From positions 1 through 48,603 of the forward strand of contig JAFVFY010000085.1 of assembly GCA_017475265.1 (NCBI GenBank): a stretch of DNA of 48,603 bases, read 5' to 3'. The position numbers were made by a program, and so were the translations under genes. Source of the DNA: Prevotella sp. (GTDB lineage: Bacteria; Bacteroidota; Bacteroidia; Bacteroidales; Bacteroidaceae). Below the pieces are notes generated by a model, which did no database searches, had not been told where the DNA came from, and worked only from the letters and a program-made list of their open reading frames with translations. This document shows, one piece after another, positions 1-48,603 of this stretch. Position 1 is the first letter of the stretch; the number at the start of each line of letters is the position of its first letter.

Positions 1-65
1 AAAAATGTCGTTTCAATGTCCATAATGTCCACTTTTTCGTTCTTTTTCAGAATGAATGGACATCA

Positions 66-87
66 AAACGAGGCTTTTTCATGCCTC
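66..87 (-). terminator. Hairpin terminator downstream of the ssrA relic
   Basis: Read on the minus strand, an inverted repeat GGGGCT/AGCCCC (91-108) is followed by a second hairpin GAGGC/GCCTC (70-87) and then GTTTTG. This fits a rho-independent terminator for minus-strand transcription through the ssrA relic. The T-run is short, so the call is tentative. Confidence 0.35.
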
Positions 88-185
88 ATTGGGGCTTTAA
101 ATAGCCCCCGGAAAGTGAACGGGTATGGGGCGGATTACGCAACTAAACCGGATAATGCAATCCCTACATTATTCGCTTCATTTCG

Positions 186-400
186 GTGGAATTGCGGAGG
201 GTCGAACTTCATTCAATCCGCACGAGGAATCCATACGCTCTCTACAAACCTATCTAAGTTTTCATTTTCAGTGACACAGCAAGAACGGGGCCACAAACTG
301 CATCCATATCCTGTATGGTTTCACAAGATTGCTGAGGCTCAATCTGCCTATTCTCGATTTATCTGCACCGCTTAGTTATTGTATTCGGAACCACGTCCCC
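186..400 (-). pseudogene. Decayed partial second copy of ssrA (tmRNA 3' half)
   Basis: This stretch is colinear with the 3' half of the intact ssrA about 361 bp away, in the same orientation. Shared blocks include tccgcacgagga (217 and 578), ccatacgct (231 and 592) and attcggaaccac (383 and 743), so spacing is almost unchanged. Beyond about 400 the match fades, and no tag ending in ALAA-stop survives. The T-arm stem no longer pairs, although the GTTCGA loop remains. It is therefore a relic rather than a second working tmRNA. It could be an old tandem duplication, or an original 3' end displaced by an element that integrated into ssrA and was later lost. Confidence 0.7.
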
Positions 401-469
401 ACAATAGTATGTTTAAGAAACCTAATCGAAGAAGGACTGAGAACAATGTGCTACCAATAAAACGATGAG

Positions 470-544
470 ACCTCCCCCCTTATATTAATACTGAGGGGGA
501 GGTTTTGGGGGGAGGTTTTCTTGTAAAATACTGATTTTCAGTAT
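470..544 (-). terminator. Terminator hairpins after ssrA
   Basis: Two inverted repeats lie just 3' of ssrA. The nearer is ATACTGA/TCAGTAT (528-544) with a three-base loop, followed on the minus strand by TTTTAC. The further is ACCTCCCCC/GGGGGAGGT (470-503), with another GGGGGGAGG copy beside it. The first is a plausible ssrA terminator. The C/G-rich one resembles the inverted repeat inside the gene at 47,032. Confidence 0.45.
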
Positions 545-551
545 GTTTTTG

Positions 552-947
552 TGGAGCTGGAGGGAGTCGAACCCTCGTCCGCACGAGGAAACCATACGCT
601 TTCTACACGCTTATCTTGGACTAGTTTTTCGTGCCGTGGCAAGACCCAAGCCACCAACCGCGACCTTATCCCCTAAAGCTTCATCACGGCATCGGGGCCT
701 GACGTGACTATTTCCGATTTACCTGCGCCGCCTTGTCCTCAGATTCGGAACCACACCCTTGGGGCGACGTCTCGTTCCTCTACCTTGTAGTGGAATTAAG
801 CCTCGAGTCTACTGTACTTCGACTAGGCAGCGAGAGCATACTCGTTGTTGCCAATTAATTTTTCGACCGAAGTGATTATGGAGCCTACAGTCGCCGCTCC
901 GCGTGCTTACGTACCATCTCATCTCGCCGTCAAATCCAGTCAACCCC
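552..947 (-). ncRNA. ssrA: Transfer-messenger RNA (tmRNA)
   Basis: This is tmRNA, which rescues stalled ribosomes with SmpB and adds a degradation tag. The 5' end reads GGGGTTGACTGGATTTGACG and the 3' end carries the T-arm GAGGGTTCGACTCCCTC followed by CAGCTCCA, which pairs with the 5' GGGG to form the acceptor stem. Only the first C of CCA is encoded. The tag frame at 852-823 reads GGC AAC AAC GAG TAT GCT CTC GCT GCC TAG, giving GNNEYALAA, close to other Bacteroidales tags. Length is about 396 nt, normal for one-piece tmRNA. A promoter lies about 80 bp upstream, so a precursor leader containing 7-bp repeats is probably removed by processing. A decayed 3'-half copy lies downstream. Confidence 0.95.
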
Positions 948-952
948 ATTGT

Positions 953-994
953 TTAGTTACGATTTACCGATTTTCGGATTTACGATTTGGCCTA
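953..994. repeat. 7-bp-period repeat in the ssrA leader
   Basis: A degenerate run of TTTACGA/TTTACCG-like heptamers lies between the ssrA promoter and the mature 5' end. The same wording recurs at 27,966 and 43,379. Confidence 0.5.
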
Positions 995-1027
995 GCAGGA
1001 GAAACGCTTTTCTCTTGTTTTGCTCTG

Positions 1028-1035
1028 CAAAGGTA
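1028..1035 (-). promoter_or_regulatory. Promoter -7 box for ssrA
   Basis: On the minus strand this reads TACCTTTG, the Bacteroidota -7 consensus, about 80 bp upstream of the mature tmRNA 5' end. Confidence 0.7.
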
Positions 1036-1121
1036 GTGCCATTATTTGTAAGGGCAAAATGATTTAATGATAATTAACATTGCTGCTTTGATTTTTCTTT
1101 TGCCGTGTCGGCAGATATTCG

Positions 1122-1129
1122 TAACTTTG
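1122..1129 (+). promoter_or_regulatory. Promoter -7 box for the HerA-like ATPase gene
   Basis: TAACTTTG followed by CACC matches the Bacteroidota -7 consensus, about 60 bp upstream of the ATG at 1188. It is divergent from the ssrA promoter. Confidence 0.7.
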
Positions 1130-1187
1130 CACCAAATTGTCAGCTTTATCTACCAGCAACAGGAAATCAAATTAATATTCAACTTAT

Positions 1188-2762
1188 ATGTACGACAAAG
1201 AAAGAGGGCTATACATAGCCCATTGCGACAACGGCAATCTTTGCATCACAGGCAAGATGGCCAACCGTCACGGCCTCATTGCCGGGGCTACGGGTACGGG
1301 AAAGACAGTAACGCTGCAAGTAATGGCTGAGACATTCTGTCAGGCAGGAGTGCCCTGTTTCATGGCTGACATGAAGGGCGACCTCAGCGGTATCTCACAA
1401 CCAGGACGTATGAGCGGATTCATTGAGAAGCGTCTGCCGGAATTCTTCGGTGGAGAACAATTACCCATGGACTTTCAGTCCTGTCCCGTGCGCTTCTACG
1501 ACGTCTACGGAGAGCAGGGACACCCCATGCGTGCCACGGTGTCGCAGATGGGGCCGCAACTGCTTTCGCGCCTTCTGGGGCTTAACGACACGCAAGACGG
1601 TGTGCTCAACATTGCCTTCCGCATAGCCGACGAGCGAGGGCTGCTTATCCTTGACCTGAAAGACCTGCGCTCAGTACTCGACTTCGTTTCAATGAACGCC
1701 AAGCAGTACACCACGAAGTACGGTAACATCTCGACACAGTCAGTAGGAGCCATTCAACGGGCATTGCTCCAGCTGGAGAACCAGGGTGCCGACCGTTTCT
1801 TCGGCGAACCGGCCTTCGACATTCAAGACCTGATGCAAACCGAGGGAGGCAAGGGCGTGATGAGCGTGCTTGCTGCTGACAAGCTGATGCTCCAGCCGAA
1901 GCTCTACTCCACCTTCCTGCTGTGGCTCCTCTCCGAGCTCTACTCCACCCTGCCCGAGGTTGGCGACCTGCCGCTGCCCAAGCTGGTGTTCTTCTTCGAC
2001 GAGGCCCACATGCTCTTCAACGACACATCGAAAGCCCTGCTCGACAAGATTGAGCAGGTTATCCGCCTCATACGCTCGAAGGGTGTGGGTATCTACTTCA
2101 TCACCCAAAGCCCGACAGACATTCCAGAAGTCATTCTCGGACAGTTGGGCAACCGTGTGCAACATGCCCTGCGTGCCTACACTCCCAAGGACCAGAAAGC
2201 CGTTAAGGTTGCCGCCGACACTTTCCGTCCCAACCCAGCTTTCAAGACCGACGAAGCCATCATGAACCTGGAGACGGGTGAGGCACTCGTGAGCTTCCTC
2301 GACGAGAAGGGTGCTCCGGGCATCGTGGAGCGCGCCAAGGTGCTCTTCCCACTTTCCCAGATAGGAGCCATCACCGAGGGTCAGCGTGGCGACATCATCC
2401 GCCAGAGCCGCATCTACGGAAAATATGACACGATGGTAGACCGTGAGAGTGCCTACGAAATGCTTGTTGCTGAGAGCACCGCGCTTGAGGAGGCAAGCAA
2501 AGAGGTAAAGGAGGAAAAAGAGGAAAAGGAGGCGAAGAAGAAGCCGGGCATGATGTCGAAGGTATGGAAGGCCGTCCTCACCGCCGTCACCTCCACCCTC
2601 GCCACCATCTTAGGCACCTGGGTGAGCGACAAGGTGTCAGGAAAGACCACCAAGAGTTCGAAGTCGGCAAAGGAGAAAGTGGTGAAGAACGCAACCTCCG
2701 CTGCCACCCGTACCATCACCCGTGAACTCACCCGCGACATACTGGGCAATCTTGTAAAATAG
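1188..2762 (+). CDS. HerA/YjgR-type (DUF853) ATPase
   Basis: A 524-residue cytoplasmic P-loop ATPase of the helicase HerA-like C-terminal (DUF853, YjgR) family. The Walker A motif GATGTGKT is at residues 33-40 and the Walker [12 protein letters not shown] has D271-E272. A sensor-like FITQSP follows. The family's role is not established; relatives of HerA are hexameric DNA pumps. After about residue 425 there is a Lys/Glu-rich stretch and a basic, Ser/Thr-rich C-terminal extension that looks specific to this group. The start is the first ATG after the promoter at 1122. The gene stands alone, divergent from ssrA, and is followed by a good terminator. Confidence 0.88.
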
Positions 2763-2788
2763 AGAGGATAAAGCTCACTCATCCAATG

Positions 2789-2824
2789 AACTGACATGGT
2801 TTCTCGGCAAGCCGTGTCAGTTTT
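2789..2824 (+). terminator. Rho-independent terminator
   Basis: AACTGACA pairs with TGTCAGTT around a loop and is followed by TTTTG, 26 bp after the stop codon at 2762. Confidence 0.75.
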
Positions 2825-2920
2825 GTATACTGACCTTGGAAGCCTCACCCACGATTATCCATAATCGTTAAGAAAACACAAAAAGGTATATATAAATAAT
2901 GTGGAAGTAAACTTTTTGTG

Positions 2921-2928
2921 TACTTTTG
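2921..2928 (+). promoter_or_regulatory. Promoter -7 box for the topA operon
   Basis: TACTTTTG followed by CACCCC matches the Bacteroidota -7 consensus, 30 bp upstream of the topA ATG. Confidence 0.65.
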
Positions 2929-2958
2929 CACCCCAAAAGCAACTACAAAAAGAGAATT

Positions 2959-5289
2959 ATGCAAAAAAACCTGGTAATAGTGGAGTCGCCGGCGAAGGCG
3001 AAAACCATTGAGAAATTCCTTGGCTCTGACTACAAAGTGATGTCGAGCTACGGTCACATCCGCGACCTGAGAAAGAAAGAACTAAGCATCAACGAGAAGA
3101 CGCTTGAACCCGAATACGAGATTCCCGAAGAGAAGAAAAAGCTGGTGAGCGAGCTTCGTTCCAATGCGAAAAAAGCCTCACAGGTATGGCTCGCAAGCGA
3201 TGAAGACCGCGAGGGAGAAGCCATCTCCTGGCACCTGTGTGAGGTGCTGGGGCTTGACGAGCAGCACACCAAGCGCATCGTCTTCCACGAGATTACGAAG
3301 CCGGCCATCTTAGAGGCCATCGAGCATCCTCGTACGCTGAACATGGACCTGGTGAACGCCCAGCAGGCTCGCCGCGTGCTCGACCGTCTGGTAGGCTTCA
3401 AGCTCTCACCGGTGCTTTGGCGCAAGGTGAAGCCAGCCCTTTCGGCAGGACGTGTGCAGAGCGTTGCCGTGAGACTCATTGTGGAGCGTGAGCGTGAGAT
3501 TCAGGCATTCAAGAGTGAGACCTACTACAGCGTGCAGGGCATCTTCGGTGTGCAGAACGCCGACGGCTCGCAGAGCGAGGTGAAGGCCACACTGGCCCAG
3601 CGCCTGAAGACGAAGGAGGAGGTGACAGCATTCCTGGAGCAATGCAAGGATGCCACATTCACCATCAGCAGCGTGCAGAAGAAGCCGATGAAACGCACTC
3701 CTGCCCCACCCTTCACTACGTCAACGCTGCAGCAGGAAGCTGCCCGCAAACTGGGATTCACCGTCAGCCAGACAATGATGGTGGCACAGCACCTCTACGA
3801 GAACGGACGCATCACCTACATGCGTACCGACTCGGTGAACCTCAGCTCCCTGTGCATCAACGCCTCGAAGGAGAAAATCACCGAACTCTACGGTGCCAAC
3901 TACTCGAAGGTGCGCCAGTACCAAACCAGCTCCAAGGGTGCCCAGGAAGCTCATGAGGCCATTCGTCCGACCTACATGGACCAGACGAGCATTGATGGCA
4001 CCATGCAGGAGAAGCGCCTCTACGACCTCATCTGGAAGCGTACCGCCGCCTGCCAGATGGCCGACGCAGAGATAGAGAAGACAACTGTCGAGATAAGCCT
4101 CACCCCCACTCTGAAAGGGGCTGCTGGCGAAGCTCAATTCATAGCCACCGGTGAGGTCATCCGCTTCGACGGATTCCTGAAGGTTTATCGTGAGAGCGTC
4201 GATGACGATGATGACAACCGCGACGAGCAGAGCCACGTACTTCCCCCGCTTGATGAAGGTCAGGAACTCATTCGCCGCGAGATACTAGCCACAGAGCGCA
4301 ACAGCCAGGGGCCGCAGCGATACACCGAGGCATCGTTGGTGCACAAGCTGGAGGAGCTGGGCATCGGACGTCCGTCGACCTACGCTCCGACCATTTCTAC
4401 CATCCAGCAGCGTGAGTATGTGGTGAAGGGCGACAAGAAAGGCGAGGAGCATCAGTACGACGTCATCAGCCTGAAAGGAAAGCTCATCACCACCAAGCAG
4501 CGTGTGGAGACCGTGGGAAGCGAGAAAGGCAAGCTGCTGCCCACCGACATTGGCACCGTGGTCAACGATTTCCTCATGAAGAATTTCCCTACCATCATGG
4601 ATTACAACTTCACCGCAAAGGTGGAACAGGACTTTGACAAGATTGCCGAAGGTGTAACGCAATGGGAGAAGATGATGAGAGACTTCTACAGAGACTTCAA
4701 GCCTACGGTGGAAGATACCATCAACGCCCGATCGGAGCACAAGGCCGGCGAGCGTGAGCTGGGCATCGACCCACAGAGCGGCCGCCCGGTGTTCGTGAAG
4801 ATAGGCCGCTACGGTCCCGTCATTCAGATAGGTGCTGCCGACGAGAAGAACAAGCCCCTCTTCGCCCACCTGCCGAAGGAACTGAGCATGGAAAGCGTCA
4901 CGCTGGAGCAAGGCCTGGAGCTGTTCAAGCTGCCCCGCATGCTGGGTCAGTATGAGGGTGAACCCGTCACCGTGGGCTCTGGCCGTTTTGGCCCTTACGT
5001 GCTCCACAAGAAGATCTACACCCCCATTCCCAAGGACATAGACCCGCTGCAGATAACCATCGTAGAGGCTGCCAAGCTCATCGAGGAGAAGCGCAAGAGC
5101 GACGCCCAGAAACACGTGAAGTCGTTTGAGCAAGACCCGAAGCTGGAGATACTCAACGGTCGGTTCGGCCCCTACCTGAACTACGACGGCAAGAACATCC
5201 GCATACCGAAATCCATGCACGAGCGGGCCAAGGACCTGACCTACGAAGACTGTATGAACCTCGTCAACAAAGGAGTGAAAGCAGAGTGA
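2959..5289 (+). CDS. topA: DNA topoisomerase I
   Basis: A type IA topoisomerase of 776 residues that relaxes negative supercoils. The N-terminal TOPRIM domain begins with VIVESPAKAKTIEKFLG and carries the acidic DEDREGE motif near residue 81. The catalytic tyrosine is Y287 in GRITYMRTDS. Instead of zinc fingers, the C-terminus has topoisomerase C-terminal repeats, with GRFGPYV and GRFGPYL copies, as in other Bacteroidota. The longer in-frame ORF upstream would start inside the promoter region, so the ATG at 2959 (MQKNLVIVE) is chosen. It is first in an operon with aroK, whose GTG start overlaps the topA stop. Confidence 0.96.
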   Translation: MQKNLVIVESPAKAKTIEKFLGSDYKVMSSYGHIRDLRKKELSINEKTLEPEYEIPEEKKKLVSELRSNAKKASQVWLASDEDREGEAISWHLCEVLGLDEQHTKRIVFHEITKPAILEAIEHPRTLNMDLVNAQQARRVLDRLVGFKLSPVLWRKVKPALSAGRVQSVAVRLIVEREREIQAFKSETYYSVQGIFGVQNADGSQSEVKATLAQRLKTKEEVTAFLEQCKDATFTISSVQKKPMKRTPAPPFTTSTLQQEAARKLGFTVSQTMMVAQHLYENGRITYMRTDSVNLSSLCINASKEKITELYGANYSKVRQYQTSSKGAQEAHEAIRPTYMDQTSIDGTMQEKRLYDLIWKRTAACQMADAEIEKTTVEISLTPTLKGAAGEAQFIATGEVIRFDGFLKVYRESVDDDDDNRDEQSHVLPPLDEGQELIRREILATERNSQGPQRYTEASLVHKLEELGIGRPSTYAPTISTIQQREYVVKGDKKGEEHQYDVISLKGKLITTKQRVETVGSEKGKLLPTDIGTVVNDFLMKNFPTIMDYNFTAKVEQDFDKIAEGVTQWEKMMRDFYRDFKPTVEDTINARSEHKAGERELGIDPQSGRPVFVKIGRYGPVIQIGAADEKNKPLFAHLPKELSMESVTLEQGLELFKLPRMLGQYEGEPVTVGSGRFGPYVLHKKIYTPIPKDIDPLQITIVEAAKLIEEKRKSDAQKHVKSFEQDPKLEILNGRFGPYLNYDGKNIRIPKSMHERAKDLTYEDCMNLVNKGVKAE

Positions 5290-5813
5290 CAAGGATAATA
5301 CTGATAGGCTACATGGGTGCTGGCAAGACCACCATCGGCCGCGCCCTGGCCAAGGAGCTGGATGTGCCCTTCTACGACCTCGACTGGTACATAGAGAGCC
5401 GCCGCCACAAGACCGTGGCACAGATCTTCGCCGAAGAGGGTGAGGAGGCCTTCCGCCGCATAGAGCACAACATGCTTCACGAGGTAGCGGAGTTTGAGGA
5501 TGTGGTCATCAGCTGCGGAGGAGGCACTCCCTGTTTCTTCGACAACATGGAATACATGAACGCGCAGGGACAGGTGGTCTACCTCAAAGCCGAGCCACAG
5601 GTGCTCATTGACCATCTGCGCATGGGGCGCACCGAGCGGCCCCTGCTGAAAGGGAAAAGCCCTGAAGAGCTGGAGGAATTTATTAAGGAACAGGTGCGCG
5701 CGCGTGAATCACATTATAATCAGGCACGCTACATCTTCGATGTGTCGCTCATGGACAACTACGAAAAAATCCAGGCCACCATCACCAAACTGCGCCAGAT
5801 GCTTTCGATATGA
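5286..5813 (+). CDS. aroK: Shikimate kinase
   Basis: Phosphorylates shikimate with ATP in aromatic amino acid and chorismate synthesis. It is 175 residues, the usual length. The P-loop GYMGAGKTT is near residue 8, the substrate-binding DLD motif follows VPFY, CGGGTP is present, and the lid has RTERPLL. The start is a GTG that overlaps the topA stop in a GTGA arrangement, so translational coupling is likely. The stop overlaps the next gene's ATG (ATGA). Confidence 0.95.
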   Translation: MTRIILIGYMGAGKTTIGRALAKELDVPFYDLDWYIESRRHKTVAQIFAEEGEEAFRRIEHNMLHEVAEFEDVVISCGGGTPCFFDNMEYMNAQGQVVYLKAEPQVLIDHLRMGRTERPLLKGKSPEELEEFIKEQVRARESHYNQARYIFDVSLMDNYEKIQATITKLRQMLSI

Positions 5814-7795
5814 GGAAATGTCTTTATGTCTTGTTGATGTTGCTCGTGGTCTCCTGCGCCCGCATGGGAAGCCCCGACGGTGGTTGGTATGACGAGACAC
5901 CGCCGAAGGTCGTCGGCTCCACACCCGAAGACAAGGGTACCAACGTGAAGGCAAAGAAAATCACCATCAACTTCGACGAGTTCATCAAGATTGAGAACGC
6001 ACAGGAAAAGGTCATCGTCTCGCCGCCACAACTGGAGCAGGCAGAGATCAAGGCCGCCGGAAAGCGCATCATCGTGGAGCTGAAAGACACGCTGAAGGAC
6101 AACACCACCTACACCGTGGACTTCAGCGATGCCATCTCCGACAACAACGAGGGCAACCCCATGGGTAACTACACCTTCTCGTTCTCCACCGGCGACCAGA
6201 TAGACACCCTGGAGGTTTCGGGCTACTGCCTCAACGCCGAGAACCTGGAGCCCATCAAGGGAATCAGCGTGGGGCTCTATCCATACGATGCCCCCGACAG
6301 CATCTTCCACAAGGAGCCGATGATACGTATCTCGCGCACCAACGGCGGGGGACAGTTCACCATCAAGGGTGTCGCCCCGGGAGCCTACCGCGCCTTTGCC
6401 CTGCAGGATGCCGACGGCGACTTCGTGCTCAGCCAGAAAAGCGAGATGATTGGATTCTCGCACGACAAGATTGAACCCTCGTGGAAGCCCGACACACGGC
6501 AAGACACCATCTGGCGAGACTCGCTTCACATCCTCGACATCAAGCAGATAGGCTACACGCACTTCCTTCCCGACGACATCACGCTGCTCTGCTTTCAGGA
6601 GCCTGTCACCGACCGTTCGTTCCTCAAGATTGAACGCAACGAGCCCAACAAGATAGGAATCTTCTTCACCTACGGCAACGACTCGCTGCCACGACTGCGC
6701 GGCCTGAACTTCGACAGCACCGATGCCTTCGTGCTCGAACCGTCGGAGAAGAACGACACACTTCTGTATTGGATTACCGACACCACGCTTGTCAATCAGG
6801 ACACGCTCGACATTGAGATGACCTACCTCATGACCGACACCACAGGGCTGCTTGTCGAGAAAGTGGACACCGTCAGCGCATACGCCAAGGTGAGCTACGA
6901 GAAGCGCATGAAGGAACAGCAGAAGGAGCTGGAGAAATGGCAGAAGGAGCAGGAGAAGAACAAGAAAAAAGGAGAGCCATACGACAGCATCATGCCGCCT
7001 AAGAAGCTCGACCTGAAAGTCAGCGCCAACGGAACCATTGACCCCAAGCAGAGAATCTTCATCGAAGTGCCCGAACCACTGGCACGGCTCGACACCGCCG
7101 GCATTCACCTCTATCAGGAAATAGACTCAGCGTGGTATAACTGTCCGCATGAGCTGCGGCAAATCTCGCCGCGCAGGTACGAGCTGAAGGTAGACACGCA
7201 ACCGAAGATGACGCTCAGCCTGGAGATTGACTCGGCTGCCTTCCAGAGCATCTACGGCATTGCCTCCGATAAGTTGAAAGTGGGTATCAAGGTGAAAGGA
7301 GAGGAGGACTACAGCACCCTGCTCGTGGAACTCTCCGGCATACCCAAGCAATGGTCGACGGCCGATGGCCAAGGGGCAATGGTAGACACCGACCCCACCT
7401 CTGTCACCGTGCTGCTCATCGACGGCTCCGACAAAGTAGCGAAGCAGATGAAGGCCGACGCCTCAGGAAAGGCTAAGTTCCTGTACCTGAAGCCGGGAAC
7501 GTACTACCTCAGGGCTTTCATCGACATGAACGGCAACGACATCTGGGACACAGGATGTTACGACGAAGACCGACAGGCAGAACCAGTCTTCTACTTCAAC
7601 GAGGAAGTGGAGTGTAAGCAGAAATGGGACGTGAAGCGACAATGGAACCTCACCGCCATGCCGCTGTTCAAGCAGAAGCCCGAGAAAATCATCAAGCAAA
7701 AGCCCGATGCGGCAAGGAAACAGAAAAACATGAACCTGGAAAGGGCAAAGAAACTGGGAAAAGAATATATCAAGGAAAAAGGAGTGAACCTCTAA
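5810..7795 (+). CDS. Ig-like-domain lipoprotein
   Basis: A 661-residue predicted lipoprotein. The signal peptide ends in LLVVSC with the lipidated Cys at residue 16. An Ig-like domain of the Big_5 type (about residues 30-130: PPKVVGSTP, ITINFDEFI, TYTVDFSDAI) follows, then a carboxypeptidase-regulatory-like section near residues 145-200. A Lys/Glu/Gln-rich segment lies at about 360-390, and the C-terminal 60 residues are very basic. Such proteins are common next to topA/aroK in Prevotella-like genomes, but their function is unknown. It is translationally coupled to aroK. Export to the periplasm or outer membrane is inferred. Confidence 0.8.
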   Translation: MRKCLYVLLMLLVVSCARMGSPDGGWYDETPPKVVGSTPEDKGTNVKAKKITINFDEFIKIENAQEKVIVSPPQLEQAEIKAAGKRIIVELKDTLKDNTTYTVDFSDAISDNNEGNPMGNYTFSFSTGDQIDTLEVSGYCLNAENLEPIKGISVGLYPYDAPDSIFHKEPMIRISRTNGGGQFTIKGVAPGAYRAFALQDADGDFVLSQKSEMIGFSHDKIEPSWKPDTRQDTIWRDSLHILDIKQIGYTHFLPDDITLLCFQEPVTDRSFLKIERNEPNKIGIFFTYGNDSLPRLRGLNFDSTDAFVLEPSEKNDTLLYWITDTTLVNQDTLDIEMTYLMTDTTGLLVEKVDTVSAYAKVSYEKRMKEQQKELEKWQKEQEKNKKKGEPYDSIMPPKKLDLKVSANGTIDPKQRIFIEVPEPLARLDTAGIHLYQEIDSAWYNCPHELRQISPRRYELKVDTQPKMTLSLEIDSAAFQSIYGIASDKLKVGIKVKGEEDYSTLLVELSGIPKQWSTADGQGAMVDTDPTSVTVLLIDGSDKVAKQMKADASGKAKFLYLKPGTYYLRAFIDMNGNDIWDTGCYDEDRQAEPVFYFNEEVECKQKWDVKRQWNLTAMPLFKQKPEKIIKQKPDAARKQKNMNLERAKKLGKEYIKEKGVNL

Positions 7796-7861
7796 ATCTC
7801 AACCCTCAAATCTCAACCCTCAACCCTCAAATCTCAACCCTCAACCCTCAAATCTCAAATC
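7793..7861 (+). repeat. 7-bp tandem repeat array (CTCAAAT/CTCAACC)
   Basis: About nine heptamers alternating CAAATCT and CAACCCT fill the 67-bp gap between two genes and run up to the next start codon. The same units occur at 19,320, 26,551 (reverse strand) and inside the gene at 35,253. Confidence 0.85.
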
Positions 7862-7862
7862 A

Positions 7863-8678
7863 ATGAACTACAGAATAGGTTTATTATTTATTATTTTTTC
7901 ATTATTCTTTAGCCACGCAGTGGCGCAGTGTGGCATCGAGAACACCGCTTTCAAGGCAGGTGAGAAGCTCGACTACGACCTCCACTTCAACTGGAAGTTC
8001 GTGTGGCTGAAGGTGGGTAGTGCCACCATGCAGACAACGCAAAGCACGTTCGAGGGTCAGCCTGTCTACAAAGCCAGCCTCGTGACGCGAGGCAACAGCA
8101 AGCTCGACAATGTGTTCATGATGCGCGACACGCTCCTTTCGCTCTGCTCGGCGAAAGACCTCGCACCCCTCTATTTCCGCAAAGGTGCCCGCGAAGGCAA
8201 GCGCTACTACGTCGACGAGCTGTGGTACACCTACCCGCGTGGCAACTGCCACCTGAAGATGCACCGCATCACCGACGAGGGCGAGCACATCTGGCAGGAG
8301 AAAGAGTATGCCTCGTGTATCTACGACATGATGAGCATCTTCCTCCGTGCCCGGAACTTCGACGCCTCGAAGATGAAGAAGGGCGACATCGTGCCCATGC
8401 CCATCAGCGACGCCAAGAGTCTCTCCAACTCCTGGCTGGAGTACCGTGGCAAGGACACCTTCAAGGTCAGCTCAACCAAGGAGAAGTTCCGCTGCCTCGT
8501 CTTCTCTTTCTACGAGCATGAGAACGGCAAGACCCACGAGCTCATCCGCTTCTACGTCACCGACGACCAGAACCACATCCCCGTGCGCCTCGACATGTTC
8601 CTCTCCTTCGGCTCTGCCAAGGCCTTCCTCAAAAGCTACGAGGGTGTACGCTCAGAGTTGACGTCGAAGTTAAAGTGA
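7863..8678 (+). CDS. DUF3108 family secreted protein
   Basis: A 271-residue protein with a signal peptide (residues 1-22, ending SHAVAQ) and the DUF3108 pattern FKAGEKLDYDLHFNWKFVWL, followed by KVGSATM. Members are predicted beta-rich periplasmic or envelope proteins of unknown function. It is probably the last gene of the topA-aroK-lipoprotein transcript, separated from it by a 7-bp repeat array. That array sits where a ribosome binding site would be expected, so how translation starts is unclear. Confidence 0.8.
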   Translation: MNYRIGLLFIIFSLFFSHAVAQCGIENTAFKAGEKLDYDLHFNWKFVWLKVGSATMQTTQSTFEGQPVYKASLVTRGNSKLDNVFMMRDTLLSLCSAKDLAPLYFRKGAREGKRYYVDELWYTYPRGNCHLKMHRITDEGEHIWQEKEYASCIYDMMSIFLRARNFDASKMKKGDIVPMPISDAKSLSNSWLEYRGKDTFKVSSTKEKFRCLVFSFYEHENGKTHELIRFYVTDDQNHIPVRLDMFLSFGSAKAFLKSYEGVRSELTSKLK

Positions 8679-8763
8679 ACACGCCATTGTTCCGGCCGGT
8701 TTGAACTACTCAAAGTCAGCGGGACTAACGTATTCTCTTTCAGAAACATCCGGCATTGCAAAA

Positions 8764-8851
8764 GTAAAACAAGTTGTTTTGGTCGAGAAAAAGCCGTTCT
8801 TTCTATGGGTTAGGACGGACTTTTCTCAGGTAAAACAACTTGTTTTACTTT
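8764..8851. repeat. 22-bp module array forming a long palindrome
   Basis: The stretch divides into four units of exactly 22 bp. Units 1 and 4 contain AAAACAA-TTGTTTT palindromes and are reverse complements over 17 bp (8764-8780 and 8832-8848). Units 2 and 3 are also partly complementary (aagccgtt and aggacgga cores). The whole can fold into one long hairpin. Unit 2 is nearly identical to the modules at 45,046. The rest of the 8,679-9,024 gap holds only the promoter at 8982. Confidence 0.8.
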
Positions 8852-8981
8852 TTTATAGTCCGGTTATTCTCTGTGACTGACCGTATCCTTGTGTCAGTCG
8901 CAACGGATGTCTTTGTGTTGAATGTCAGTTCAAAATGCATTAATTTTTGCCGATAACTACACGTAAGTGAGAAAAAGTTCG

Positions 8982-8989
8982 TAACTTTG
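8982..8989 (+). promoter_or_regulatory. Promoter -7 box for the gene at 9025
   Basis: TAACTTTG followed by CAGC matches the Bacteroidota -7 consensus, 35 bp upstream of the ATG. Confidence 0.7.
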
Positions 8990-9024
8990 CAGCGACAAAA
9001 CCATATTTCAAGAAAAGACTGGCT

Positions 9025-11874
9025 ATGAAACGTTTCCTCACTTTCGCATTCTGCTTCCTGAATCTTTCGCTTTCCCTTTCGTCGCAGCCTGTCGACCGTG
9101 GCTTTATTCACCCCGGCGGACTGCATACCCAGGCCGACTTCGATCGTGTTAAGGCTCAGCTGGCCAACGGCAACGAGAAAGTAGGACAGGCCTTCGCCAA
9201 GCTGAAGGCCGCAGCCTACGCCCAGCCGTCAGTCCAGACTAACCCCGTGGAGACCATCGTTCGCGGAGGCGGCAGCGGCGAGAACTACATGAACGCCGCC
9301 CGAGGTGCTGCCATGGCCTATCAAAACGCTTTGCGATGGAAGATTGAGGATAACGCTCAATGCGCCAAGGCCGCCGTGCGCATACTCATGGCCTGGGCCA
9401 GGACGACGAAGGCCATAGGCGGCGACACCAACTACGCCCTGGCCGCAGGACTCTACGGCTACCAGTTTGCCCAGGCTGCCGAACTAATGCGCGACTACGA
9501 GGGCTGGAGCCGCGAGGACTTCAAGACGTTCCAGGAGTGGATGCTCACCTTGTGGTATCCCTCCAGCCTGGGGTTCCTTCGTGGGCGTAACGGCACGTGG
9601 GAGAACGGCGGCAAGTGGTGGCAGGCGCCGGGACACTACTGGAGCAACTGGGGGCTGTGCAACGCCCTCTGCCTCGTCAGCATCGGTGTGCTCTGCGACG
9701 ACGTGTTCATCTACAACCAAGGGCTGTCGTTCTTCAAGTATGACCAAGTGGGCAACTTCACCAATCCCCCGACGATGCACGAGGTGACAGGCCACGGCGA
9801 ATCCGACGGAACCCTGTGCATCCACAACGACGGACTGACAGAGTTTCTCGGCAATCTCGTGGTGACCGATGTGGAGAGCCCTCTGGAGACAGCTGCCTAC
9901 GGACGTCTGGGGCAGATGAACGAGAGTGGACGAGACACAGGCCATTCTGCTATGGCCCTGGGACTGGCCATCGATTTGGCCAAGATGGGCTGGAACCAGG
10001 GTGACGACCTCTTCGCCTATCTGGACCATCGGCTGGTCTCTGGCATCGAGTTTGTGGCGGCACAGACCCAGAGTGTGGAAGGGCTTCCGTGGACAAACTA
10101 TCTGTACGGAAGCAACGGTTATTTCTACAGCGACGGGCGTGCCTGGCTGATGACCGGTCCTGCCCTCGGCGCACAGACGCGTCCCTACTGGGGCACCGTC
10201 ATCGGCATCTACGAAGGGGTGAAGGGCGTTAGAATGCCTTTCTCCGAAATATCTTATACCCAGATGGGCATCGACGAGGGCGCTCTGGGCAGCACCAGCG
10301 GAGGCTACGACCACATGGGCTACAGCGTGCTGATGAACACCCGCGACGAGCAGCTCTGTCCTGCCGACAAGGTTCCCACAGAACTGTCGCCGAAGATGGA
10401 ATACAGTCAGGCGCTCACGGCCAGCCTCATCCCCAGCCTTGCCAAAGAGAAAGCCCGAGGAATGGTCAGCGGCCAGACGCTCCTGCACAACGAACTGGGA
10501 GGCCTCGTCAACACCTTCGCCATTAACAACAACACGTGCCCGCCCTCTGGACAGACGCTGAAGCTCATGCCGCAGCTGCCTGACAGCGAAGAGGACACTG
10601 GCCGCTGGCTCTGGAACACGGGCGAGACGACGCGCGACATCACCGTCACCACCGACAAGAGCTTCGTCTACCGCGTCACTTACACCAACCGGAACGGCAT
10701 CCAGAGTCAGTTATGCTTCCCCATCGCCGCGAAAGGCGACTGCACACCCGACGGACTCACGCCAAACATCACCTACGACGGTACGGTATATGAAGCCAAC
10801 TCAGAGATTTCGGTACTCTATGGCAAGACAGCCACCCTCAGCGTAAAGCCCACCGTGGGTTGGGGCACCTACAAATGGACCACCGGAGCCACCACAGAGA
10901 ATGTCAACATCACTAACATCAAGGAAGACCGAGACATCAGCGTCACCTTCACCAATCAGGGAGGAGCCGTTACCACCCAGTCGTTCCACATCCATGTCAT
11001 CATGGCCACCCCCTACTACACCATTGGCGAAAAGACCATCGAAGGCACAGACATCATAGTCGAGCAGGGCGCCAGCGTGACCCTCGGCCTGACCACACCC
11101 ACTATCATCACCGCCTCGAAGGTGTCGTGGAGCGACGGCAAAGGCTCCGCCGACTTAGCTGACTATCACGGCAAGACGCTCACCCTGGAAAACCTGCAGA
11201 CCAGCGGCCAATACACGGCCTCCTTTAACCTTGGCGGCACAGACTACGTCTTCACCTTCAACGTTTTTGTCAAAGCTGCCACAACTATCATCCAGCCAGG
11301 CGATTATCTCATTCAAGAGGCCGAGAACGGACGATTGCTCACCGGTCACGGGAAGAGTCAGCCCGTCACCTTCGAGGAAGGCCTCATGACTGGAGGGGAT
11401 TTGCAGTCCCCTGTTCCCGGCGAAGGGCAAACGTGGTTCATCGACACCAACGGCACGCGCTATGCCCTTATCAGCCTTCCCGACAGCCTGGGCCTGGGCA
11501 CTACGACAAGACTGTTCAGCAGCCTCTACTACTCTTTCTACCTTGACTCTGCCGTAGGTACTGACCGCTATGCCATTCACTCCGGCACATCATCGGCAAC
11601 AAGCAAATACTGGACAGTCGATAACGACGGCACCCTGCTCACCACGAGCACCCAGCTTACCGCTTTTCCCTTTCGGCTCATCCCCTTACAAAAGACAAAG
11701 GACGGCGATGTGAATGGCGACGGCACCGTCGATGTGGCCGACATAGCTGCCATCATCGACGTCATGGCCACCGTTCCCGATGCGTCAGCATCGGGCAATG
11801 CCGACGTAAACGCCGACGGAGCAGTCGACGTGGCCGACATAGCTGCCATCATCGACATCATGGCCACCATTTAG
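9025..11874 (+). CDS. Secreted alginate-lyase-like protein with dockerin-like tail
   Basis: A 949-residue exported protein. After a signal peptide (to about residue 20) comes an alpha-helical domain of the alginate_lyase type, starting HPGGLHTQADFDRVK and running to about residue 400, with WENGGKWWQAPGHYWSNW and other aromatic patches. This points to a polysaccharide lyase acting on uronic-acid polymers; the exact PL family and substrate cannot be fixed by eye. Residues about 500-760 are beta-rich repeats, probably Ig-like. The end (about 893-949) has two dockerin-like calcium-binding repeats, DVNGDGTVDVADI and DVNADGAVDVADI. It is monocistronic, with its own promoter at 8982. Confidence 0.75.
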   Translation: MKRFLTFAFCFLNLSLSLSSQPVDRGFIHPGGLHTQADFDRVKAQLANGNEKVGQAFAKLKAAAYAQPSVQTNPVETIVRGGGSGENYMNAARGAAMAYQNALRWKIEDNAQCAKAAVRILMAWARTTKAIGGDTNYALAAGLYGYQFAQAAELMRDYEGWSREDFKTFQEWMLTLWYPSSLGFLRGRNGTWENGGKWWQAPGHYWSNWGLCNALCLVSIGVLCDDVFIYNQGLSFFKYDQVGNFTNPPTMHEVTGHGESDGTLCIHNDGLTEFLGNLVVTDVESPLETAAYGRLGQMNESGRDTGHSAMALGLAIDLAKMGWNQGDDLFAYLDHRLVSGIEFVAAQTQSVEGLPWTNYLYGSNGYFYSDGRAWLMTGPALGAQTRPYWGTVIGIYEGVKGVRMPFSEISYTQMGIDEGALGSTSGGYDHMGYSVLMNTRDEQLCPADKVPTELSPKMEYSQALTASLIPSLAKEKARGMVSGQTLLHNELGGLVNTFAINNNTCPPSGQTLKLMPQLPDSEEDTGRWLWNTGETTRDITVTTDKSFVYRVTYTNRNGIQSQLCFPIAAKGDCTPDGLTPNITYDGTVYEANSEISVLYGKTATLSVKPTVGWGTYKWTTGATTENVNITNIKEDRDISVTFTNQGGAVTTQSFHIHVIMATPYYTIGEKTIEGTDIIVEQGASVTLGLTTPTIITASKVSWSDGKGSADLADYHGKTLTLENLQTSGQYTASFNLGGTDYVFTFNVFVKAATTIIQPGDYLIQEAENGRLLTGHGKSQPVTFEEGLMTGGDLQSPVPGEGQTWFIDTNGTRYALISLPDSLGLGTTTRLFSSLYYSFYLDSAVGTDRYAIHSGTSSATSKYWTVDNDGTLLTTSTQLTAFPFRLIPLQKTKDGDVNGDGTVDVADIAAIIDVMATVPDASASGNADVNADGAVDVADIAAIIDIMATI

Positions 11875-11960
11875 CTTGTCTGATTCCGCACACTTTTATT
11901 ACAGGAGTCAGTCAATCTTTATTCCCGACATAATCAGTGGCTGTGTGCTCACAAAACATT

Positions 11961-12048
11961 GAGACGTCCAAACCCTGGGTTTGAGACGTCCAAACCTATA
12001 GTTTAAGCCGTTCAAAGTCAGGATTTGAGCCGTCCCAAGTCTAGGCTT
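11961..12048. repeat. 22-bp module array
   Basis: Four consecutive units of exactly 22 bp (11961, 11983, 12005, 12027). Units 1 and 2 begin gagacgtccaaacc. Units 3 and 4 carry aagccgttcaaagtc and gagccgtcccaagtc. The gccgt core is shared with the arrays at 8764, 31,502 and 45,046. Confidence 0.8.
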
Positions 12049-12103
12049 TTTCGGAAAAAAGCTATTTTTTCATAAAACTTTCTTTCATTTATAAAAAAAA
12101 CAT

Positions 12104-12111
12104 TACCTTTG
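12104..12111 (+). promoter_or_regulatory. Promoter -7 box for the BspA-like gene
   Basis: TACCTTTG followed by CACGG matches the Bacteroidota -7 consensus. It lies about 390 bp before the ATG at 12,502, implying an unusually long leader. Confidence 0.65.
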
Positions 12112-12501
12112 CACGGAAATTCAAAAACAACGGACATTTTAATCGAACAAAAATACGAAGCCATTTCCTTAACGCCAATCTCTACAAGCACAATTTAAGG
12201 TATTTCTAAATGAAGATTTCCCTCTATGGATGGCATCGAACATAAATAGACATTGTTATACAATCTAGTCTTATGCTTATGGAAAAGAACTACACTGACA
12301 GACTGGAGTTGGGGCACTTTTCTGGCCCCCCTCAACTTTTATCAACAGGCGACAATATACTCTTTACCATTTAACCTATATGGTGTATAGATAATAGATG
12401 TAGTACAGCCTGCCCATTAACTATTATTGCGTTTTTTACCATTAAGTCATTGGGGGGAGATGATAAACGTAAAGAAAAGGTTAGCGAAATTTAATTACTA
12501 A
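12112..12501 (+). other. Long 5' leader with a possible 31-codon ORF
   Basis: This gene-free, AT-rich stretch separates the promoter from the start codon at 12,502. It holds a possible small ORF at 12,279-12,374 (starts MEKNYTDRLELGHFSG) and a GTTGGGGC/GGCCCC hairpin inside it. The peptide matches nothing I recognise and the ORF may be chance. Otherwise I see no feature. Confidence 0.3.
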
Positions 12502-15500
12502 ATGAAAATAACGATATTATTCGTCTCGATGTTCTTAGCGTTGTTTGCAAGGGCAGATAATACCATGGAAATTGATGGTATATGGTACAGTCTTATCTCT
12601 AATACCAAAATAGCTGTAGTTATTAATAATCCCAACAAGTACACAGGCAATGTAGTGATTCCCAGCTCAGTGAATTACAACGGACTGGAATACAGTGTGA
12701 CTAGCATAGGAAACGGTGCTTTCTCTAATTGCAGTGGGCTGACCTCAATCACGATTCCTAATAGTGTAACTAGCATAGGATACGCTGCTTTTTATGATTG
12801 CACCAACCTAACCTCCATTACTATTCCCCAAAGTGTGGTAAGTATAGGTGCTACGGCTTTCAAAGGTACTGCTTGGTATAACAAACAGCCTGATGGTCTT
12901 ATTTATGCTGGAAAAGTTGTATTAAAGTATAAAGGAACTATATCCAGTAACGCCAAAATCACTTTAGATGAAGGAACTTTGGGAATAGCTGACAACGCTT
13001 TCGAAGGTAGTAGCATAACCTCCATCATAATTCCAACTAGTGTTATTAACATTGGAAGCGAAGCTTTTCGAAGTAGCAGATTAGTCTCCATTACTATTCC
13101 CAACAGTGTTATAAAACTAGGACATCATGCTTTCTACAGTTGTTCTCAATTGGCCTCTGTGACGATATCCAACAGTCTAAAAGAAATAGAATCTGATTCT
13201 TTTGCGTTTTGCGTAAAATTATCTTCTGTCACCATTCCCAAAAGCGTAATTAGTATAGGATATATGGCTTTCTGGCAATGTATTGAATTGAAGACCATAA
13301 CTATTCCCAACAGTGTTACGAGTATAGACTTAAGGGCCTTCTCAGGAACAGCATGGGAAGATAATTTGCCCAATGGTTTGGTTTATGTAGGAAAGGTAGC
13401 ATATAAGTTCAAAGGTTCTATGCCTGATAATACTACAATTACACTTGAAGAAGGAACTATAAGTATAGCCAGTGGAGCTTTTTCTAGTTGTAGCGGTCTG
13501 ACATCCATCACGATTCCTAACAGCGTGAAACACATAGGACGTCAAGCTTTTATGGGCTGCAGGAACCTAACCTCCATCACAATTCCCAACAATGTGACAA
13601 CAATAGGAAGTGAAACTTTCTCTGGTTGCAGCTGCCTGACCTCTATATTAATAGGTATAGGTGTATCGAACATAGGCCAGAATGCTTTCTATGGCAATGA
13701 CCTGGGCTCTATTAAGGTGGAAAACGGCAACAAAGTTTTTGACTCTCGTAACGATTGTAATGCTATCATCGAGACAGCAACAAATAAACTAGTTTTAGGA
13801 TGTAAGAAAACAGTTATTCCTAATAGTGTAACGGGTATAGGAGAAAGTGCTTTTCAGAATTGTTTTCTATTGAAATCAATAAATATTCCCAACAGCGTGA
13901 CAACTATCGGGAACTATGCTTTTAAAGATTGCTTTCGCCTGAAATCAATTACAATTCCAAATTCTATAACAAACATAGGAGCCTATGCATTTGGTGATTG
14001 CGATCAGTTGAAAACAGTTTATTCTTACATTACTGAACCAACTAAAGTTCAAATTCAGGCTTCTTCTTTCAGTAATATATATTTGGATTTTGACCTCTAC
14101 GTTCCTAAAGGAACCAAACATCTTTATGAAACTATTGACGGTTGGAATGTTTTCCCAAATATTTTTGAAATTGGTGTCACAAAAAAGAGTGATGTAAACG
14201 AAGATGGCAGTGTTGACGTAGCTGACATATCCTCTGTCATCTCCTTCATGTCTAATAGGATCGGTTCTAAAGACAGAAATGACGTGAACGATGACGGAAC
14301 GGTTGATGTGGCTGACATATCTTCTATTATAACTATGATGAGAGACAGTTCTTATGATTATTTAAAGGAAAAAGGTAATCAAACTGTTCTGGTATATGTT
14401 GCTGGTGACAATAACCTTACTTCTAACGGTCATAATTATTTAACTACAGACCTCAAGGAGATGATGAAAGGTTCACGAAGGCTGGACGAAAATGATAATT
14501 TAATATTATTCATTGATGAATACGGTAGAAATCCTTATTTCCTAAAACTGGAAAATGGTGATACTGTGCGACTGGAATCTATGCCATTAGAAGTGAAAAG
14601 CAGTAACGCTGAAACACTATATGAGGCCATGAAATACGCTCAAGAATCTTTCCCTGCAGATAGCTACGGACTCGTCCTCTGGGGAATTGCCGACAGTTGG
14701 CTCATTCACAATAGTCCTTCTTCCTCTACAAACAAGGCTCCTCATAAGGCTTTTGGCTTAGACAATACCGAAGGCCGTACTTGGATGGACATCCTTGATA
14801 TGGCAAGGGCGCTGGAACGACTGCCCAAGCTGAAGTTCATCTTCGCCGACTGCGGCAATTTCCTGTGTGTGGAGAATGTTTACGAACTACGCAAATGTGC
14901 CGACTATATCATCGGATCGGCAGCGGAGATTCCGGCCGAGGGTGCTCCCTACCAAACCGTCGTGCCCGCCATGTTTAGCCAAGATAGCACTTTTTACAAG
15001 CATGTCGTCCGCGCATATTTCGCGCAGACCTCTAACGGCTACAAGGTGCCCCTGGCCGCCGTCAAAACCAGCGAACTTGACAATCTGGCAAGCACAACGG
15101 CCGCAACTCTCCAGTCCTTCGCCAATCACATTGAGCTCGACGAGGACGGATGCCGATACCCCGATGTCAGCGACCTTATCTTCTACTACGACCACACACA
15201 GTTCGACATGCAGGACTTCATGCTACGCTTTGCCTCGGAAGCACAATACAAGGAATGGAAGCGCGTCTTCGACAAGGCCGTTCCCTACCACACCTTTACC
15301 ACTGTGTGGATGGCAAACCACGTCTACCCCTCACCCTATAACGAGATGGAGTTCGCCGACTTCACCATCACCGAGGAGCGGCTGGGTGCCATCGGCATGT
15401 ATGTTCCGCAGACCGACGCCGACCAAGCAAGGTGGAACAGGTTTTACCAGATAAACCTGAACAAAAGCATGAGCCAGATGAACAGCGAAATAAAGCAGAT

Positions 15501-15543
15501 GCAGTGGTATCATGCCGCGCAATTGGACAAAATGGGATGGTAA
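12502..15543 (+). CDS. BspA-like LRR protein with dockerin-like and clostripain-like domains
   Basis: A 1013-residue secreted protein with a signal peptide of about 18 residues. Residues about 55-540 are BspA/LRR_5 leucine-rich repeats, with many LTSITIPNSVTSIG copies. Residues about 563-613 are two dockerin-like repeats, DVNEDGSVDVADI and DVNDDGTVDVADI. From about 620 there is a clostripain (C11) peptidase-like domain: VLVYVAGDNNL, YGLVLWG and IPAEGAPYQ. The catalytic Cys is kept (C784 in FADCGNF), but the usual catalytic His after LWG is Ile (I729), so proteolysis is doubtful. The LRR part is AT-rich, whereas the last 800 bp are GC-rich like the neighbours, suggesting a mosaic gene. A surface adhesin role is inferred from BspA relatives. 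Confidence 0.85.
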   Translation: MKITILFVSMFLALFARADNTMEIDGIWYSLISNTKIAVVINNPNKYTGNVVIPSSVNYNGLEYSVTSIGNGAFSNCSGLTSITIPNSVTSIGYAAFYDCTNLTSITIPQSVVSIGATAFKGTAWYNKQPDGLIYAGKVVLKYKGTISSNAKITLDEGTLGIADNAFEGSSITSIIIPTSVINIGSEAFRSSRLVSITIPNSVIKLGHHAFYSCSQLASVTISNSLKEIESDSFAFCVKLSSVTIPKSVISIGYMAFWQCIELKTITIPNSVTSIDLRAFSGTAWEDNLPNGLVYVGKVAYKFKGSMPDNTTITLEEGTISIASGAFSSCSGLTSITIPNSVKHIGRQAFMGCRNLTSITIPNNVTTIGSETFSGCSCLTSILIGIGVSNIGQNAFYGNDLGSIKVENGNKVFDSRNDCNAIIETATNKLVLGCKKTVIPNSVTGIGESAFQNCFLLKSINIPNSVTTIGNYAFKDCFRLKSITIPNSITNIGAYAFGDCDQLKTVYSYITEPTKVQIQASSFSNIYLDFDLYVPKGTKHLYETIDGWNVFPNIFEIGVTKKSDVNEDGSVDVADISSVISFMSNRIGSKDRNDVNDDGTVDVADISSIITMMRDSSYDYLKEKGNQTVLVYVAGDNNLTSNGHNYLTTDLKEMMKGSRRLDENDNLILFIDEYGRNPYFLKLENGDTVRLESMPLEVKSSNAETLYEAMKYAQESFPADSYGLVLWGIADSWLIHNSPSSSTNKAPHKAFGLDNTEGRTWMDILDMARALERLPKLKFIFADCGNFLCVENVYELRKCADYIIGSAAEIPAEGAPYQTVVPAMFSQDSTFYKHVVRAYFAQTSNGYKVPLAAVKTSELDNLASTTAATLQSFANHIELDEDGCRYPDVSDLIFYYDHTQFDMQDFMLRFASEAQYKEWKRVFDKAVPYHTFTTVWMANHVYPSPYNEMEFADFTITEERLGAIGMYVPQTDADQARWNRFYQINLNKSMSQMNSEIKQMQWYHAAQLDKMGW

Positions 15544-15823
15544 ATTTAACAGCTTTTTCAAAACCCATCGGTAATGAGCATTGCTTTACCTTGTCAACAC
15601 TGTTTATATTATTAGCAGGATTACCGTAAAAAACTATTTGACGTGTTGTTATTTTTTTTTTATAATTGACGATATAAGAACTATTATAAAAGGCGATGAA
15701 ACCCGTACGTTGGAAGTAAAGAAAACAACGGGCGACCCAGAAACTCCAAACCATCCGATGCAATCATATTATCTAACCGCTAATATTAGAAAAGTTTGAT
15801 TTAAATAATAGTAAAAAAGAAAT

Positions 15824-17920
15824 ATGGAAGTGAAACAGTACAAACGTTACACCGTCACCTCGGCGCTGCCCTACGCCAACGGCGGTGTGCATATCGGACA
15901 CCTGGCCGGGGTTTACGTGCCGGCCGACATCTACGTGCGCTATCTCAGGGCAAAGAAGCGCGAGGTCATGTTCATCGGAGGAAGCGACGAGCACGGAGTG
16001 CCTATCACCATCCGCGCACGCAAGGAGGGCATCACACCGCAGGACGTGGTGAACCGCTACCACGCCATGATTCGTGACTCATTCGACGAGTTCGGCATCT
16101 CCTTCGACGTATACAGCCGCACGACTTCAAAGACGCACCACCAGTTTGCCGCCGAGTGGTTCCGCAAACTCTACGACGAGGGCAAGCTAACGGAGGAGAC
16201 GACGACGCAGCTCTATGACGAGGAGGCCAAGCAGTTCCTCGCCGACCGTTACGTGACGGGCGAGTGCCCCCATTGCCACAACCAGGGTGCCTACGGCGAC
16301 CAGTGTGAGAAGTGCGGACGCGACCTTTCGCCCACGGAGCTGATTAACCCGAAGTCGACCATCAGCGGCTCGACGCCTGTGCTGAAGGAGACGAAGAACT
16401 GGTATCTGCCCCTGAACGAGTATCAGGAGTGGCTGAAGCAATGGATTCTGGAGGAGCACAAGGAGTGGCGGCCAAATGTCTACGGACAGTGCAAGTCGTG
16501 GCTCGACATGGACCTGCAGCCCCGCGCCATGACCCGCGACCTCGACTGGGGCATCCCCGTGCCTGTGGAGGGAGCAGAAGGAAAAGTGCTCTACGTGTGG
16601 TTTGACGCGCCCATCGGCTATGTGTCGAACACGAAGGAGCTCTGTGAGCGTGACCCGCAGCGCTGGGGCTCGTGGCAGAAGTGGTGGCAGGACGAGGACA
16701 CCCGGCTGGTGCACTTCATCGGCAAGGACAACATCGTGTTCCACTGCATCATCTTCCCCGTGATGATGAAGGCGTGGAATGAATGTTCAATGGTCAATGG
16801 TCAATGTTCAATGTTTATCATGCCCGACAACGTTCCCGCCAACGAGTTCCTGAACCTGGAGAACGACAAGATTTCGACTTCGAGGAACTGGGCCGTCTGG
16901 CTGCATGAATACCTCGTGGACTTCCCCGGCAAACAGGACGTGCTGCGCTATGTGCTCACGGCCAACGCCCCCGAGACGAAGGACAACAACTTCACGTGGA
17001 AGGACTTCCAGGACCGCAACAACAACGAGCTGGTGGCCGTCTACGGCAACTTCGTGAACCGCGCCTTGCAGCTCACTCAGAAGTACTGGGAGGGTGTCGT
17101 TCCCGCCCGTGGAGAGCTGCTTGACGTTGACCGTCAAGCCATCGCCGAGTTCAAGGACGTGAAGGAAAAGGTGGAGACGCTGCTGGAGCAGTTCAAGTTC
17201 CGCGACGCACAGTTCGAGGCTATGAACCTCGCCCGTATCGGCAACCGATACATCACCGAGTGTGAGCCCTGGAAAGTTTGGAAAACCGACCCGAAGCGCT
17301 GTGAGACTATCCTGAACATCTGCCTGCAAATCGTGGCTAACCTGAGCATCGCCTTCGGCCCGTTCCTGCCTTTCTCGAGCAACCGTCTGCGCTCGCTCAT
17401 CAACACCAACGACCTCGACTGGGAGCAGCTTGGCAGCATCGACCTCCTGCCAGCCGGTCATCAGCTCAACGAGCCGCAGCTGCTCTTCGAGAAGATTGAC
17501 GACGAGACCATTCAGAAGCAGCTCGACAAGCTCGAATCGACCAAGAAGGCCAACGAGGCCGCTGCATGGGCTCCCGCCGCCATCAAGGACACCGTCAGCT
17601 TCGAGGACTTCGAGAAGCTCGACATCCGCGTTGGCCTCGTGAAGGACTGTCAGGCCGTGAAGAAGTCGAAGAAGCTCTTGCAGTTTACCATCGACGACGG
17701 CACAGGTACCGACCGCACCATCTGCTCAGGCATCGCCCAGTTCTACGAGAACCCCTCCGAGCTCATCGGCCGCCGCATCCTCTTCGTCGCCAACTTCGCC
17801 CCCCGCAAAATGATGGGCATCGAGAGCCAAGGCATGATCCTCTCCGCCGTGGACAGCGACGAGAGCCTCAGCGTGGTCACCACAACGAAGGACGTGAAGC
17901 CCGGCTCACAGGTCGGTTGA
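15824..17920 (+). CDS. metG: Methionyl-tRNA synthetase
   Basis: Charges tRNA-Met. It is 698 residues, with HIGH at 23-26, a zinc-binding CPHC...CEKC knuckle, and the Bacteroidota-style KISTS (349-353) in place of KMSKS. The C-terminal about 110 residues are an EMAP-II-like tRNA-binding domain ([18 protein letters not shown]-type motif). Between the [11 protein letters not shown] helix and ILPDN-like [11 protein letters not shown] there is a short insertion, [13 protein letters not shown], encoded by 7-bp tandem repeats. Most of this spot is invariant in relatives. The 280-bp gap upstream shows no clear promoter. Confidence 0.95.
16784..16811 (+). repeat. 7-bp tandem repeats in frame within metG
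   Basis: Four heptamers, TGTTCAA, TGGTCAA, TGGTCAA and TGTTCAA, lie in frame. They encode part of the [11 protein letters not shown] insertion of methionyl-tRNA synthetase. The same words, on the other strand, make up the array at 48,348. Confidence 0.85.
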
Positions 17921-17938
17921 GTGATTGACAAAGATACA

Positions 17939-17986
17939 AGTATCTATCATTTTGCAACAATTCGGAACGATAGTATCTATCATTTT
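17939..17986 (+). promoter_or_regulatory. Direct repeat upstream of the M28 peptidase promoter
   Basis: The 15-mer AGTATCTATCATTTT occurs at 17939 and 17972, 33 bp apart, just upstream of the -7 box at 17997. Such paired sites often bind a regulator, but no family can be assigned. Confidence 0.4.
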
Positions 17987-17996
17987 ACGACAATAT

Positions 17997-18004
17997 TACC
18001 TTTG
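17997..18004 (+). promoter_or_regulatory. Promoter -7 box for the M28 peptidase gene
   Basis: TACCTTTG, the Bacteroidota -7 consensus, lies 33 bp upstream of the ATG at 18,037. Confidence 0.7.
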
Positions 18005-18036
18005 CGGCGCTTAAACACGATGTGCGAAAGAAAGAT

Positions 18037-19317
18037 ATGAATTCCATTATTACAAAAGCATTTGTTGTGATGGTTGCAGCCACGATGGCTGCCTGTGGAA
18101 ACTCACGAAATACTCCGGCTAAGAGCGAAGGCAGTACTGCTTCCCAGCAGGTGGGTCCGACGTTCTCTGCCGACTCTGCCTACGCCTTCTGCCAGCGGCA
18201 ATGTGACTTCGGCCCCAGGACGATGAACAGCGAGGCCCATGAGAAGTGCGGACAGTGGATTGCCCAGAAGTTTGCCAGCTATGGCCTTGAAGTTACGGAG
18301 CAAAGGGCCACGCTGAAGGGCTTCGACGGTACTCCCCTACTCTCGAACAACATCATCGCCAGCTACCGCCCTGAACTGAAAGACCGCATCCTTATCTGTG
18401 CCCACTGGGACAGCCGTCCCTGGGCCGACAACGACCCCGACGAGGCCAACTGGACGAAGCCGGTCTTAGCCGCTAACGACGGAGCCAGTGGTGTGGCTGT
18501 GATGCTGGAGCTGGCACGGATTATCACAGGCTGTAGACCTCAGGACGCAGAAGTCGGACTTCAGACCGCAGACCAAAGACCTCAGACTTCAGACCACGGA
18601 CTTCAGACCGCAGACCAAAGACCTCAGACTTCAGACCACGGACTTCAGACTTCAGACCAAAGACCTCAGACTTCAGACCACGGACTTCAGACTTCAGACC
18701 AAAGACCTCAGGACGCAGACCACGGACTTCAGACTTCAGACCACAGACCTCAGGACACAGACCTCGGACTTCAGACTTCAGACCACAGACCTCAGACCTC
18801 CTCCACTCCTTCTACCTCCTCTACTCCTTTACCTCCTATCGGAGTGGACTTCATCTGCTTCGACGCTGAGGATTGGGGAAGCGACAACGTCAGCGACTCC
18901 TGGGCCTTGGGCGCACAGCATTGGGCAGCACATCCCCATCGTGAGGGCTACAGCGCCCGCTATGGCATCCTCCTCGACATGGTGGGAGGCCAGGGGGCAC
19001 GCTTCTACCGTGAAGGCTTCTCGATGTACTACGCCCCGAAGATTGTGGAGAAGGTCTGGCGCGCTGCCGATGACCTTGGCTATGGCTCCATCTTCCTCCA
19101 AAAAGACGGCCACGCCATTACCGACGACCACGGCCCTGTGAACAACGTCGCCGGCATTCCCTGTATCGACATCATCCCCCACTACCCCGACTGCCGCGAG
19201 AGCAGCTTCGGCCCCACGTGGCACACCATCAACGATGACATGGCCCACATCGATGCCAACACGCTTAAGGCCGTCGGCCAAACCCTCGTACAGATCATAT
19301 TTTCTGAAAAGCCCTGA
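18037..19317 (+). CDS. M28-family metallopeptidase lipoprotein with 7-residue repeats
   Basis: A 426-residue lipoprotein with a signal peptide ending TMAAC. It belongs to the M28 zinc-aminopeptidase / glutaminyl cyclase-like group. Metal-site motifs are CAHWDSRPWADND, AANDGASGVAVMLELA and FDAEDWG, plus NVAGIPCIDIIPH near the end. The core is split at about residues 165-255 by a repeat region with a 7-residue period (LQTSDQRPQTSDHG-type units) encoded by 38 DNA heptamers. Relatives have only a short loop there, so the insert probably hangs from the surface. An upstream in-frame ATG exists, but 18,037 gives the proper signal peptide. It may be cotranscribed with lysC. Confidence 0.85.
   Translation: MNSIITKAFVVMVAATMAACGNSRNTPAKSEGSTASQQVGPTFSADSAYAFCQRQCDFGPRTMNSEAHEKCGQWIAQKFASYGLEVTEQRATLKGFDGTPLLSNNIIASYRPELKDRILICAHWDSRPWADNDPDEANWTKPVLAANDGASGVAVMLELARIITGCRPQDAEVGLQTADQRPQTSDHGLQTADQRPQTSDHGLQTSDQRPQTSDHGLQTSDQRPQDADHGLQTSDHRPQDTDLGLQTSDHRPQTSSTPSTSSTPLPPIGVDFICFDAEDWGSDNVSDSWALGAQHWAAHPHREGYSARYGILLDMVGGQGARFYREGFSMYYAPKIVEKVWRAADDLGYGSIFLQKDGHAITDDHGPVNNVAGIPCIDIIPHYPDCRESSFGPTWHTINDDMAHIDANTLKAVGQTLVQIIFSEKP
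18531..18796 (+). repeat. 38-unit 7-bp tandem repeat inside the M28 peptidase gene
   Basis: This 266-bp stretch divides exactly into 38 heptamers, mostly CTTCAGA, CCTCAGA, CCAAAGA, CCACGGA and CCGCAGA, without loss of phase. Higher-order repeats of 21 and 42 bp are visible. Because three heptamers equal seven codons, it is translated as a 7-residue repeat. Confidence 0.93.
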
Positions 19318-19319
19318 GC

Positions 19320-19387
19320 ACCTCAAGCCTCAAATCTTAAACCTCAATTCTCAATCTCAAATATCAAATCTCAAATCTCAAATCAAA
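19320..19387 (+). repeat. 7-bp tandem repeat array before lysC
   Basis: About nine CCTCAAA/TCTCAAT/TCAAATC heptamers fill the gap between the M28 peptidase gene and lysC. Confidence 0.8.
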
Positions 19388-19393
19388 CCAAAT

Positions 19394-20719
19394 ATGAAAG
19401 TAATGAAATTCGGCGGCACCTCCGTAGGTACGCCCCAGCGAATGAAGGACGTGGCCGCTCTGGTCACGAAGTCGGGTCAGCCCGTGTTTTTAGTCCTCTC
19501 GGCCATGAGCGGCACCACCAACTCGCTCGTGGAGATCAGCGACTATCTCTACAAGAAGAACCCCGACGGCGCCCACGAAGTAATCAACATGCTCGAGCGC
19601 AAGTACATGCGCCACGTCAACGAGCTTCTCGAGACTGAGGAGTACCGCAAGCAGACCACCGACTTCCTCAAGGAGGAGTTCAACTACCTGCGCTCGTTCA
19701 CCAAGGAGCTCTTCACCAGCTTTGAGGAGAAGAGCATCGTGGCCCAGGGAGAAATCATGTCGACGAACATGATGGCGAACTACATGAAGGAGCAGGGAAT
19801 CAACGCCGTGCTGCTCAACGCCCTCGACTTCATGCGTACCGACAAGAACGCCGAGCCAGACCCCATCTACATCAAGCAGAAGCTCACGGCCATTCTCGAT
19901 AGCTATGCCGAGTCCGAACCTCAGGTGTTTATCACCCAGGGCTTCATCTGCCGCAATGCCTACGGCGAGGTGGACAACCTGCTGCGTGGCGGTTCCGACT
20001 ACACGGCCTCGCTCATCGGTGCCGCCCTCGGAGCCGAGGAGATTCAGATCTGGACGGACATCGACGGCATGCACAACAACGACCCGCGTATCGTGGAAAA
20101 GACCCAGCCCGTACACCAGCTGCAGTTCGAGGAGGCTGCCGAGCTGGCTTACTTCGGTGCCAAGATTCTGCACCCCACCTGTGTGCAGCCCGCCAAGTAT
20201 GTCGGCATCCCCGTTCGTCTGCTCAACACCATGCAGCCCGACGCCGAGGGAACGACCATCTCTAACGCTACCGAGTATGGCAAAATCAAGGCCGTGGCTG
20301 CCAAGGACAACATCACGGCCATCAAGATCAAGTCCAGCCGCATGCTCCTTGCCACCGGTTTCCTGCGTAAGGTCTTTGAAATCTTCGAGAGCTACCAGAC
20401 GCCCATCGACATGGTCTGCACCTCAGAGGTCGGTGTCTCCATGTCCATCGACAACTCCGCCCATCTTGGCGAAATCATGGACGAGCTGAAGAAGTACGGC
20501 ACGGTTACCGTCGATACCGGCATGTGTATCATCTGCGTTGTCGGCGACCTCGACTGGTCGAACATCGGCTTCGAGACCCGCGTCATGGATGCCATGAAGG
20601 ACGTTCCCGTGCGCATGATCAGCTACGGCGGCTCCAACTACAACATCTCCTTCCTCATCCGCGAGGAGGACAAGCGCCGCGCCCTCCAGAGTCTCAGCGA
20701 CCATCTCTTCAACTCCTAA
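19394..20719 (+). CDS. lysC: Aspartate kinase
   Basis: Phosphorylates aspartate, the first step toward lysine, threonine and methionine. It is 441 residues, like monofunctional class III aspartokinases. The N-terminal signature KVMKFGGTSVG, the kinase core GGSDYTASLIGAALGAEEIQIWTDIDG and two C-terminal ACT domains (from about residue 310: AIKIKSSRM, TVDTGMCIICVVGDL) are all present. A longer in-frame ORF begins inside the preceding gene, so the ATG at 19,394 is chosen. No promoter is visible between it and the M28 gene; only the repeat array lies there. Confidence 0.94.
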   Translation: MKVMKFGGTSVGTPQRMKDVAALVTKSGQPVFLVLSAMSGTTNSLVEISDYLYKKNPDGAHEVINMLERKYMRHVNELLETEEYRKQTTDFLKEEFNYLRSFTKELFTSFEEKSIVAQGEIMSTNMMANYMKEQGINAVLLNALDFMRTDKNAEPDPIYIKQKLTAILDSYAESEPQVFITQGFICRNAYGEVDNLLRGGSDYTASLIGAALGAEEIQIWTDIDGMHNNDPRIVEKTQPVHQLQFEEAAELAYFGAKILHPTCVQPAKYVGIPVRLLNTMQPDAEGTTISNATEYGKIKAVAAKDNITAIKIKSSRMLLATGFLRKVFEIFESYQTPIDMVCTSEVGVSMSIDNSAHLGEIMDELKKYGTVTVDTGMCIICVVGDLDWSNIGFETRVMDAMKDVPVRMISYGGSNYNISFLIREEDKRRALQSLSDHLFNS

Positions 20720-20913
20720 GGAACTGACACTAAATAAAGTTACAATTGGAAACGATGTTTTTAGTAAAACAGATAAACAACAAAAACAGATAAAAACCAT
20801 TCGTATTGTTTTTCTCAGTATTTCTTGTTTTTTCCTGTATTTCTAAAAAACAAAAAGTGAAAACCATTTGACTACTTAATTAAATCACTGTTCCTAAAGA
20901 GTGTCATTGTTCA

Positions 20914-21543
20914 ATGCAGCTGATTGACAAATACTTCCCCGCGCTGACCGACCATCAGCAAGAGCAGTTCGCGGCTCTCGAAGACCTCTACCGTGAGTGG
21001 AACGAAAAGATTAACGTCATCTCACGTAAGGACATCGACAACCTCTACGAACACCATGTGCTCCACTCGCTGGCCATAGCGCGATTCATTCACTTCCGCC
21101 CCGGCACCCGAATCCTCGATTTGGGTACCGGTGGTGGTTTTCCTGGGGTTCCCCTAGCCATCATGTTCCCCGACTGTGAGTTCAAGCTCATCGACGGAAC
21201 GGGAAAGAAGATTCGCGTGGCACAGGAGGTTTGCCAAGCCATCGGCCTGACCAACTGTCACCCTGAGCACCTGCGCGGCGAAGACGAGAAAGACAAGTTC
21301 CACTTTGTAGTGAGCCGTGCCGTCATGCCCCTACCCGACTTGGTGAAACTCGTCAGGAAAAACATCGCCAAGGAACAAATCAACGCCTTACCCAACGGTA
21401 TTATCTGCCTGAAAGGCGGAGACTTGCAAGCAGAGGCAAAGCCCTTCCACAAGATTATCCAGACCTCAGAACTCAGCAGCTATTTCTCCGAAGAATGGTT
21501 CCAGGGGAAATACAGTCTCTATCTTCCCATCAACAACAAGTGA
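20914..21543 (+). CDS. rsmG: 16S rRNA (guanine-527-N7) methyltransferase
   Basis: Methylates G527 of 16S rRNA using S-adenosylmethionine. It is 209 residues, the usual length for RsmG/GidB. The SAM-binding motif RILDLGTGGGFPG is at about 66-78, preceded by the family pattern EWNEKINVISRKD and HVLHSLAI. The gap before it (20,720-20,913) is AT-rich and shows no clear -7 box. The downstream MBL-fold gene begins 21 bp after the stop and is probably cotranscribed. Confidence 0.95.
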   Translation: MQLIDKYFPALTDHQQEQFAALEDLYREWNEKINVISRKDIDNLYEHHVLHSLAIARFIHFRPGTRILDLGTGGGFPGVPLAIMFPDCEFKLIDGTGKKIRVAQEVCQAIGLTNCHPEHLRGEDEKDKFHFVVSRAVMPLPDLVKLVRKNIAKEQINALPNGIICLKGGDLQAEAKPFHKIIQTSELSSYFSEEWFQGKYSLYLPINNK

Positions 21544-21564
21544 AAGGTCTAAAGTCATTGTTCA

Positions 21565-22212
21565 ATGCTCAACATTAAATGTTTAGTAGTAAATCAGTTA
21601 CAGGAAAACTGCTACATCGTTAGTGACGACACCAGCGATGCCGTTATCATCGACTGCGGCGCCTATTATGAGGCTGAACGCAAGGCCATCGTCAACTATA
21701 TCCGCGACAACGGCCTCACCCTGCGTCATCTACTTTGCACCCACGGACACTTCGACCATGTCTATGGTGCCGACACCATTTTCGACGAATTTGGCATTGC
21801 CCCCGAGGTACACGATGCCGACCGTCACTTTGTGGAAGACATGGACCAGCAGTACCGTGACATGCTTGGGGAGCCCTACCCTCGCCCATCGGTCAAGGCC
21901 TCACGACTACTCGATGAAGGCGATACCGTCACCTTCGGGAACCACACGCTAACAGTCATTCATACCCCCGGCCACTCAGAGGGCGGTCTTGTGTTCTATT
22001 GTGCCGAGGAAAACGTAGCCTTCACCGGCGACACCCTCTTCCGCATGAGCTATGGTCGAACCGACCTCCCTGGCGGCTCATGGATAAAACTGAAGGCCAG
22101 CCTGAAAAGGCTGACCTCCATGATTCCGCCGAAGACGGTGCTCTATCCGGGTCACGGACCTGCCACAAGGATGGCAGACGAGCAAATGTTTCTTTCCTAC
22201 ACCCTGAGGTAA
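21565..22212 (+). CDS. MBL-fold metallo-hydrolase (glyoxalase II-like)
   Basis: A 215-residue metallo-beta-lactamase-fold hydrolase. The metal motif THGHFDH is at residues 59-65, and further ligands are seen in HTPGHSEG, FTGDTLF and YPGHGP. It is of the glyoxalase II / YcbL-like type, cytoplasmic and probably a thioesterase, but the substrate cannot be read from sequence. It follows rsmG closely and ends 40 bp before the convergent rhaA gene. Confidence 0.88.
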   Translation: MLNIKCLVVNQLQENCYIVSDDTSDAVIIDCGAYYEAERKAIVNYIRDNGLTLRHLLCTHGHFDHVYGADTIFDEFGIAPEVHDADRHFVEDMDQQYRDMLGEPYPRPSVKASRLLDEGDTVTFGNHTLTVIHTPGHSEGGLVFYCAEENVAFTGDTLFRMSYGRTDLPGGSWIKLKASLKRLTSMIPPKTVLYPGHGPATRMADEQMFLSYTLR

Positions 22213-22215
22213 GGC

Positions 22216-22240
22216 ATGCCCTCCCATTCAGAGAGGGCAT
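22216..22240. terminator. Hairpin between convergent genes
   Basis: ATGCCCTC pairs with GAGGGCAT around a nine-base loop in the 40-bp gap between the MBL gene and rhaA. It has no T-run, so it may work with Rho or simply protect the 3' ends. Confidence 0.4.
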
Positions 22241-22252
22241 TGGGGGTAAGGC

Positions 22253-23503
22253 TTATCGTTTAGACGTCACATCCTTCTCGTACTGCTGGATGGCGGCGAT
22301 AAACTCCTCACCTACAGGTACATTGTTCTTCAGGTTGAAGTAATCATACACAGCTCCAAACGGCATCGACTTAGCTTCCTCCATCAGAGCGAGACGCTCG
22401 AAGAACTGTCCGTTATCCTCATACTCACGCAGTTTCTTCTTCGGCTCCAGCAGAGCCTGGAGAATGCACTTCTGAGTCGCGCGCGAACCTATAATATAAG
22501 CACCGATGCGGTTGATGCTGGCATCGAAGTAGTCGAGGCCGACGTGAGCACGATCGAGGGCATCGCTGCGGACGAGCTCTTTGAAGAGGTCGAGAGTCTG
22601 GTCATTCATGATGGTCACATGGTCGGAGTCCCAACGAACAGGACGGCTGACATGGAGCATCAGCTCAGGCACGTACATCAGCAGGGTCGAGACGAAGTCA
22701 GAGACGTTCTCCGTAGGTTCGTAGTGGCCGGTATCGAGGGTGTAGATGCACTTGCGGGTGGCGCAGTAGGCGGTGTAGAAGTCGTGGCTGCCCACGGTGT
22801 AACTCTCCAGTCCGATGCCGAAGAGCTTGGCCTCGAAGCAGTTCTTCACCCAGTCGAGCTTCTCCTCCATGATCTCGTCGAGCGAGGCGGCGAGAATCTC
22901 ACGATATTTCTTACGCTGTACGGGGATGTCCTTCATACCGTCGTGCACCCAGATGTTCATGATGCAGGGGTCGTTCTGAGCCTTACCCATGGCATCGGCA
23001 ATCTTGCGGCAGCGCTTGGTGTGCTCAATCCAGAAGTCACGGATGCCCTTGTCGGGATTGGAGAGCGAAAGGTCACCACTCTTCGGGTGAGAGAACGACG
23101 TAGAGTTGAAGTCGAGCTTCATGTTGTTCTCCTTAGCCCAGTCAATCCAGCTCTGGAAATGCTCCACGCCACACTGGTCGCGGTCAACGAACTTACCACC
23201 GAAGTCGCCGTAAATCTCGTGGAGGTTCAGACGGTGGTTGCCGCCGAGCAGCGTCTTCACGAACTCAATGTCCTGACGAACCTCGTCAATGGTGCGGGCA
23301 CGACCGGGATAGTTACCCGTGGTCTGAATGCCGCCGCTAAGAGCCTCGTTGCGTTCGAAGCCCACCACGTCGTCGGTCTGCCAGCAATGCAAGGAGAGCT
23401 GCTGCTTCTGAAGCTGGTCAAGTACTGCGTCGGTGTCGACGCCAATGGCTGCATAACGCTCTTTCGCTACGGCGTATGCTTGTTCAATCAGATTAGCTTT
23501 CAT
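22253..23503 (-). CDS. rhaA: L-rhamnose isomerase
   Basis: Converts L-rhamnose to L-rhamnulose, the first step of rhamnose breakdown. It is 416 residues, matching the family. Recognisable segments are LSLHCWQTDDVVGFE, GNYPGRARTIDEVRQD, LNLHEIYGDF, and DFNSTSFSHP with metal-binding residues. Its own minus-strand promoter is at 23,550. No rhaB, rhaD or rhaT lies beside it, so the rest of the pathway must be elsewhere. It fits pectin (rhamnogalacturonan) use together with the PL1 and GH127 genes. Confidence 0.95.
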   Translation of the reverse strand: MKANLIEQAYAVAKERYAAIGVDTDAVLDQLQKQQLSLHCWQTDDVVGFERNEALSGGIQTTGNYPGRARTIDEVRQDIEFVKTLLGGNHRLNLHEIYGDFGGKFVDRDQCGVEHFQSWIDWAKENNMKLDFNSTSFSHPKSGDLSLSNPDKGIRDFWIEHTKRCRKIADAMGKAQNDPCIMNIWVHDGMKDIPVQRKKYREILAASLDEIMEEKLDWVKNCFEAKLFGIGLESYTVGSHDFYTAYCATRKCIYTLDTGHYEPTENVSDFVSTLLMYVPELMLHVSRPVRWDSDHVTIMNDQTLDLFKELVRSDALDRAHVGLDYFDASINRIGAYIIGSRATQKCILQALLEPKKKLREYEDNGQFFERLALMEEAKSMPFGAVYDYFNLKNNVPVGEEFIAAIQQYEKDVTSKR

Positions 23504-23549
23504 TTAGTTTGCGATTTGAAGTTTTAGTTTTGAGGTTTAAAAGTTTTCG

Positions 23550-23557
23550 CAAAGTTA
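23550..23557 (-). promoter_or_regulatory. Promoter -7 box for rhaA
   Basis: The minus strand reads TAACTTTG, 46 bp upstream of the rhaA ATG. The leader between them contains weak 7-bp-period TTTGAAG-like words. Confidence 0.65.
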
Positions 23558-23632
23558 CGAATCTTTTTCCTTACAGACAAAGAAAAAGTGAAAAAACAAG
23601 GTCTTTTGACAAAAACCAAAGATAATAACAAC

Positions 23633-24592
23633 TCAGGAACAAATCCTTCGCACGTAAAGACCCTTCAACAGAAGGTAGGCGGCACGCAGCAACGGACGGG
23701 TGGAAGGATGGCACAGAAGGGCGCGGCAAATGCGGAAAAGGGTGTGTGTGGGGTGATAGGGACACCAATGGTAGATGGTGTCTAAGTCGACGATGCCAAG
23801 GGCGCGGTGGATGGTGTTAAGCAGCCCCAGCTCGTAGGCGTAGGTATAGGCATGAGTGGTGTCGTGGTCGCGCAGGAACTCTCCCACTACGCGGCTGGCA
23901 CTAAGATAGGAGCCGATGTGACGCTCGTTAAGCCAGGAAGCAAATGTTCCGCTGGGGTTTACTCGATATTGGTAAACCACATCTTTAATATAAGTACGGG
24001 TGGCGAAGAACAGCAGCCGGGGCATGATGCAATAGTCCTCGGCCATGTTGATGCCGTGGATGAAGTCTACGTGGTTGTCGGTGTGGAGGCTTCTGCGGAT
24101 GAGCCGTGCCCATACCTGGTGGGTGAGCGTGTTCTGTGCCAGCAAGAGGCGCATCATGGTTTCCTTCGTGCCTTCGAACGGGGTGGTGGTCTCCCCTAGC
24201 CTACCATCGGGTAACAGTCGGCAGTAAGCCCCATCGACAATGTCTGCCCCCGTCGCCTCCTGCGCCTTGACAAGTTTCTCCACGGCATCGGGCATGAGCA
24301 AATCATCGCTGTCGGCATACATCACGAAGTCGCCCGTGGCAGCAGCAAGGGCAATGGAGCGGGTGGCTCCTGAACCCTGGTTCTCGCTGTTGTGGATGAT
24401 GTGTACCTGGGGCTTGCGCTCAGGATAGCGGGAGAGGACTTCCTCGAGCACGGCAACGCTGGCATCAGGGGAGCAGTCGTCGACAAAGATATACTCCAAC
24501 TCAGGGTAGGTCTGGCTGAACAGCGAGTCGGCACAGGCTCCGATAAAACGCTCAACACCGTAAACGGGGACTATAACCGAAACTTTATACAT
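23633..24592 (-). CDS. Family 2 glycosyltransferase
   Basis: A 319-residue GT-A fold transferase of the GT2 type. It begins YKVSVIVPVYGVERFIGAC, has VDDCSPD near 37-43, and the sugar-nucleotide-binding acidic motif YADSDDLLM near 92-100. The in-frame ORF upstream runs through the flippase gene and its heptamer repeats, so the start is set at MYKVS, 22 bp inside the flippase 3' end. It is the last gene of the AAA+/FHA/PP2C operon. It is likely to add a sugar to a cell-surface polysaccharide at the inner membrane; donor and acceptor are unknown. Confidence 0.88.
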   Translation of the reverse strand: MYKVSVIVPVYGVERFIGACADSLFSQTYPELEYIFVDDCSPDASVAVLEEVLSRYPERKPQVHIIHNSENQGSGATRSIALAAATGDFVMYADSDDLLMPDAVEKLVKAQEATGADIVDGAYCRLLPDGRLGETTTPFEGTKETMMRLLLAQNTLTHQVWARLIRRSLHTDNHVDFIHGINMAEDYCIMPRLLFFATRTYIKDVVYQYRVNPSGTFASWLNERHIGSYLSASRVVGEFLRDHDTTHAYTYAYELGLLNTIHRALGIVDLDTIYHWCPYHPTHTLFRICRALLCHPSTRPLLRAAYLLLKGLYVRRICS

Positions 24593-26115
24593 TCTTCTAG
24601 GGTTTTGGAACGAAGGAGTTTCATCAGGCCGACGTAGAGTGCTGCGGCTATGAGGATGCGGGAAAGCAAGAGAGTTAAGAGTTGAGAGTTGAGAGATGAG
24701 AGATGAGAGTTGAGAGATGAGAGTTGTACGGTGAGGAAGTAGGTGGTGGCCATCACGAGGAGTGCTACGATGAAGAAGGGCATGGTGTCCTTCAGGGCTG
24801 AGAGAAGGGGGAAGGGAGTGACGCGACGCAGGGCGAAGTGCCAGCAGAGGGTGAACAGAACGTTCAAGGCTGAGAAGGCTGCCACCATGACCATGATGCC
24901 AAAGGAAGAGAGGGAAAGGGTGACGACTATCTGGAGGACTATCATCAGGGCGATGCAACGAAGGTAAATATCACTACGTCCACAGGAGATGATAAAGTTC
25001 TGATACAGCGTGTGTAACGGCATGAAAGCTCCACCGATACATAACATCTGGAGAAGGGGCACACAGGGGAGCCAGCGGTCAGTAATGGTGAGCACGATGA
25101 ACTCACGGGCCACCAAGGCAAGACCTAACATGAGGGGAAAGACGACGAAGGAGGTGAAGCGGAGCATCTTGCGGAAAACACGCTGTTGACGCTGGAGAGG
25201 GCTCTCGACATTGTCCTGGGCTGGCTCGGAACCTGTACGGGCTGGCACAGTCTCTGTACGGGCTGGCACGGCCTCTGCCCCTACGGAAGCTTGTGTCAGG
25301 ACGGGCTGAGCCACCTGCTGCATGGTGTTGCTGATGAAGGAGCTGCCCATGGTGTTCCACTTGTTGGCCTGGTTGAACTGTCCGACGACACCTATGGGGA
25401 ACAGTTTACCGAAGATGAAGGTCAGCACATGCTGGCTGGTGACGGTAAGCATGTTGGTGAGCAGGAGCTTCGAGGAGAAACGGAACATGCTGCGGATGGG
25501 GCTCATGTCGATGGGCAGGAGTGGTCGCCAGCGGGTGAAGCACCATTTGATGATACTGCTCAGGGAGATGAACAACAGCTGCTGCCACGCCAGGCTCCAG
25601 TAGCCATAGCCGTGATAGGCCAGCCAGATGCCCACACAGCCCGACAAAGCCAAGGAAAGAATGGCAGCAATGGCCAGTTCACGGTTGCGCAGCTCTATCC
25701 ACAGTTTCGCGTTAGGCACAATACCCAAGGCCGAGACGGGGATGCAGAGGAACGTCAGACGGGCAACGTTGGTGAGCTCTGGCAAATCGAAAAAGGCGGC
25801 GATGAGCGGGGCTGCTATATATAATAAGATGTACATGGAGAAGCCCGCCAGCGTGTTGAACCAAAAGACGGCACTATAGTCGCGCAACGTGGGCGGCTTC
25901 AGATTGGCCAGCGCCTGGGAGAACCCCGCTGCCTGAATACAGCCGGCGAGGGTGGTGAAGATGGTAAGCAGGGCGAGGATGCCGTAGTCGCTTTCCGAAA
26001 GGCGGCGTGCCAGCACAATGCCAAACACAAGGTTGAGCAACTGCACCGTGCCGTTGTTCACCGCTCCCCATGCTATGCCTTTGGCGGTTTTCTCCTTCAG
26101 GGTCTCTTTACTCAC
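24571..26115 (-). CDS. Polysaccharide flippase (Wzx/MATE-like)
   Basis: A 514-residue polytopic membrane protein of the polysaccharide-exporter (Wzx-like, MOP) superfamily, with the typical start GIAWGAVNNGTVQLLNLVFGIVLARRL and about 12-14 hydrophobic helices. It probably flips lipid-linked oligosaccharide across the inner membrane. The start is a GTG overlapping the upstream stop (GTGA). Two repeat-encoded insertions are present: a 7-residue repeat VPARTET/VPARTGS in a loop near residues 277-300, and SSLNSHLSSLNSQLLTL near the C-terminus, encoded by 7-bp units. Its 3' end overlaps the glycosyltransferase gene. Confidence 0.88.
   Translation of the reverse strand: MSKETLKEKTAKGIAWGAVNNGTVQLLNLVFGIVLARRLSESDYGILALLTIFTTLAGCIQAAGFSQALANLKPPTLRDYSAVFWFNTLAGFSMYILLYIAAPLIAAFFDLPELTNVARLTFLCIPVSALGIVPNAKLWIELRNRELAIAAILSLALSGCVGIWLAYHGYGYWSLAWQQLLFISLSSIIKWCFTRWRPLLPIDMSPIRSMFRFSSKLLLTNMLTVTSQHVLTFIFGKLFPIGVVGQFNQANKWNTMGSSFISNTMQQVAQPVLTQASVGAEAVPARTETVPARTGSEPAQDNVESPLQRQQRVFRKMLRFTSFVVFPLMLGLALVAREFIVLTITDRWLPCVPLLQMLCIGGAFMPLHTLYQNFIISCGRSDIYLRCIALMIVLQIVVTLSLSSFGIMVMVAAFSALNVLFTLCWHFALRRVTPFPLLSALKDTMPFFIVALLVMATTYFLTVQLSSLNSHLSSLNSQLLTLLLSRILIAAALYVGLMKLLRSKTLEECIKFRL
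24669..24726 (-). repeat. 7-bp tandem repeats within the flippase gene
   Basis: About eight heptamers of the GAGAGTT/GAGAGAT type. They encode the Ser/Leu/Asn-rich loop SSLNSHLSSLNSQ between the last helices of the flippase. Confidence 0.85.
25215..25284 (-). repeat. 21-bp (3 x 7) tandem repeat within the flippase gene
   Basis: Two nearly identical 21-bp units (25,233-25,253 and 25,254-25,274) share ctgtacgggctggcac and are flanked by partial copies. They encode VPARTET and VPARTGS in a predicted loop. Confidence 0.75.
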
Positions 26116-26546
26116 ATCTGACGCGAATTATCCCATGACAACAGGGCCTTGATGAAGGTCTCGCAGGGGTTATTGCGGAATTGCCGTGAGCGGTAGGACT
26201 CGATAGACAGGTAGACAAGATAAACGAGCGTGCAGAGCAGCAAGCCTGTGGCGTAGGCATACATCCCGGTGTTCCGACCCTTGACCAGAAGGCTGAACAG
26301 CGCAACGGGAACGGCGAAGGTAAGCACGAGGATGAGCATACGGTGTTTCTTCCACGAAGCCTTGAAGTCCTCGAAATGCTGCTTGCGGTCGAGGTAGTCC
26401 TCGAACTGCTCCTCGGTGATGCCGTAGTTGTCAATCCGTGGGAGCGTCGGGTCGTCCTTGTGGTCTGTGCGAATGTCCCATATCTTACCCTGAAGCGACT
26501 CCAGCGACTCGATGGGCTCTATGTATGAACGGTCAATCTGAAACAC
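26112..26546 (-). CDS. Small membrane protein of unknown function
   Basis: A 144-residue protein I do not recognise. The first 65 residues are charged (EEQFEDYLDRKQHFEDFKASWKKH). Two hydrophobic segments follow: MLILVLTFAVPVALFSLLV (about 70-88) and YAYATGLLLCTLVYLVYL (about 96-113). The tail is again soluble. It sits between the PP2C phosphatase and the flippase, and its TGA overlaps the flippase GTG, so the two are likely coupled. It may link the cytoplasmic AAA+/FHA/PP2C group to the membrane, but that is inference from position only. Confidence 0.75.
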   Translation of the reverse strand: MFQIDRSYIEPIESLESLQGKIWDIRTDHKDDPTLPRIDNYGITEEQFEDYLDRKQHFEDFKASWKKHRMLILVLTFAVPVALFSLLVKGRNTGMYAYATGLLLCTLVYLVYLSIESYRSRQFRNNPCETFIKALLSWDNSRQM

Positions 26547-26550
26547 TGTT

Positions 26551-26620
26551 CTGTTTTGAGATTTGAGATTTGAGGGTTGAGGGTTGAGATTTGAGGGTTG
26601 AGATTTGAGGGTTGAGATTT
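26551..26620 (-). repeat. 7-bp tandem repeat array upstream of the small membrane protein
   Basis: About ten heptamers (GAGATTT, GAGGGTT) fill the gap between the PP2C gene and the small membrane protein gene and reach the PP2C stop codon. Confidence 0.85.
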
Positions 26621-27377
26621 ATCCCTTTTCTATCTTCACCACGATGACCGAGACGTTGTCACGTCCACCCTCGTCTTCGGCTGCTTGGCAGAGGGCATTG
26701 GCATCGAACTCACGGACGAGCAGGCGTTCAATTTCCTTGTCTTCCACAAGGTCGGAGAGCCCGTCGCTGCAAATCATCATCGTGTCACCAGGCATGACCT
26801 TGTCGGAACACTCCACCAAGTCAAAGTAGCTGGTCTTACACCCCGCACCGATACAGTTGGTAATCATGGGTGAATTTTTCTCCTTGCTCCCTATGAGGTT
26901 GCTGTAGGAGTGGTCGGTGGTGAGTTGCTCCAGCTTGCCGTCGTGCAGACGGTATAGGCGGCTGTCACCACAATTGAACCAGAAGAAGCGATGCTCGTAG
27001 TATGCCAGCGCGACGAGTGTGGTTCCCATGCCCCGGTAGCTGTAGTTGTCAATGCCCTTCGCCTCCAGGACGTGGTTGATGCTGCGAAGCCAATCGTTCA
27101 TGGTCTCGTTGAAGTCACCGGGACTGAGTCCCTTCGGCAGGTCGCTGAAGAAGTACTTGAGGTTTGCCAAGGTTTCAGCACTTGCCACCTCTCCTCCGGC
27201 ATGGCCTCCCATACCGTCGGCAAGGGCGATGATATAGCGGTCGGAGTCTACCGTTTCCACATGCTTGCTCATCTTGCCATTGCGCAGGAGGAGGTCGCCA
27301 ACGAGAATCATGTCCTCGTTGTTGCTACGTACCAGACCTACGCGACTAGATGCGGTGATATTCAGTTCGTAGTTCAT
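26619..27377 (-). CDS. PP2C-type Ser/Thr protein phosphatase
   Basis: A 252-residue stand-alone PPM/PP2C phosphatase that removes phosphate from Ser/Thr, using two metal ions. All the usual motifs are intact: RSNNEDM (18-23), DGMGGHAGG (54-62), GTTLVAL, CGDSRLYRL, ICSDGLSDLVED and GGRDNVSVIVV. There is no membrane segment, so it acts in the cytoplasm. It lies 19 bp downstream of the FHA gene in the same operon as the multi-AAA+ protein. No Ser/Thr kinase is in the window, so the kinase it opposes must lie elsewhere or be replaced by another activity. Confidence 0.93.
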   Translation of the reverse strand: MNYELNITASSRVGLVRSNNEDMILVGDLLLRNGKMSKHVETVDSDRYIIALADGMGGHAGGEVASAETLANLKYFFSDLPKGLSPGDFNETMNDWLRSINHVLEAKGIDNYSYRGMGTTLVALAYYEHRFFWFNCGDSRLYRLHDGKLEQLTTDHSYSNLIGSKEKNSPMITNCIGAGCKTSYFDLVECSDKVMPGDTMMICSDGLSDLVEDKEIERLLVREFDANALCQAAEDEGGRDNVSVIVVKIEKG

Positions 27378-27396
27378 GTTCTTAACAGTTCAAAAA

Positions 27397-27963
27397 TTAG
27401 CAGATACTTACCTTTAGTGGAACGTTGGCCAGGGAGAGGATGTCTCCGTTCTTGAGCGACATCTCAACGTCGGGCTGCAACTGATGGTCGTTAAGGCGAG
27501 TGCCGTTGGAGGAATGTTTGTCTGCAATGCTCCACCCCGTGGCATGGGCGTACTTCAGCTGAGCGTGGGCTCCCGAGATGTAGCCCTGCCCTTGGAGCAT
27601 CTGGGAGTATGGTCCCTGACGACGACCGATGATGGCACCGTTGATGCCCGTTATACGTATGCCCAGCGAATCGTTGAAGAGCAACAGCTGGGGTGTCGCG
27701 GCGTTGCGGTGGCGGGGAGCTGAGGGGTTGGACTTGGTGTTGGAAACCTGCGAGACGAAACCCGTGGAGACGGAGTCGTCAACCTGATACTCAGACACTT
27801 CCGACTTCTCGCCAGGAACCGACATAAGCCCTCCGCAAGAGGTGCAACGACGGCCTATGCCTACACGGCCACAACGTTCACAATAAAGCAGTTTCTGGCC
27901 ACACTGGTCGCAATAGTACGACTGCTCATCAATCTCTTCTTTACAGTTAGGACAGACTATCAT
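27397..27963 (-). CDS. Double zinc-ribbon FHA-domain protein
   Basis: A 188-residue phosphothreonine-reader protein. The N-terminus has two zinc ribbons (CPNC and CDQC, then CERC and CTSC, within residues 4-43). A flexible, Ser/Asn-rich linker follows. The FHA domain at about 95-188 keeps the key pattern IIGRRQG, ISGAHAQL (Ser-x-x-His) and SSNGTRLN. It should bind a phosphothreonine peptide and recruit a partner. The next gene encodes a PP2C phosphatase, and the preceding one a four-module AAA+ ATPase with a similar N-terminal zinc ribbon. Confidence 0.92.
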   Translation of the reverse strand: MIVCPNCKEEIDEQSYYCDQCGQKLLYCERCGRVGIGRRCTSCGGLMSVPGEKSEVSEYQVDDSVSTGFVSQVSNTKSNPSAPRHRNAATPQLLLFNDSLGIRITGINGAIIGRRQGPYSQMLQGQGYISGAHAQLKYAHATGWSIADKHSSNGTRLNDHQLQPDVEMSLKNGDILSLANVPLKVSIC

Positions 27964-27965
27964 TT

Positions 27966-28002
27966 TTATTTACGATTTACGGATTTACAATTTACGATTT
28001 GT
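27966..28002 (-). repeat. 7-bp tandem repeats between the AAA+ and FHA genes
   Basis: TTTACGA, TTTACGG and ATTTACA heptamers in the 61-bp gap match those near ssrA and aspS. Confidence 0.75.
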
Positions 28003-28024
28003 CACAACAGCGGTAGCAAATTCT

Positions 28025-31000
28025 TCACTCTTCGCTCTTCACTCCCTTGATGTCCTCGGGGAGTATCAGCTGATAAGCCTCCTTGGTCTTCTGGTCTTCG
28101 GGCAGCTGGCTCACGCGGAGTGAGAGTTGCTGGATGGTGGCATCGAGCATGTTGCGCATCTCGCGGGCGTTGCCAAAGCCCTCCTTCTTCTCCATCAGCA
28201 TGTTGCAGATGACGTCGAGGGCCTTGAACTCGGCCAGCGGCGAGAGCTCGTAGTTCTCTTTCGAGGCCATTTTCTTGAAGATGGCCAGCAGCTCGTCCTC
28301 GTTGTAGTCCTCGATGTGCAGCTTGTGGGTGAAGCGGCTTGCCAGTCCGGCGTTCATCTGCAGGAACTCCTCCATCTTGTCGTGGTAGCCAGCAGCAATG
28401 ACGACGAACTTACCTCTATCGTCCTCCATGCGCTTCATCAGCGTGTCGATGGCCTCCTTGCCATACTGGTCGTTCTGGTCGCTGAGGGTGTAGGCCTCGT
28501 CGATGAAGAGAATACCGCCCATAGCCTTGTCACACATCTGGTTAACGATCTTGGGCGTCTCGCCCATGTACTTTCCGACAAGCGTGGCGCGGCTGGTCTC
28601 TATGACGTTGCTCGTGGGCAGGATGTCCATCGACTGCAGCACCTCGCCCATCTTGCGGGCTATCGAGGTCTTACCCGTACCGGGATTACCGGTGAGGATG
28701 AAGTTCATGGCCAGCTGCTTCACGTCGCCGGCTCCAGCCTCTGCACGCTCCTTGACGAACATGCTCTGCACGGCCAGACGGCGTATGGCGTTCTTCACCG
28801 AGCGCATGCCGATAAAGTCGTCCAGCTCCTTGAGCACATCTTCCAGCGGACGTGCCAGCGAAGCCTGTCCTGCGGGCAGGTCGTCGATGGTCAGGCGGTA
28901 CATATCGTCGAGCAGGAATCCGGCGGCATCGTCGTCGGTGATGGCCACGTCGGGGTGGCTCATCCTCTCCACCAGTCGCTGGCTCTGGCGCTCCACGCAC
29001 TCGTCGAAGATGCGGCGTGCCTCACGGGCGTTGCCGAAGTTCTTGTCGCGGCGCAAGTAGAGCTGGTCGAACAGCCTGCGTATGGCAGCCTGTGTCGGCT
29101 CGTCGATGATGAAGTTCTTGGCCTTCGCCATGTTCATGAAGATGACGGTCAGCTCGTCGGGCTTATAGTCGTCGAAGTGTATGGTCTGCGTGAAACGGCT
29201 CTTCAGGCCGGGGTTGGAGTCTATGAAGTCGTGCATCTGGTTGGTATAGCCCGCCACGATGCAGATGAACTTCCCACGGTCGTCCTCCAGACGCTTCAGC
29301 AGCGTGTCGATGGCCTCGCTGCCGAAGGAGTCCTGGTCGCCACCCTTCAGGGTGTAGGCCTCGTCGATGAAGAGCACGCCACCCATGGCCGTGTCTATCA
29401 GCTGGTTGGTCTTGATGGCCGTCTGTCCGCTGTAGCCCGAGACGAGCTTCGAGCGGTCGGCCTCCACCAACTGGCCACGCGACAGGATGCCGAGGGTCTT
29501 GAACACGTCGGCCATGATGCGGGCCACGGTGGTCTTACCCGTACCGGGATTGCCGGTGAACACGTAGTGCTTGCCCAGGAAGGTGTTGGTCTCGCCGCGC
29601 TTGATTTGCAGGTTGAGGTAGGCGGCAAGATTGGCCACCTCCTTCTTCACGCCCTCCAGTCCTACCATGCCGTCGAACTTCTTCAGGCACTCGGTGTAGT
29701 CCACCGTCTTCGGAGCCTCGTAGGGCACGTCGGCCTCCTCGATGGTCATCAGGTGCTCGTTGGTCATCAGCGAGGCATCCTCTTTCTGCAGGCGCATGGC
29801 CTGGCGCTTCATCATCTCGTCGAACAGCGTGCGCATGGTGCGGCCATTGGCAAAGGTGCTGTCGCGGTTCTTGTACTGCTCCTCAATCAGCTTGCGGGCC
29901 AGCTTCTCCGCATCCTCCGAGAATACATAGTTCTTCTCGTGGGCAAAATGCTTCATGATTTGGAAGAGCTCCTCGGGCGTGTAGTCCTCGATGTCGAGGT
30001 TATAGTTGAAACGGCTCCTCATACCGGGGTTCACACGGAAGAGATTCTCCATCTCCGTGCGGTAGCCGGCGGCGATGACCACGAACTTCCCACGGTCGTC
30101 CTCCATGCGCTTCATCAGCGTCTCCAGGGCCTGTGCTCCCTGCGTATCGCGGTCGCCGGCCTCGCTCACAGGAGCCAACGTGTAGGCCTCGTCGATGAAG
30201 AGGATACCGCCCATGGCCTTGTCACACAGCTCGTTGACCACCTTGGGCGTCTCGCCCTGATACTGCGACACCATCTTCGAGCGGTCTACCTCGACCACAT
30301 GTCCCGAATCCAGGTAGTTGATAGCGGCAAGGATTTCGCCCAGCTTGCGGGCCACGGTGGTCTTACCCGTACCCGGATTACCCGTGAGGACGATGTGCAT
30401 CGACATCTTCTCTGCCTCGCCCAGGCCACGCTCGGCACGCTGCACGCTGTTCTGGACGGAGTAGGCCATCTCTCTCACGGCCTGCTTCACGGAGTCCATG
30501 CCGATGAAGTTGTCCATGTCGCGCAGTATGTCCTCCAGCGGGCGCTCGTCGGGCACATAGCCCTTGATGTCCTCCTTCTCCACCACCGTACTGTGGGTGC
30601 CGCGGCTGATGAAGGCGGTGAAGATGTCCTCGGCAGTCTTCATGGCCAGATGGGCGTTGCCGAAGGTCTCGTCCTTCATCTTTATCTGATACTTGAAGTA
30701 TCGCATCAGCTGGTGGCTGGCATCCTCGCTGAACTCATTGAGACCGTATTTGCTGCTCAGCGCCATCTTAGTGATTTCACACAGCTCCTGATAGCCTCTC
30801 TGCGGCAGACGGAAGGTATATTTGAAGCGGTTTTTCACCGCAGGGTTGCTCTCCAGGAAGTCATCAAGACCCTTGGGCAGACCGGCCATCATGACGATGG
30901 GATCATCGTTCCACTTGTCCATCTCTACGAAAAGCTTGTCCAAAGGGTTCACCTGATTGGAGTAGCGGTCGGGCAGCAGCTTCTGCACGTTGTCGAAGAA

Positions 31001-31381
31001 GAGAATACCGCCACGGGCCTTCTTGATGTTGTCGTCCCACTTGTCCACGAAGCGCTGGTAGTCCACGGCGTCCACCATCGTCAACTTGGGCTTGTCTATT
31101 ATCTTGTGCTGGAAGAAATAATCGCGTATCACCTCCGACAGCGCCGTCTTTCCCGTTCCCGTGTCACCGATGATGATGGTGTTCACCGAGAGCCTCACGG
31201 TGGCGATGTCCTTGCGCGAGCGCAGGAAGGTGTAAGTGTCTACGATGGTCTTCAGCTGTTCCTTCACTTCCTCGAGGCCCACCAGCTTGTCGAGCACGTG
31301 CTGCGACACGAGCGGTTGCCCGCACCATTTGCAGAATTTCGCGATGATTCTGTTTTCCTGTTTACAGTTTTCGCAAAGCAT
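28025..31381 (-). CDS. Four-module AAA+ ATPase with N-terminal zinc ribbon (CbbX/SpoVK-like)
   Basis: An 1118-residue cytoplasmic ATPase. A zinc ribbon (C3, C6, C17, C20) is followed by four AAA+ modules. Modules 2-4 are CbbX/SpoVK-type, each with Walker A GNPGTGKT (334, 610, 898) and Walker B FIDEAYTL (395, 671, 959). Module 1 has GDTGTGKT at 72-79 but its Walker B ends FFDN (about 128-131), lacking the catalytic Glu, so it probably binds without efficient hydrolysis. Single CbbX proteins remodel partner complexes as hexamers; four linked modules suggest an unusual assembly. It has its own promoter (31,421) and leads an operon with FHA, PP2C and envelope-polysaccharide genes. Substrate unknown. 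Confidence 0.9.
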   Translation of the reverse strand: MLCENCKQENRIIAKFCKWCGQPLVSQHVLDKLVGLEEVKEQLKTIVDTYTFLRSRKDIATVRLSVNTIIIGDTGTGKTALSEVIRDYFFQHKIIDKPKLTMVDAVDYQRFVDKWDDNIKKARGGILFFDNVQKLLPDRYSNQVNPLDKLFVEMDKWNDDPIVMMAGLPKGLDDFLESNPAVKNRFKYTFRLPQRGYQELCEITKMALSSKYGLNEFSEDASHQLMRYFKYQIKMKDETFGNAHLAMKTAEDIFTAFISRGTHSTVVEKEDIKGYVPDERPLEDILRDMDNFIGMDSVKQAVREMAYSVQNSVQRAERGLGEAEKMSMHIVLTGNPGTGKTTVARKLGEILAAINYLDSGHVVEVDRSKMVSQYQGETPKVVNELCDKAMGGILFIDEAYTLAPVSEAGDRDTQGAQALETLMKRMEDDRGKFVVIAAGYRTEMENLFRVNPGMRSRFNYNLDIEDYTPEELFQIMKHFAHEKNYVFSEDAEKLARKLIEEQYKNRDSTFANGRTMRTLFDEMMKRQAMRLQKEDASLMTNEHLMTIEEADVPYEAPKTVDYTECLKKFDGMVGLEGVKKEVANLAAYLNLQIKRGETNTFLGKHYVFTGNPGTGKTTVARIMADVFKTLGILSRGQLVEADRSKLVSGYSGQTAIKTNQLIDTAMGGVLFIDEAYTLKGGDQDSFGSEAIDTLLKRLEDDRGKFICIVAGYTNQMHDFIDSNPGLKSRFTQTIHFDDYKPDELTVIFMNMAKAKNFIIDEPTQAAIRRLFDQLYLRRDKNFGNAREARRIFDECVERQSQRLVERMSHPDVAITDDDAAGFLLDDMYRLTIDDLPAGQASLARPLEDVLKELDDFIGMRSVKNAIRRLAVQSMFVKERAEAGAGDVKQLAMNFILTGNPGTGKTSIARKMGEVLQSMDILPTSNVIETSRATLVGKYMGETPKIVNQMCDKAMGGILFIDEAYTLSDQNDQYGKEAIDTLMKRMEDDRGKFVVIAAGYHDKMEEFLQMNAGLASRFTHKLHIEDYNEDELLAIFKKMASKENYELSPLAEFKALDVICNMLMEKKEGFGNAREMRNMLDATIQQLSLRVSQLPEDQKTKEAYQLILPEDIKGVKSEE

Positions 31382-31420
31382 TATATAATGGTTTTATACG
31401 TTTATGCACACTTCAAGTCG

Positions 31421-31428
31421 CAAAAGTA
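31421..31428 (-). promoter_or_regulatory. Promoter -7 box for the AAA+/FHA/PP2C operon
   Basis: The minus strand reads TACTTTTG, about 40 bp upstream of the ATG at 31,381. No other clear promoter is seen before 23,633, which supports one six-gene transcript. Confidence 0.65.
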
Positions 31429-31501
31429 CAACTTTTATTTGATATGACCAAAGAAAATTAGCTTTAATTAGCACATACTTTACTTTTACCACCTAAAGAA
31501 A

Positions 31502-31567
31502 GCCATTTTGTCTCCCAAACGATGCCATTTTTTCTCCCAAACAAAGCCGTTTAGATTCTTAACACAA
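31502..31567. repeat. 22-bp module array
   Basis: Three consecutive 22-bp units start at 31,502, 31,524 and 31,546. Units 1 and 2 share gccatttt and tctcccaaac. Unit 3 begins gccgttta, like modules elsewhere. Confidence 0.7.
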
Positions 31568-31661
31568 ATGGCCACAAATGAAACACAAATTATTCAAAAA
31601 TTTAATAGATGGGGAATTCGTGATAAATATCACACACTTTGTCATTTTTTCTCACAGAGTT

Positions 31662-32068
31662 TTTTTAAAAACACCATACATTCCTACATTTTTCGCGTAA
31701 CCTGCATATATACAGAATGTTAGATGATGTATGGACCATACATTTTTGGACGCCACTATACATAGACTGTAAACGGACTTTTTCAACAAATATAACGGAG
31801 GAAAAAAGATGAAATAACATGACTTTGAATTAGTTTCCATGGGAGAAACAATTTGTTTCTCCAGTGGAAACAAATTGTTTCAACAGGGAAAACAAAGAGA
31901 AACAAACTGATTTTCTGACACTTAGATACATTATTGTGGCCACTATCCTACGTCTTTTATCAATTTATGTATAGAGCCCATCAAAAATGTATGCTCTATA
32001 CACGGCCTAAATAACTTATAATTAAAAAATTACAACAAAAATGTAGGAATGTATGGTGTTTTTAAAAA
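31662..32068. repeat. 407-bp element bounded by 32-bp inverted repeats
   Basis: A perfect 32-bp inverted repeat (31,662-31,693 and 32,037-32,068), with the core accatacattcctac, bounds a 407-bp AT-rich region that holds no gene. Further ATGTATGG-like words lie inside. The layout resembles a non-autonomous transposable element (MITE), but no clear target-site duplication is visible, and it could instead be a regulatory or transcript-end structure. Confidence 0.6.
31841..31906. repeat. 22-bp module array with AAACAA/TTGTTT palindromes
   Basis: Three 22-bp units start at 31,841, 31,863 and 31,885. Units 1 and 2 hold the palindromes GAAACAATTTGTTTC and GAAACAAATTGTTTC, akin to AAAACAA-TTGTTTT in the array at 8764. 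The array lies inside the inverted-repeat element. Confidence 0.7.
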
Positions 32069-32183
32069 CTTTTCTACACAAAATTGTGTATACCGCTAAT
32101 GTAAGGGCAGACACTGAATATGTCCCCTGCTTCTTGTCCATATTGATCATAGCAGCGCCGAAGATGCGACAGACTATTCTGCC

Positions 32184-32200
32184 ACCCCTTCGGGGTTTTG
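32184..32200 (+). terminator. UUCG-loop terminator hairpin
   Basis: ACCCC-TTCG-GGGGT followed by TTTG. No gene reads into it, so it may end a short unannotated transcript, or insulate the downstream promoter from transcription through the repeat element. Confidence 0.5.
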
Positions 32201-32268
32201 ACTAGGGTTTTGACCCGTACAGGTCAATTTTTTTCGACTTTTTATTTGGCAGATTCAAAAATAGTCAG

Positions 32269-32276
32269 TACCTTTG
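32269..32276 (+). promoter_or_regulatory. Promoter -7 box for the structured RNA / Ig-like gene
   Basis: TACCTTTG followed by CACC, with TTTG about 20 bp upstream in the -33 position. A transcript should begin near 32,281. Confidence 0.7.
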
Positions 32277-32280
32277 CACC

Positions 32281-32522
32281 GTCGTATGTGAAAACTATCG
32301 ACCCACGCACCGAGAAAAGTGCGCGGCTATATGCTGAACTTGTTAGCTGAAACCTGGAAAATTTCAAAAAGACAAGAGAGCATAGTGATTACTGTACGCC
32401 TGTACTGGCGTGTGGTATGTCGCTATATTCTTTCTTTAAAGGTAGTTTCCAGGACCTCAGCTAAGAGAATTAGAGGTTGCCCCACGCCTTGTGTGGGTAA
32501 TTCTCGATGGATGCTGAGGAAG
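32281..32522 (+). ncRNA. Structured leader or small RNA (6S-like layout)
   Basis: About 240 nt follow the promoter with dense complementarity. A hairpin CGCAC/GTGCG lies at 32,306-32,323. A long stem joins TTAGCTGA-CCTGGAAA (32,343-32,360) to TTTCCAGG-TCAGCTAA (32,446-32,464), with a large internal loop and an apical ACGCC/GGCGT hairpin. A third hairpin is GAGAATTA/TAATTCTC (32,465-32,505) with nested CCCAC/GTGGG. CCTCAGC (32,455) can instead pair with GCTGAGG (32,513), so two exclusive folds exist. Closed stem, open bubble and apical stem recall 6S RNA, but a switch-like leader for the next gene is equally possible. Confidence 0.45.
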
Positions 32523-32569
32523 AGGAAACTATTTTTATTCACACATTATTAATTAATACCTTATCTATT

Positions 32570-34630
32570 ATGAGACAAAAACTATCTCTATTAACGAAAA
32601 CAATGCTCCTGCTGGGTGCCCTCATGGCAGGAGGTGGAAGTGCGTGGGCACAGGCTCCTGTAGGTACAGTACTATGGTCGGAAGATTTTAGCGGCTATGC
32701 CGCAAGTAGTAAACCTTCTGGTGAAATAACCAACAGCCACACTGGTACTACCGTATATGGCAATGTCACTCTTACCTATGCATGCGCAAATGGTGGTAGT
32801 ACCACCCAAACTTATACAGATGGTGGTCCGAATAGTAACAGCAATTTGCTTATTTCGAAGAGTAACGGTACTTTTTCTGTGTCTGGAATATCTACCGGCC
32901 AAGCCACTGAATTAACTGTATCTTATGCTAAGTCTGGCTCGGGAACTGTTGCTATTAGCAGCACTACGGATGGTGTGACTATTTCCGGTTCTACATCAGG
33001 TTCTACTATCACAACTAATGGTGCTACGACCTTACAGCTCACATTTACAAACACAGGAAGCAGTAATCTCCGAATTGACGATATTGAAGTAATTGTCAAA
33101 ACTGCAGCTGCTTCTAATGCCGTAGCCACCACGGTGACCATAAACTCAACGGGTATCACGAACACCGATGTCAAAAAGGGTACGGCAGCTGGAACACTTA
33201 CAGCTACAGTCGCTGCAGGCGAAACCACAATCGAAGGTGCCCCTGTCACCTGGTCATCCAACAACACAGCCGTTGCCACTGTTGACGGGACCACAGGTGT
33301 CGTTACCCTCGTAGCTGAAGGTGAAGCTAAGATAACTGCTTCATACGCTGGTGTGGCAGATACATATAAAGAGTCTTCTGCCGACTATACCCTGACTGTG
33401 ACGGACAGCCGCACAGTACCCACACTCACGTTCGACCCTGCCACGCTTCCTACCTTGGCTACCGACGATGAAGACCTGACACTGACCCTGACTACCGACT
33501 ATGACGGAACTATCACCGCCACATCAAGTGATGAAAGCAAGGCCACCATCACCGCCACCGCCACACCGAACCAGTGGACTATCTCACCCAAGGCAGCAGG
33601 AAGCGTGACATTCACCTTCAGCGGTCCCGCAACCGCAGAATTCAAGGCAGCAAACGCCACACTCTCAATGACCGTCGCCACTGGTACTTCCCTGAAACTC
33701 AATAAGACAATAGTAGTAAGCAACTGGACTCCAGTTAGTGGTTCTTATTATACAACTGCTACTGATATAACAATTGATGGTGTGAAGTTCAATCTGTATC
33801 AGTGCTGCAAGCAAACATATTTACAGTTGAAAGCCACTTATGGTGTACTTACTTCGCCTATAATTAAGTCCGAGAATGGATACACCGTCATTCTCACTAC
33901 TGCTACCGGCTCCAATGCTTCTGGCAAACTTACTCTTCAGATTGGAAGCGAGGATGCCGTAACTGTGTCGGGTGCTGATAATACAGTTCTTGCCACTACA
34001 TCATCGAAATCATCCTCCTTCACCGTTAAGAATCTCAATTCTGGCGCAATGAAGATTGAGAAGATTGTCATCATGCCCAACATCTATGTTACTTCTAACG
34101 TCTGGGCAACGTTCATCACTCCCGCCGCTATGACATTTGCCGACGAGACGGCTTATGTCGTTACTGATGTCGACGAGACAGAAGGTGCTATCACCATTGA
34201 TGATGTGACTGCCGTTCCTGCCAACACACCGCTATTGGTCAAAGGTGTGGGTGTGAAGACTATCAGCGTACCCACCACCACACCAGAGCCCCCTGCCACT
34301 AACCTCCTCAGTATCGGCACTGGCTCGGCCCCTGCTTCTGGCTACTACAACTATGTACTGGCCAAAGACGGCGACGGCGCTGGCTTCAAGCAGTGGACAG
34401 GCGATGCCTCCACGCTGAAAGGCCGCGTAGTGCTGGTGCTTTCCATCGAGCAGGGAGGCGGAAGTGCTCGCATGCTACACTTCGTTGAGAGCGATACACA
34501 GGGCATTAGCGCTGCGCTAATGAATAAGGAAACAATGAACGATGTGGTTTACGACCTGCAGGGCCGCAGCGTGGCACAGCCCACGAAGGGTCTGTACATC
34601 GTGAACGGCAAGAAGGTGATAATGAAGTAA
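32570..34630 (+). CDS. Secreted Ig-like protein with type IX-like C-terminal tail
   Basis: A 686-residue exported protein, Thr/Ser/Ala-rich. The signal peptide ends near AWAQAP (residue about 28). The N-terminal third is beta-rich. A Big_2-like Ig domain lies at about 195-290 (TWSSNNTAVATVDGTTGVV), and a related beta domain follows. The end, VYDLQGRSVAQPTKGLYIV then NGKKVIMK, matches the C-terminal sorting tail common in Prevotella, so secretion and surface attachment by a type IX-like system are inferred. An ATG 63 bp upstream gives no signal peptide and is rejected. It follows a structured leader and precedes a 59-residue peptide gene. Ligand unknown. Confidence 0.82.
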   Translation: MRQKLSLLTKTMLLLGALMAGGGSAWAQAPVGTVLWSEDFSGYAASSKPSGEITNSHTGTTVYGNVTLTYACANGGSTTQTYTDGGPNSNSNLLISKSNGTFSVSGISTGQATELTVSYAKSGSGTVAISSTTDGVTISGSTSGSTITTNGATTLQLTFTNTGSSNLRIDDIEVIVKTAAASNAVATTVTINSTGITNTDVKKGTAAGTLTATVAAGETTIEGAPVTWSSNNTAVATVDGTTGVVTLVAEGEAKITASYAGVADTYKESSADYTLTVTDSRTVPTLTFDPATLPTLATDDEDLTLTLTTDYDGTITATSSDESKATITATATPNQWTISPKAAGSVTFTFSGPATAEFKAANATLSMTVATGTSLKLNKTIVVSNWTPVSGSYYTTATDITIDGVKFNLYQCCKQTYLQLKATYGVLTSPIIKSENGYTVILTTATGSNASGKLTLQIGSEDAVTVSGADNTVLATTSSKSSSFTVKNLNSGAMKIEKIVIMPNIYVTSNVWATFITPAAMTFADETAYVVTDVDETEGAITIDDVTAVPANTPLLVKGVGVKTISVPTTTPEPPATNLLSIGTGSAPASGYYNYVLAKDGDGAGFKQWTGDASTLKGRVVLVLSIEQGGGSARMLHFVESDTQGISAALMNKETMNDVVYDLQGRSVAQPTKGLYIVNGKKVIMK

Positions 34631-34657
34631 ACATTAAAATAGAAAGGAATAACAATT

Positions 34658-34837
34658 ATGAAGACAATATATCAGAAACCAGAAACAAAAGTAATCATCG
34701 TGAACATGCATAAGATGGTGTGTGCCTCACCTGGCGCGACACCACAAGTAGGTGGAAAAACCAATAACGTGGAAGACCTGCTCTCCCGCCAGAGGGTCGA
34801 CGTTTGGGGTGACGATGATGACAACGAGTTTGAATAG
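34658..34837 (+). CDS. 59-residue acidic-tailed small protein
   Basis: A short ORF starting MKTIYQKPETKVIIVNMHKM and ending VDVWGDDDDNEFE, 27 bp after the secreted Ig-like protein. A good purine-rich stretch (agaaaggaat) precedes the ATG. Small proteins with an N-terminal K-P-x-T pattern, a central Cys after a Met-rich stretch and an acidic tail recur in Prevotella and other Bacteroidales, typically uncharacterised. It has no clear signal peptide or membrane segment. It is likely cotranscribed with the upstream gene and ends before the terminator at 34,996. Confidence 0.65.
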   Translation: MKTIYQKPETKVIIVNMHKMVCASPGATPQVGGKTNNVEDLLSRQRVDVWGDDDDNEFE

Positions 34838-34866
34838 TCTTATAACGTCTACAGCACCCTCCTAAA

Positions 34867-34915
34867 GTCTAAGGTCTGAAGTCTAAGGTCTGAAGTCTAA
34901 GGTCTGAAGTCTACA
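34867..34915 (+). repeat. 7-bp tandem repeat array (GTCTAAG/GTCTGAA)
   Basis: Seven heptamers alternate GTCTAAG and GTCTGAA just after the 59-residue gene, ending in GTCTACA. The rest of the 34,838-35,252 gap has a CCCCGC/GCGGGG hairpin near 34,938-34,974, the terminator at 34,996 and the promoter at 35,205. Confidence 0.9.
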
Positions 34916-34995
34916 GTCGAGGGTACCGTGGTCGTATCCCCGCACCCCTGCCGAGGGCAAATTGCGGCGGGGTGTAATAAGTAAAGTTTTTTAAG

Positions 34996-35028
34996 AAGGT
35001 CGCTGGTGCGTGAGCATCGGCGACCTTT
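34996..35028 (+). terminator. Rho-independent terminator
   Basis: AAGGTCGC pairs with GCGACCTT, followed by TTATTAG. It should end the transcript of the Ig-like and 59-residue genes. Confidence 0.65.
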
Positions 35029-35204
35029 ATTAGTGTTTAATTTGTGTCTTATTTCTATATTATCTTCTTTCGGACGTATCAACCTCCACTCTCTCTGTCC
35101 CCGCCACCATCGGCAGGAGCATCATGGCGAGACAAAGATACTGAGTTTTTCTTATAGCCACAAATAAATTTCGGATTATTTCCTGTTAATTGGGGAAAAA
35201 GCAT

Positions 35205-35212
35205 TATCTTTG
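35205..35212 (+). promoter_or_regulatory. Promoter -7 box for GH127
   Basis: TATCTTTG followed by CACCC, 40 bp upstream of the ATG at 35,253. Confidence 0.65.
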
Positions 35213-35252
35213 CACCCAGTTTCACTCTTCAACTTAAAACAATCAGATAAAA

Positions 35253-37715
35253 ATGAAAAGAATCCTAGCATTAGTATACATGGCTGCTGCGGTGGTGGCT
35301 GGCAATGCACAAGACAAACTGTATGCCGATGAGTTCCCCCTCGGCGATGTCACGTTATTGGATGGGCCGCTGAAGAAAGCCCGTGACCTGAACATACAGA
35401 CGCTGCTGAAGTATGACTGTGACCGGCTGCTGGCTCCTTACCGCAAGGAGGCAGGACTGGAACCGAGGGCCAAGACCTATCCCAACTGGGACGGGCTGGA
35501 CGGACACGTGGGAGGGCACTATCTGACGGCAATGGCCATCAATGCTGCCACGGGCAATGAGGAGTGCCGCCAGCGTATGGAGTACATGATTGGCGAGCTG
35601 CAGCTCTGTGCCGATGCCAATGCAAAGAACCACCCTGAGTGGGGCAAGGGCTATGTGGGTGGTATGCCCAATAGTGAGCGTATCTGGAGCACTTTCAAGA
35701 AGGGTGACTTCAGGGTATACTTCGGTTCGTGGGCTCCGTTCTATAATCTTCATAAGATGTACGCGGGCCTGCGCGATGCTTGGCTCTACTGTGGTAACGA
35801 ACAGGCAAAGACGCTCTTCCTGGGTTTCTGTGACTGGGCCATCGACCTGACGGCTGGTCTTAGTGATGCGCAGATGGAGCAGATGCTGGGCAACGAGCAC
35901 GGCGGCATGAACGAGGTGCTGGCCGATGGCTACGCCATCACGGGTGACCGGAAATACCTCGACGTGGCCAAGCGCTTCTCTCACCGTAGGCTGCTCACCC
36001 CGATGTCTCAGCGTGTGGACAACCTGGACAATATGCACGCCAACACACAGGTGCCCAAGGTGGTGGGCTTTGAGCGTATCAGCGAACTGAGTGGCGACGA
36101 GAGCTATCACCATGCAGCCGATTTCTTCTGGGACATAGTGACGGGTGAACGGTCACTCGCCTTTGGTGGCAACTCACGCCGTGAGCACTTCCCCAGCAAA
36201 GAGGCCTGCATGGACTTCATCAACGACATTGACGGACCGGAGACCTGCAACACCAACAATATGCTGAAGCTGACGGAGGACATGCATCGCCGTAATCCTG
36301 AGGCCCGCTATGCCGACTATTACGAGCTGGCAACCTTCAACCACATCCTCTCCTCGCAGCATCCTGAGCATGGAGGATATGTGTACTTCACCCCCGCCCG
36401 TCCGCGTCACTACCGCAACTACTCTGCGCCTAACGAGGCCATGTGGTGCTGCGTGGGCACAGGCATGGAGAATCACGGCAAGTACGGACAGTTCATCTAC
36501 ACCCATGTGGGCGATGCCCTTTACGTGAACCTCTTCGTCAGCTCGGAACTGAACTGGAAGGAAAAGGGCGTCACACTCCGTCAGGAGACTGCCTTCCCCT
36601 ACGGCGAGAGCAGCCGCATCACCATCGCCAATGGCAAGGGACAATTCCCCCTGCTGGTGCGTTACCCAGGGTGGGTGACACCCGGACAGTTTGAGGTAAA
36701 GGTCAACGGCCAGAAGGTCAGCATCATCACCGGCCCGTCGAGCTACGTCACCATCGACCGTAACTGGAAGAAGGGCGACGTCGTCGAAGTGTCGTTCCCC
36801 ATGCACAACAGCATCAAGTATCTGCCCAACGAGCCGCAATACATCGCCTTGATGCACGGCCCCATCCTGCTTGGCATGAAGACGGGTACGGAGGACTTGG
36901 CTCACCTCGTGGCCGATGACAGTCGCTTCGGACAGTATGCCAGCGGCAAGAAGCTGCCCATCAACGAGGCTCCCATCCTGATTAACAACAACATCGAAGA
37001 CATTGCCAAACAGCTGACGCCCATCCCAGGCCAGCCACTCCATTTCACCTTTGGATTTGAGAATGGAGATTTGAGAATTGAGAATTTAAATTACCTCCAA
37101 GACACGCAGACAAACCTCAAATCTCAAACCTCAAATCTCAACCCTCAACCCTCAAATCTCAAATCACAGATTGAATTACGGCCCTTCTTCGAGATTCACG
37201 ACGCTCGCTACATGATGTACTGGCTCGCCCTCTCGGAGGACAGCTATAAGGATTATCTCGACGGTCTGGTAAAGGCAGAGCGGGAACGTCAGGAACTGGA
37301 GGCCCGCACCATCGACAAGGTGCAGCCGGGTGAGCAACAGCCTGAGACCGACCACAACATGGAGACCGACCGCTCGAATACAGGCAACACTAATGATGTG
37401 TTCTGGCGTGACGCCCGCGATGGCCATTACTTCAGCTATTTGATGCAGACCGATGGCCGTACAGACCTACAGCTGCGCCTGAAGTTTTGGGGCGTGGGAG
37501 AGTGGAAGACCCATGAGTTTGACATCTTCATCGACGACCAGCTGCTGACCAGCGTCAACAACACAGGCAAGTATCGCATCTCCGAGTTCAAGTACGAGAC
37601 CTTTGACATCCCCGCCGAAATGCTTCAGGACAAGACTCAGGTGCGTGTGAAGTTCGTGGCAAAGCCTGGTAAGCAGGTTGGCGAAATCTATGGCGTGAGA
37701 CTTGTAAAACCATGA
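35253..37715 (+). CDS. GH127 beta-L-arabinofuranosidase
   Basis: An 820-residue exported enzyme of glycoside hydrolase family 127 (formerly DUF1680), which releases beta-linked L-arabinofuranose from plant or extensin-type glycans. A signal peptide (to NAQ, residue about 20) precedes the (alpha/alpha)6 catalytic domain. The zinc/nucleophile set is visible: E330 and C332 in PETCNTNN, and C399-C400 in MWCCVGTG. Beta-rich C-terminal domains follow. Near residues 602-637 there is an insertion encoded by 7-bp repeats (NLKSQTSNLNPQPSNLKSQ). It has its own promoter and no transporter or SusCD neighbours. Periplasmic or surface location is inferred. Confidence 0.93.
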   Translation: MKRILALVYMAAAVVAGNAQDKLYADEFPLGDVTLLDGPLKKARDLNIQTLLKYDCDRLLAPYRKEAGLEPRAKTYPNWDGLDGHVGGHYLTAMAINAATGNEECRQRMEYMIGELQLCADANAKNHPEWGKGYVGGMPNSERIWSTFKKGDFRVYFGSWAPFYNLHKMYAGLRDAWLYCGNEQAKTLFLGFCDWAIDLTAGLSDAQMEQMLGNEHGGMNEVLADGYAITGDRKYLDVAKRFSHRRLLTPMSQRVDNLDNMHANTQVPKVVGFERISELSGDESYHHAADFFWDIVTGERSLAFGGNSRREHFPSKEACMDFINDIDGPETCNTNNMLKLTEDMHRRNPEARYADYYELATFNHILSSQHPEHGGYVYFTPARPRHYRNYSAPNEAMWCCVGTGMENHGKYGQFIYTHVGDALYVNLFVSSELNWKEKGVTLRQETAFPYGESSRITIANGKGQFPLLVRYPGWVTPGQFEVKVNGQKVSIITGPSSYVTIDRNWKKGDVVEVSFPMHNSIKYLPNEPQYIALMHGPILLGMKTGTEDLAHLVADDSRFGQYASGKKLPINEAPILINNNIEDIAKQLTPIPGQPLHFTFGFENGDLRIENLNYLQDTQTNLKSQTSNLNPQPSNLKSQIELRPFFEIHDARYMMYWLALSEDSYKDYLDGLVKAERERQELEARTIDKVQPGEQQPETDHNMETDRSNTGNTNDVFWRDARDGHYFSYLMQTDGRTDLQLRLKFWGVGEWKTHEFDIFIDDQLLTSVNNTGKYRISEFKYETFDIPAEMLQDKTQVRVKFVAKPGKQVGEIYGVRLVKP
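37053..37166 (+). repeat. 7-bp tandem repeats in opposite orientations inside GH127
   Basis: GATTTGAGA-type heptamers (37,053-37,090) are followed after a short gap by CTCAAATCTC/CTCAACC heptamers (about 37,113-37,166). The two halves are largely complementary and can form a hairpin in the mRNA. They encode an Asn/Ser/Leu-rich insertion. Confidence 0.85.
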
Positions 37716-37797
37716 GCCAAGCCACGTTAAACAGGCATCTGCATCCCAAAAAGGAAGAAAAGTCCTGCAATCGTTTTGTCGTTTCACAAAAAAGCAC

Positions 37798-37805
37798 TAA
37801 CTTTG
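37798..37805 (+). promoter_or_regulatory. Promoter -7 box for cdd
   Basis: TAACTTTG followed by CAGC, 25 bp upstream of the ATG at 37,831. Confidence 0.7.
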
Positions 37806-37830
37806 CAGCGACAATTTGATTCAGACCGCT

Positions 37831-38304
37831 ATGAAAGACCTAAAACTGAATATCCAAATCAAGGAATGTCAGTTGGACGAGCTGTCCGACATCGACCGCT
37901 CCATCATCAATATGGCTATTGAAGCCACCGACACCTCATACGCTCCTCACTCGCATTTCCGGGTGGGAGCGTGTGTCTTGTTGGCTGATGGTACCATTCA
38001 GAGAGGTTGCAACCAGGAGAACGCCGCCTTCCCCGCCGGTATCTGTGCCGAGCGTAGTGCCATCTTTGCCGCCGGTGCACAACATCCTGACCAGGCGGTA
38101 AAGATTCTGGCCATTGCCGCCCGCGGCACTCAGGGCGAACTCACCCAGGAACCTGTCTCACCCTGCGGCACCTGCCGACAGGTGATGATAGAGACCGAGA
38201 AACGCTTCGGCCAGCCCATACACATACTCCTCTACGGTCAGCGGTGTGTCTACGTGATGGACGGCATACACAATCTCATGCCCCTGTCGTTCACGGAATT
38301 CTGA
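37831..38304 (+). CDS. cdd: Cytidine deaminase
   Basis: Deaminates cytidine and deoxycytidine to uridine forms in pyrimidine salvage. It is 157 residues. The zinc site is C72-A-E74 in ICAERSA, with C112 and C115 in PCGTCRQ. SHFRVGACVL precedes it. A TTG 15 bp upstream is in frame, but the ATG at 37,831 is better placed relative to the promoter and family length. It converges on the PL1 gene across a large inverted repeat. Confidence 0.95.
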   Translation: MKDLKLNIQIKECQLDELSDIDRSIINMAIEATDTSYAPHSHFRVGACVLLADGTIQRGCNQENAAFPAGICAERSAIFAAGAQHPDQAVKILAIAARGTQGELTQEPVSPCGTCRQVMIETEKRFGQPIHILLYGQRCVYVMDGIHNLMPLSFTEF

Positions 38305-38323
38305 TCTACATTAAATTTAGAAA

Positions 38324-38444
38324 AACAACGGATTAAAACTGATTTCACGGATTTCACGGATTTTTTCTCCCTAACGAATCTGGAAGAAATCTGTGAAATC
38401 AATTATAATCCGTAAAATCCGTGTAATCCGTAAAATCCGTTGTT
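38324..38444. repeat. 121-bp inverted repeat built from 9-bp units
   Basis: The arms begin AACAACGGATT and end AATCCGTTGTT, and are filled with 9-bp units (ATTTCACGG on one side, GTAAAATCC and GTGTAATCC on the other). It lies between the convergent cdd and PL1 genes and may act as a two-way terminator or a palindromic repeat. Confidence 0.8.
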
Positions 38445-38487
38445 GAAAAGAGTGTGATTAATCCAAGCTAATCAACTCTCAATTCAT

Positions 38488-40233
38488 TTACATGAGCCTT
38501 CCCTTTTCGGCCAGCGTGTCGTAGTTATTGTTGAGGTTGCGCCAGTCTACGCGTCCCTGTGTGGGAATGGCGTTGATGTATTTCTCGATGTTTGTATATC
38601 CGTCGCCGTTCAGGTCGCCATTGGCGTCAGCTGGGTCGTTGGGGTTCAGGCCGTTTTTCACTTCCCATTCGTCGGGCATACCGTCGTTATCGGTGTCCTT
38701 GTAGGGCTGCCAGTCACGATACTGGGGGTAGCCTCCCATCTGACGCGGGTCGGTGATGATGCCTTGCTTATAGCTGTCGTTGTTCAGACGGCGGTACTTG
38801 AAATATCCTTCCTCGTTCTGACTCTTCTTGTGCAGCCCCCACATGTCGCCGTAAGGATTCACTTTAAACTTCTTCTCGTAGTCGGGCACGTAGTAGGCCA
38901 CTCCTGTACGCACTTCTTCACAGATACGCTCATCGACGATGTCGCGGCAGGGCACGGTGGCTCCAGCATTGCTGAGCACCCAGTTGAAGGCCTGTTCAGC
39001 TCCCATGATGCTCACCGGTGCCATAGCGAAAGGCTCGTCCGAACGCATCAGAGCCAGCTCCGTCTCGTCCATCTCACCATCTTTGTCAGCCGTCTGAATA
39101 CCACCCTTCCAGTTATCGGCGGTAATCTCAGGGTAGCCCTCCATGACGTTGCCGACGGCATAGATACGTCCGAACTGCTTGAAGGGGAAGAGACCTTCCG
39201 AGCGGCTCTCACTCTTGGTAATGCGATGGCCTACAGGACTGTCCTTCGGTGTGAGCGGACCGGGCTTATAATAGTTGTTGATGAAGTTGAACATCGACTT
39301 GTACTCGCCGCCATCAGCCGTCCGGTGTACCCAGTTATACACCACGTTGTTCACGAAGTTGAACACACCTGCCCATCCCACGCTGGGGTTACGGCCTGTA
39401 TTATCGGCCCATAGATTGCGCATGAAAGTGGTGTTCTCTCCGCCGATGGTCGAGCCGAAGGAGTGGTTCCACGTATCAAGGGCCTTGGCCGAGATGGTGT
39501 TCTGTATGGTGACGTTCACCGTGGGCTTCTTCTCATTGGGCTTGCCGTTGTGCATGTCGAACATGTGGCGGTAGAACGAGATGTTCTCGTCCAGTCCCCA
39601 CTCACAGGAGCAATGGTCTATCATGATGTTTCCCACGGGGTTGCCGCCAAAGCTGTCTTCGCGATGCCATACCAGCGTCTCACCACGACGGAAGCGCATG
39701 TGACGGACGATGACGTCGTGGGTGTCCACCTGGAATGATTCTCCTGCTATGCAAATCCCGTCGCCAGGAGCCGTCTGTCCGGCAATCGTAATATAAGGTG
39801 CGCGTACATAGATAGGCGACTTCAGGCGGATGATACCCGAGACGTTGAACACCACGATGCGTGCCCCACCCTGTTCACAAGCCCAGCGGAACGAGCCAGG
39901 CCCATCGTCGTTGAGGTTCGTCACCGTCAGCACCTTGCCACCACGACCGCCAAAGGTGAACATGCCTCCCCCCTCAGCACCGGGGAAGGCAGGAATGTGG
40001 GCCTGACGCAGGTCGTAGGGCATGCCAGCCCAAGGCACGTATGGACGTCCCTTCTTAGCCTCCTCGACCACGAGGGGGAAAGCCACCTCCCAGGCAGAGT
40101 CGGCATGTGCTTTCCAGCGCGTCTGGAGTGAATCGATGAGGTCCTTGGCCTCGTCAGTAAGTTGTGGGTACTGTGCAAAGGTGGCCGCCGTCCCAAGGAG
40201 CAGCGTGCCCGCGATAGTTAGTAGTCGTTTCAT
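38488..40233 (-). CDS. Secreted pectate lyase-like protein (PL1)
   Basis: A 581-residue exported right-handed beta-helix protein of polysaccharide lyase family 1. The signal peptide ends ATFAQ (residue about 20). Family features include PAFPGAEGGGMFTFGGRGG, VLTVTNLNDDGPGSFRWA, VIVRHMRFRRGE, MIDHCSCEWGLDEN and NNVVYNW. The C-terminal region has DTDNDGMPDEWE and DLNGDGYTNIEKYI, calcium-binding repeats typical of these lyases. The longer ORF upstream has no signal peptide, so the ATG at 40,233 is used. It should cleave polygalacturonate by beta-elimination. It has its own promoter at 40,261. Confidence 0.9.
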   Translation of the reverse strand: MKRLLTIAGTLLLGTAATFAQYPQLTDEAKDLIDSLQTRWKAHADSAWEVAFPLVVEEAKKGRPYVPWAGMPYDLRQAHIPAFPGAEGGGMFTFGGRGGKVLTVTNLNDDGPGSFRWACEQGGARIVVFNVSGIIRLKSPIYVRAPYITIAGQTAPGDGICIAGESFQVDTHDVIVRHMRFRRGETLVWHREDSFGGNPVGNIMIDHCSCEWGLDENISFYRHMFDMHNGKPNEKKPTVNVTIQNTISAKALDTWNHSFGSTIGGENTTFMRNLWADNTGRNPSVGWAGVFNFVNNVVYNWVHRTADGGEYKSMFNFINNYYKPGPLTPKDSPVGHRITKSESRSEGLFPFKQFGRIYAVGNVMEGYPEITADNWKGGIQTADKDGEMDETELALMRSDEPFAMAPVSIMGAEQAFNWVLSNAGATVPCRDIVDERICEEVRTGVAYYVPDYEKKFKVNPYGDMWGLHKKSQNEEGYFKYRRLNNDSYKQGIITDPRQMGGYPQYRDWQPYKDTDNDGMPDEWEVKNGLNPNDPADANGDLNGDGYTNIEKYINAIPTQGRVDWRNLNNNYDTLAEKGRLM

Positions 40234-40260
40234 AGCCTTATGGTTTTTATGTTTCGCCGA

Positions 40261-40268
40261 CAAAGGTA
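40261..40268 (-). promoter_or_regulatory. Promoter -7 box for PL1
   Basis: The minus strand reads TACCTTTG, about 28 bp upstream of the ATG. Confidence 0.7.
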
Positions 40269-40361
40269 CAACAAAAAAGCCAAACTGCAAAGTAATCAAC
40301 TTTTTTTGTGCCCTACGCCCAATAATTATTGTGATTTTTTGGAATTGTTTACACTTTATGT

Positions 40362-40369
40362 TACCTTTG
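40362..40369 (+). promoter_or_regulatory. Promoter -7 box for the radical SAM gene
   Basis: TACCTTTG, 28 bp upstream of the ATG at 40,398 and divergent from the PL1 promoter about 95 bp away. Confidence 0.7.
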
Positions 40370-40397
40370 TAGCCCTAATTCTTTGCTAACGAGAATC

Positions 40398-41624
40398 ATG
40401 AACTATCTCTCCCCCTTTGCCCGACCGCTCTACGTCATGACCAAGCCTGTTGGCAGTCTCTGTAACCTGGCCTGCAAATATTGTTACTATCTGGAGAAAG
40501 CCCGACTCTACGACCACCTGCCACAGAGGGAGCGGTTCAACATGAGTGACCGTACACTAGAGGAGTTCATCCGTCAGTATCTGGAGGCACAGACACAACC
40601 GCAAGTGCTCTTTACCTGGCATGGTGGCGAGCCGCTGCTGCGCCCGCTGAACTTCTATAAACGTGCGCTGGCCCTACAGAAACAGTATGCACGAGGACGA
40701 CAGATAGACAACTGTCTGCAGACCAATGGCACGCTGCTCACCGAAGAGTGGTGCGAGTTCTTTCGTGAGAACAACTGGCTGATAGGTATCTCCATCGACG
40801 GCCCGCAGGAATTCCACGACGAGTACCGGCGCAGTAGGCAAATGCAAAGCCCGGAAGCTTCAAACACTACTGGTCAGCCTTCGTTCCACAAAGTGATGCG
40901 CGGCATACGTCTGTTGCAGAAGCATGGCGTGGAGTGGAACGCTATGGGAGTGGTCAATGACTTCAACGCCGACTACCCCCTCGAAGTCTATCATTTCTAC
41001 AAGGAGATAGGCTGTCAGTACATACAGTTCGCCCCTATCGTGGAGACCTCAGATTATCAGAATCGAATGAGGATTGCTCCCTTCTCCGTCAGTCCTAAGC
41101 AGTACGCCCACTTCTGCTGCACCATCTTCGACGAATGGGTGCGCCACGACGTGGGACAGGTCTTCGTACAGCTGTTCGACTCCACGCTGGCATGCTGGGC
41201 GGGCGAGACACCAGGTGTGTGCACTATGTGCGAGACCTGTGGTCATGTCTCAGTCATTGAAGCAAACGGCGATGTCTACTCGTGCGACCATTTCGTGTAT
41301 CCCGACTATCTGCTGGGAAACATCCATCGCGACACCATCACCTCAATGATGTACAGTTCACGGCAAATTCAGTTCGGCCAGGCCAAGCGCGATGCCCTAC
41401 CCCACCAGTGTCTCGACTGTCAATGGCTCTTCGCCTGTAACGGCGGCTGTCCCAAGGACCGCTTCTGCCAGACAGCCGATGGTGAGCCCGGTCTGAACTA
41501 CCTGTGCCCGGCTTTCCAGCAGTTCTTCGCTCACGTAGCTCCCTATATGGACTTCATGAAAAACGAACTGCTTTGCGGCCAGGCACCTGCCAACGTCATG
41601 CAATGGAATCCTCTTACTCCGTAG
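40398..41624 (+). CDS. Anaerobic sulfatase-maturating enzyme-like radical SAM protein
   Basis: A 408-residue radical SAM protein. The cluster motif CNLACKYC has C22, C26 and C29. A SPASM-type C-terminus binds two further clusters ([32 protein letters not shown]). The pattern fits anSME, which oxidises the active-site Cys or Ser of sulfatases to formylglycine. No sulfatase is in the window, so it probably matures sulfatases encoded elsewhere. The ATG at 40,398 is chosen over an upstream TTG. Its 3' end overlaps the convergent aspS by 11 bp. Confidence 0.9.
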
Positions 41625-43377
41625 GTTTCAGCTCAACCTTCAGCTGAAGCTCTTCAAGCTGCTTCGGGTCAAGCTCACCTGGAGCGTCGAGCATCACGTC
41701 ACGCCCTGAGTTGTTCTTCGGGAAGGCGATGCAGTCGCGGATGCTGTCGAGACCAGCCATGAGGCTGACGAAGCGGTCGAGACCGAAGGCGAGACCACCG
41801 TGAGGAGGTGCTCCGTACTTAAAGGCGTTGATGAGGAAGCCGAACTGCGCCATAGCCCGTTCGGGCGTGAAGCCGAGAATCTCGAACATCTTCTCCTGCA
41901 GCTTGCCGTCGTGGATACGCAGAGAGCCACCGCCCACCTCTACACCGTTGCACACGAAGTCGTAGGCCACGGCACGAACCTTGGCGGGGTCGGTATCGAG
42001 CAGGGGAATATCGTCGGGATTGGGAAGGGTGAACGGATGGTGAGTGGCCATGAGGCGCTGTTCCTCGTCGCTCCACTCGAAGAGGGGGAAGTCGACAATC
42101 CATAGGCAGACGAACTTGTCCTTGTCGCGCAGACCGAGACGGTCGCCCATCTCCAGACGAAGGGTGCAGAGCTGGATGCGTGTCTTGTTGGCGTTGTCGC
42201 CACTGAGGATAAGCACGAGGTCGCCGTCCTTGGCGCCGCAAGCCTCCTTGACCTTCTGCCAGACCTCGGGAGCGTAGAACTTGTCGATGCTGGACTTCAC
42301 GGTGCCGTCGGCGTTGAACTTCACGTAGACGAGCCCTTTGGCGCCCACCTGCGGACGCTTCACGAAGTCGGTCAGCTGGTCGAGCTGCTTGCGGGTGTAG
42401 TCGGCGCAGCCGGGGCAGCAGATGCCGCCGATGTACTGTGCGTCGTTGAACACGGGGAAGGTGCCGGTGCCCTTCAGCTGGTCCATCAGCTCGACAAACT
42501 CCATGCCGAAGCGCAGGTCGGGCTTGTCGGAGCCGAAGCGGCGCATGGCCTCATGCCACGTCATGCGCTGCAGCGGGGGAAGCTCTACGCCGCGCACCTC
42601 CTTGAACAGGTGGCGGGCAAGGCTCTCAAAGACTTCGAGGATATCCTCCTGCTCGACGAACGACATCTCACAGTCTATCTGCGTGAACTCCGGCTGGCGG
42701 TCGGCACGCAGGTCCTCGTCGCGGAAGCACTTCGCAATCTGGAAGTAACGGTCGAAGCCGGAGACCATCAGGAGCTGCTTCAACGTCTGGGGCGACTGCG
42801 GCAGGGCATAGAACTGTCCGGGGTTCATACGGCTGGGAACCACGAAGTCACGGGCACCCTCGGGCGTGGAGCCGATAAGGATAGGCGTCTCCACCTCGAT
42901 GAACTGGCGGCTGTCGAGGAAGTTACGGATGAGGATGGTCATGCGGTGGCGCAGCTCCAGGTTTTTTCTGACGGCCTGACGGCGCAGGTCGAGGTAACGG
43001 TACTTCATGCGCAACTCGTCACCACCGTCGGTATTGTCCTCGATGGTGAAGGGCGGCGTGATGCTCTCGCTGAGAATGTTCAGTCCCGAGACGAGAATCT
43101 CAATGTCGCCCGTAGGCATCTTCGGGTTCTTCGACTCACGTTCGCTGACGGTTCCCGTAGCCTGGATGCACCATTCGCGTCCCAGCTTGTTGGCCTTCTC
43201 ACAAAGGGCGGCGTCCTTCGACTCGTCGAACACTAACTGTGTAATACCATAGCGGTCGCGCAGGTCTACGAAGGTCATGCCTCCCATCTTACGCGTGCGC
43301 TGTACCCATCCGGCAAGCGTCACCTGCTGGCCGGCATCGGCGAGACGAAGCTCGCCACAAGTCTTGCTTCTATACAT
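41614..43377 (-). CDS. aspS: Aspartyl-tRNA synthetase
   Basis: Charges tRNA-Asp (class II). It is 587 residues, the bacterial type with an insertion domain. An N-terminal OB-fold ([22 protein letters not shown]) is followed by motif 2 ([23 protein letters not shown]), the GAD-type insertion, and motif 3 ([16 protein letters not shown]). The 3' end overlaps the radical SAM gene. Its promoter at 43,452 is separated from the ATG by TTTACGA heptamers. Confidence 0.96.
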
Positions 43378-43378
43378 C

Positions 43379-43448
43379 TTTATATTTACGATTTACGAAT
43401 TTGCGATTTACGATTTGTTACCGTGATAATTACGATTTACGAATTTGG
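43379..43448 (-). repeat. 7-bp-period repeats in the aspS leader
   Basis: ATTTACGA, ATTTGCGA and TTTACGAATTT words at about 7-bp spacing lie between the aspS promoter and its ATG, like those near ssrA and 27,966. Confidence 0.7.
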
Positions 43449-43451
43449 CCG

Positions 43452-43459
43452 CAAAGGTA
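43452..43459 (-). promoter_or_regulatory. Promoter -7 box for aspS
   Basis: The minus strand reads TACCTTTG, about 75 bp upstream of the ATG. Confidence 0.7.
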
Positions 43460-43515
43460 CTACAAAAACGGCGAACTGCCAAACAATTCGCCGTTATTTC
43501 ACTTTTATTTATCCA

Positions 43516-45009
43516 TTACTTATTCATGAGTCGTAGCAGCTCGGCTCTATAGCCGTGAGGGTCTTTGCCGAGGTGGCCTTCCATGAGCTTACGGGCCATG
43601 GCGAGCGAGGCGTCGGCTTTATAGGGCGAGTCGCGCAGCACCATGCCGTAGGCAGCCACGCCGGCAGCGAAGTAGAAGTCGTCGCTACGGCCGTTCTTGT
43701 TGAAGATATGCTCCACGTTGAGCACCTTCTGCAGGGGGATGCTCTCACTGCCGAGCGACTTCTTGTAGCGGAAGTCGAAGGTGGCAAATGGGGTGTTATG
43801 GGATGAGTGATCAGCGTTGAGCACCAGCTCGTAGAGTGCCGTAATGGTCTGTCCTGCACCGATTTCCCCAGCATCCTTCTCGTCGTTCTCGAAGTCCTCG
43901 CTGCTCATCACTCGGTTCTCATAGCCAATAAGGCGGTACTCGCTGACCAGCGTGCTGTCGAACGTCACCTGGCACTTGGCATCGTTGGCCACGCTGACAA
44001 ATCGTTCACGCTCATGCACAAAGACCTTCATCATCTCGTCCTCGCTGTCGATGTAGTGGTAGGTGCCGTTGCCATGATTGCTGATGCTCTCCATCATCAC
44101 GTCGTTCAGGTTGCCCATGCCGAAGCCCAGGCAGGTCATGTAGATGCCCTTCTTGGCGTAGCTCTCCACCATCTCGGTGAGTGCTTCGGTGCTGGTCACG
44201 CCTACGTTGAAGTCGCCGTCGGTGCCCAGTATGACGCGGTTGTTGCACTTCGGGTCATAGTTCGCCATAGCCTCCTCGTAGGCCATCTTCAGAGCCTCGC
44301 CGCCGTTGGTGCAGCCACTGGCATTGAGCAGGTCGATGGCCTGGATGATGGTTGGCGCATCCTTGACCAGCGTCGACTCCAACAGTTTCTTCACTTCGCC
44401 TGAGTAGGTGATAATCGAGATACGGTCGTCGGGGTTCATCTGGTAGACCAGCTCCTTCAGACCCGACTTCAGCAGGTCGAGCTTGTCGCTGCTGAACATG
44501 GAGCCTGATACATCGACCAGGAACACGAAGTTGGCTCGGGGTATCTCATCCTCGGTCAGCTCCTTGCCCTTGATGCCCAGCCGCAGCAGGTAGTGTTGCT
44601 GGTTCCACGGGCAGACTCCCACCTCAGCATTGATGGCCACGGTGTTGCCGTCGGTAGGCTGGGCGTAGTCGTAGGTGAAATAGTTGAGCAGCTCCTCGAT
44701 TCGCACGCTCGACGGATTGACGTCATACCCACAGTTGAGGTATCGGCGCACGATGGCATACGAGGCGCCGTCGGCATCGACAGAGAAGGTCGACACGGGC
44801 TGCAGCGATGTCTTCACGAAGGGGTTGTCGGTAAACTCCCCGAACTTGTCGCCGCTCAAGCCAGGAAGGCTTTCATCAAGGGCGTAGCTGTTGTAAGCCA
44901 AATAGTCTGAAGTTTCCACATACGCCACTTCGTTTTCGCCAGACACTCCACAACCCACGGCCAGCACACTCAGTGAGGCCAGGGAGAAATACAAAAAAAT
45001 CTTTTTCAT
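43516..45009 (-). CDS. VWA-domain lipoprotein (YfbK-like)
   Basis: A 497-residue lipoprotein with lipobox LAVGC (Cys20). After a conserved N-terminal region (TFSVDADGASYAIVRRYLN, RIEELLNYFTYDY) comes a von Willebrand factor A domain with an intact MIDAS motif DVSGS (166-170) and a later TDGDFNVG. The C-terminal section is the DUF3520-type region (ALYELVLNAD, DDFYFAAGVAAYGMVLR). The family is envelope-associated with no settled function. No clear -7 box precedes it. A 22-bp module array lies between it and the upstream lipoprotein gene. Confidence 0.9.
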   Translation of the reverse strand: MKKIFLYFSLASLSVLAVGCGVSGENEVAYVETSDYLAYNSYALDESLPGLSGDKFGEFTDNPFVKTSLQPVSTFSVDADGASYAIVRRYLNCGYDVNPSSVRIEELLNYFTYDYAQPTDGNTVAINAEVGVCPWNQQHYLLRLGIKGKELTEDEIPRANFVFLVDVSGSMFSSDKLDLLKSGLKELVYQMNPDDRISIITYSGEVKKLLESTLVKDAPTIIQAIDLLNASGCTNGGEALKMAYEEAMANYDPKCNNRVILGTDGDFNVGVTSTEALTEMVESYAKKGIYMTCLGFGMGNLNDVMMESISNHGNGTYHYIDSEDEMMKVFVHERERFVSVANDAKCQVTFDSTLVSEYRLIGYENRVMSSEDFENDEKDAGEIGAGQTITALYELVLNADHSSHNTPFATFDFRYKKSLGSESIPLQKVLNVEHIFNKNGRSDDFYFAAGVAAYGMVLRDSPYKADASLAMARKLMEGHLGKDPHGYRAELLRLMNK

Positions 45010-45045
45010 AATCGTTCGATATTATTGTTTAATATTACTCGCTTT

Positions 45046-45133
45046 GAGAATAAGCCGTTCTTTCTATGAGAATAAGCCGTTCTTTCTATGAGAGAAAGCC
45101 GTTCTTTCTCTGGGAAAAAGCCGTTCTTTCTCT
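45046..45133. repeat. 22-bp module array (four units)
   Basis: Four units of exactly 22 bp start at 45,046, 45,068, 45,090 and 45,112. All contain aagccgttctttct. Units 1 and 2 are identical; 3 and 4 differ at the edges. A near-identical unit sits at 8786, over 36 kb away. Confidence 0.93.
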
Positions 45134-45161
45134 GAGAGGGCGGAGACTATCGAGATTCCCT

Positions 45162-45686
45162 TTATTCAGCATTGTCTTGGGCCGAGTGCATTTCTATTTC
45201 CACATAGCCGTGGCCATTACCTTTTAATGATACAAAGCCATCATAACTGTAACCGTTATTGCTGCATCTGAGATACATCTTGTCGCCATGTGAAATACTG
45301 TCACTTCCTAAAGTGAACCATACAAAATGATAAGGTTCGTCTAATGGAGTTTCATAACAATCCGAATAGTAAGGTTCAAAAATGACGTTTAGAGAGTCCA
45401 GCCCTTCTTTCGTCTTTGACAAGTTTCTGATTGTGTTTATATATGCGGGGCGACCTTTAAATAATAAATCATAAAAACACATCTCTATATCTACTCTTCC
45501 TCCACCAGCATAAATAACCATAAATGGACCGTCTAAAGATTTATTCCATTTATTTGCATAGGTTTCTTGGCCTTCTGTAGGATGATCATGTCCTTTAATA
45601 TTCACATACTCCTCATCTGACGAACAGGCACCCCATAATCCCGATATTAGAATAAAGGGGAAAAAGTAAAGAACTATTCTATTCAT
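45162..45686 (-). CDS. Small lipoprotein of unknown function
   Basis: A 174-residue predicted lipoprotein. The start MNRIVLYFFPF is chosen because it gives a signal peptide ending LWGAC. Directly after the Cys comes SSDEEYVNI, strikingly like HVNDEEYVDL in the divergent lipoprotein at 45,839. The rest is beta-rich and not recognised. Base composition is AT-rich compared with most neighbours, hinting at recent arrival. Confidence 0.7.
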   Translation of the reverse strand: MNRIVLYFFPFILISGLWGACSSDEEYVNIKGHDHPTEGQETYANKWNKSLDGPFMVIYAGGGRVDIEMCFYDLLFKGRPAYINTIRNLSKTKEGLDSLNVIFEPYYSDCYETPLDEPYHFVWFTLGSDSISHGDKMYLRCSNNGYSYDGFVSLKGNGHGYVEIEMHSAQDNAE

Positions 45687-45838
45687 AATTTTTTGTTGTT
45701 TTGTCAATCTAACGAAGAGGGGACGGAAATCCTGCAGTATGAAAGCGTAAAAAATGTTAATTGCGGGTGCCGCAAAAAAAGTTGTCTTCGATGTGCAAGA
45801 TTTTCGTTTTTTCCCGTTTAATAGAAAAAAACACAGGT

Positions 45839-46468
45839 ATGAATAAGAAGATTATGAAAATGTTACTACCGTCATTGCTGGTTTGCATGATAAGTATGAT
45901 GGTGGGCTGCCACGTCAATGATGAAGAATACGTTGATTTAAGACCACGTATAGCTGATGATTCTGAGATTATCTATAACTTCGATGGCGAATGGTCGGTA
46001 AACCGTCAGGTGGTGGACACGGCACGCATGGAGTTAAGAGAAAATGGAAAGATAGAAGTCCGTCTGCCGGAGCATTATCTGCTCAGTCTGTGCTTTCCTG
46101 ATAAAACAGACATGGCTATAGAAACGAGTAACTCAGCGAGTTTAATAGAAGTACATGAGCAAGGTTATAGTGAAACGTCGCAATATATGTCCATAGGTTC
46201 TGATATGACACAGACCAATGAAGCAGAAACATTCTTCATCAATAGCTCATTTATGGCGGCCATTGACCGCACACCCTATTCTATCCAACTGCTGTCGAGA
46301 GAGTATGCTACGGCCGTTATACAGAACACAACGGGACAATGGACGTTGAGCATTCCCATTGACGGTTTCCTTCTCACGAATCTTTTCCTTTCGAGCCGTG
46401 AAACGGAGTTGGTGGAACTGCCCCAGACTGTCACCATCTATTATAATACAAAGAGAAGGATAGAATAA
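45839..46468 (+). CDS. Small lipoprotein of unknown function
   Basis: A 209-residue predicted lipoprotein. The start MNKKIMKMLLPSLLV gives a signal peptide ending MMVGC, followed by HVNDEEYVDL. An in-frame start 78 bp upstream lacks a signal peptide. The rest is not recognised. It is AT-rich like its divergent neighbour. The ECF sigma gene starts only 9 bp downstream, so the two may be cotranscribed. A TTGCGG/CCGCAA hairpin (45,761-45,775) lies in the divergent gap. Confidence 0.7.
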   Translation: MNKKIMKMLLPSLLVCMISMMVGCHVNDEEYVDLRPRIADDSEIIYNFDGEWSVNRQVVDTARMELRENGKIEVRLPEHYLLSLCFPDKTDMAIETSNSASLIEVHEQGYSETSQYMSIGSDMTQTNEAETFFINSSFMAAIDRTPYSIQLLSREYATAVIQNTTGQWTLSIPIDGFLLTNLFLSSRETELVELPQTVTIYYNTKRRIE

Positions 46469-46477
46469 GTCAGGCTG

Positions 46478-47035
46478 GTGGAAACTGAGAAGCAACTGCT
46501 GGAAGCGATACGCAGCGGCGAGCGTGCTGCCATGCGACGGCTCTACGACCGCTACTCAGGCTATGCCATGGCCGTGGGGCTGAGGTATGTGCCCGAGCAC
46601 GACGATGTGCGCGACGTGCTGCAGGACAGCTTCGTGAAGATTCTCACCAACATTGGCCAGTTTGAATATCGCGGCGAGGGGTCGCTGAAGGCATGGGTGA
46701 GCAGGATTGTCAGCAACTTGGCCATCGACCACCTCAAGGCAAACAGCCGATTCTTGCTCACAGACAATAGTTGGAGGGGATTTGATGCCCTCGACGACGA
46801 GGACGAGGAACCCGACATCGGAGACCTGCCACCTGACGTGCTGACGGAGATGATTGGCCGGCTGCCGACAAACTACCGAACGGTGCTTAACCTCTTCGTC
46901 TTCGAGCAACGGCCTCACAAGGAGATAGCCCGGCTGTTGGGCATCAAGGAGAACACGTCGTCGTCCATCTTCTTCAGGGCGAAACGGATGCTGGCAAAAA
47001 TGATTACAGAATACCAAAACAAGCAAAGAACATGA
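46478..47035 (+). CDS. ECF-type sigma-70 factor
   Basis: A 185-residue extracytoplasmic-function sigma factor. Region 2 is seen at RDVLQDSFVKIL and KAWVSRIVSNLAIDHL, and region 4 at RTVLNLFVFEQRPHKEIAR then LLGIKENTSSSIFFRAKRML. The start is a GTG that gives ETEKQLLEAIRSGERAAM. Its stop overlaps the ATG of the next gene (ATGA), which encodes a membrane anti-sigma-like protein, so the pair is very likely a sigma/anti-sigma unit sensing the envelope. Confidence 0.93.
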   Translation: METEKQLLEAIRSGERAAMRRLYDRYSGYAMAVGLRYVPEHDDVRDVLQDSFVKILTNIGQFEYRGEGSLKAWVSRIVSNLAIDHLKANSRFLLTDNSWRGFDALDDEDEEPDIGDLPPDVLTEMIGRLPTNYRTVLNLFVFEQRPHKEIARLLGIKENTSSSIFFRAKRMLAKMITEYQNKQRT

Positions 47036-48363
47036 AACCGGACAAGTTGACACAACAGCTGCACGACAAGCTGGCGGACTACCAGACGCCAGCTCCCGAC
47101 GGTCTGTGGGATGACCTCGAGGCCGCCCTCGCCGGTGTAGGGGAAGAGACCACGCCAGCCCAAAGTGGCCGTACTCGTTTCGTGGCTTTGCGGAGGTGGG
47201 CGACAGCGGCAGCAATAGCAGCTCTCGTCTGCGGCGGTGGTATGATATGGTGGGGACAGGAGAGTCAAAAGATGGAGTCGCTGGTAAGTATGGCAGAAGA
47301 AGACTGTATTAATAATTTAGAAGAACAGGACGAAGAGACTCATATAGATGTTGAAGAACAGAACGAAGAAACTCCCCTACCCTCCGAGAACGAAGTTCAG
47401 AGCGCAGCCATTCCCCTCCCATGTAGGGGAGGGGCCAGGGGTGGGGTCAGTAACTCCAACACCTGCATCGCTGAGACAATACCTCTAAAAGAAGAGACCC
47501 AAACCCCACCCCTTGAGGGGAGGGGAATGGATGTGTCGGAGGAGCCTCAGACTACCCAGCCAAAATCGGAGGAGCCTCAGACTACCCAGCCGAAGTCGGA
47601 GGAGCCTCAGGTAATTCCTTCTCAGCCTGAGTCTCCCACAAAGGTATACCGTCCTCATCGTGTGAAGCACACCAACCGTAACCTGTCCCTTTCTCTCTAC
47701 GCCATGAACGGTTTGGGCACAAAGGACAATAGTAATGGCGTGATGATGGCCGATGCCCTGGCAGAGAAATATGCCAACACGATGGCCAACGCCTACACCT
47801 CCAGACGCCAGTCTCCCATCTTCTTGACAGGCTACGAAGAAAGGGAACACCACCGCCAGCCCGTCTCTTTCGGACTATCAGTAAGCTATCCGTTCACCCA
47901 GCGGCTGTCACTCACATCGGGCATCGTCTATACGAAGATGCGGTCGGACTTCGAACAAATCATCCGCACCCAGCAAATCAACAAGGAGCAGACGCTCCAC
48001 TACGTCGGCATACCCCTCGGCCTGAACTATCGTCTGTGGCAGCTAGGAGCGCGGTCATCCTCGTCCGCAAAGAAGCATGGTGTTTTCACAGCCTACGTCT
48101 CCACCGGCTTCCAGGCAGACTGGAATGTTGACGCACGACAGAACACCGAGGGCGTGGAGAGCCATCTGGACAAAGATAAGATGCAATGGTCGGTAAACGC
48201 CAGCCTCGGCTTGCAGTACAACCTCATGCCCCAGCTAGCCCTCTATGCCGAACCGGGCATCAGCCATTACTTCGACAACGGCAGTAACGTTCAGAACTTC
48301 TTTAAGGACAAGCCGACCAGTCTCCGGCTGCAAGTGGGAATACGGATGACCATTGACCATTGA
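47032..48363 (+). CDS. Anti-sigma-like protein fused to an outer-membrane beta-barrel domain
   Basis: A 443-residue protein with an unusual layout. A cytoplasmic N-terminus (residues 1-50: LHDKLADYQTPAPDGLWDDLE) is followed by one membrane helix (about 57-74, AAAIAALVCGGGMIWWG). A long low-complexity linker (about 85-205) includes QTTQPKSEEP repeats. The C-terminal 170 residues are an OMP beta-barrel-like domain (PVSFGLSVSYPFTQRLSLTSG, GLQYNLMPQLALYAEPG). It could span from inner to outer membrane. It is translationally coupled to the ECF sigma gene, so a regulatory role is inferred. The last codons and stop lie inside a 7-bp repeat array. Confidence 0.8.
   Translation: MKPDKLTQQLHDKLADYQTPAPDGLWDDLEAALAGVGEETTPAQSGRTRFVALRRWATAAAIAALVCGGGMIWWGQESQKMESLVSMAEEDCINNLEEQDEETHIDVEEQNEETPLPSENEVQSAAIPLPCRGGARGGVSNSNTCIAETIPLKEETQTPPLEGRGMDVSEEPQTTQPKSEEPQTTQPKSEEPQVIPSQPESPTKVYRPHRVKHTNRNLSLSLYAMNGLGTKDNSNGVMMADALAEKYANTMANAYTSRRQSPIFLTGYEEREHHRQPVSFGLSVSYPFTQRLSLTSGIVYTKMRSDFEQIIRTQQINKEQTLHYVGIPLGLNYRLWQLGARSSSSAKKHGVFTAYVSTGFQADWNVDARQNTEGVESHLDKDKMQWSVNASLGLQYNLMPQLALYAEPGISHYFDNGSNVQNFFKDKPTSLRLQVGIRMTIDH
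47408..47530 (+). repeat. C/G-rich inverted repeat within a coding sequence
   Basis: CCATTCCCCTCCC with GGGGTGGGGT on the left (47,408-47,447) mirrors ACCCCACCCC with GGGGAGGGGAATGG on the right (47,503-47,530). It encodes part of the linker of the anti-sigma/beta-barrel protein. Confidence 0.75.
47536..47610 (+). repeat. 30-bp in-frame tandem repeat
   Basis: Two and a half 30-bp copies encode the repeated SEEPQTTQPK decapeptide in the linker. Confidence 0.9.
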
Positions 48364-48424
48364 ACATTGACCGTTGAACATTGACCATTGAACATTGAAC
48401 ATTGAACATTGACCGCTGAACATT
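48348..48424 (+). repeat. 7-bp tandem repeat array spanning a stop codon
   Basis: Exactly eleven heptamers (GACCATT, GAACATT, GACCGTT) cover 77 bp. The array starts inside the last codons of the beta-barrel gene, whose TGA lies within it, and continues downstream. Confidence 0.92.
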
Positions 48425-48550
48425 GATAAATATTGGTAAGAGCTAACGGCTATCGAAAAAAGTGGCGCAGTTCAATTCTTCCGTGGATGCCTACCCTGTG
48501 ACAACTGCCGAAAATAGTGCACAGACGATACATATTTTATAAAAAAGCAG

Positions 48551-48558
48551 TACCTTTG
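48551..48558 (+). promoter_or_regulatory. Promoter -7 box at the window edge
   Basis: TACCTTTG followed by CCCCC and then an ATG at 48,564, leaving almost no room for a leader. Confidence 0.65.
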
Positions 48559-48563
48559 CCCCC

Positions 48564-48603
48564 ATGGAAGCAAATAGTGAACTGCAACGATACACCATGC
48601 TGG
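48564..48603 (+). CDS. Partial gene, N-terminal 13 codons only
   Basis: An open frame MEANSELQRYTML runs off the window end. It begins 5 bp after the -7 box, so either the mRNA is nearly leaderless or the real start is the later ATG at 48,597 or beyond. Too short to assign. Confidence 0.4.
   Translation, partial: MEANSELQRYTML

Follow-up and report, generated by a model that had tools for sequence, protein, structure and literature searches.

Short heptanucleotide tandem repeats (STRRs) are tandem repeats of cyanobacteria. REP and REPIN sequences are short hairpins of high copy number that lie outside genes, carry GTAG or CGTC tags and are moved by RAYT transposases. The SDR elements of Nostoc, which Elhai and colleagues are said to have described in 2008, are reportedly dispersed and nested repeats of 21-27 nt with a covarying structure, often found within tandem heptamers.

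Heptamer arrays have been described in cyanobacteria, in Beggiatoaceae and in five Bacteroidetes (PMC4679880). The same paper reports that the TAACTGA repeats of the Beggiatoaceae, present in the five Bacteroidetes too, lie close upstream of start codons, with some in open reading frames, and that heptamer indels between two Cyanothece strains are mostly in 7-nt steps. Rickettsia palindromic elements, short sequences of about 150 bp, are found in frame within unrelated protein genes (PMC10969869). In the papers searched we found no description of heptamer arrays in Prevotella, and the combination of such arrays with an embedded hairpin element appears to be undescribed in the Prevotella group.

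Here we describe heptamer arrays in a stretch of 48,603 nucleotides (the window) from a rumen Prevotella (assembly GCA_017475265.1, contig JAFVFY010000085.1), in further stretches of the same genome and in its relatives. These arrays are made of exact 7-nt tandem units and are longer than chance, as are STRRs and heptameric LSSRs (LSSR: Mrazek et al. 2007, as cited in PMC4679880), which they resemble in their exact period, their many loci and their scatter among species. They differ in having many word families per genome, which are lineage-specific and in frame in housekeeping genes; many of their units also combine a fixed core with a few variable bases. Like the TAACTGA repeats, they include heptamers near start codons and some in open reading frames, but TAACTGA is a single word, mostly forward in the Beggiatoaceae genome (PMC4679880), whereas the arrays described here have many words and no orientation in spacers, and more than half of them lie in genes. 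TAACTGA was the dominant word in 0 of 80 arrays of the window's genome and 0 of 117 arrays of relatives, and the arrays are not forward copies placed immediately before start codons but have mixed orientations in spacers and lie in genes in 108 of 185 cases.

Results

Period-7 arrays in the window and in related genomes

Period 7 and its multiples outweigh every other period in the window. At a self-match score of at least 12, period 7 gave 10 segments and periods 14, 21 and 28 gave 11, 8 and 8, whereas no other period exceeded the 4 segments reached by 18 and by 22. The signal was missing when the window was simulated 20 times with a first-order Markov model, period 7 then having a mean of 0.0. 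Tandem Repeats Finder and the self-match scan, set against these simulations, confirm the preliminary description: the heptamer arrays are real, and chance is excluded. Of the twelve places it had listed, eleven are recovered by Tandem Repeats Finder at period 7 or one of its multiples (score at least 40) and position 953 is not; nine pass the stricter self-match test (score at least 12), which 953, 27966 and 43379 fail. Its unit counts stood: the 38 units placed at 18,531 keep a single register across approximately 18535-18800 in blocks of seven, and the 11 units without phase loss at 48,348 correspond to 11.4 indel-free copies at 48347-48426. The span it gave to the family, 18531-48424, had to be widened, as it leaves out the arrays at 953, 7793 and 16784. 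The array at 37111-37165 was missing from its list (Table 1). The sole Rfam match in the window is the tmRNA.

Table 1. Heptamer arrays of the window and the genes that host them
Position	Strand	Feature	Remark
954..992	.	ATTTACG-type weak degenerate run, ~4 copies, 8-bp step, adjoins tmRNA gene	by eye; no Tandem Repeats Finder row
7787..7861	+	CTCAAAT/CTCAACC array, fills spacer between two genes	GAGTTAG array here in G664 (nearest genome compared)
15824..17920	+	metG (methionyl-tRNA synthetase), array host	
16782..16815	+	AATGTTC/AATGGTC array, in-frame insert in metG	+30 bp vs relatives
18037..19317	+	peptidase M28 gene, host of 38-unit array	
18535..18800	+	AGAC+NNN array, 38 units, in-frame insert in peptidase M28 gene	+234 bp vs G664
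19320..19384	+	CTCAAAT array, spacer before aspartokinase-like gene	ATCGAAA-type run in G664
24571..26115	-	polysaccharide flippase (Wzx-like), array host	
24670..24735	-	CTCTCAA/CTCTCAT array, within 3' part of flippase gene	Tandem Repeats Finder
26555..26620	-	CTCAAAT/CTCAACC array, fills spacer between two genes	Tandem Repeats Finder
27968..28000	-	CGTAAAT run, one slip, just upstream of gene 27397-27963	Tandem Repeats Finder; fails strict self-match test
34862..34918	+	GTCTAAG/GTCTGAA array, long spacer	Tandem Repeats Finder, self-match
35253..37715	+	GH127 beta-L-arabinofuranosidase, host of inverted array pair	
37050..37086	-	TTTGAGA-type array (minus-strand CTCAAAT family), within GH127 gene	Tandem Repeats Finder
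37111..37165	+	CTCAAAT/CTCAACC array, inverted partner of 37050..37086, within GH127 gene	Tandem Repeats Finder
43384..43416	-	CGTAAAT run, one slip, upstream of gene 41614-43377	Tandem Repeats Finder; fails strict self-match test
48347..48426	+	TGACCAT/TGAACAT array over stop codon of gene with outer-membrane beta-barrel domain	Tandem Repeats Finder, self-match

Among 80 related loci (1.43 Mb) period 7 was the commonest, with 113 segments and presence in 45 of the loci, followed by periods 14 (77), 21 (58), 22 (38) and 8 (26), and the claim of a single dispersed class with an exact 7-bp step was borne out across loci. In a genus sample of 19 stretches (245 kb), picked without regard to array content, period 9 was about as frequent as period 7 (14 and 13 segments). 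Array density is about 180 per Mb in the window's genome (80 arrays in 448.6 kb) and, in the 22-kb loci of congeners, lies between 0 and 54 per 100 kb. These 80 arrays come from the window and stretches L111-L130, which were not picked by array position and whose contigs came from the match list of a sequence search. Half of the 40 own-genome stretches (L131-L150) were picked around CTCAAAT matches, so that fractions of the 185 arrays lean to the CTCAAAT family. Gene calls were made with a simple hexamer-based script, not a standard gene finder.

Word families and the constant core

A few word families recur at many loci of one genome and vary between congeners. The 80 arrays, with 37 dominant words, contain 115 identical word pairs, compared with a null mean of 5.0 and a maximum of 15 in 2000 draws, the null words being drawn solely from spacers. 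Pairs within a genome that differ by one mismatch or none number 44, where permutation gave a mean of 22.4 and a maximum of 37 in 300. Furthermore, array sequences of the window's genome find matches at numerous places in G664 that are not orthologous; G664 is the genome to which L001, the locus whose MetG is most similar, belongs.

The dominant word contains TCAA in 41 of the 80 arrays and in 26 of the 117 arrays of relatives, compared with 6% of random circular 7-mers; about half of the own words are without it, and about half of the word families consist of a constant TCAA and three more variable bases. In 86 arrays the mean number of variable columns was 2.67, below the 3.80 expected, and their contiguity was barely over chance (3.84 against 3.61). 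Slippage alone, by duplicating one variant, also yields fixed columns. The last unit was a complete TCAANNN in 38 of 79 arrays (expected 15%) and in 14 of 30 (expected 19%). Copying of whole arrays was considered when three window arrays seemed to share their unit order; over 62 runs the sharing was not above that of shuffles, and consequently there is no sign of whole ordered arrays being copied.

Arrays inside genes

Arrays are about nine times denser in spacers than in genes, and the genes that bear them include metG, dxs, murF and thrC; the first three are essential in well-studied bacteria. We compared 22 sites, 14 in genes and 8 in spacers, with G664, leaving out nine sites without a flank pair, one non-adjacent site and those with short flanks, and length differences were obtained by manual subtraction from the comparison table. 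The array was absent from G664 at 12 of the 14 gene sites. The length difference was a multiple of 3 at all 14 gene sites and at 1 of the 8 spacer sites, and a multiple of 7 at only 2 of the 14 gene sites, nine of which were re-aligned. At L123 13415, a gene site, an existing run was expanded by 12 bp. The metG site had its short form in 35 of 40 among the relatives listed, and one relative (L007) carried a different heptamer word at the same place. No relatives were found for sites 24668 and 26547 in the orthologue comparison. The earlier statement that words change while the period stays is illustrated by the G664 spacer orthologous to 7790, filled by an array of near-equal length with another word. 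Not every compared site shows such replacement, because G664 shares a closely related word at one spacer (L125 16296) and a related word at one gene site (L123 18205).

Array orientation is biased in genes and unbiased in spacers. Stops per position of arrays in genes are 0.0275 on the sense strand and 0.116 on the other strand, and the bias is explained by the avoidance of stop codons. In spacers between co-directional genes the CTCAAAT family was found 12 times in sense and 5 in antisense, and the CTCAACT family 3 and 7 times. An RNA-leader or translational signal, hinted at by the first window arrays (sense CTCAAAT without G), was rejected with the larger sample, given the mixed spacer orientation and the stop-codon explanation in genes. 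Selection on spacing, also put forward in the preliminary description, does not agree with gene length differences that follow 3 and not 7, nor with co-directional spacer arrays that have no fixed orientation. At the DNA level the arrays are insertions, recent and lineage-specific, rather than spaced regulatory sites; they enter spacers and genes alike, and persist in genes only if they are in frame and nearly free of stops.

A two-hairpin element within the arrays

An element of about 30 nt with two hairpins is inserted just 5' of AA, often exactly within heptamer arrays. It is 30-33 nt long, or 39 with a longer loop, and has CGCT at its 5' end and AA beyond its 3' end. Among 57 copies, kept only with a perfect second stem of at least 4 pairs, 53 have AA on the 3' side, and 28 keep the 7-bp register across the insert, compared with 10.8 in a random-partner control. 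An architecture scan in which the second hairpin had to pair perfectly and the first could contain a single mismatch at most gave 50 matches against 3 in the reversed control, the 50 including loci fetched for holding the core and two (L141, L139) without the CGCTC start that may be chance. Hairpin pair counts lean to structure because the scan demanded it; the second stem was also counted unselected at a fixed offset. In hairpin 1, with rows preselected for at most one stem mismatch, 6 cells changed on both sides, a value reached in 0 of 500 shuffles; the number of pair types was not above shuffles (153 of 500).

In called genes, element length was divisible by 3 in 31 of 32 cases. The empty site in the comparison of L221 with L213 keeps AA exactly, and two candidate empty sites, with flank identities of 95/93% and 72/74%, show a difference of one element length (30 nt) and no target-site duplication. 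An Rfam scan of five element-bearing loci returned two tRNAs only, and the core sequence was not found in the papers searched. The CTCAAAT word is abundant in five genomes without the main type of the element (G201, G229, G177, G180, G049), the type searched there, and the element was consequently rejected as a necessary cause of arrays.

The element shares with REP/REPIN sequences the short hairpins and high copy number, and differs from them in its CGCT end, in the AA beyond its 3' end and in being tolerated in genes. The SDR elements are reportedly also very small, dispersed, nested and often located in heptamers, with a paired covarying structure; ours is likewise a dispersed repeat below 100 nt with covarying structure, embedded in heptamers, but is longer, belongs to another phylum, lies 5' of AA and is mostly in frame in genes, differences drawn from description. 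In-frame insertion in genes is common to the Rickettsia palindromic elements, the Prevotella arrays (14/14 sites) and the hairpin elements (31/32), although the Rickettsia elements measure about 150 bp (PMC10969869) and those described here are 30-nt elements and heptamer arrays.

Discussion

With a probability of about one half, we propose that the arrays are selectively near-neutral, mobile-like tracts that arise by templated seeding and slippage and are filtered by selection. New arrays would start at nicks or breaks, where short stretches would be copied with the DNA or the RNA of existing arrays as template and the constant bases of the unit as the re-annealing point; slippage in 7-nt steps would afterwards lengthen and shorten them, and selection would filter the resulting insertions. 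The same permissive sites may take other very small elements, notably the two-hairpin element, whose entry point, the AA step, is present in every TCAA unit. Copying or expansion in steps of 7 bp, the mechanism first suggested, fits the arrays; the way in which they are written is what we infer.

Plain replication slippage, in which a polymerase footprint of about 7 nt favours heptamer duplication anywhere and independent arrays drift, has been put forward as a general explanation in prokaryotes (Mrazek et al. 2007, cited in PMC4679880). It would account for the exact period in many words, for the expansion at L123 13415 and for unit orders not common to loci, but not readily for a few words recurring at many unlinked loci (115 pairs against 5), for the fixed 3' end phase of arrays or for congeners that differ in words and density, so that we regard it as possible while leaning against it. 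That phase, and the constant core with a variable end, would also fit a reverse transcriptase, telomerase-like or target-primed, that wrote arrays from a short RNA template and moved the two-hairpin element as well, whose 3' AA, kept in the L221/L213 empty site, suits a TT primer end. However, a PF00078 search of the own genome gave only three reverse transcriptases, of which, by a reading of their translations, two belong to the group II intron type and the third, beside an apparent variable-region target gene, to the diversity type; no template RNA was found, and CTCAAAT abounds in genomes without the main hairpin type, making this reading improbable. No enzyme for the arrays was identified in the own genome. 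No telomerase-like or defence-type reverse transcriptase was among the PF00078 matches, a search that may miss divergent enzymes, and nothing ties three Y1 transposase matches to the arrays.

Many spacer arrays end 0-30 nt from the next start codon, as in PMC4679880, and could be regulatory leaders that act as translation or binding sites, the role proposed for the Beggiatoaceae TAACTGA repeats. Such closeness is expected because spacers are short, and the location of 108 of 185 arrays within genes, the mixed spacer orientation and orthologous spacers that often have no array or another word make this role highly improbable. An assembly artefact of metagenome bins might be suspected, since the window's genome is assembled in 135 contigs, MAGs make up most of the named relatives, and no array lies in the 22-kb stretches of the few isolates with a name in the set of 80 loci (L029, L031, L039, L061); it is hardly credible for arrays that lie in intact frames with length changes in multiples of 3 and occur also in another genome on a contig of 1.37 Mb (L207).

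A wider and more tentative idea, on the unlikely side, is that this genus of gut Bacteroidota has an active writing system for very small DNA, in which the two-hairpin element, often open in all six frames and inserting cleanly 5' of AA, and the TCAANNN tracts would be made by one kind of copying from RNA or DNA and would jointly invade housekeeping proteins, adding to their length without loss of frame; the pairing in cyanobacteria would then reflect convergence or transfer.

Mrazek et al. asked why unrelated bacteria so often settle on exactly seven bases (as related in PMC4679880), and this question is testable in Prevotella, where closely related species have different words, densities and array positions. 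The array insertions are recent, have identifiable empty sites and are located in metG, dxs and murF. By adding peptide repeats to housekeeping enzymes these tracts are a possible source of protein novelty; the arrays would serve as strain markers, and the two-hairpin element would rank among the smallest mobile DNAs.

Heptamer arrays in the window and beyond

The preliminary description had listed runs of heptamers at twelve places in the window, and these runs are real: Tandem Repeats Finder returned a row with period 7, or a multiple of it, at 11 of the 12, and a single register does persist through all 38 units of the longest array. A plain self-match scan of the window gave 10, 11, 8 and 8 segments of periods 7, 14, 21 and 28, respectively, and at most four of any period that is not a multiple of 7; no period-7 segment appeared in 20 simulated windows. 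Its relatives by MetG are mainly rumen Prevotella MAGs and a few isolates, e.g. Xylanibacter ruminicola. In the 80 loci retained from relatives around metG (best-segment identity 78-94%), period 7 was the commonest, with 113 segments in 45 loci, and period 22 was the strongest after 7, 14 and 21. A sample of 19 stretches of the genus not chosen by content held 14 period-9 and 13 period-7 segments, so other short periods exist too. Beyond the genus, 325 kb from other Bacteroidota, in 20 stretches, yielded 3 segments of period 7.

The window is contig C121 of a genome of 4.75 Mb in 135 contigs. In 448.6 kb of this genome, not selected by array position, we counted 80 arrays, which extrapolates to about 850 per genome. 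An enlarged sample (824 kb), which leans to the CTCAAAT family, held 185 arrays, 108 in called genes and the others in co-directional (65), divergent (6) or convergent (5) spacers or at an edge (1); density per base was about nine times higher in co-directional spacers. Among the genes that hold arrays are metG, dxs, murF, thrC, a GH127 gene and a flippase gene. Density in the 22-kb loci of relatives spans 0 to 54 arrays per 100 kb. In the window's genome, one 60-kb stretch of contig C32 has none, against an average of one per 5-6 kb; this stretch is perhaps a recent acquisition.

Features located in the window and in the fetched stretches
Stretch	Positions	Feature	Sequence
Window	11959-12049	Period-22 tandem repeats	
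Window	12502-15543	Large gene; domains: BspA-type leucine-rich repeats, dockerin, clostripain family	
Window	about 18535-18800	38-unit heptamer array	
Window	37050-37165	Inverted pair of CTCAAAT-family arrays, within called genes	GAGAATGGAGATTTGAGA
Window	38341-38440	Period-9 repeats, also scattered through the genome	GATTTCACG / AATCCGTG type
Window	45045-45137	Period-22 tandem repeats	
L111	9728-9774	47-bp element; genome G665 has dozens of matches, several of them paired in inverted orientation with about 30-100 bp between	
L117-L119	G000:C32:1-60000	No period-7 array	
L125	9869-9943	Inverted pair of CTCAAAT-family arrays, within called genes	GAGAATGGAGATTTGAGA
L142	10382-10459	Inverted pair of CTCAAAT-family arrays	GAGAATGGAGATTTGAGA

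The three inverted pairs have GAGAATGGAGATTTGAGA in common. Other short repeats are also dispersed in the genome, among them a 12-bp family, AAAGGGGAGTGA, at about 17 places of the sample. By eye, a reverse transcriptase in L183 (contig C32) lies near a gene resembling the target of a diversity-generating retroelement.

Insertion and the reading-frame filter

Arrays are recent insertions, filtered by reading frame and stop codons. The genome with the most similar MetG among the 80 loci (G664) could be compared at 22 array sites, with flank identity of 77-96%. It lacks the array at 12 of 14 gene sites, and at the other two it carries a different word (L123 16193) or a related one (L123 18205); at spacer sites it has an array in 4 of 8, with a closely related word at one (L125 16296). 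Length differences (own minus G664) at the gene sites, nine of which were re-aligned base by base, were 30, 234, 24, 42, 84, 45, 12, 24, 27, -6, 54, -48, 54 and 6, all 14 multiples of 3 and two multiples of 7; at the spacer sites they were 1, 42, 88, 13, 97, -17, 124 and 7, with one multiple of 3 in eight. The metG site has the short form in 35 of the first 40 relatives listed, a heptamer tract of another word in L007 and other, non-heptamer inserts in L010, L021, L022 and L024; by eye, solved MetRS sequences match poorly where the insert lies and have conserved blocks on either side. Stop codons per position in genic arrays were 0.0275 on the sense strand versus 0.116 on the opposite one, and this near-absence accounts for the strand bias in genes. 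No clear strand preference was seen for arrays in co-directional spacers.

Word families

Word families are dispersed within genomes: an identical word is found at many loci of one genome, well above chance, and words are more similar within than between genomes. TCAA occurs in the dominant word of 41 of 80 arrays in the window's genome (TCAAATC, TCAACTC, TCAATTC, TCAACCC, TCAATGG, TCAATGT and others), 26 of 117 in relatives and 6% of random 7-mers, and beside these stand AGAC+NNN, GTCT+NNN, ATCGTAA and more. Arrays average 2.67 variable columns versus 3.80 expected, and TCAA arrays finish after a complete unit in 38 of 79 cases (15% expected) and 14 of 30 (19% expected). A unit order common to different loci was not found. 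CTCAAATCTCAAATC is present in 68 of 299 genus genomes, with 103 copies in the window's own; its backward control word has many copies in a few others (23 in G200, 27 in G035), which thus have other words. G664 carries an array with the word GAGTTAG, about as long as the window's own, in the spacer orthologous to 7790, and has one of ATCGAAA type at 19318.

A two-hairpin element embedded in arrays

The same core sits within several arrays. It has 32 copies in the window's genome at up to two mismatches (backward control, 0). Of 397 genus genomes, the window's among them, 88 contain it, whereas a slightly different search pattern gave no match in 197 genomes from the rest of the phylum. The element consists of 5'-CGCT, hairpin 1 and hairpin 2 with a final G, and AA comes next in 53 of 57 copies; 39 copies are exactly 30 nt long and 12 are 39 nt. 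Scanned for this architecture, 2.70 Mb gave 50 matches, the reversed control 3, 0.32 Mb of other families 1 and the window none. Its stems carry compensated changes: among 20 distinct elements, hairpin 1 had six cells altered on both sides and 86% of its cells paired, with 0 of 500 shuffles reaching this level and slid controls pairing at 13-51%. The scan admitted no more than one mismatch in this stem, so these counts favour the structure, and the number of pair types was not above shuffles (153 of 500). Second stems differ among the matches, and copies picked by their first 17 nt alone mostly keep the second stem.

At the sites compared, the element inserts without target duplication. In 28 of 57 copies the register of 7 bp reappeared once the element was excised in silico, versus 10.8 for random partners, and two orthologous candidate empty sites are each 30 nt shorter, one with flanks of 95/93% and AA retained (L221 vs L213), the other with flanks of 72/74% and differing junction bases (L230 vs L196). 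Among 48 matches starting with CGCTC, length is divisible by 3 in 31 of 32 within called genes and 10 of 16 elsewhere, and all six frames are open in 19 of 27 distinct elements. Nested copies are seen in L215 and, as three in tandem, in L163. This 30-33 nt two-hairpin family, with 5' CGCT and then AA, occurs in many genus genomes, often in heptamer arrays (L163, L168, L215, L233, L012, L204 and others), and another short dispersed element, GTTCAGACCCCCAACCCCCTAACTTAGGGGG, is split by it in L116, L140, L166, L167, L169, L173 and L177. Tiny elements lying within heptamers were reportedly described from Nostoc by Elhai in 2008.

Origin of the arrays

Bacteria are known to carry heptamer repeats. 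PMC4679880 reports the proposal by Mrazek et al. of a polymerase footprint and notes TAACTGA heptamers in five Bacteroidetes; short elements inserted in frame are described for Rickettsia in PMC10969869. Our literature search found no report of arrays with a hairpin element, lineage-specific word families and housekeeping hosts in a genus of gut Bacteroidota. The hairpin element was considered as the cause of the arrays and rejected as a necessary one, since several CTCAAAT-rich genomes have no copy of its main type; judged by that type, it sits in the arrays as a guest. Among the reverse transcriptases found in the window's genome, none is of an obviously suitable type for array writing. The most likely route to new arrays is templated copying, at nicks or breaks, of arrays already present; the constant bases of the unit would serve as the re-annealing point, and slippage in 7-nt steps would follow.
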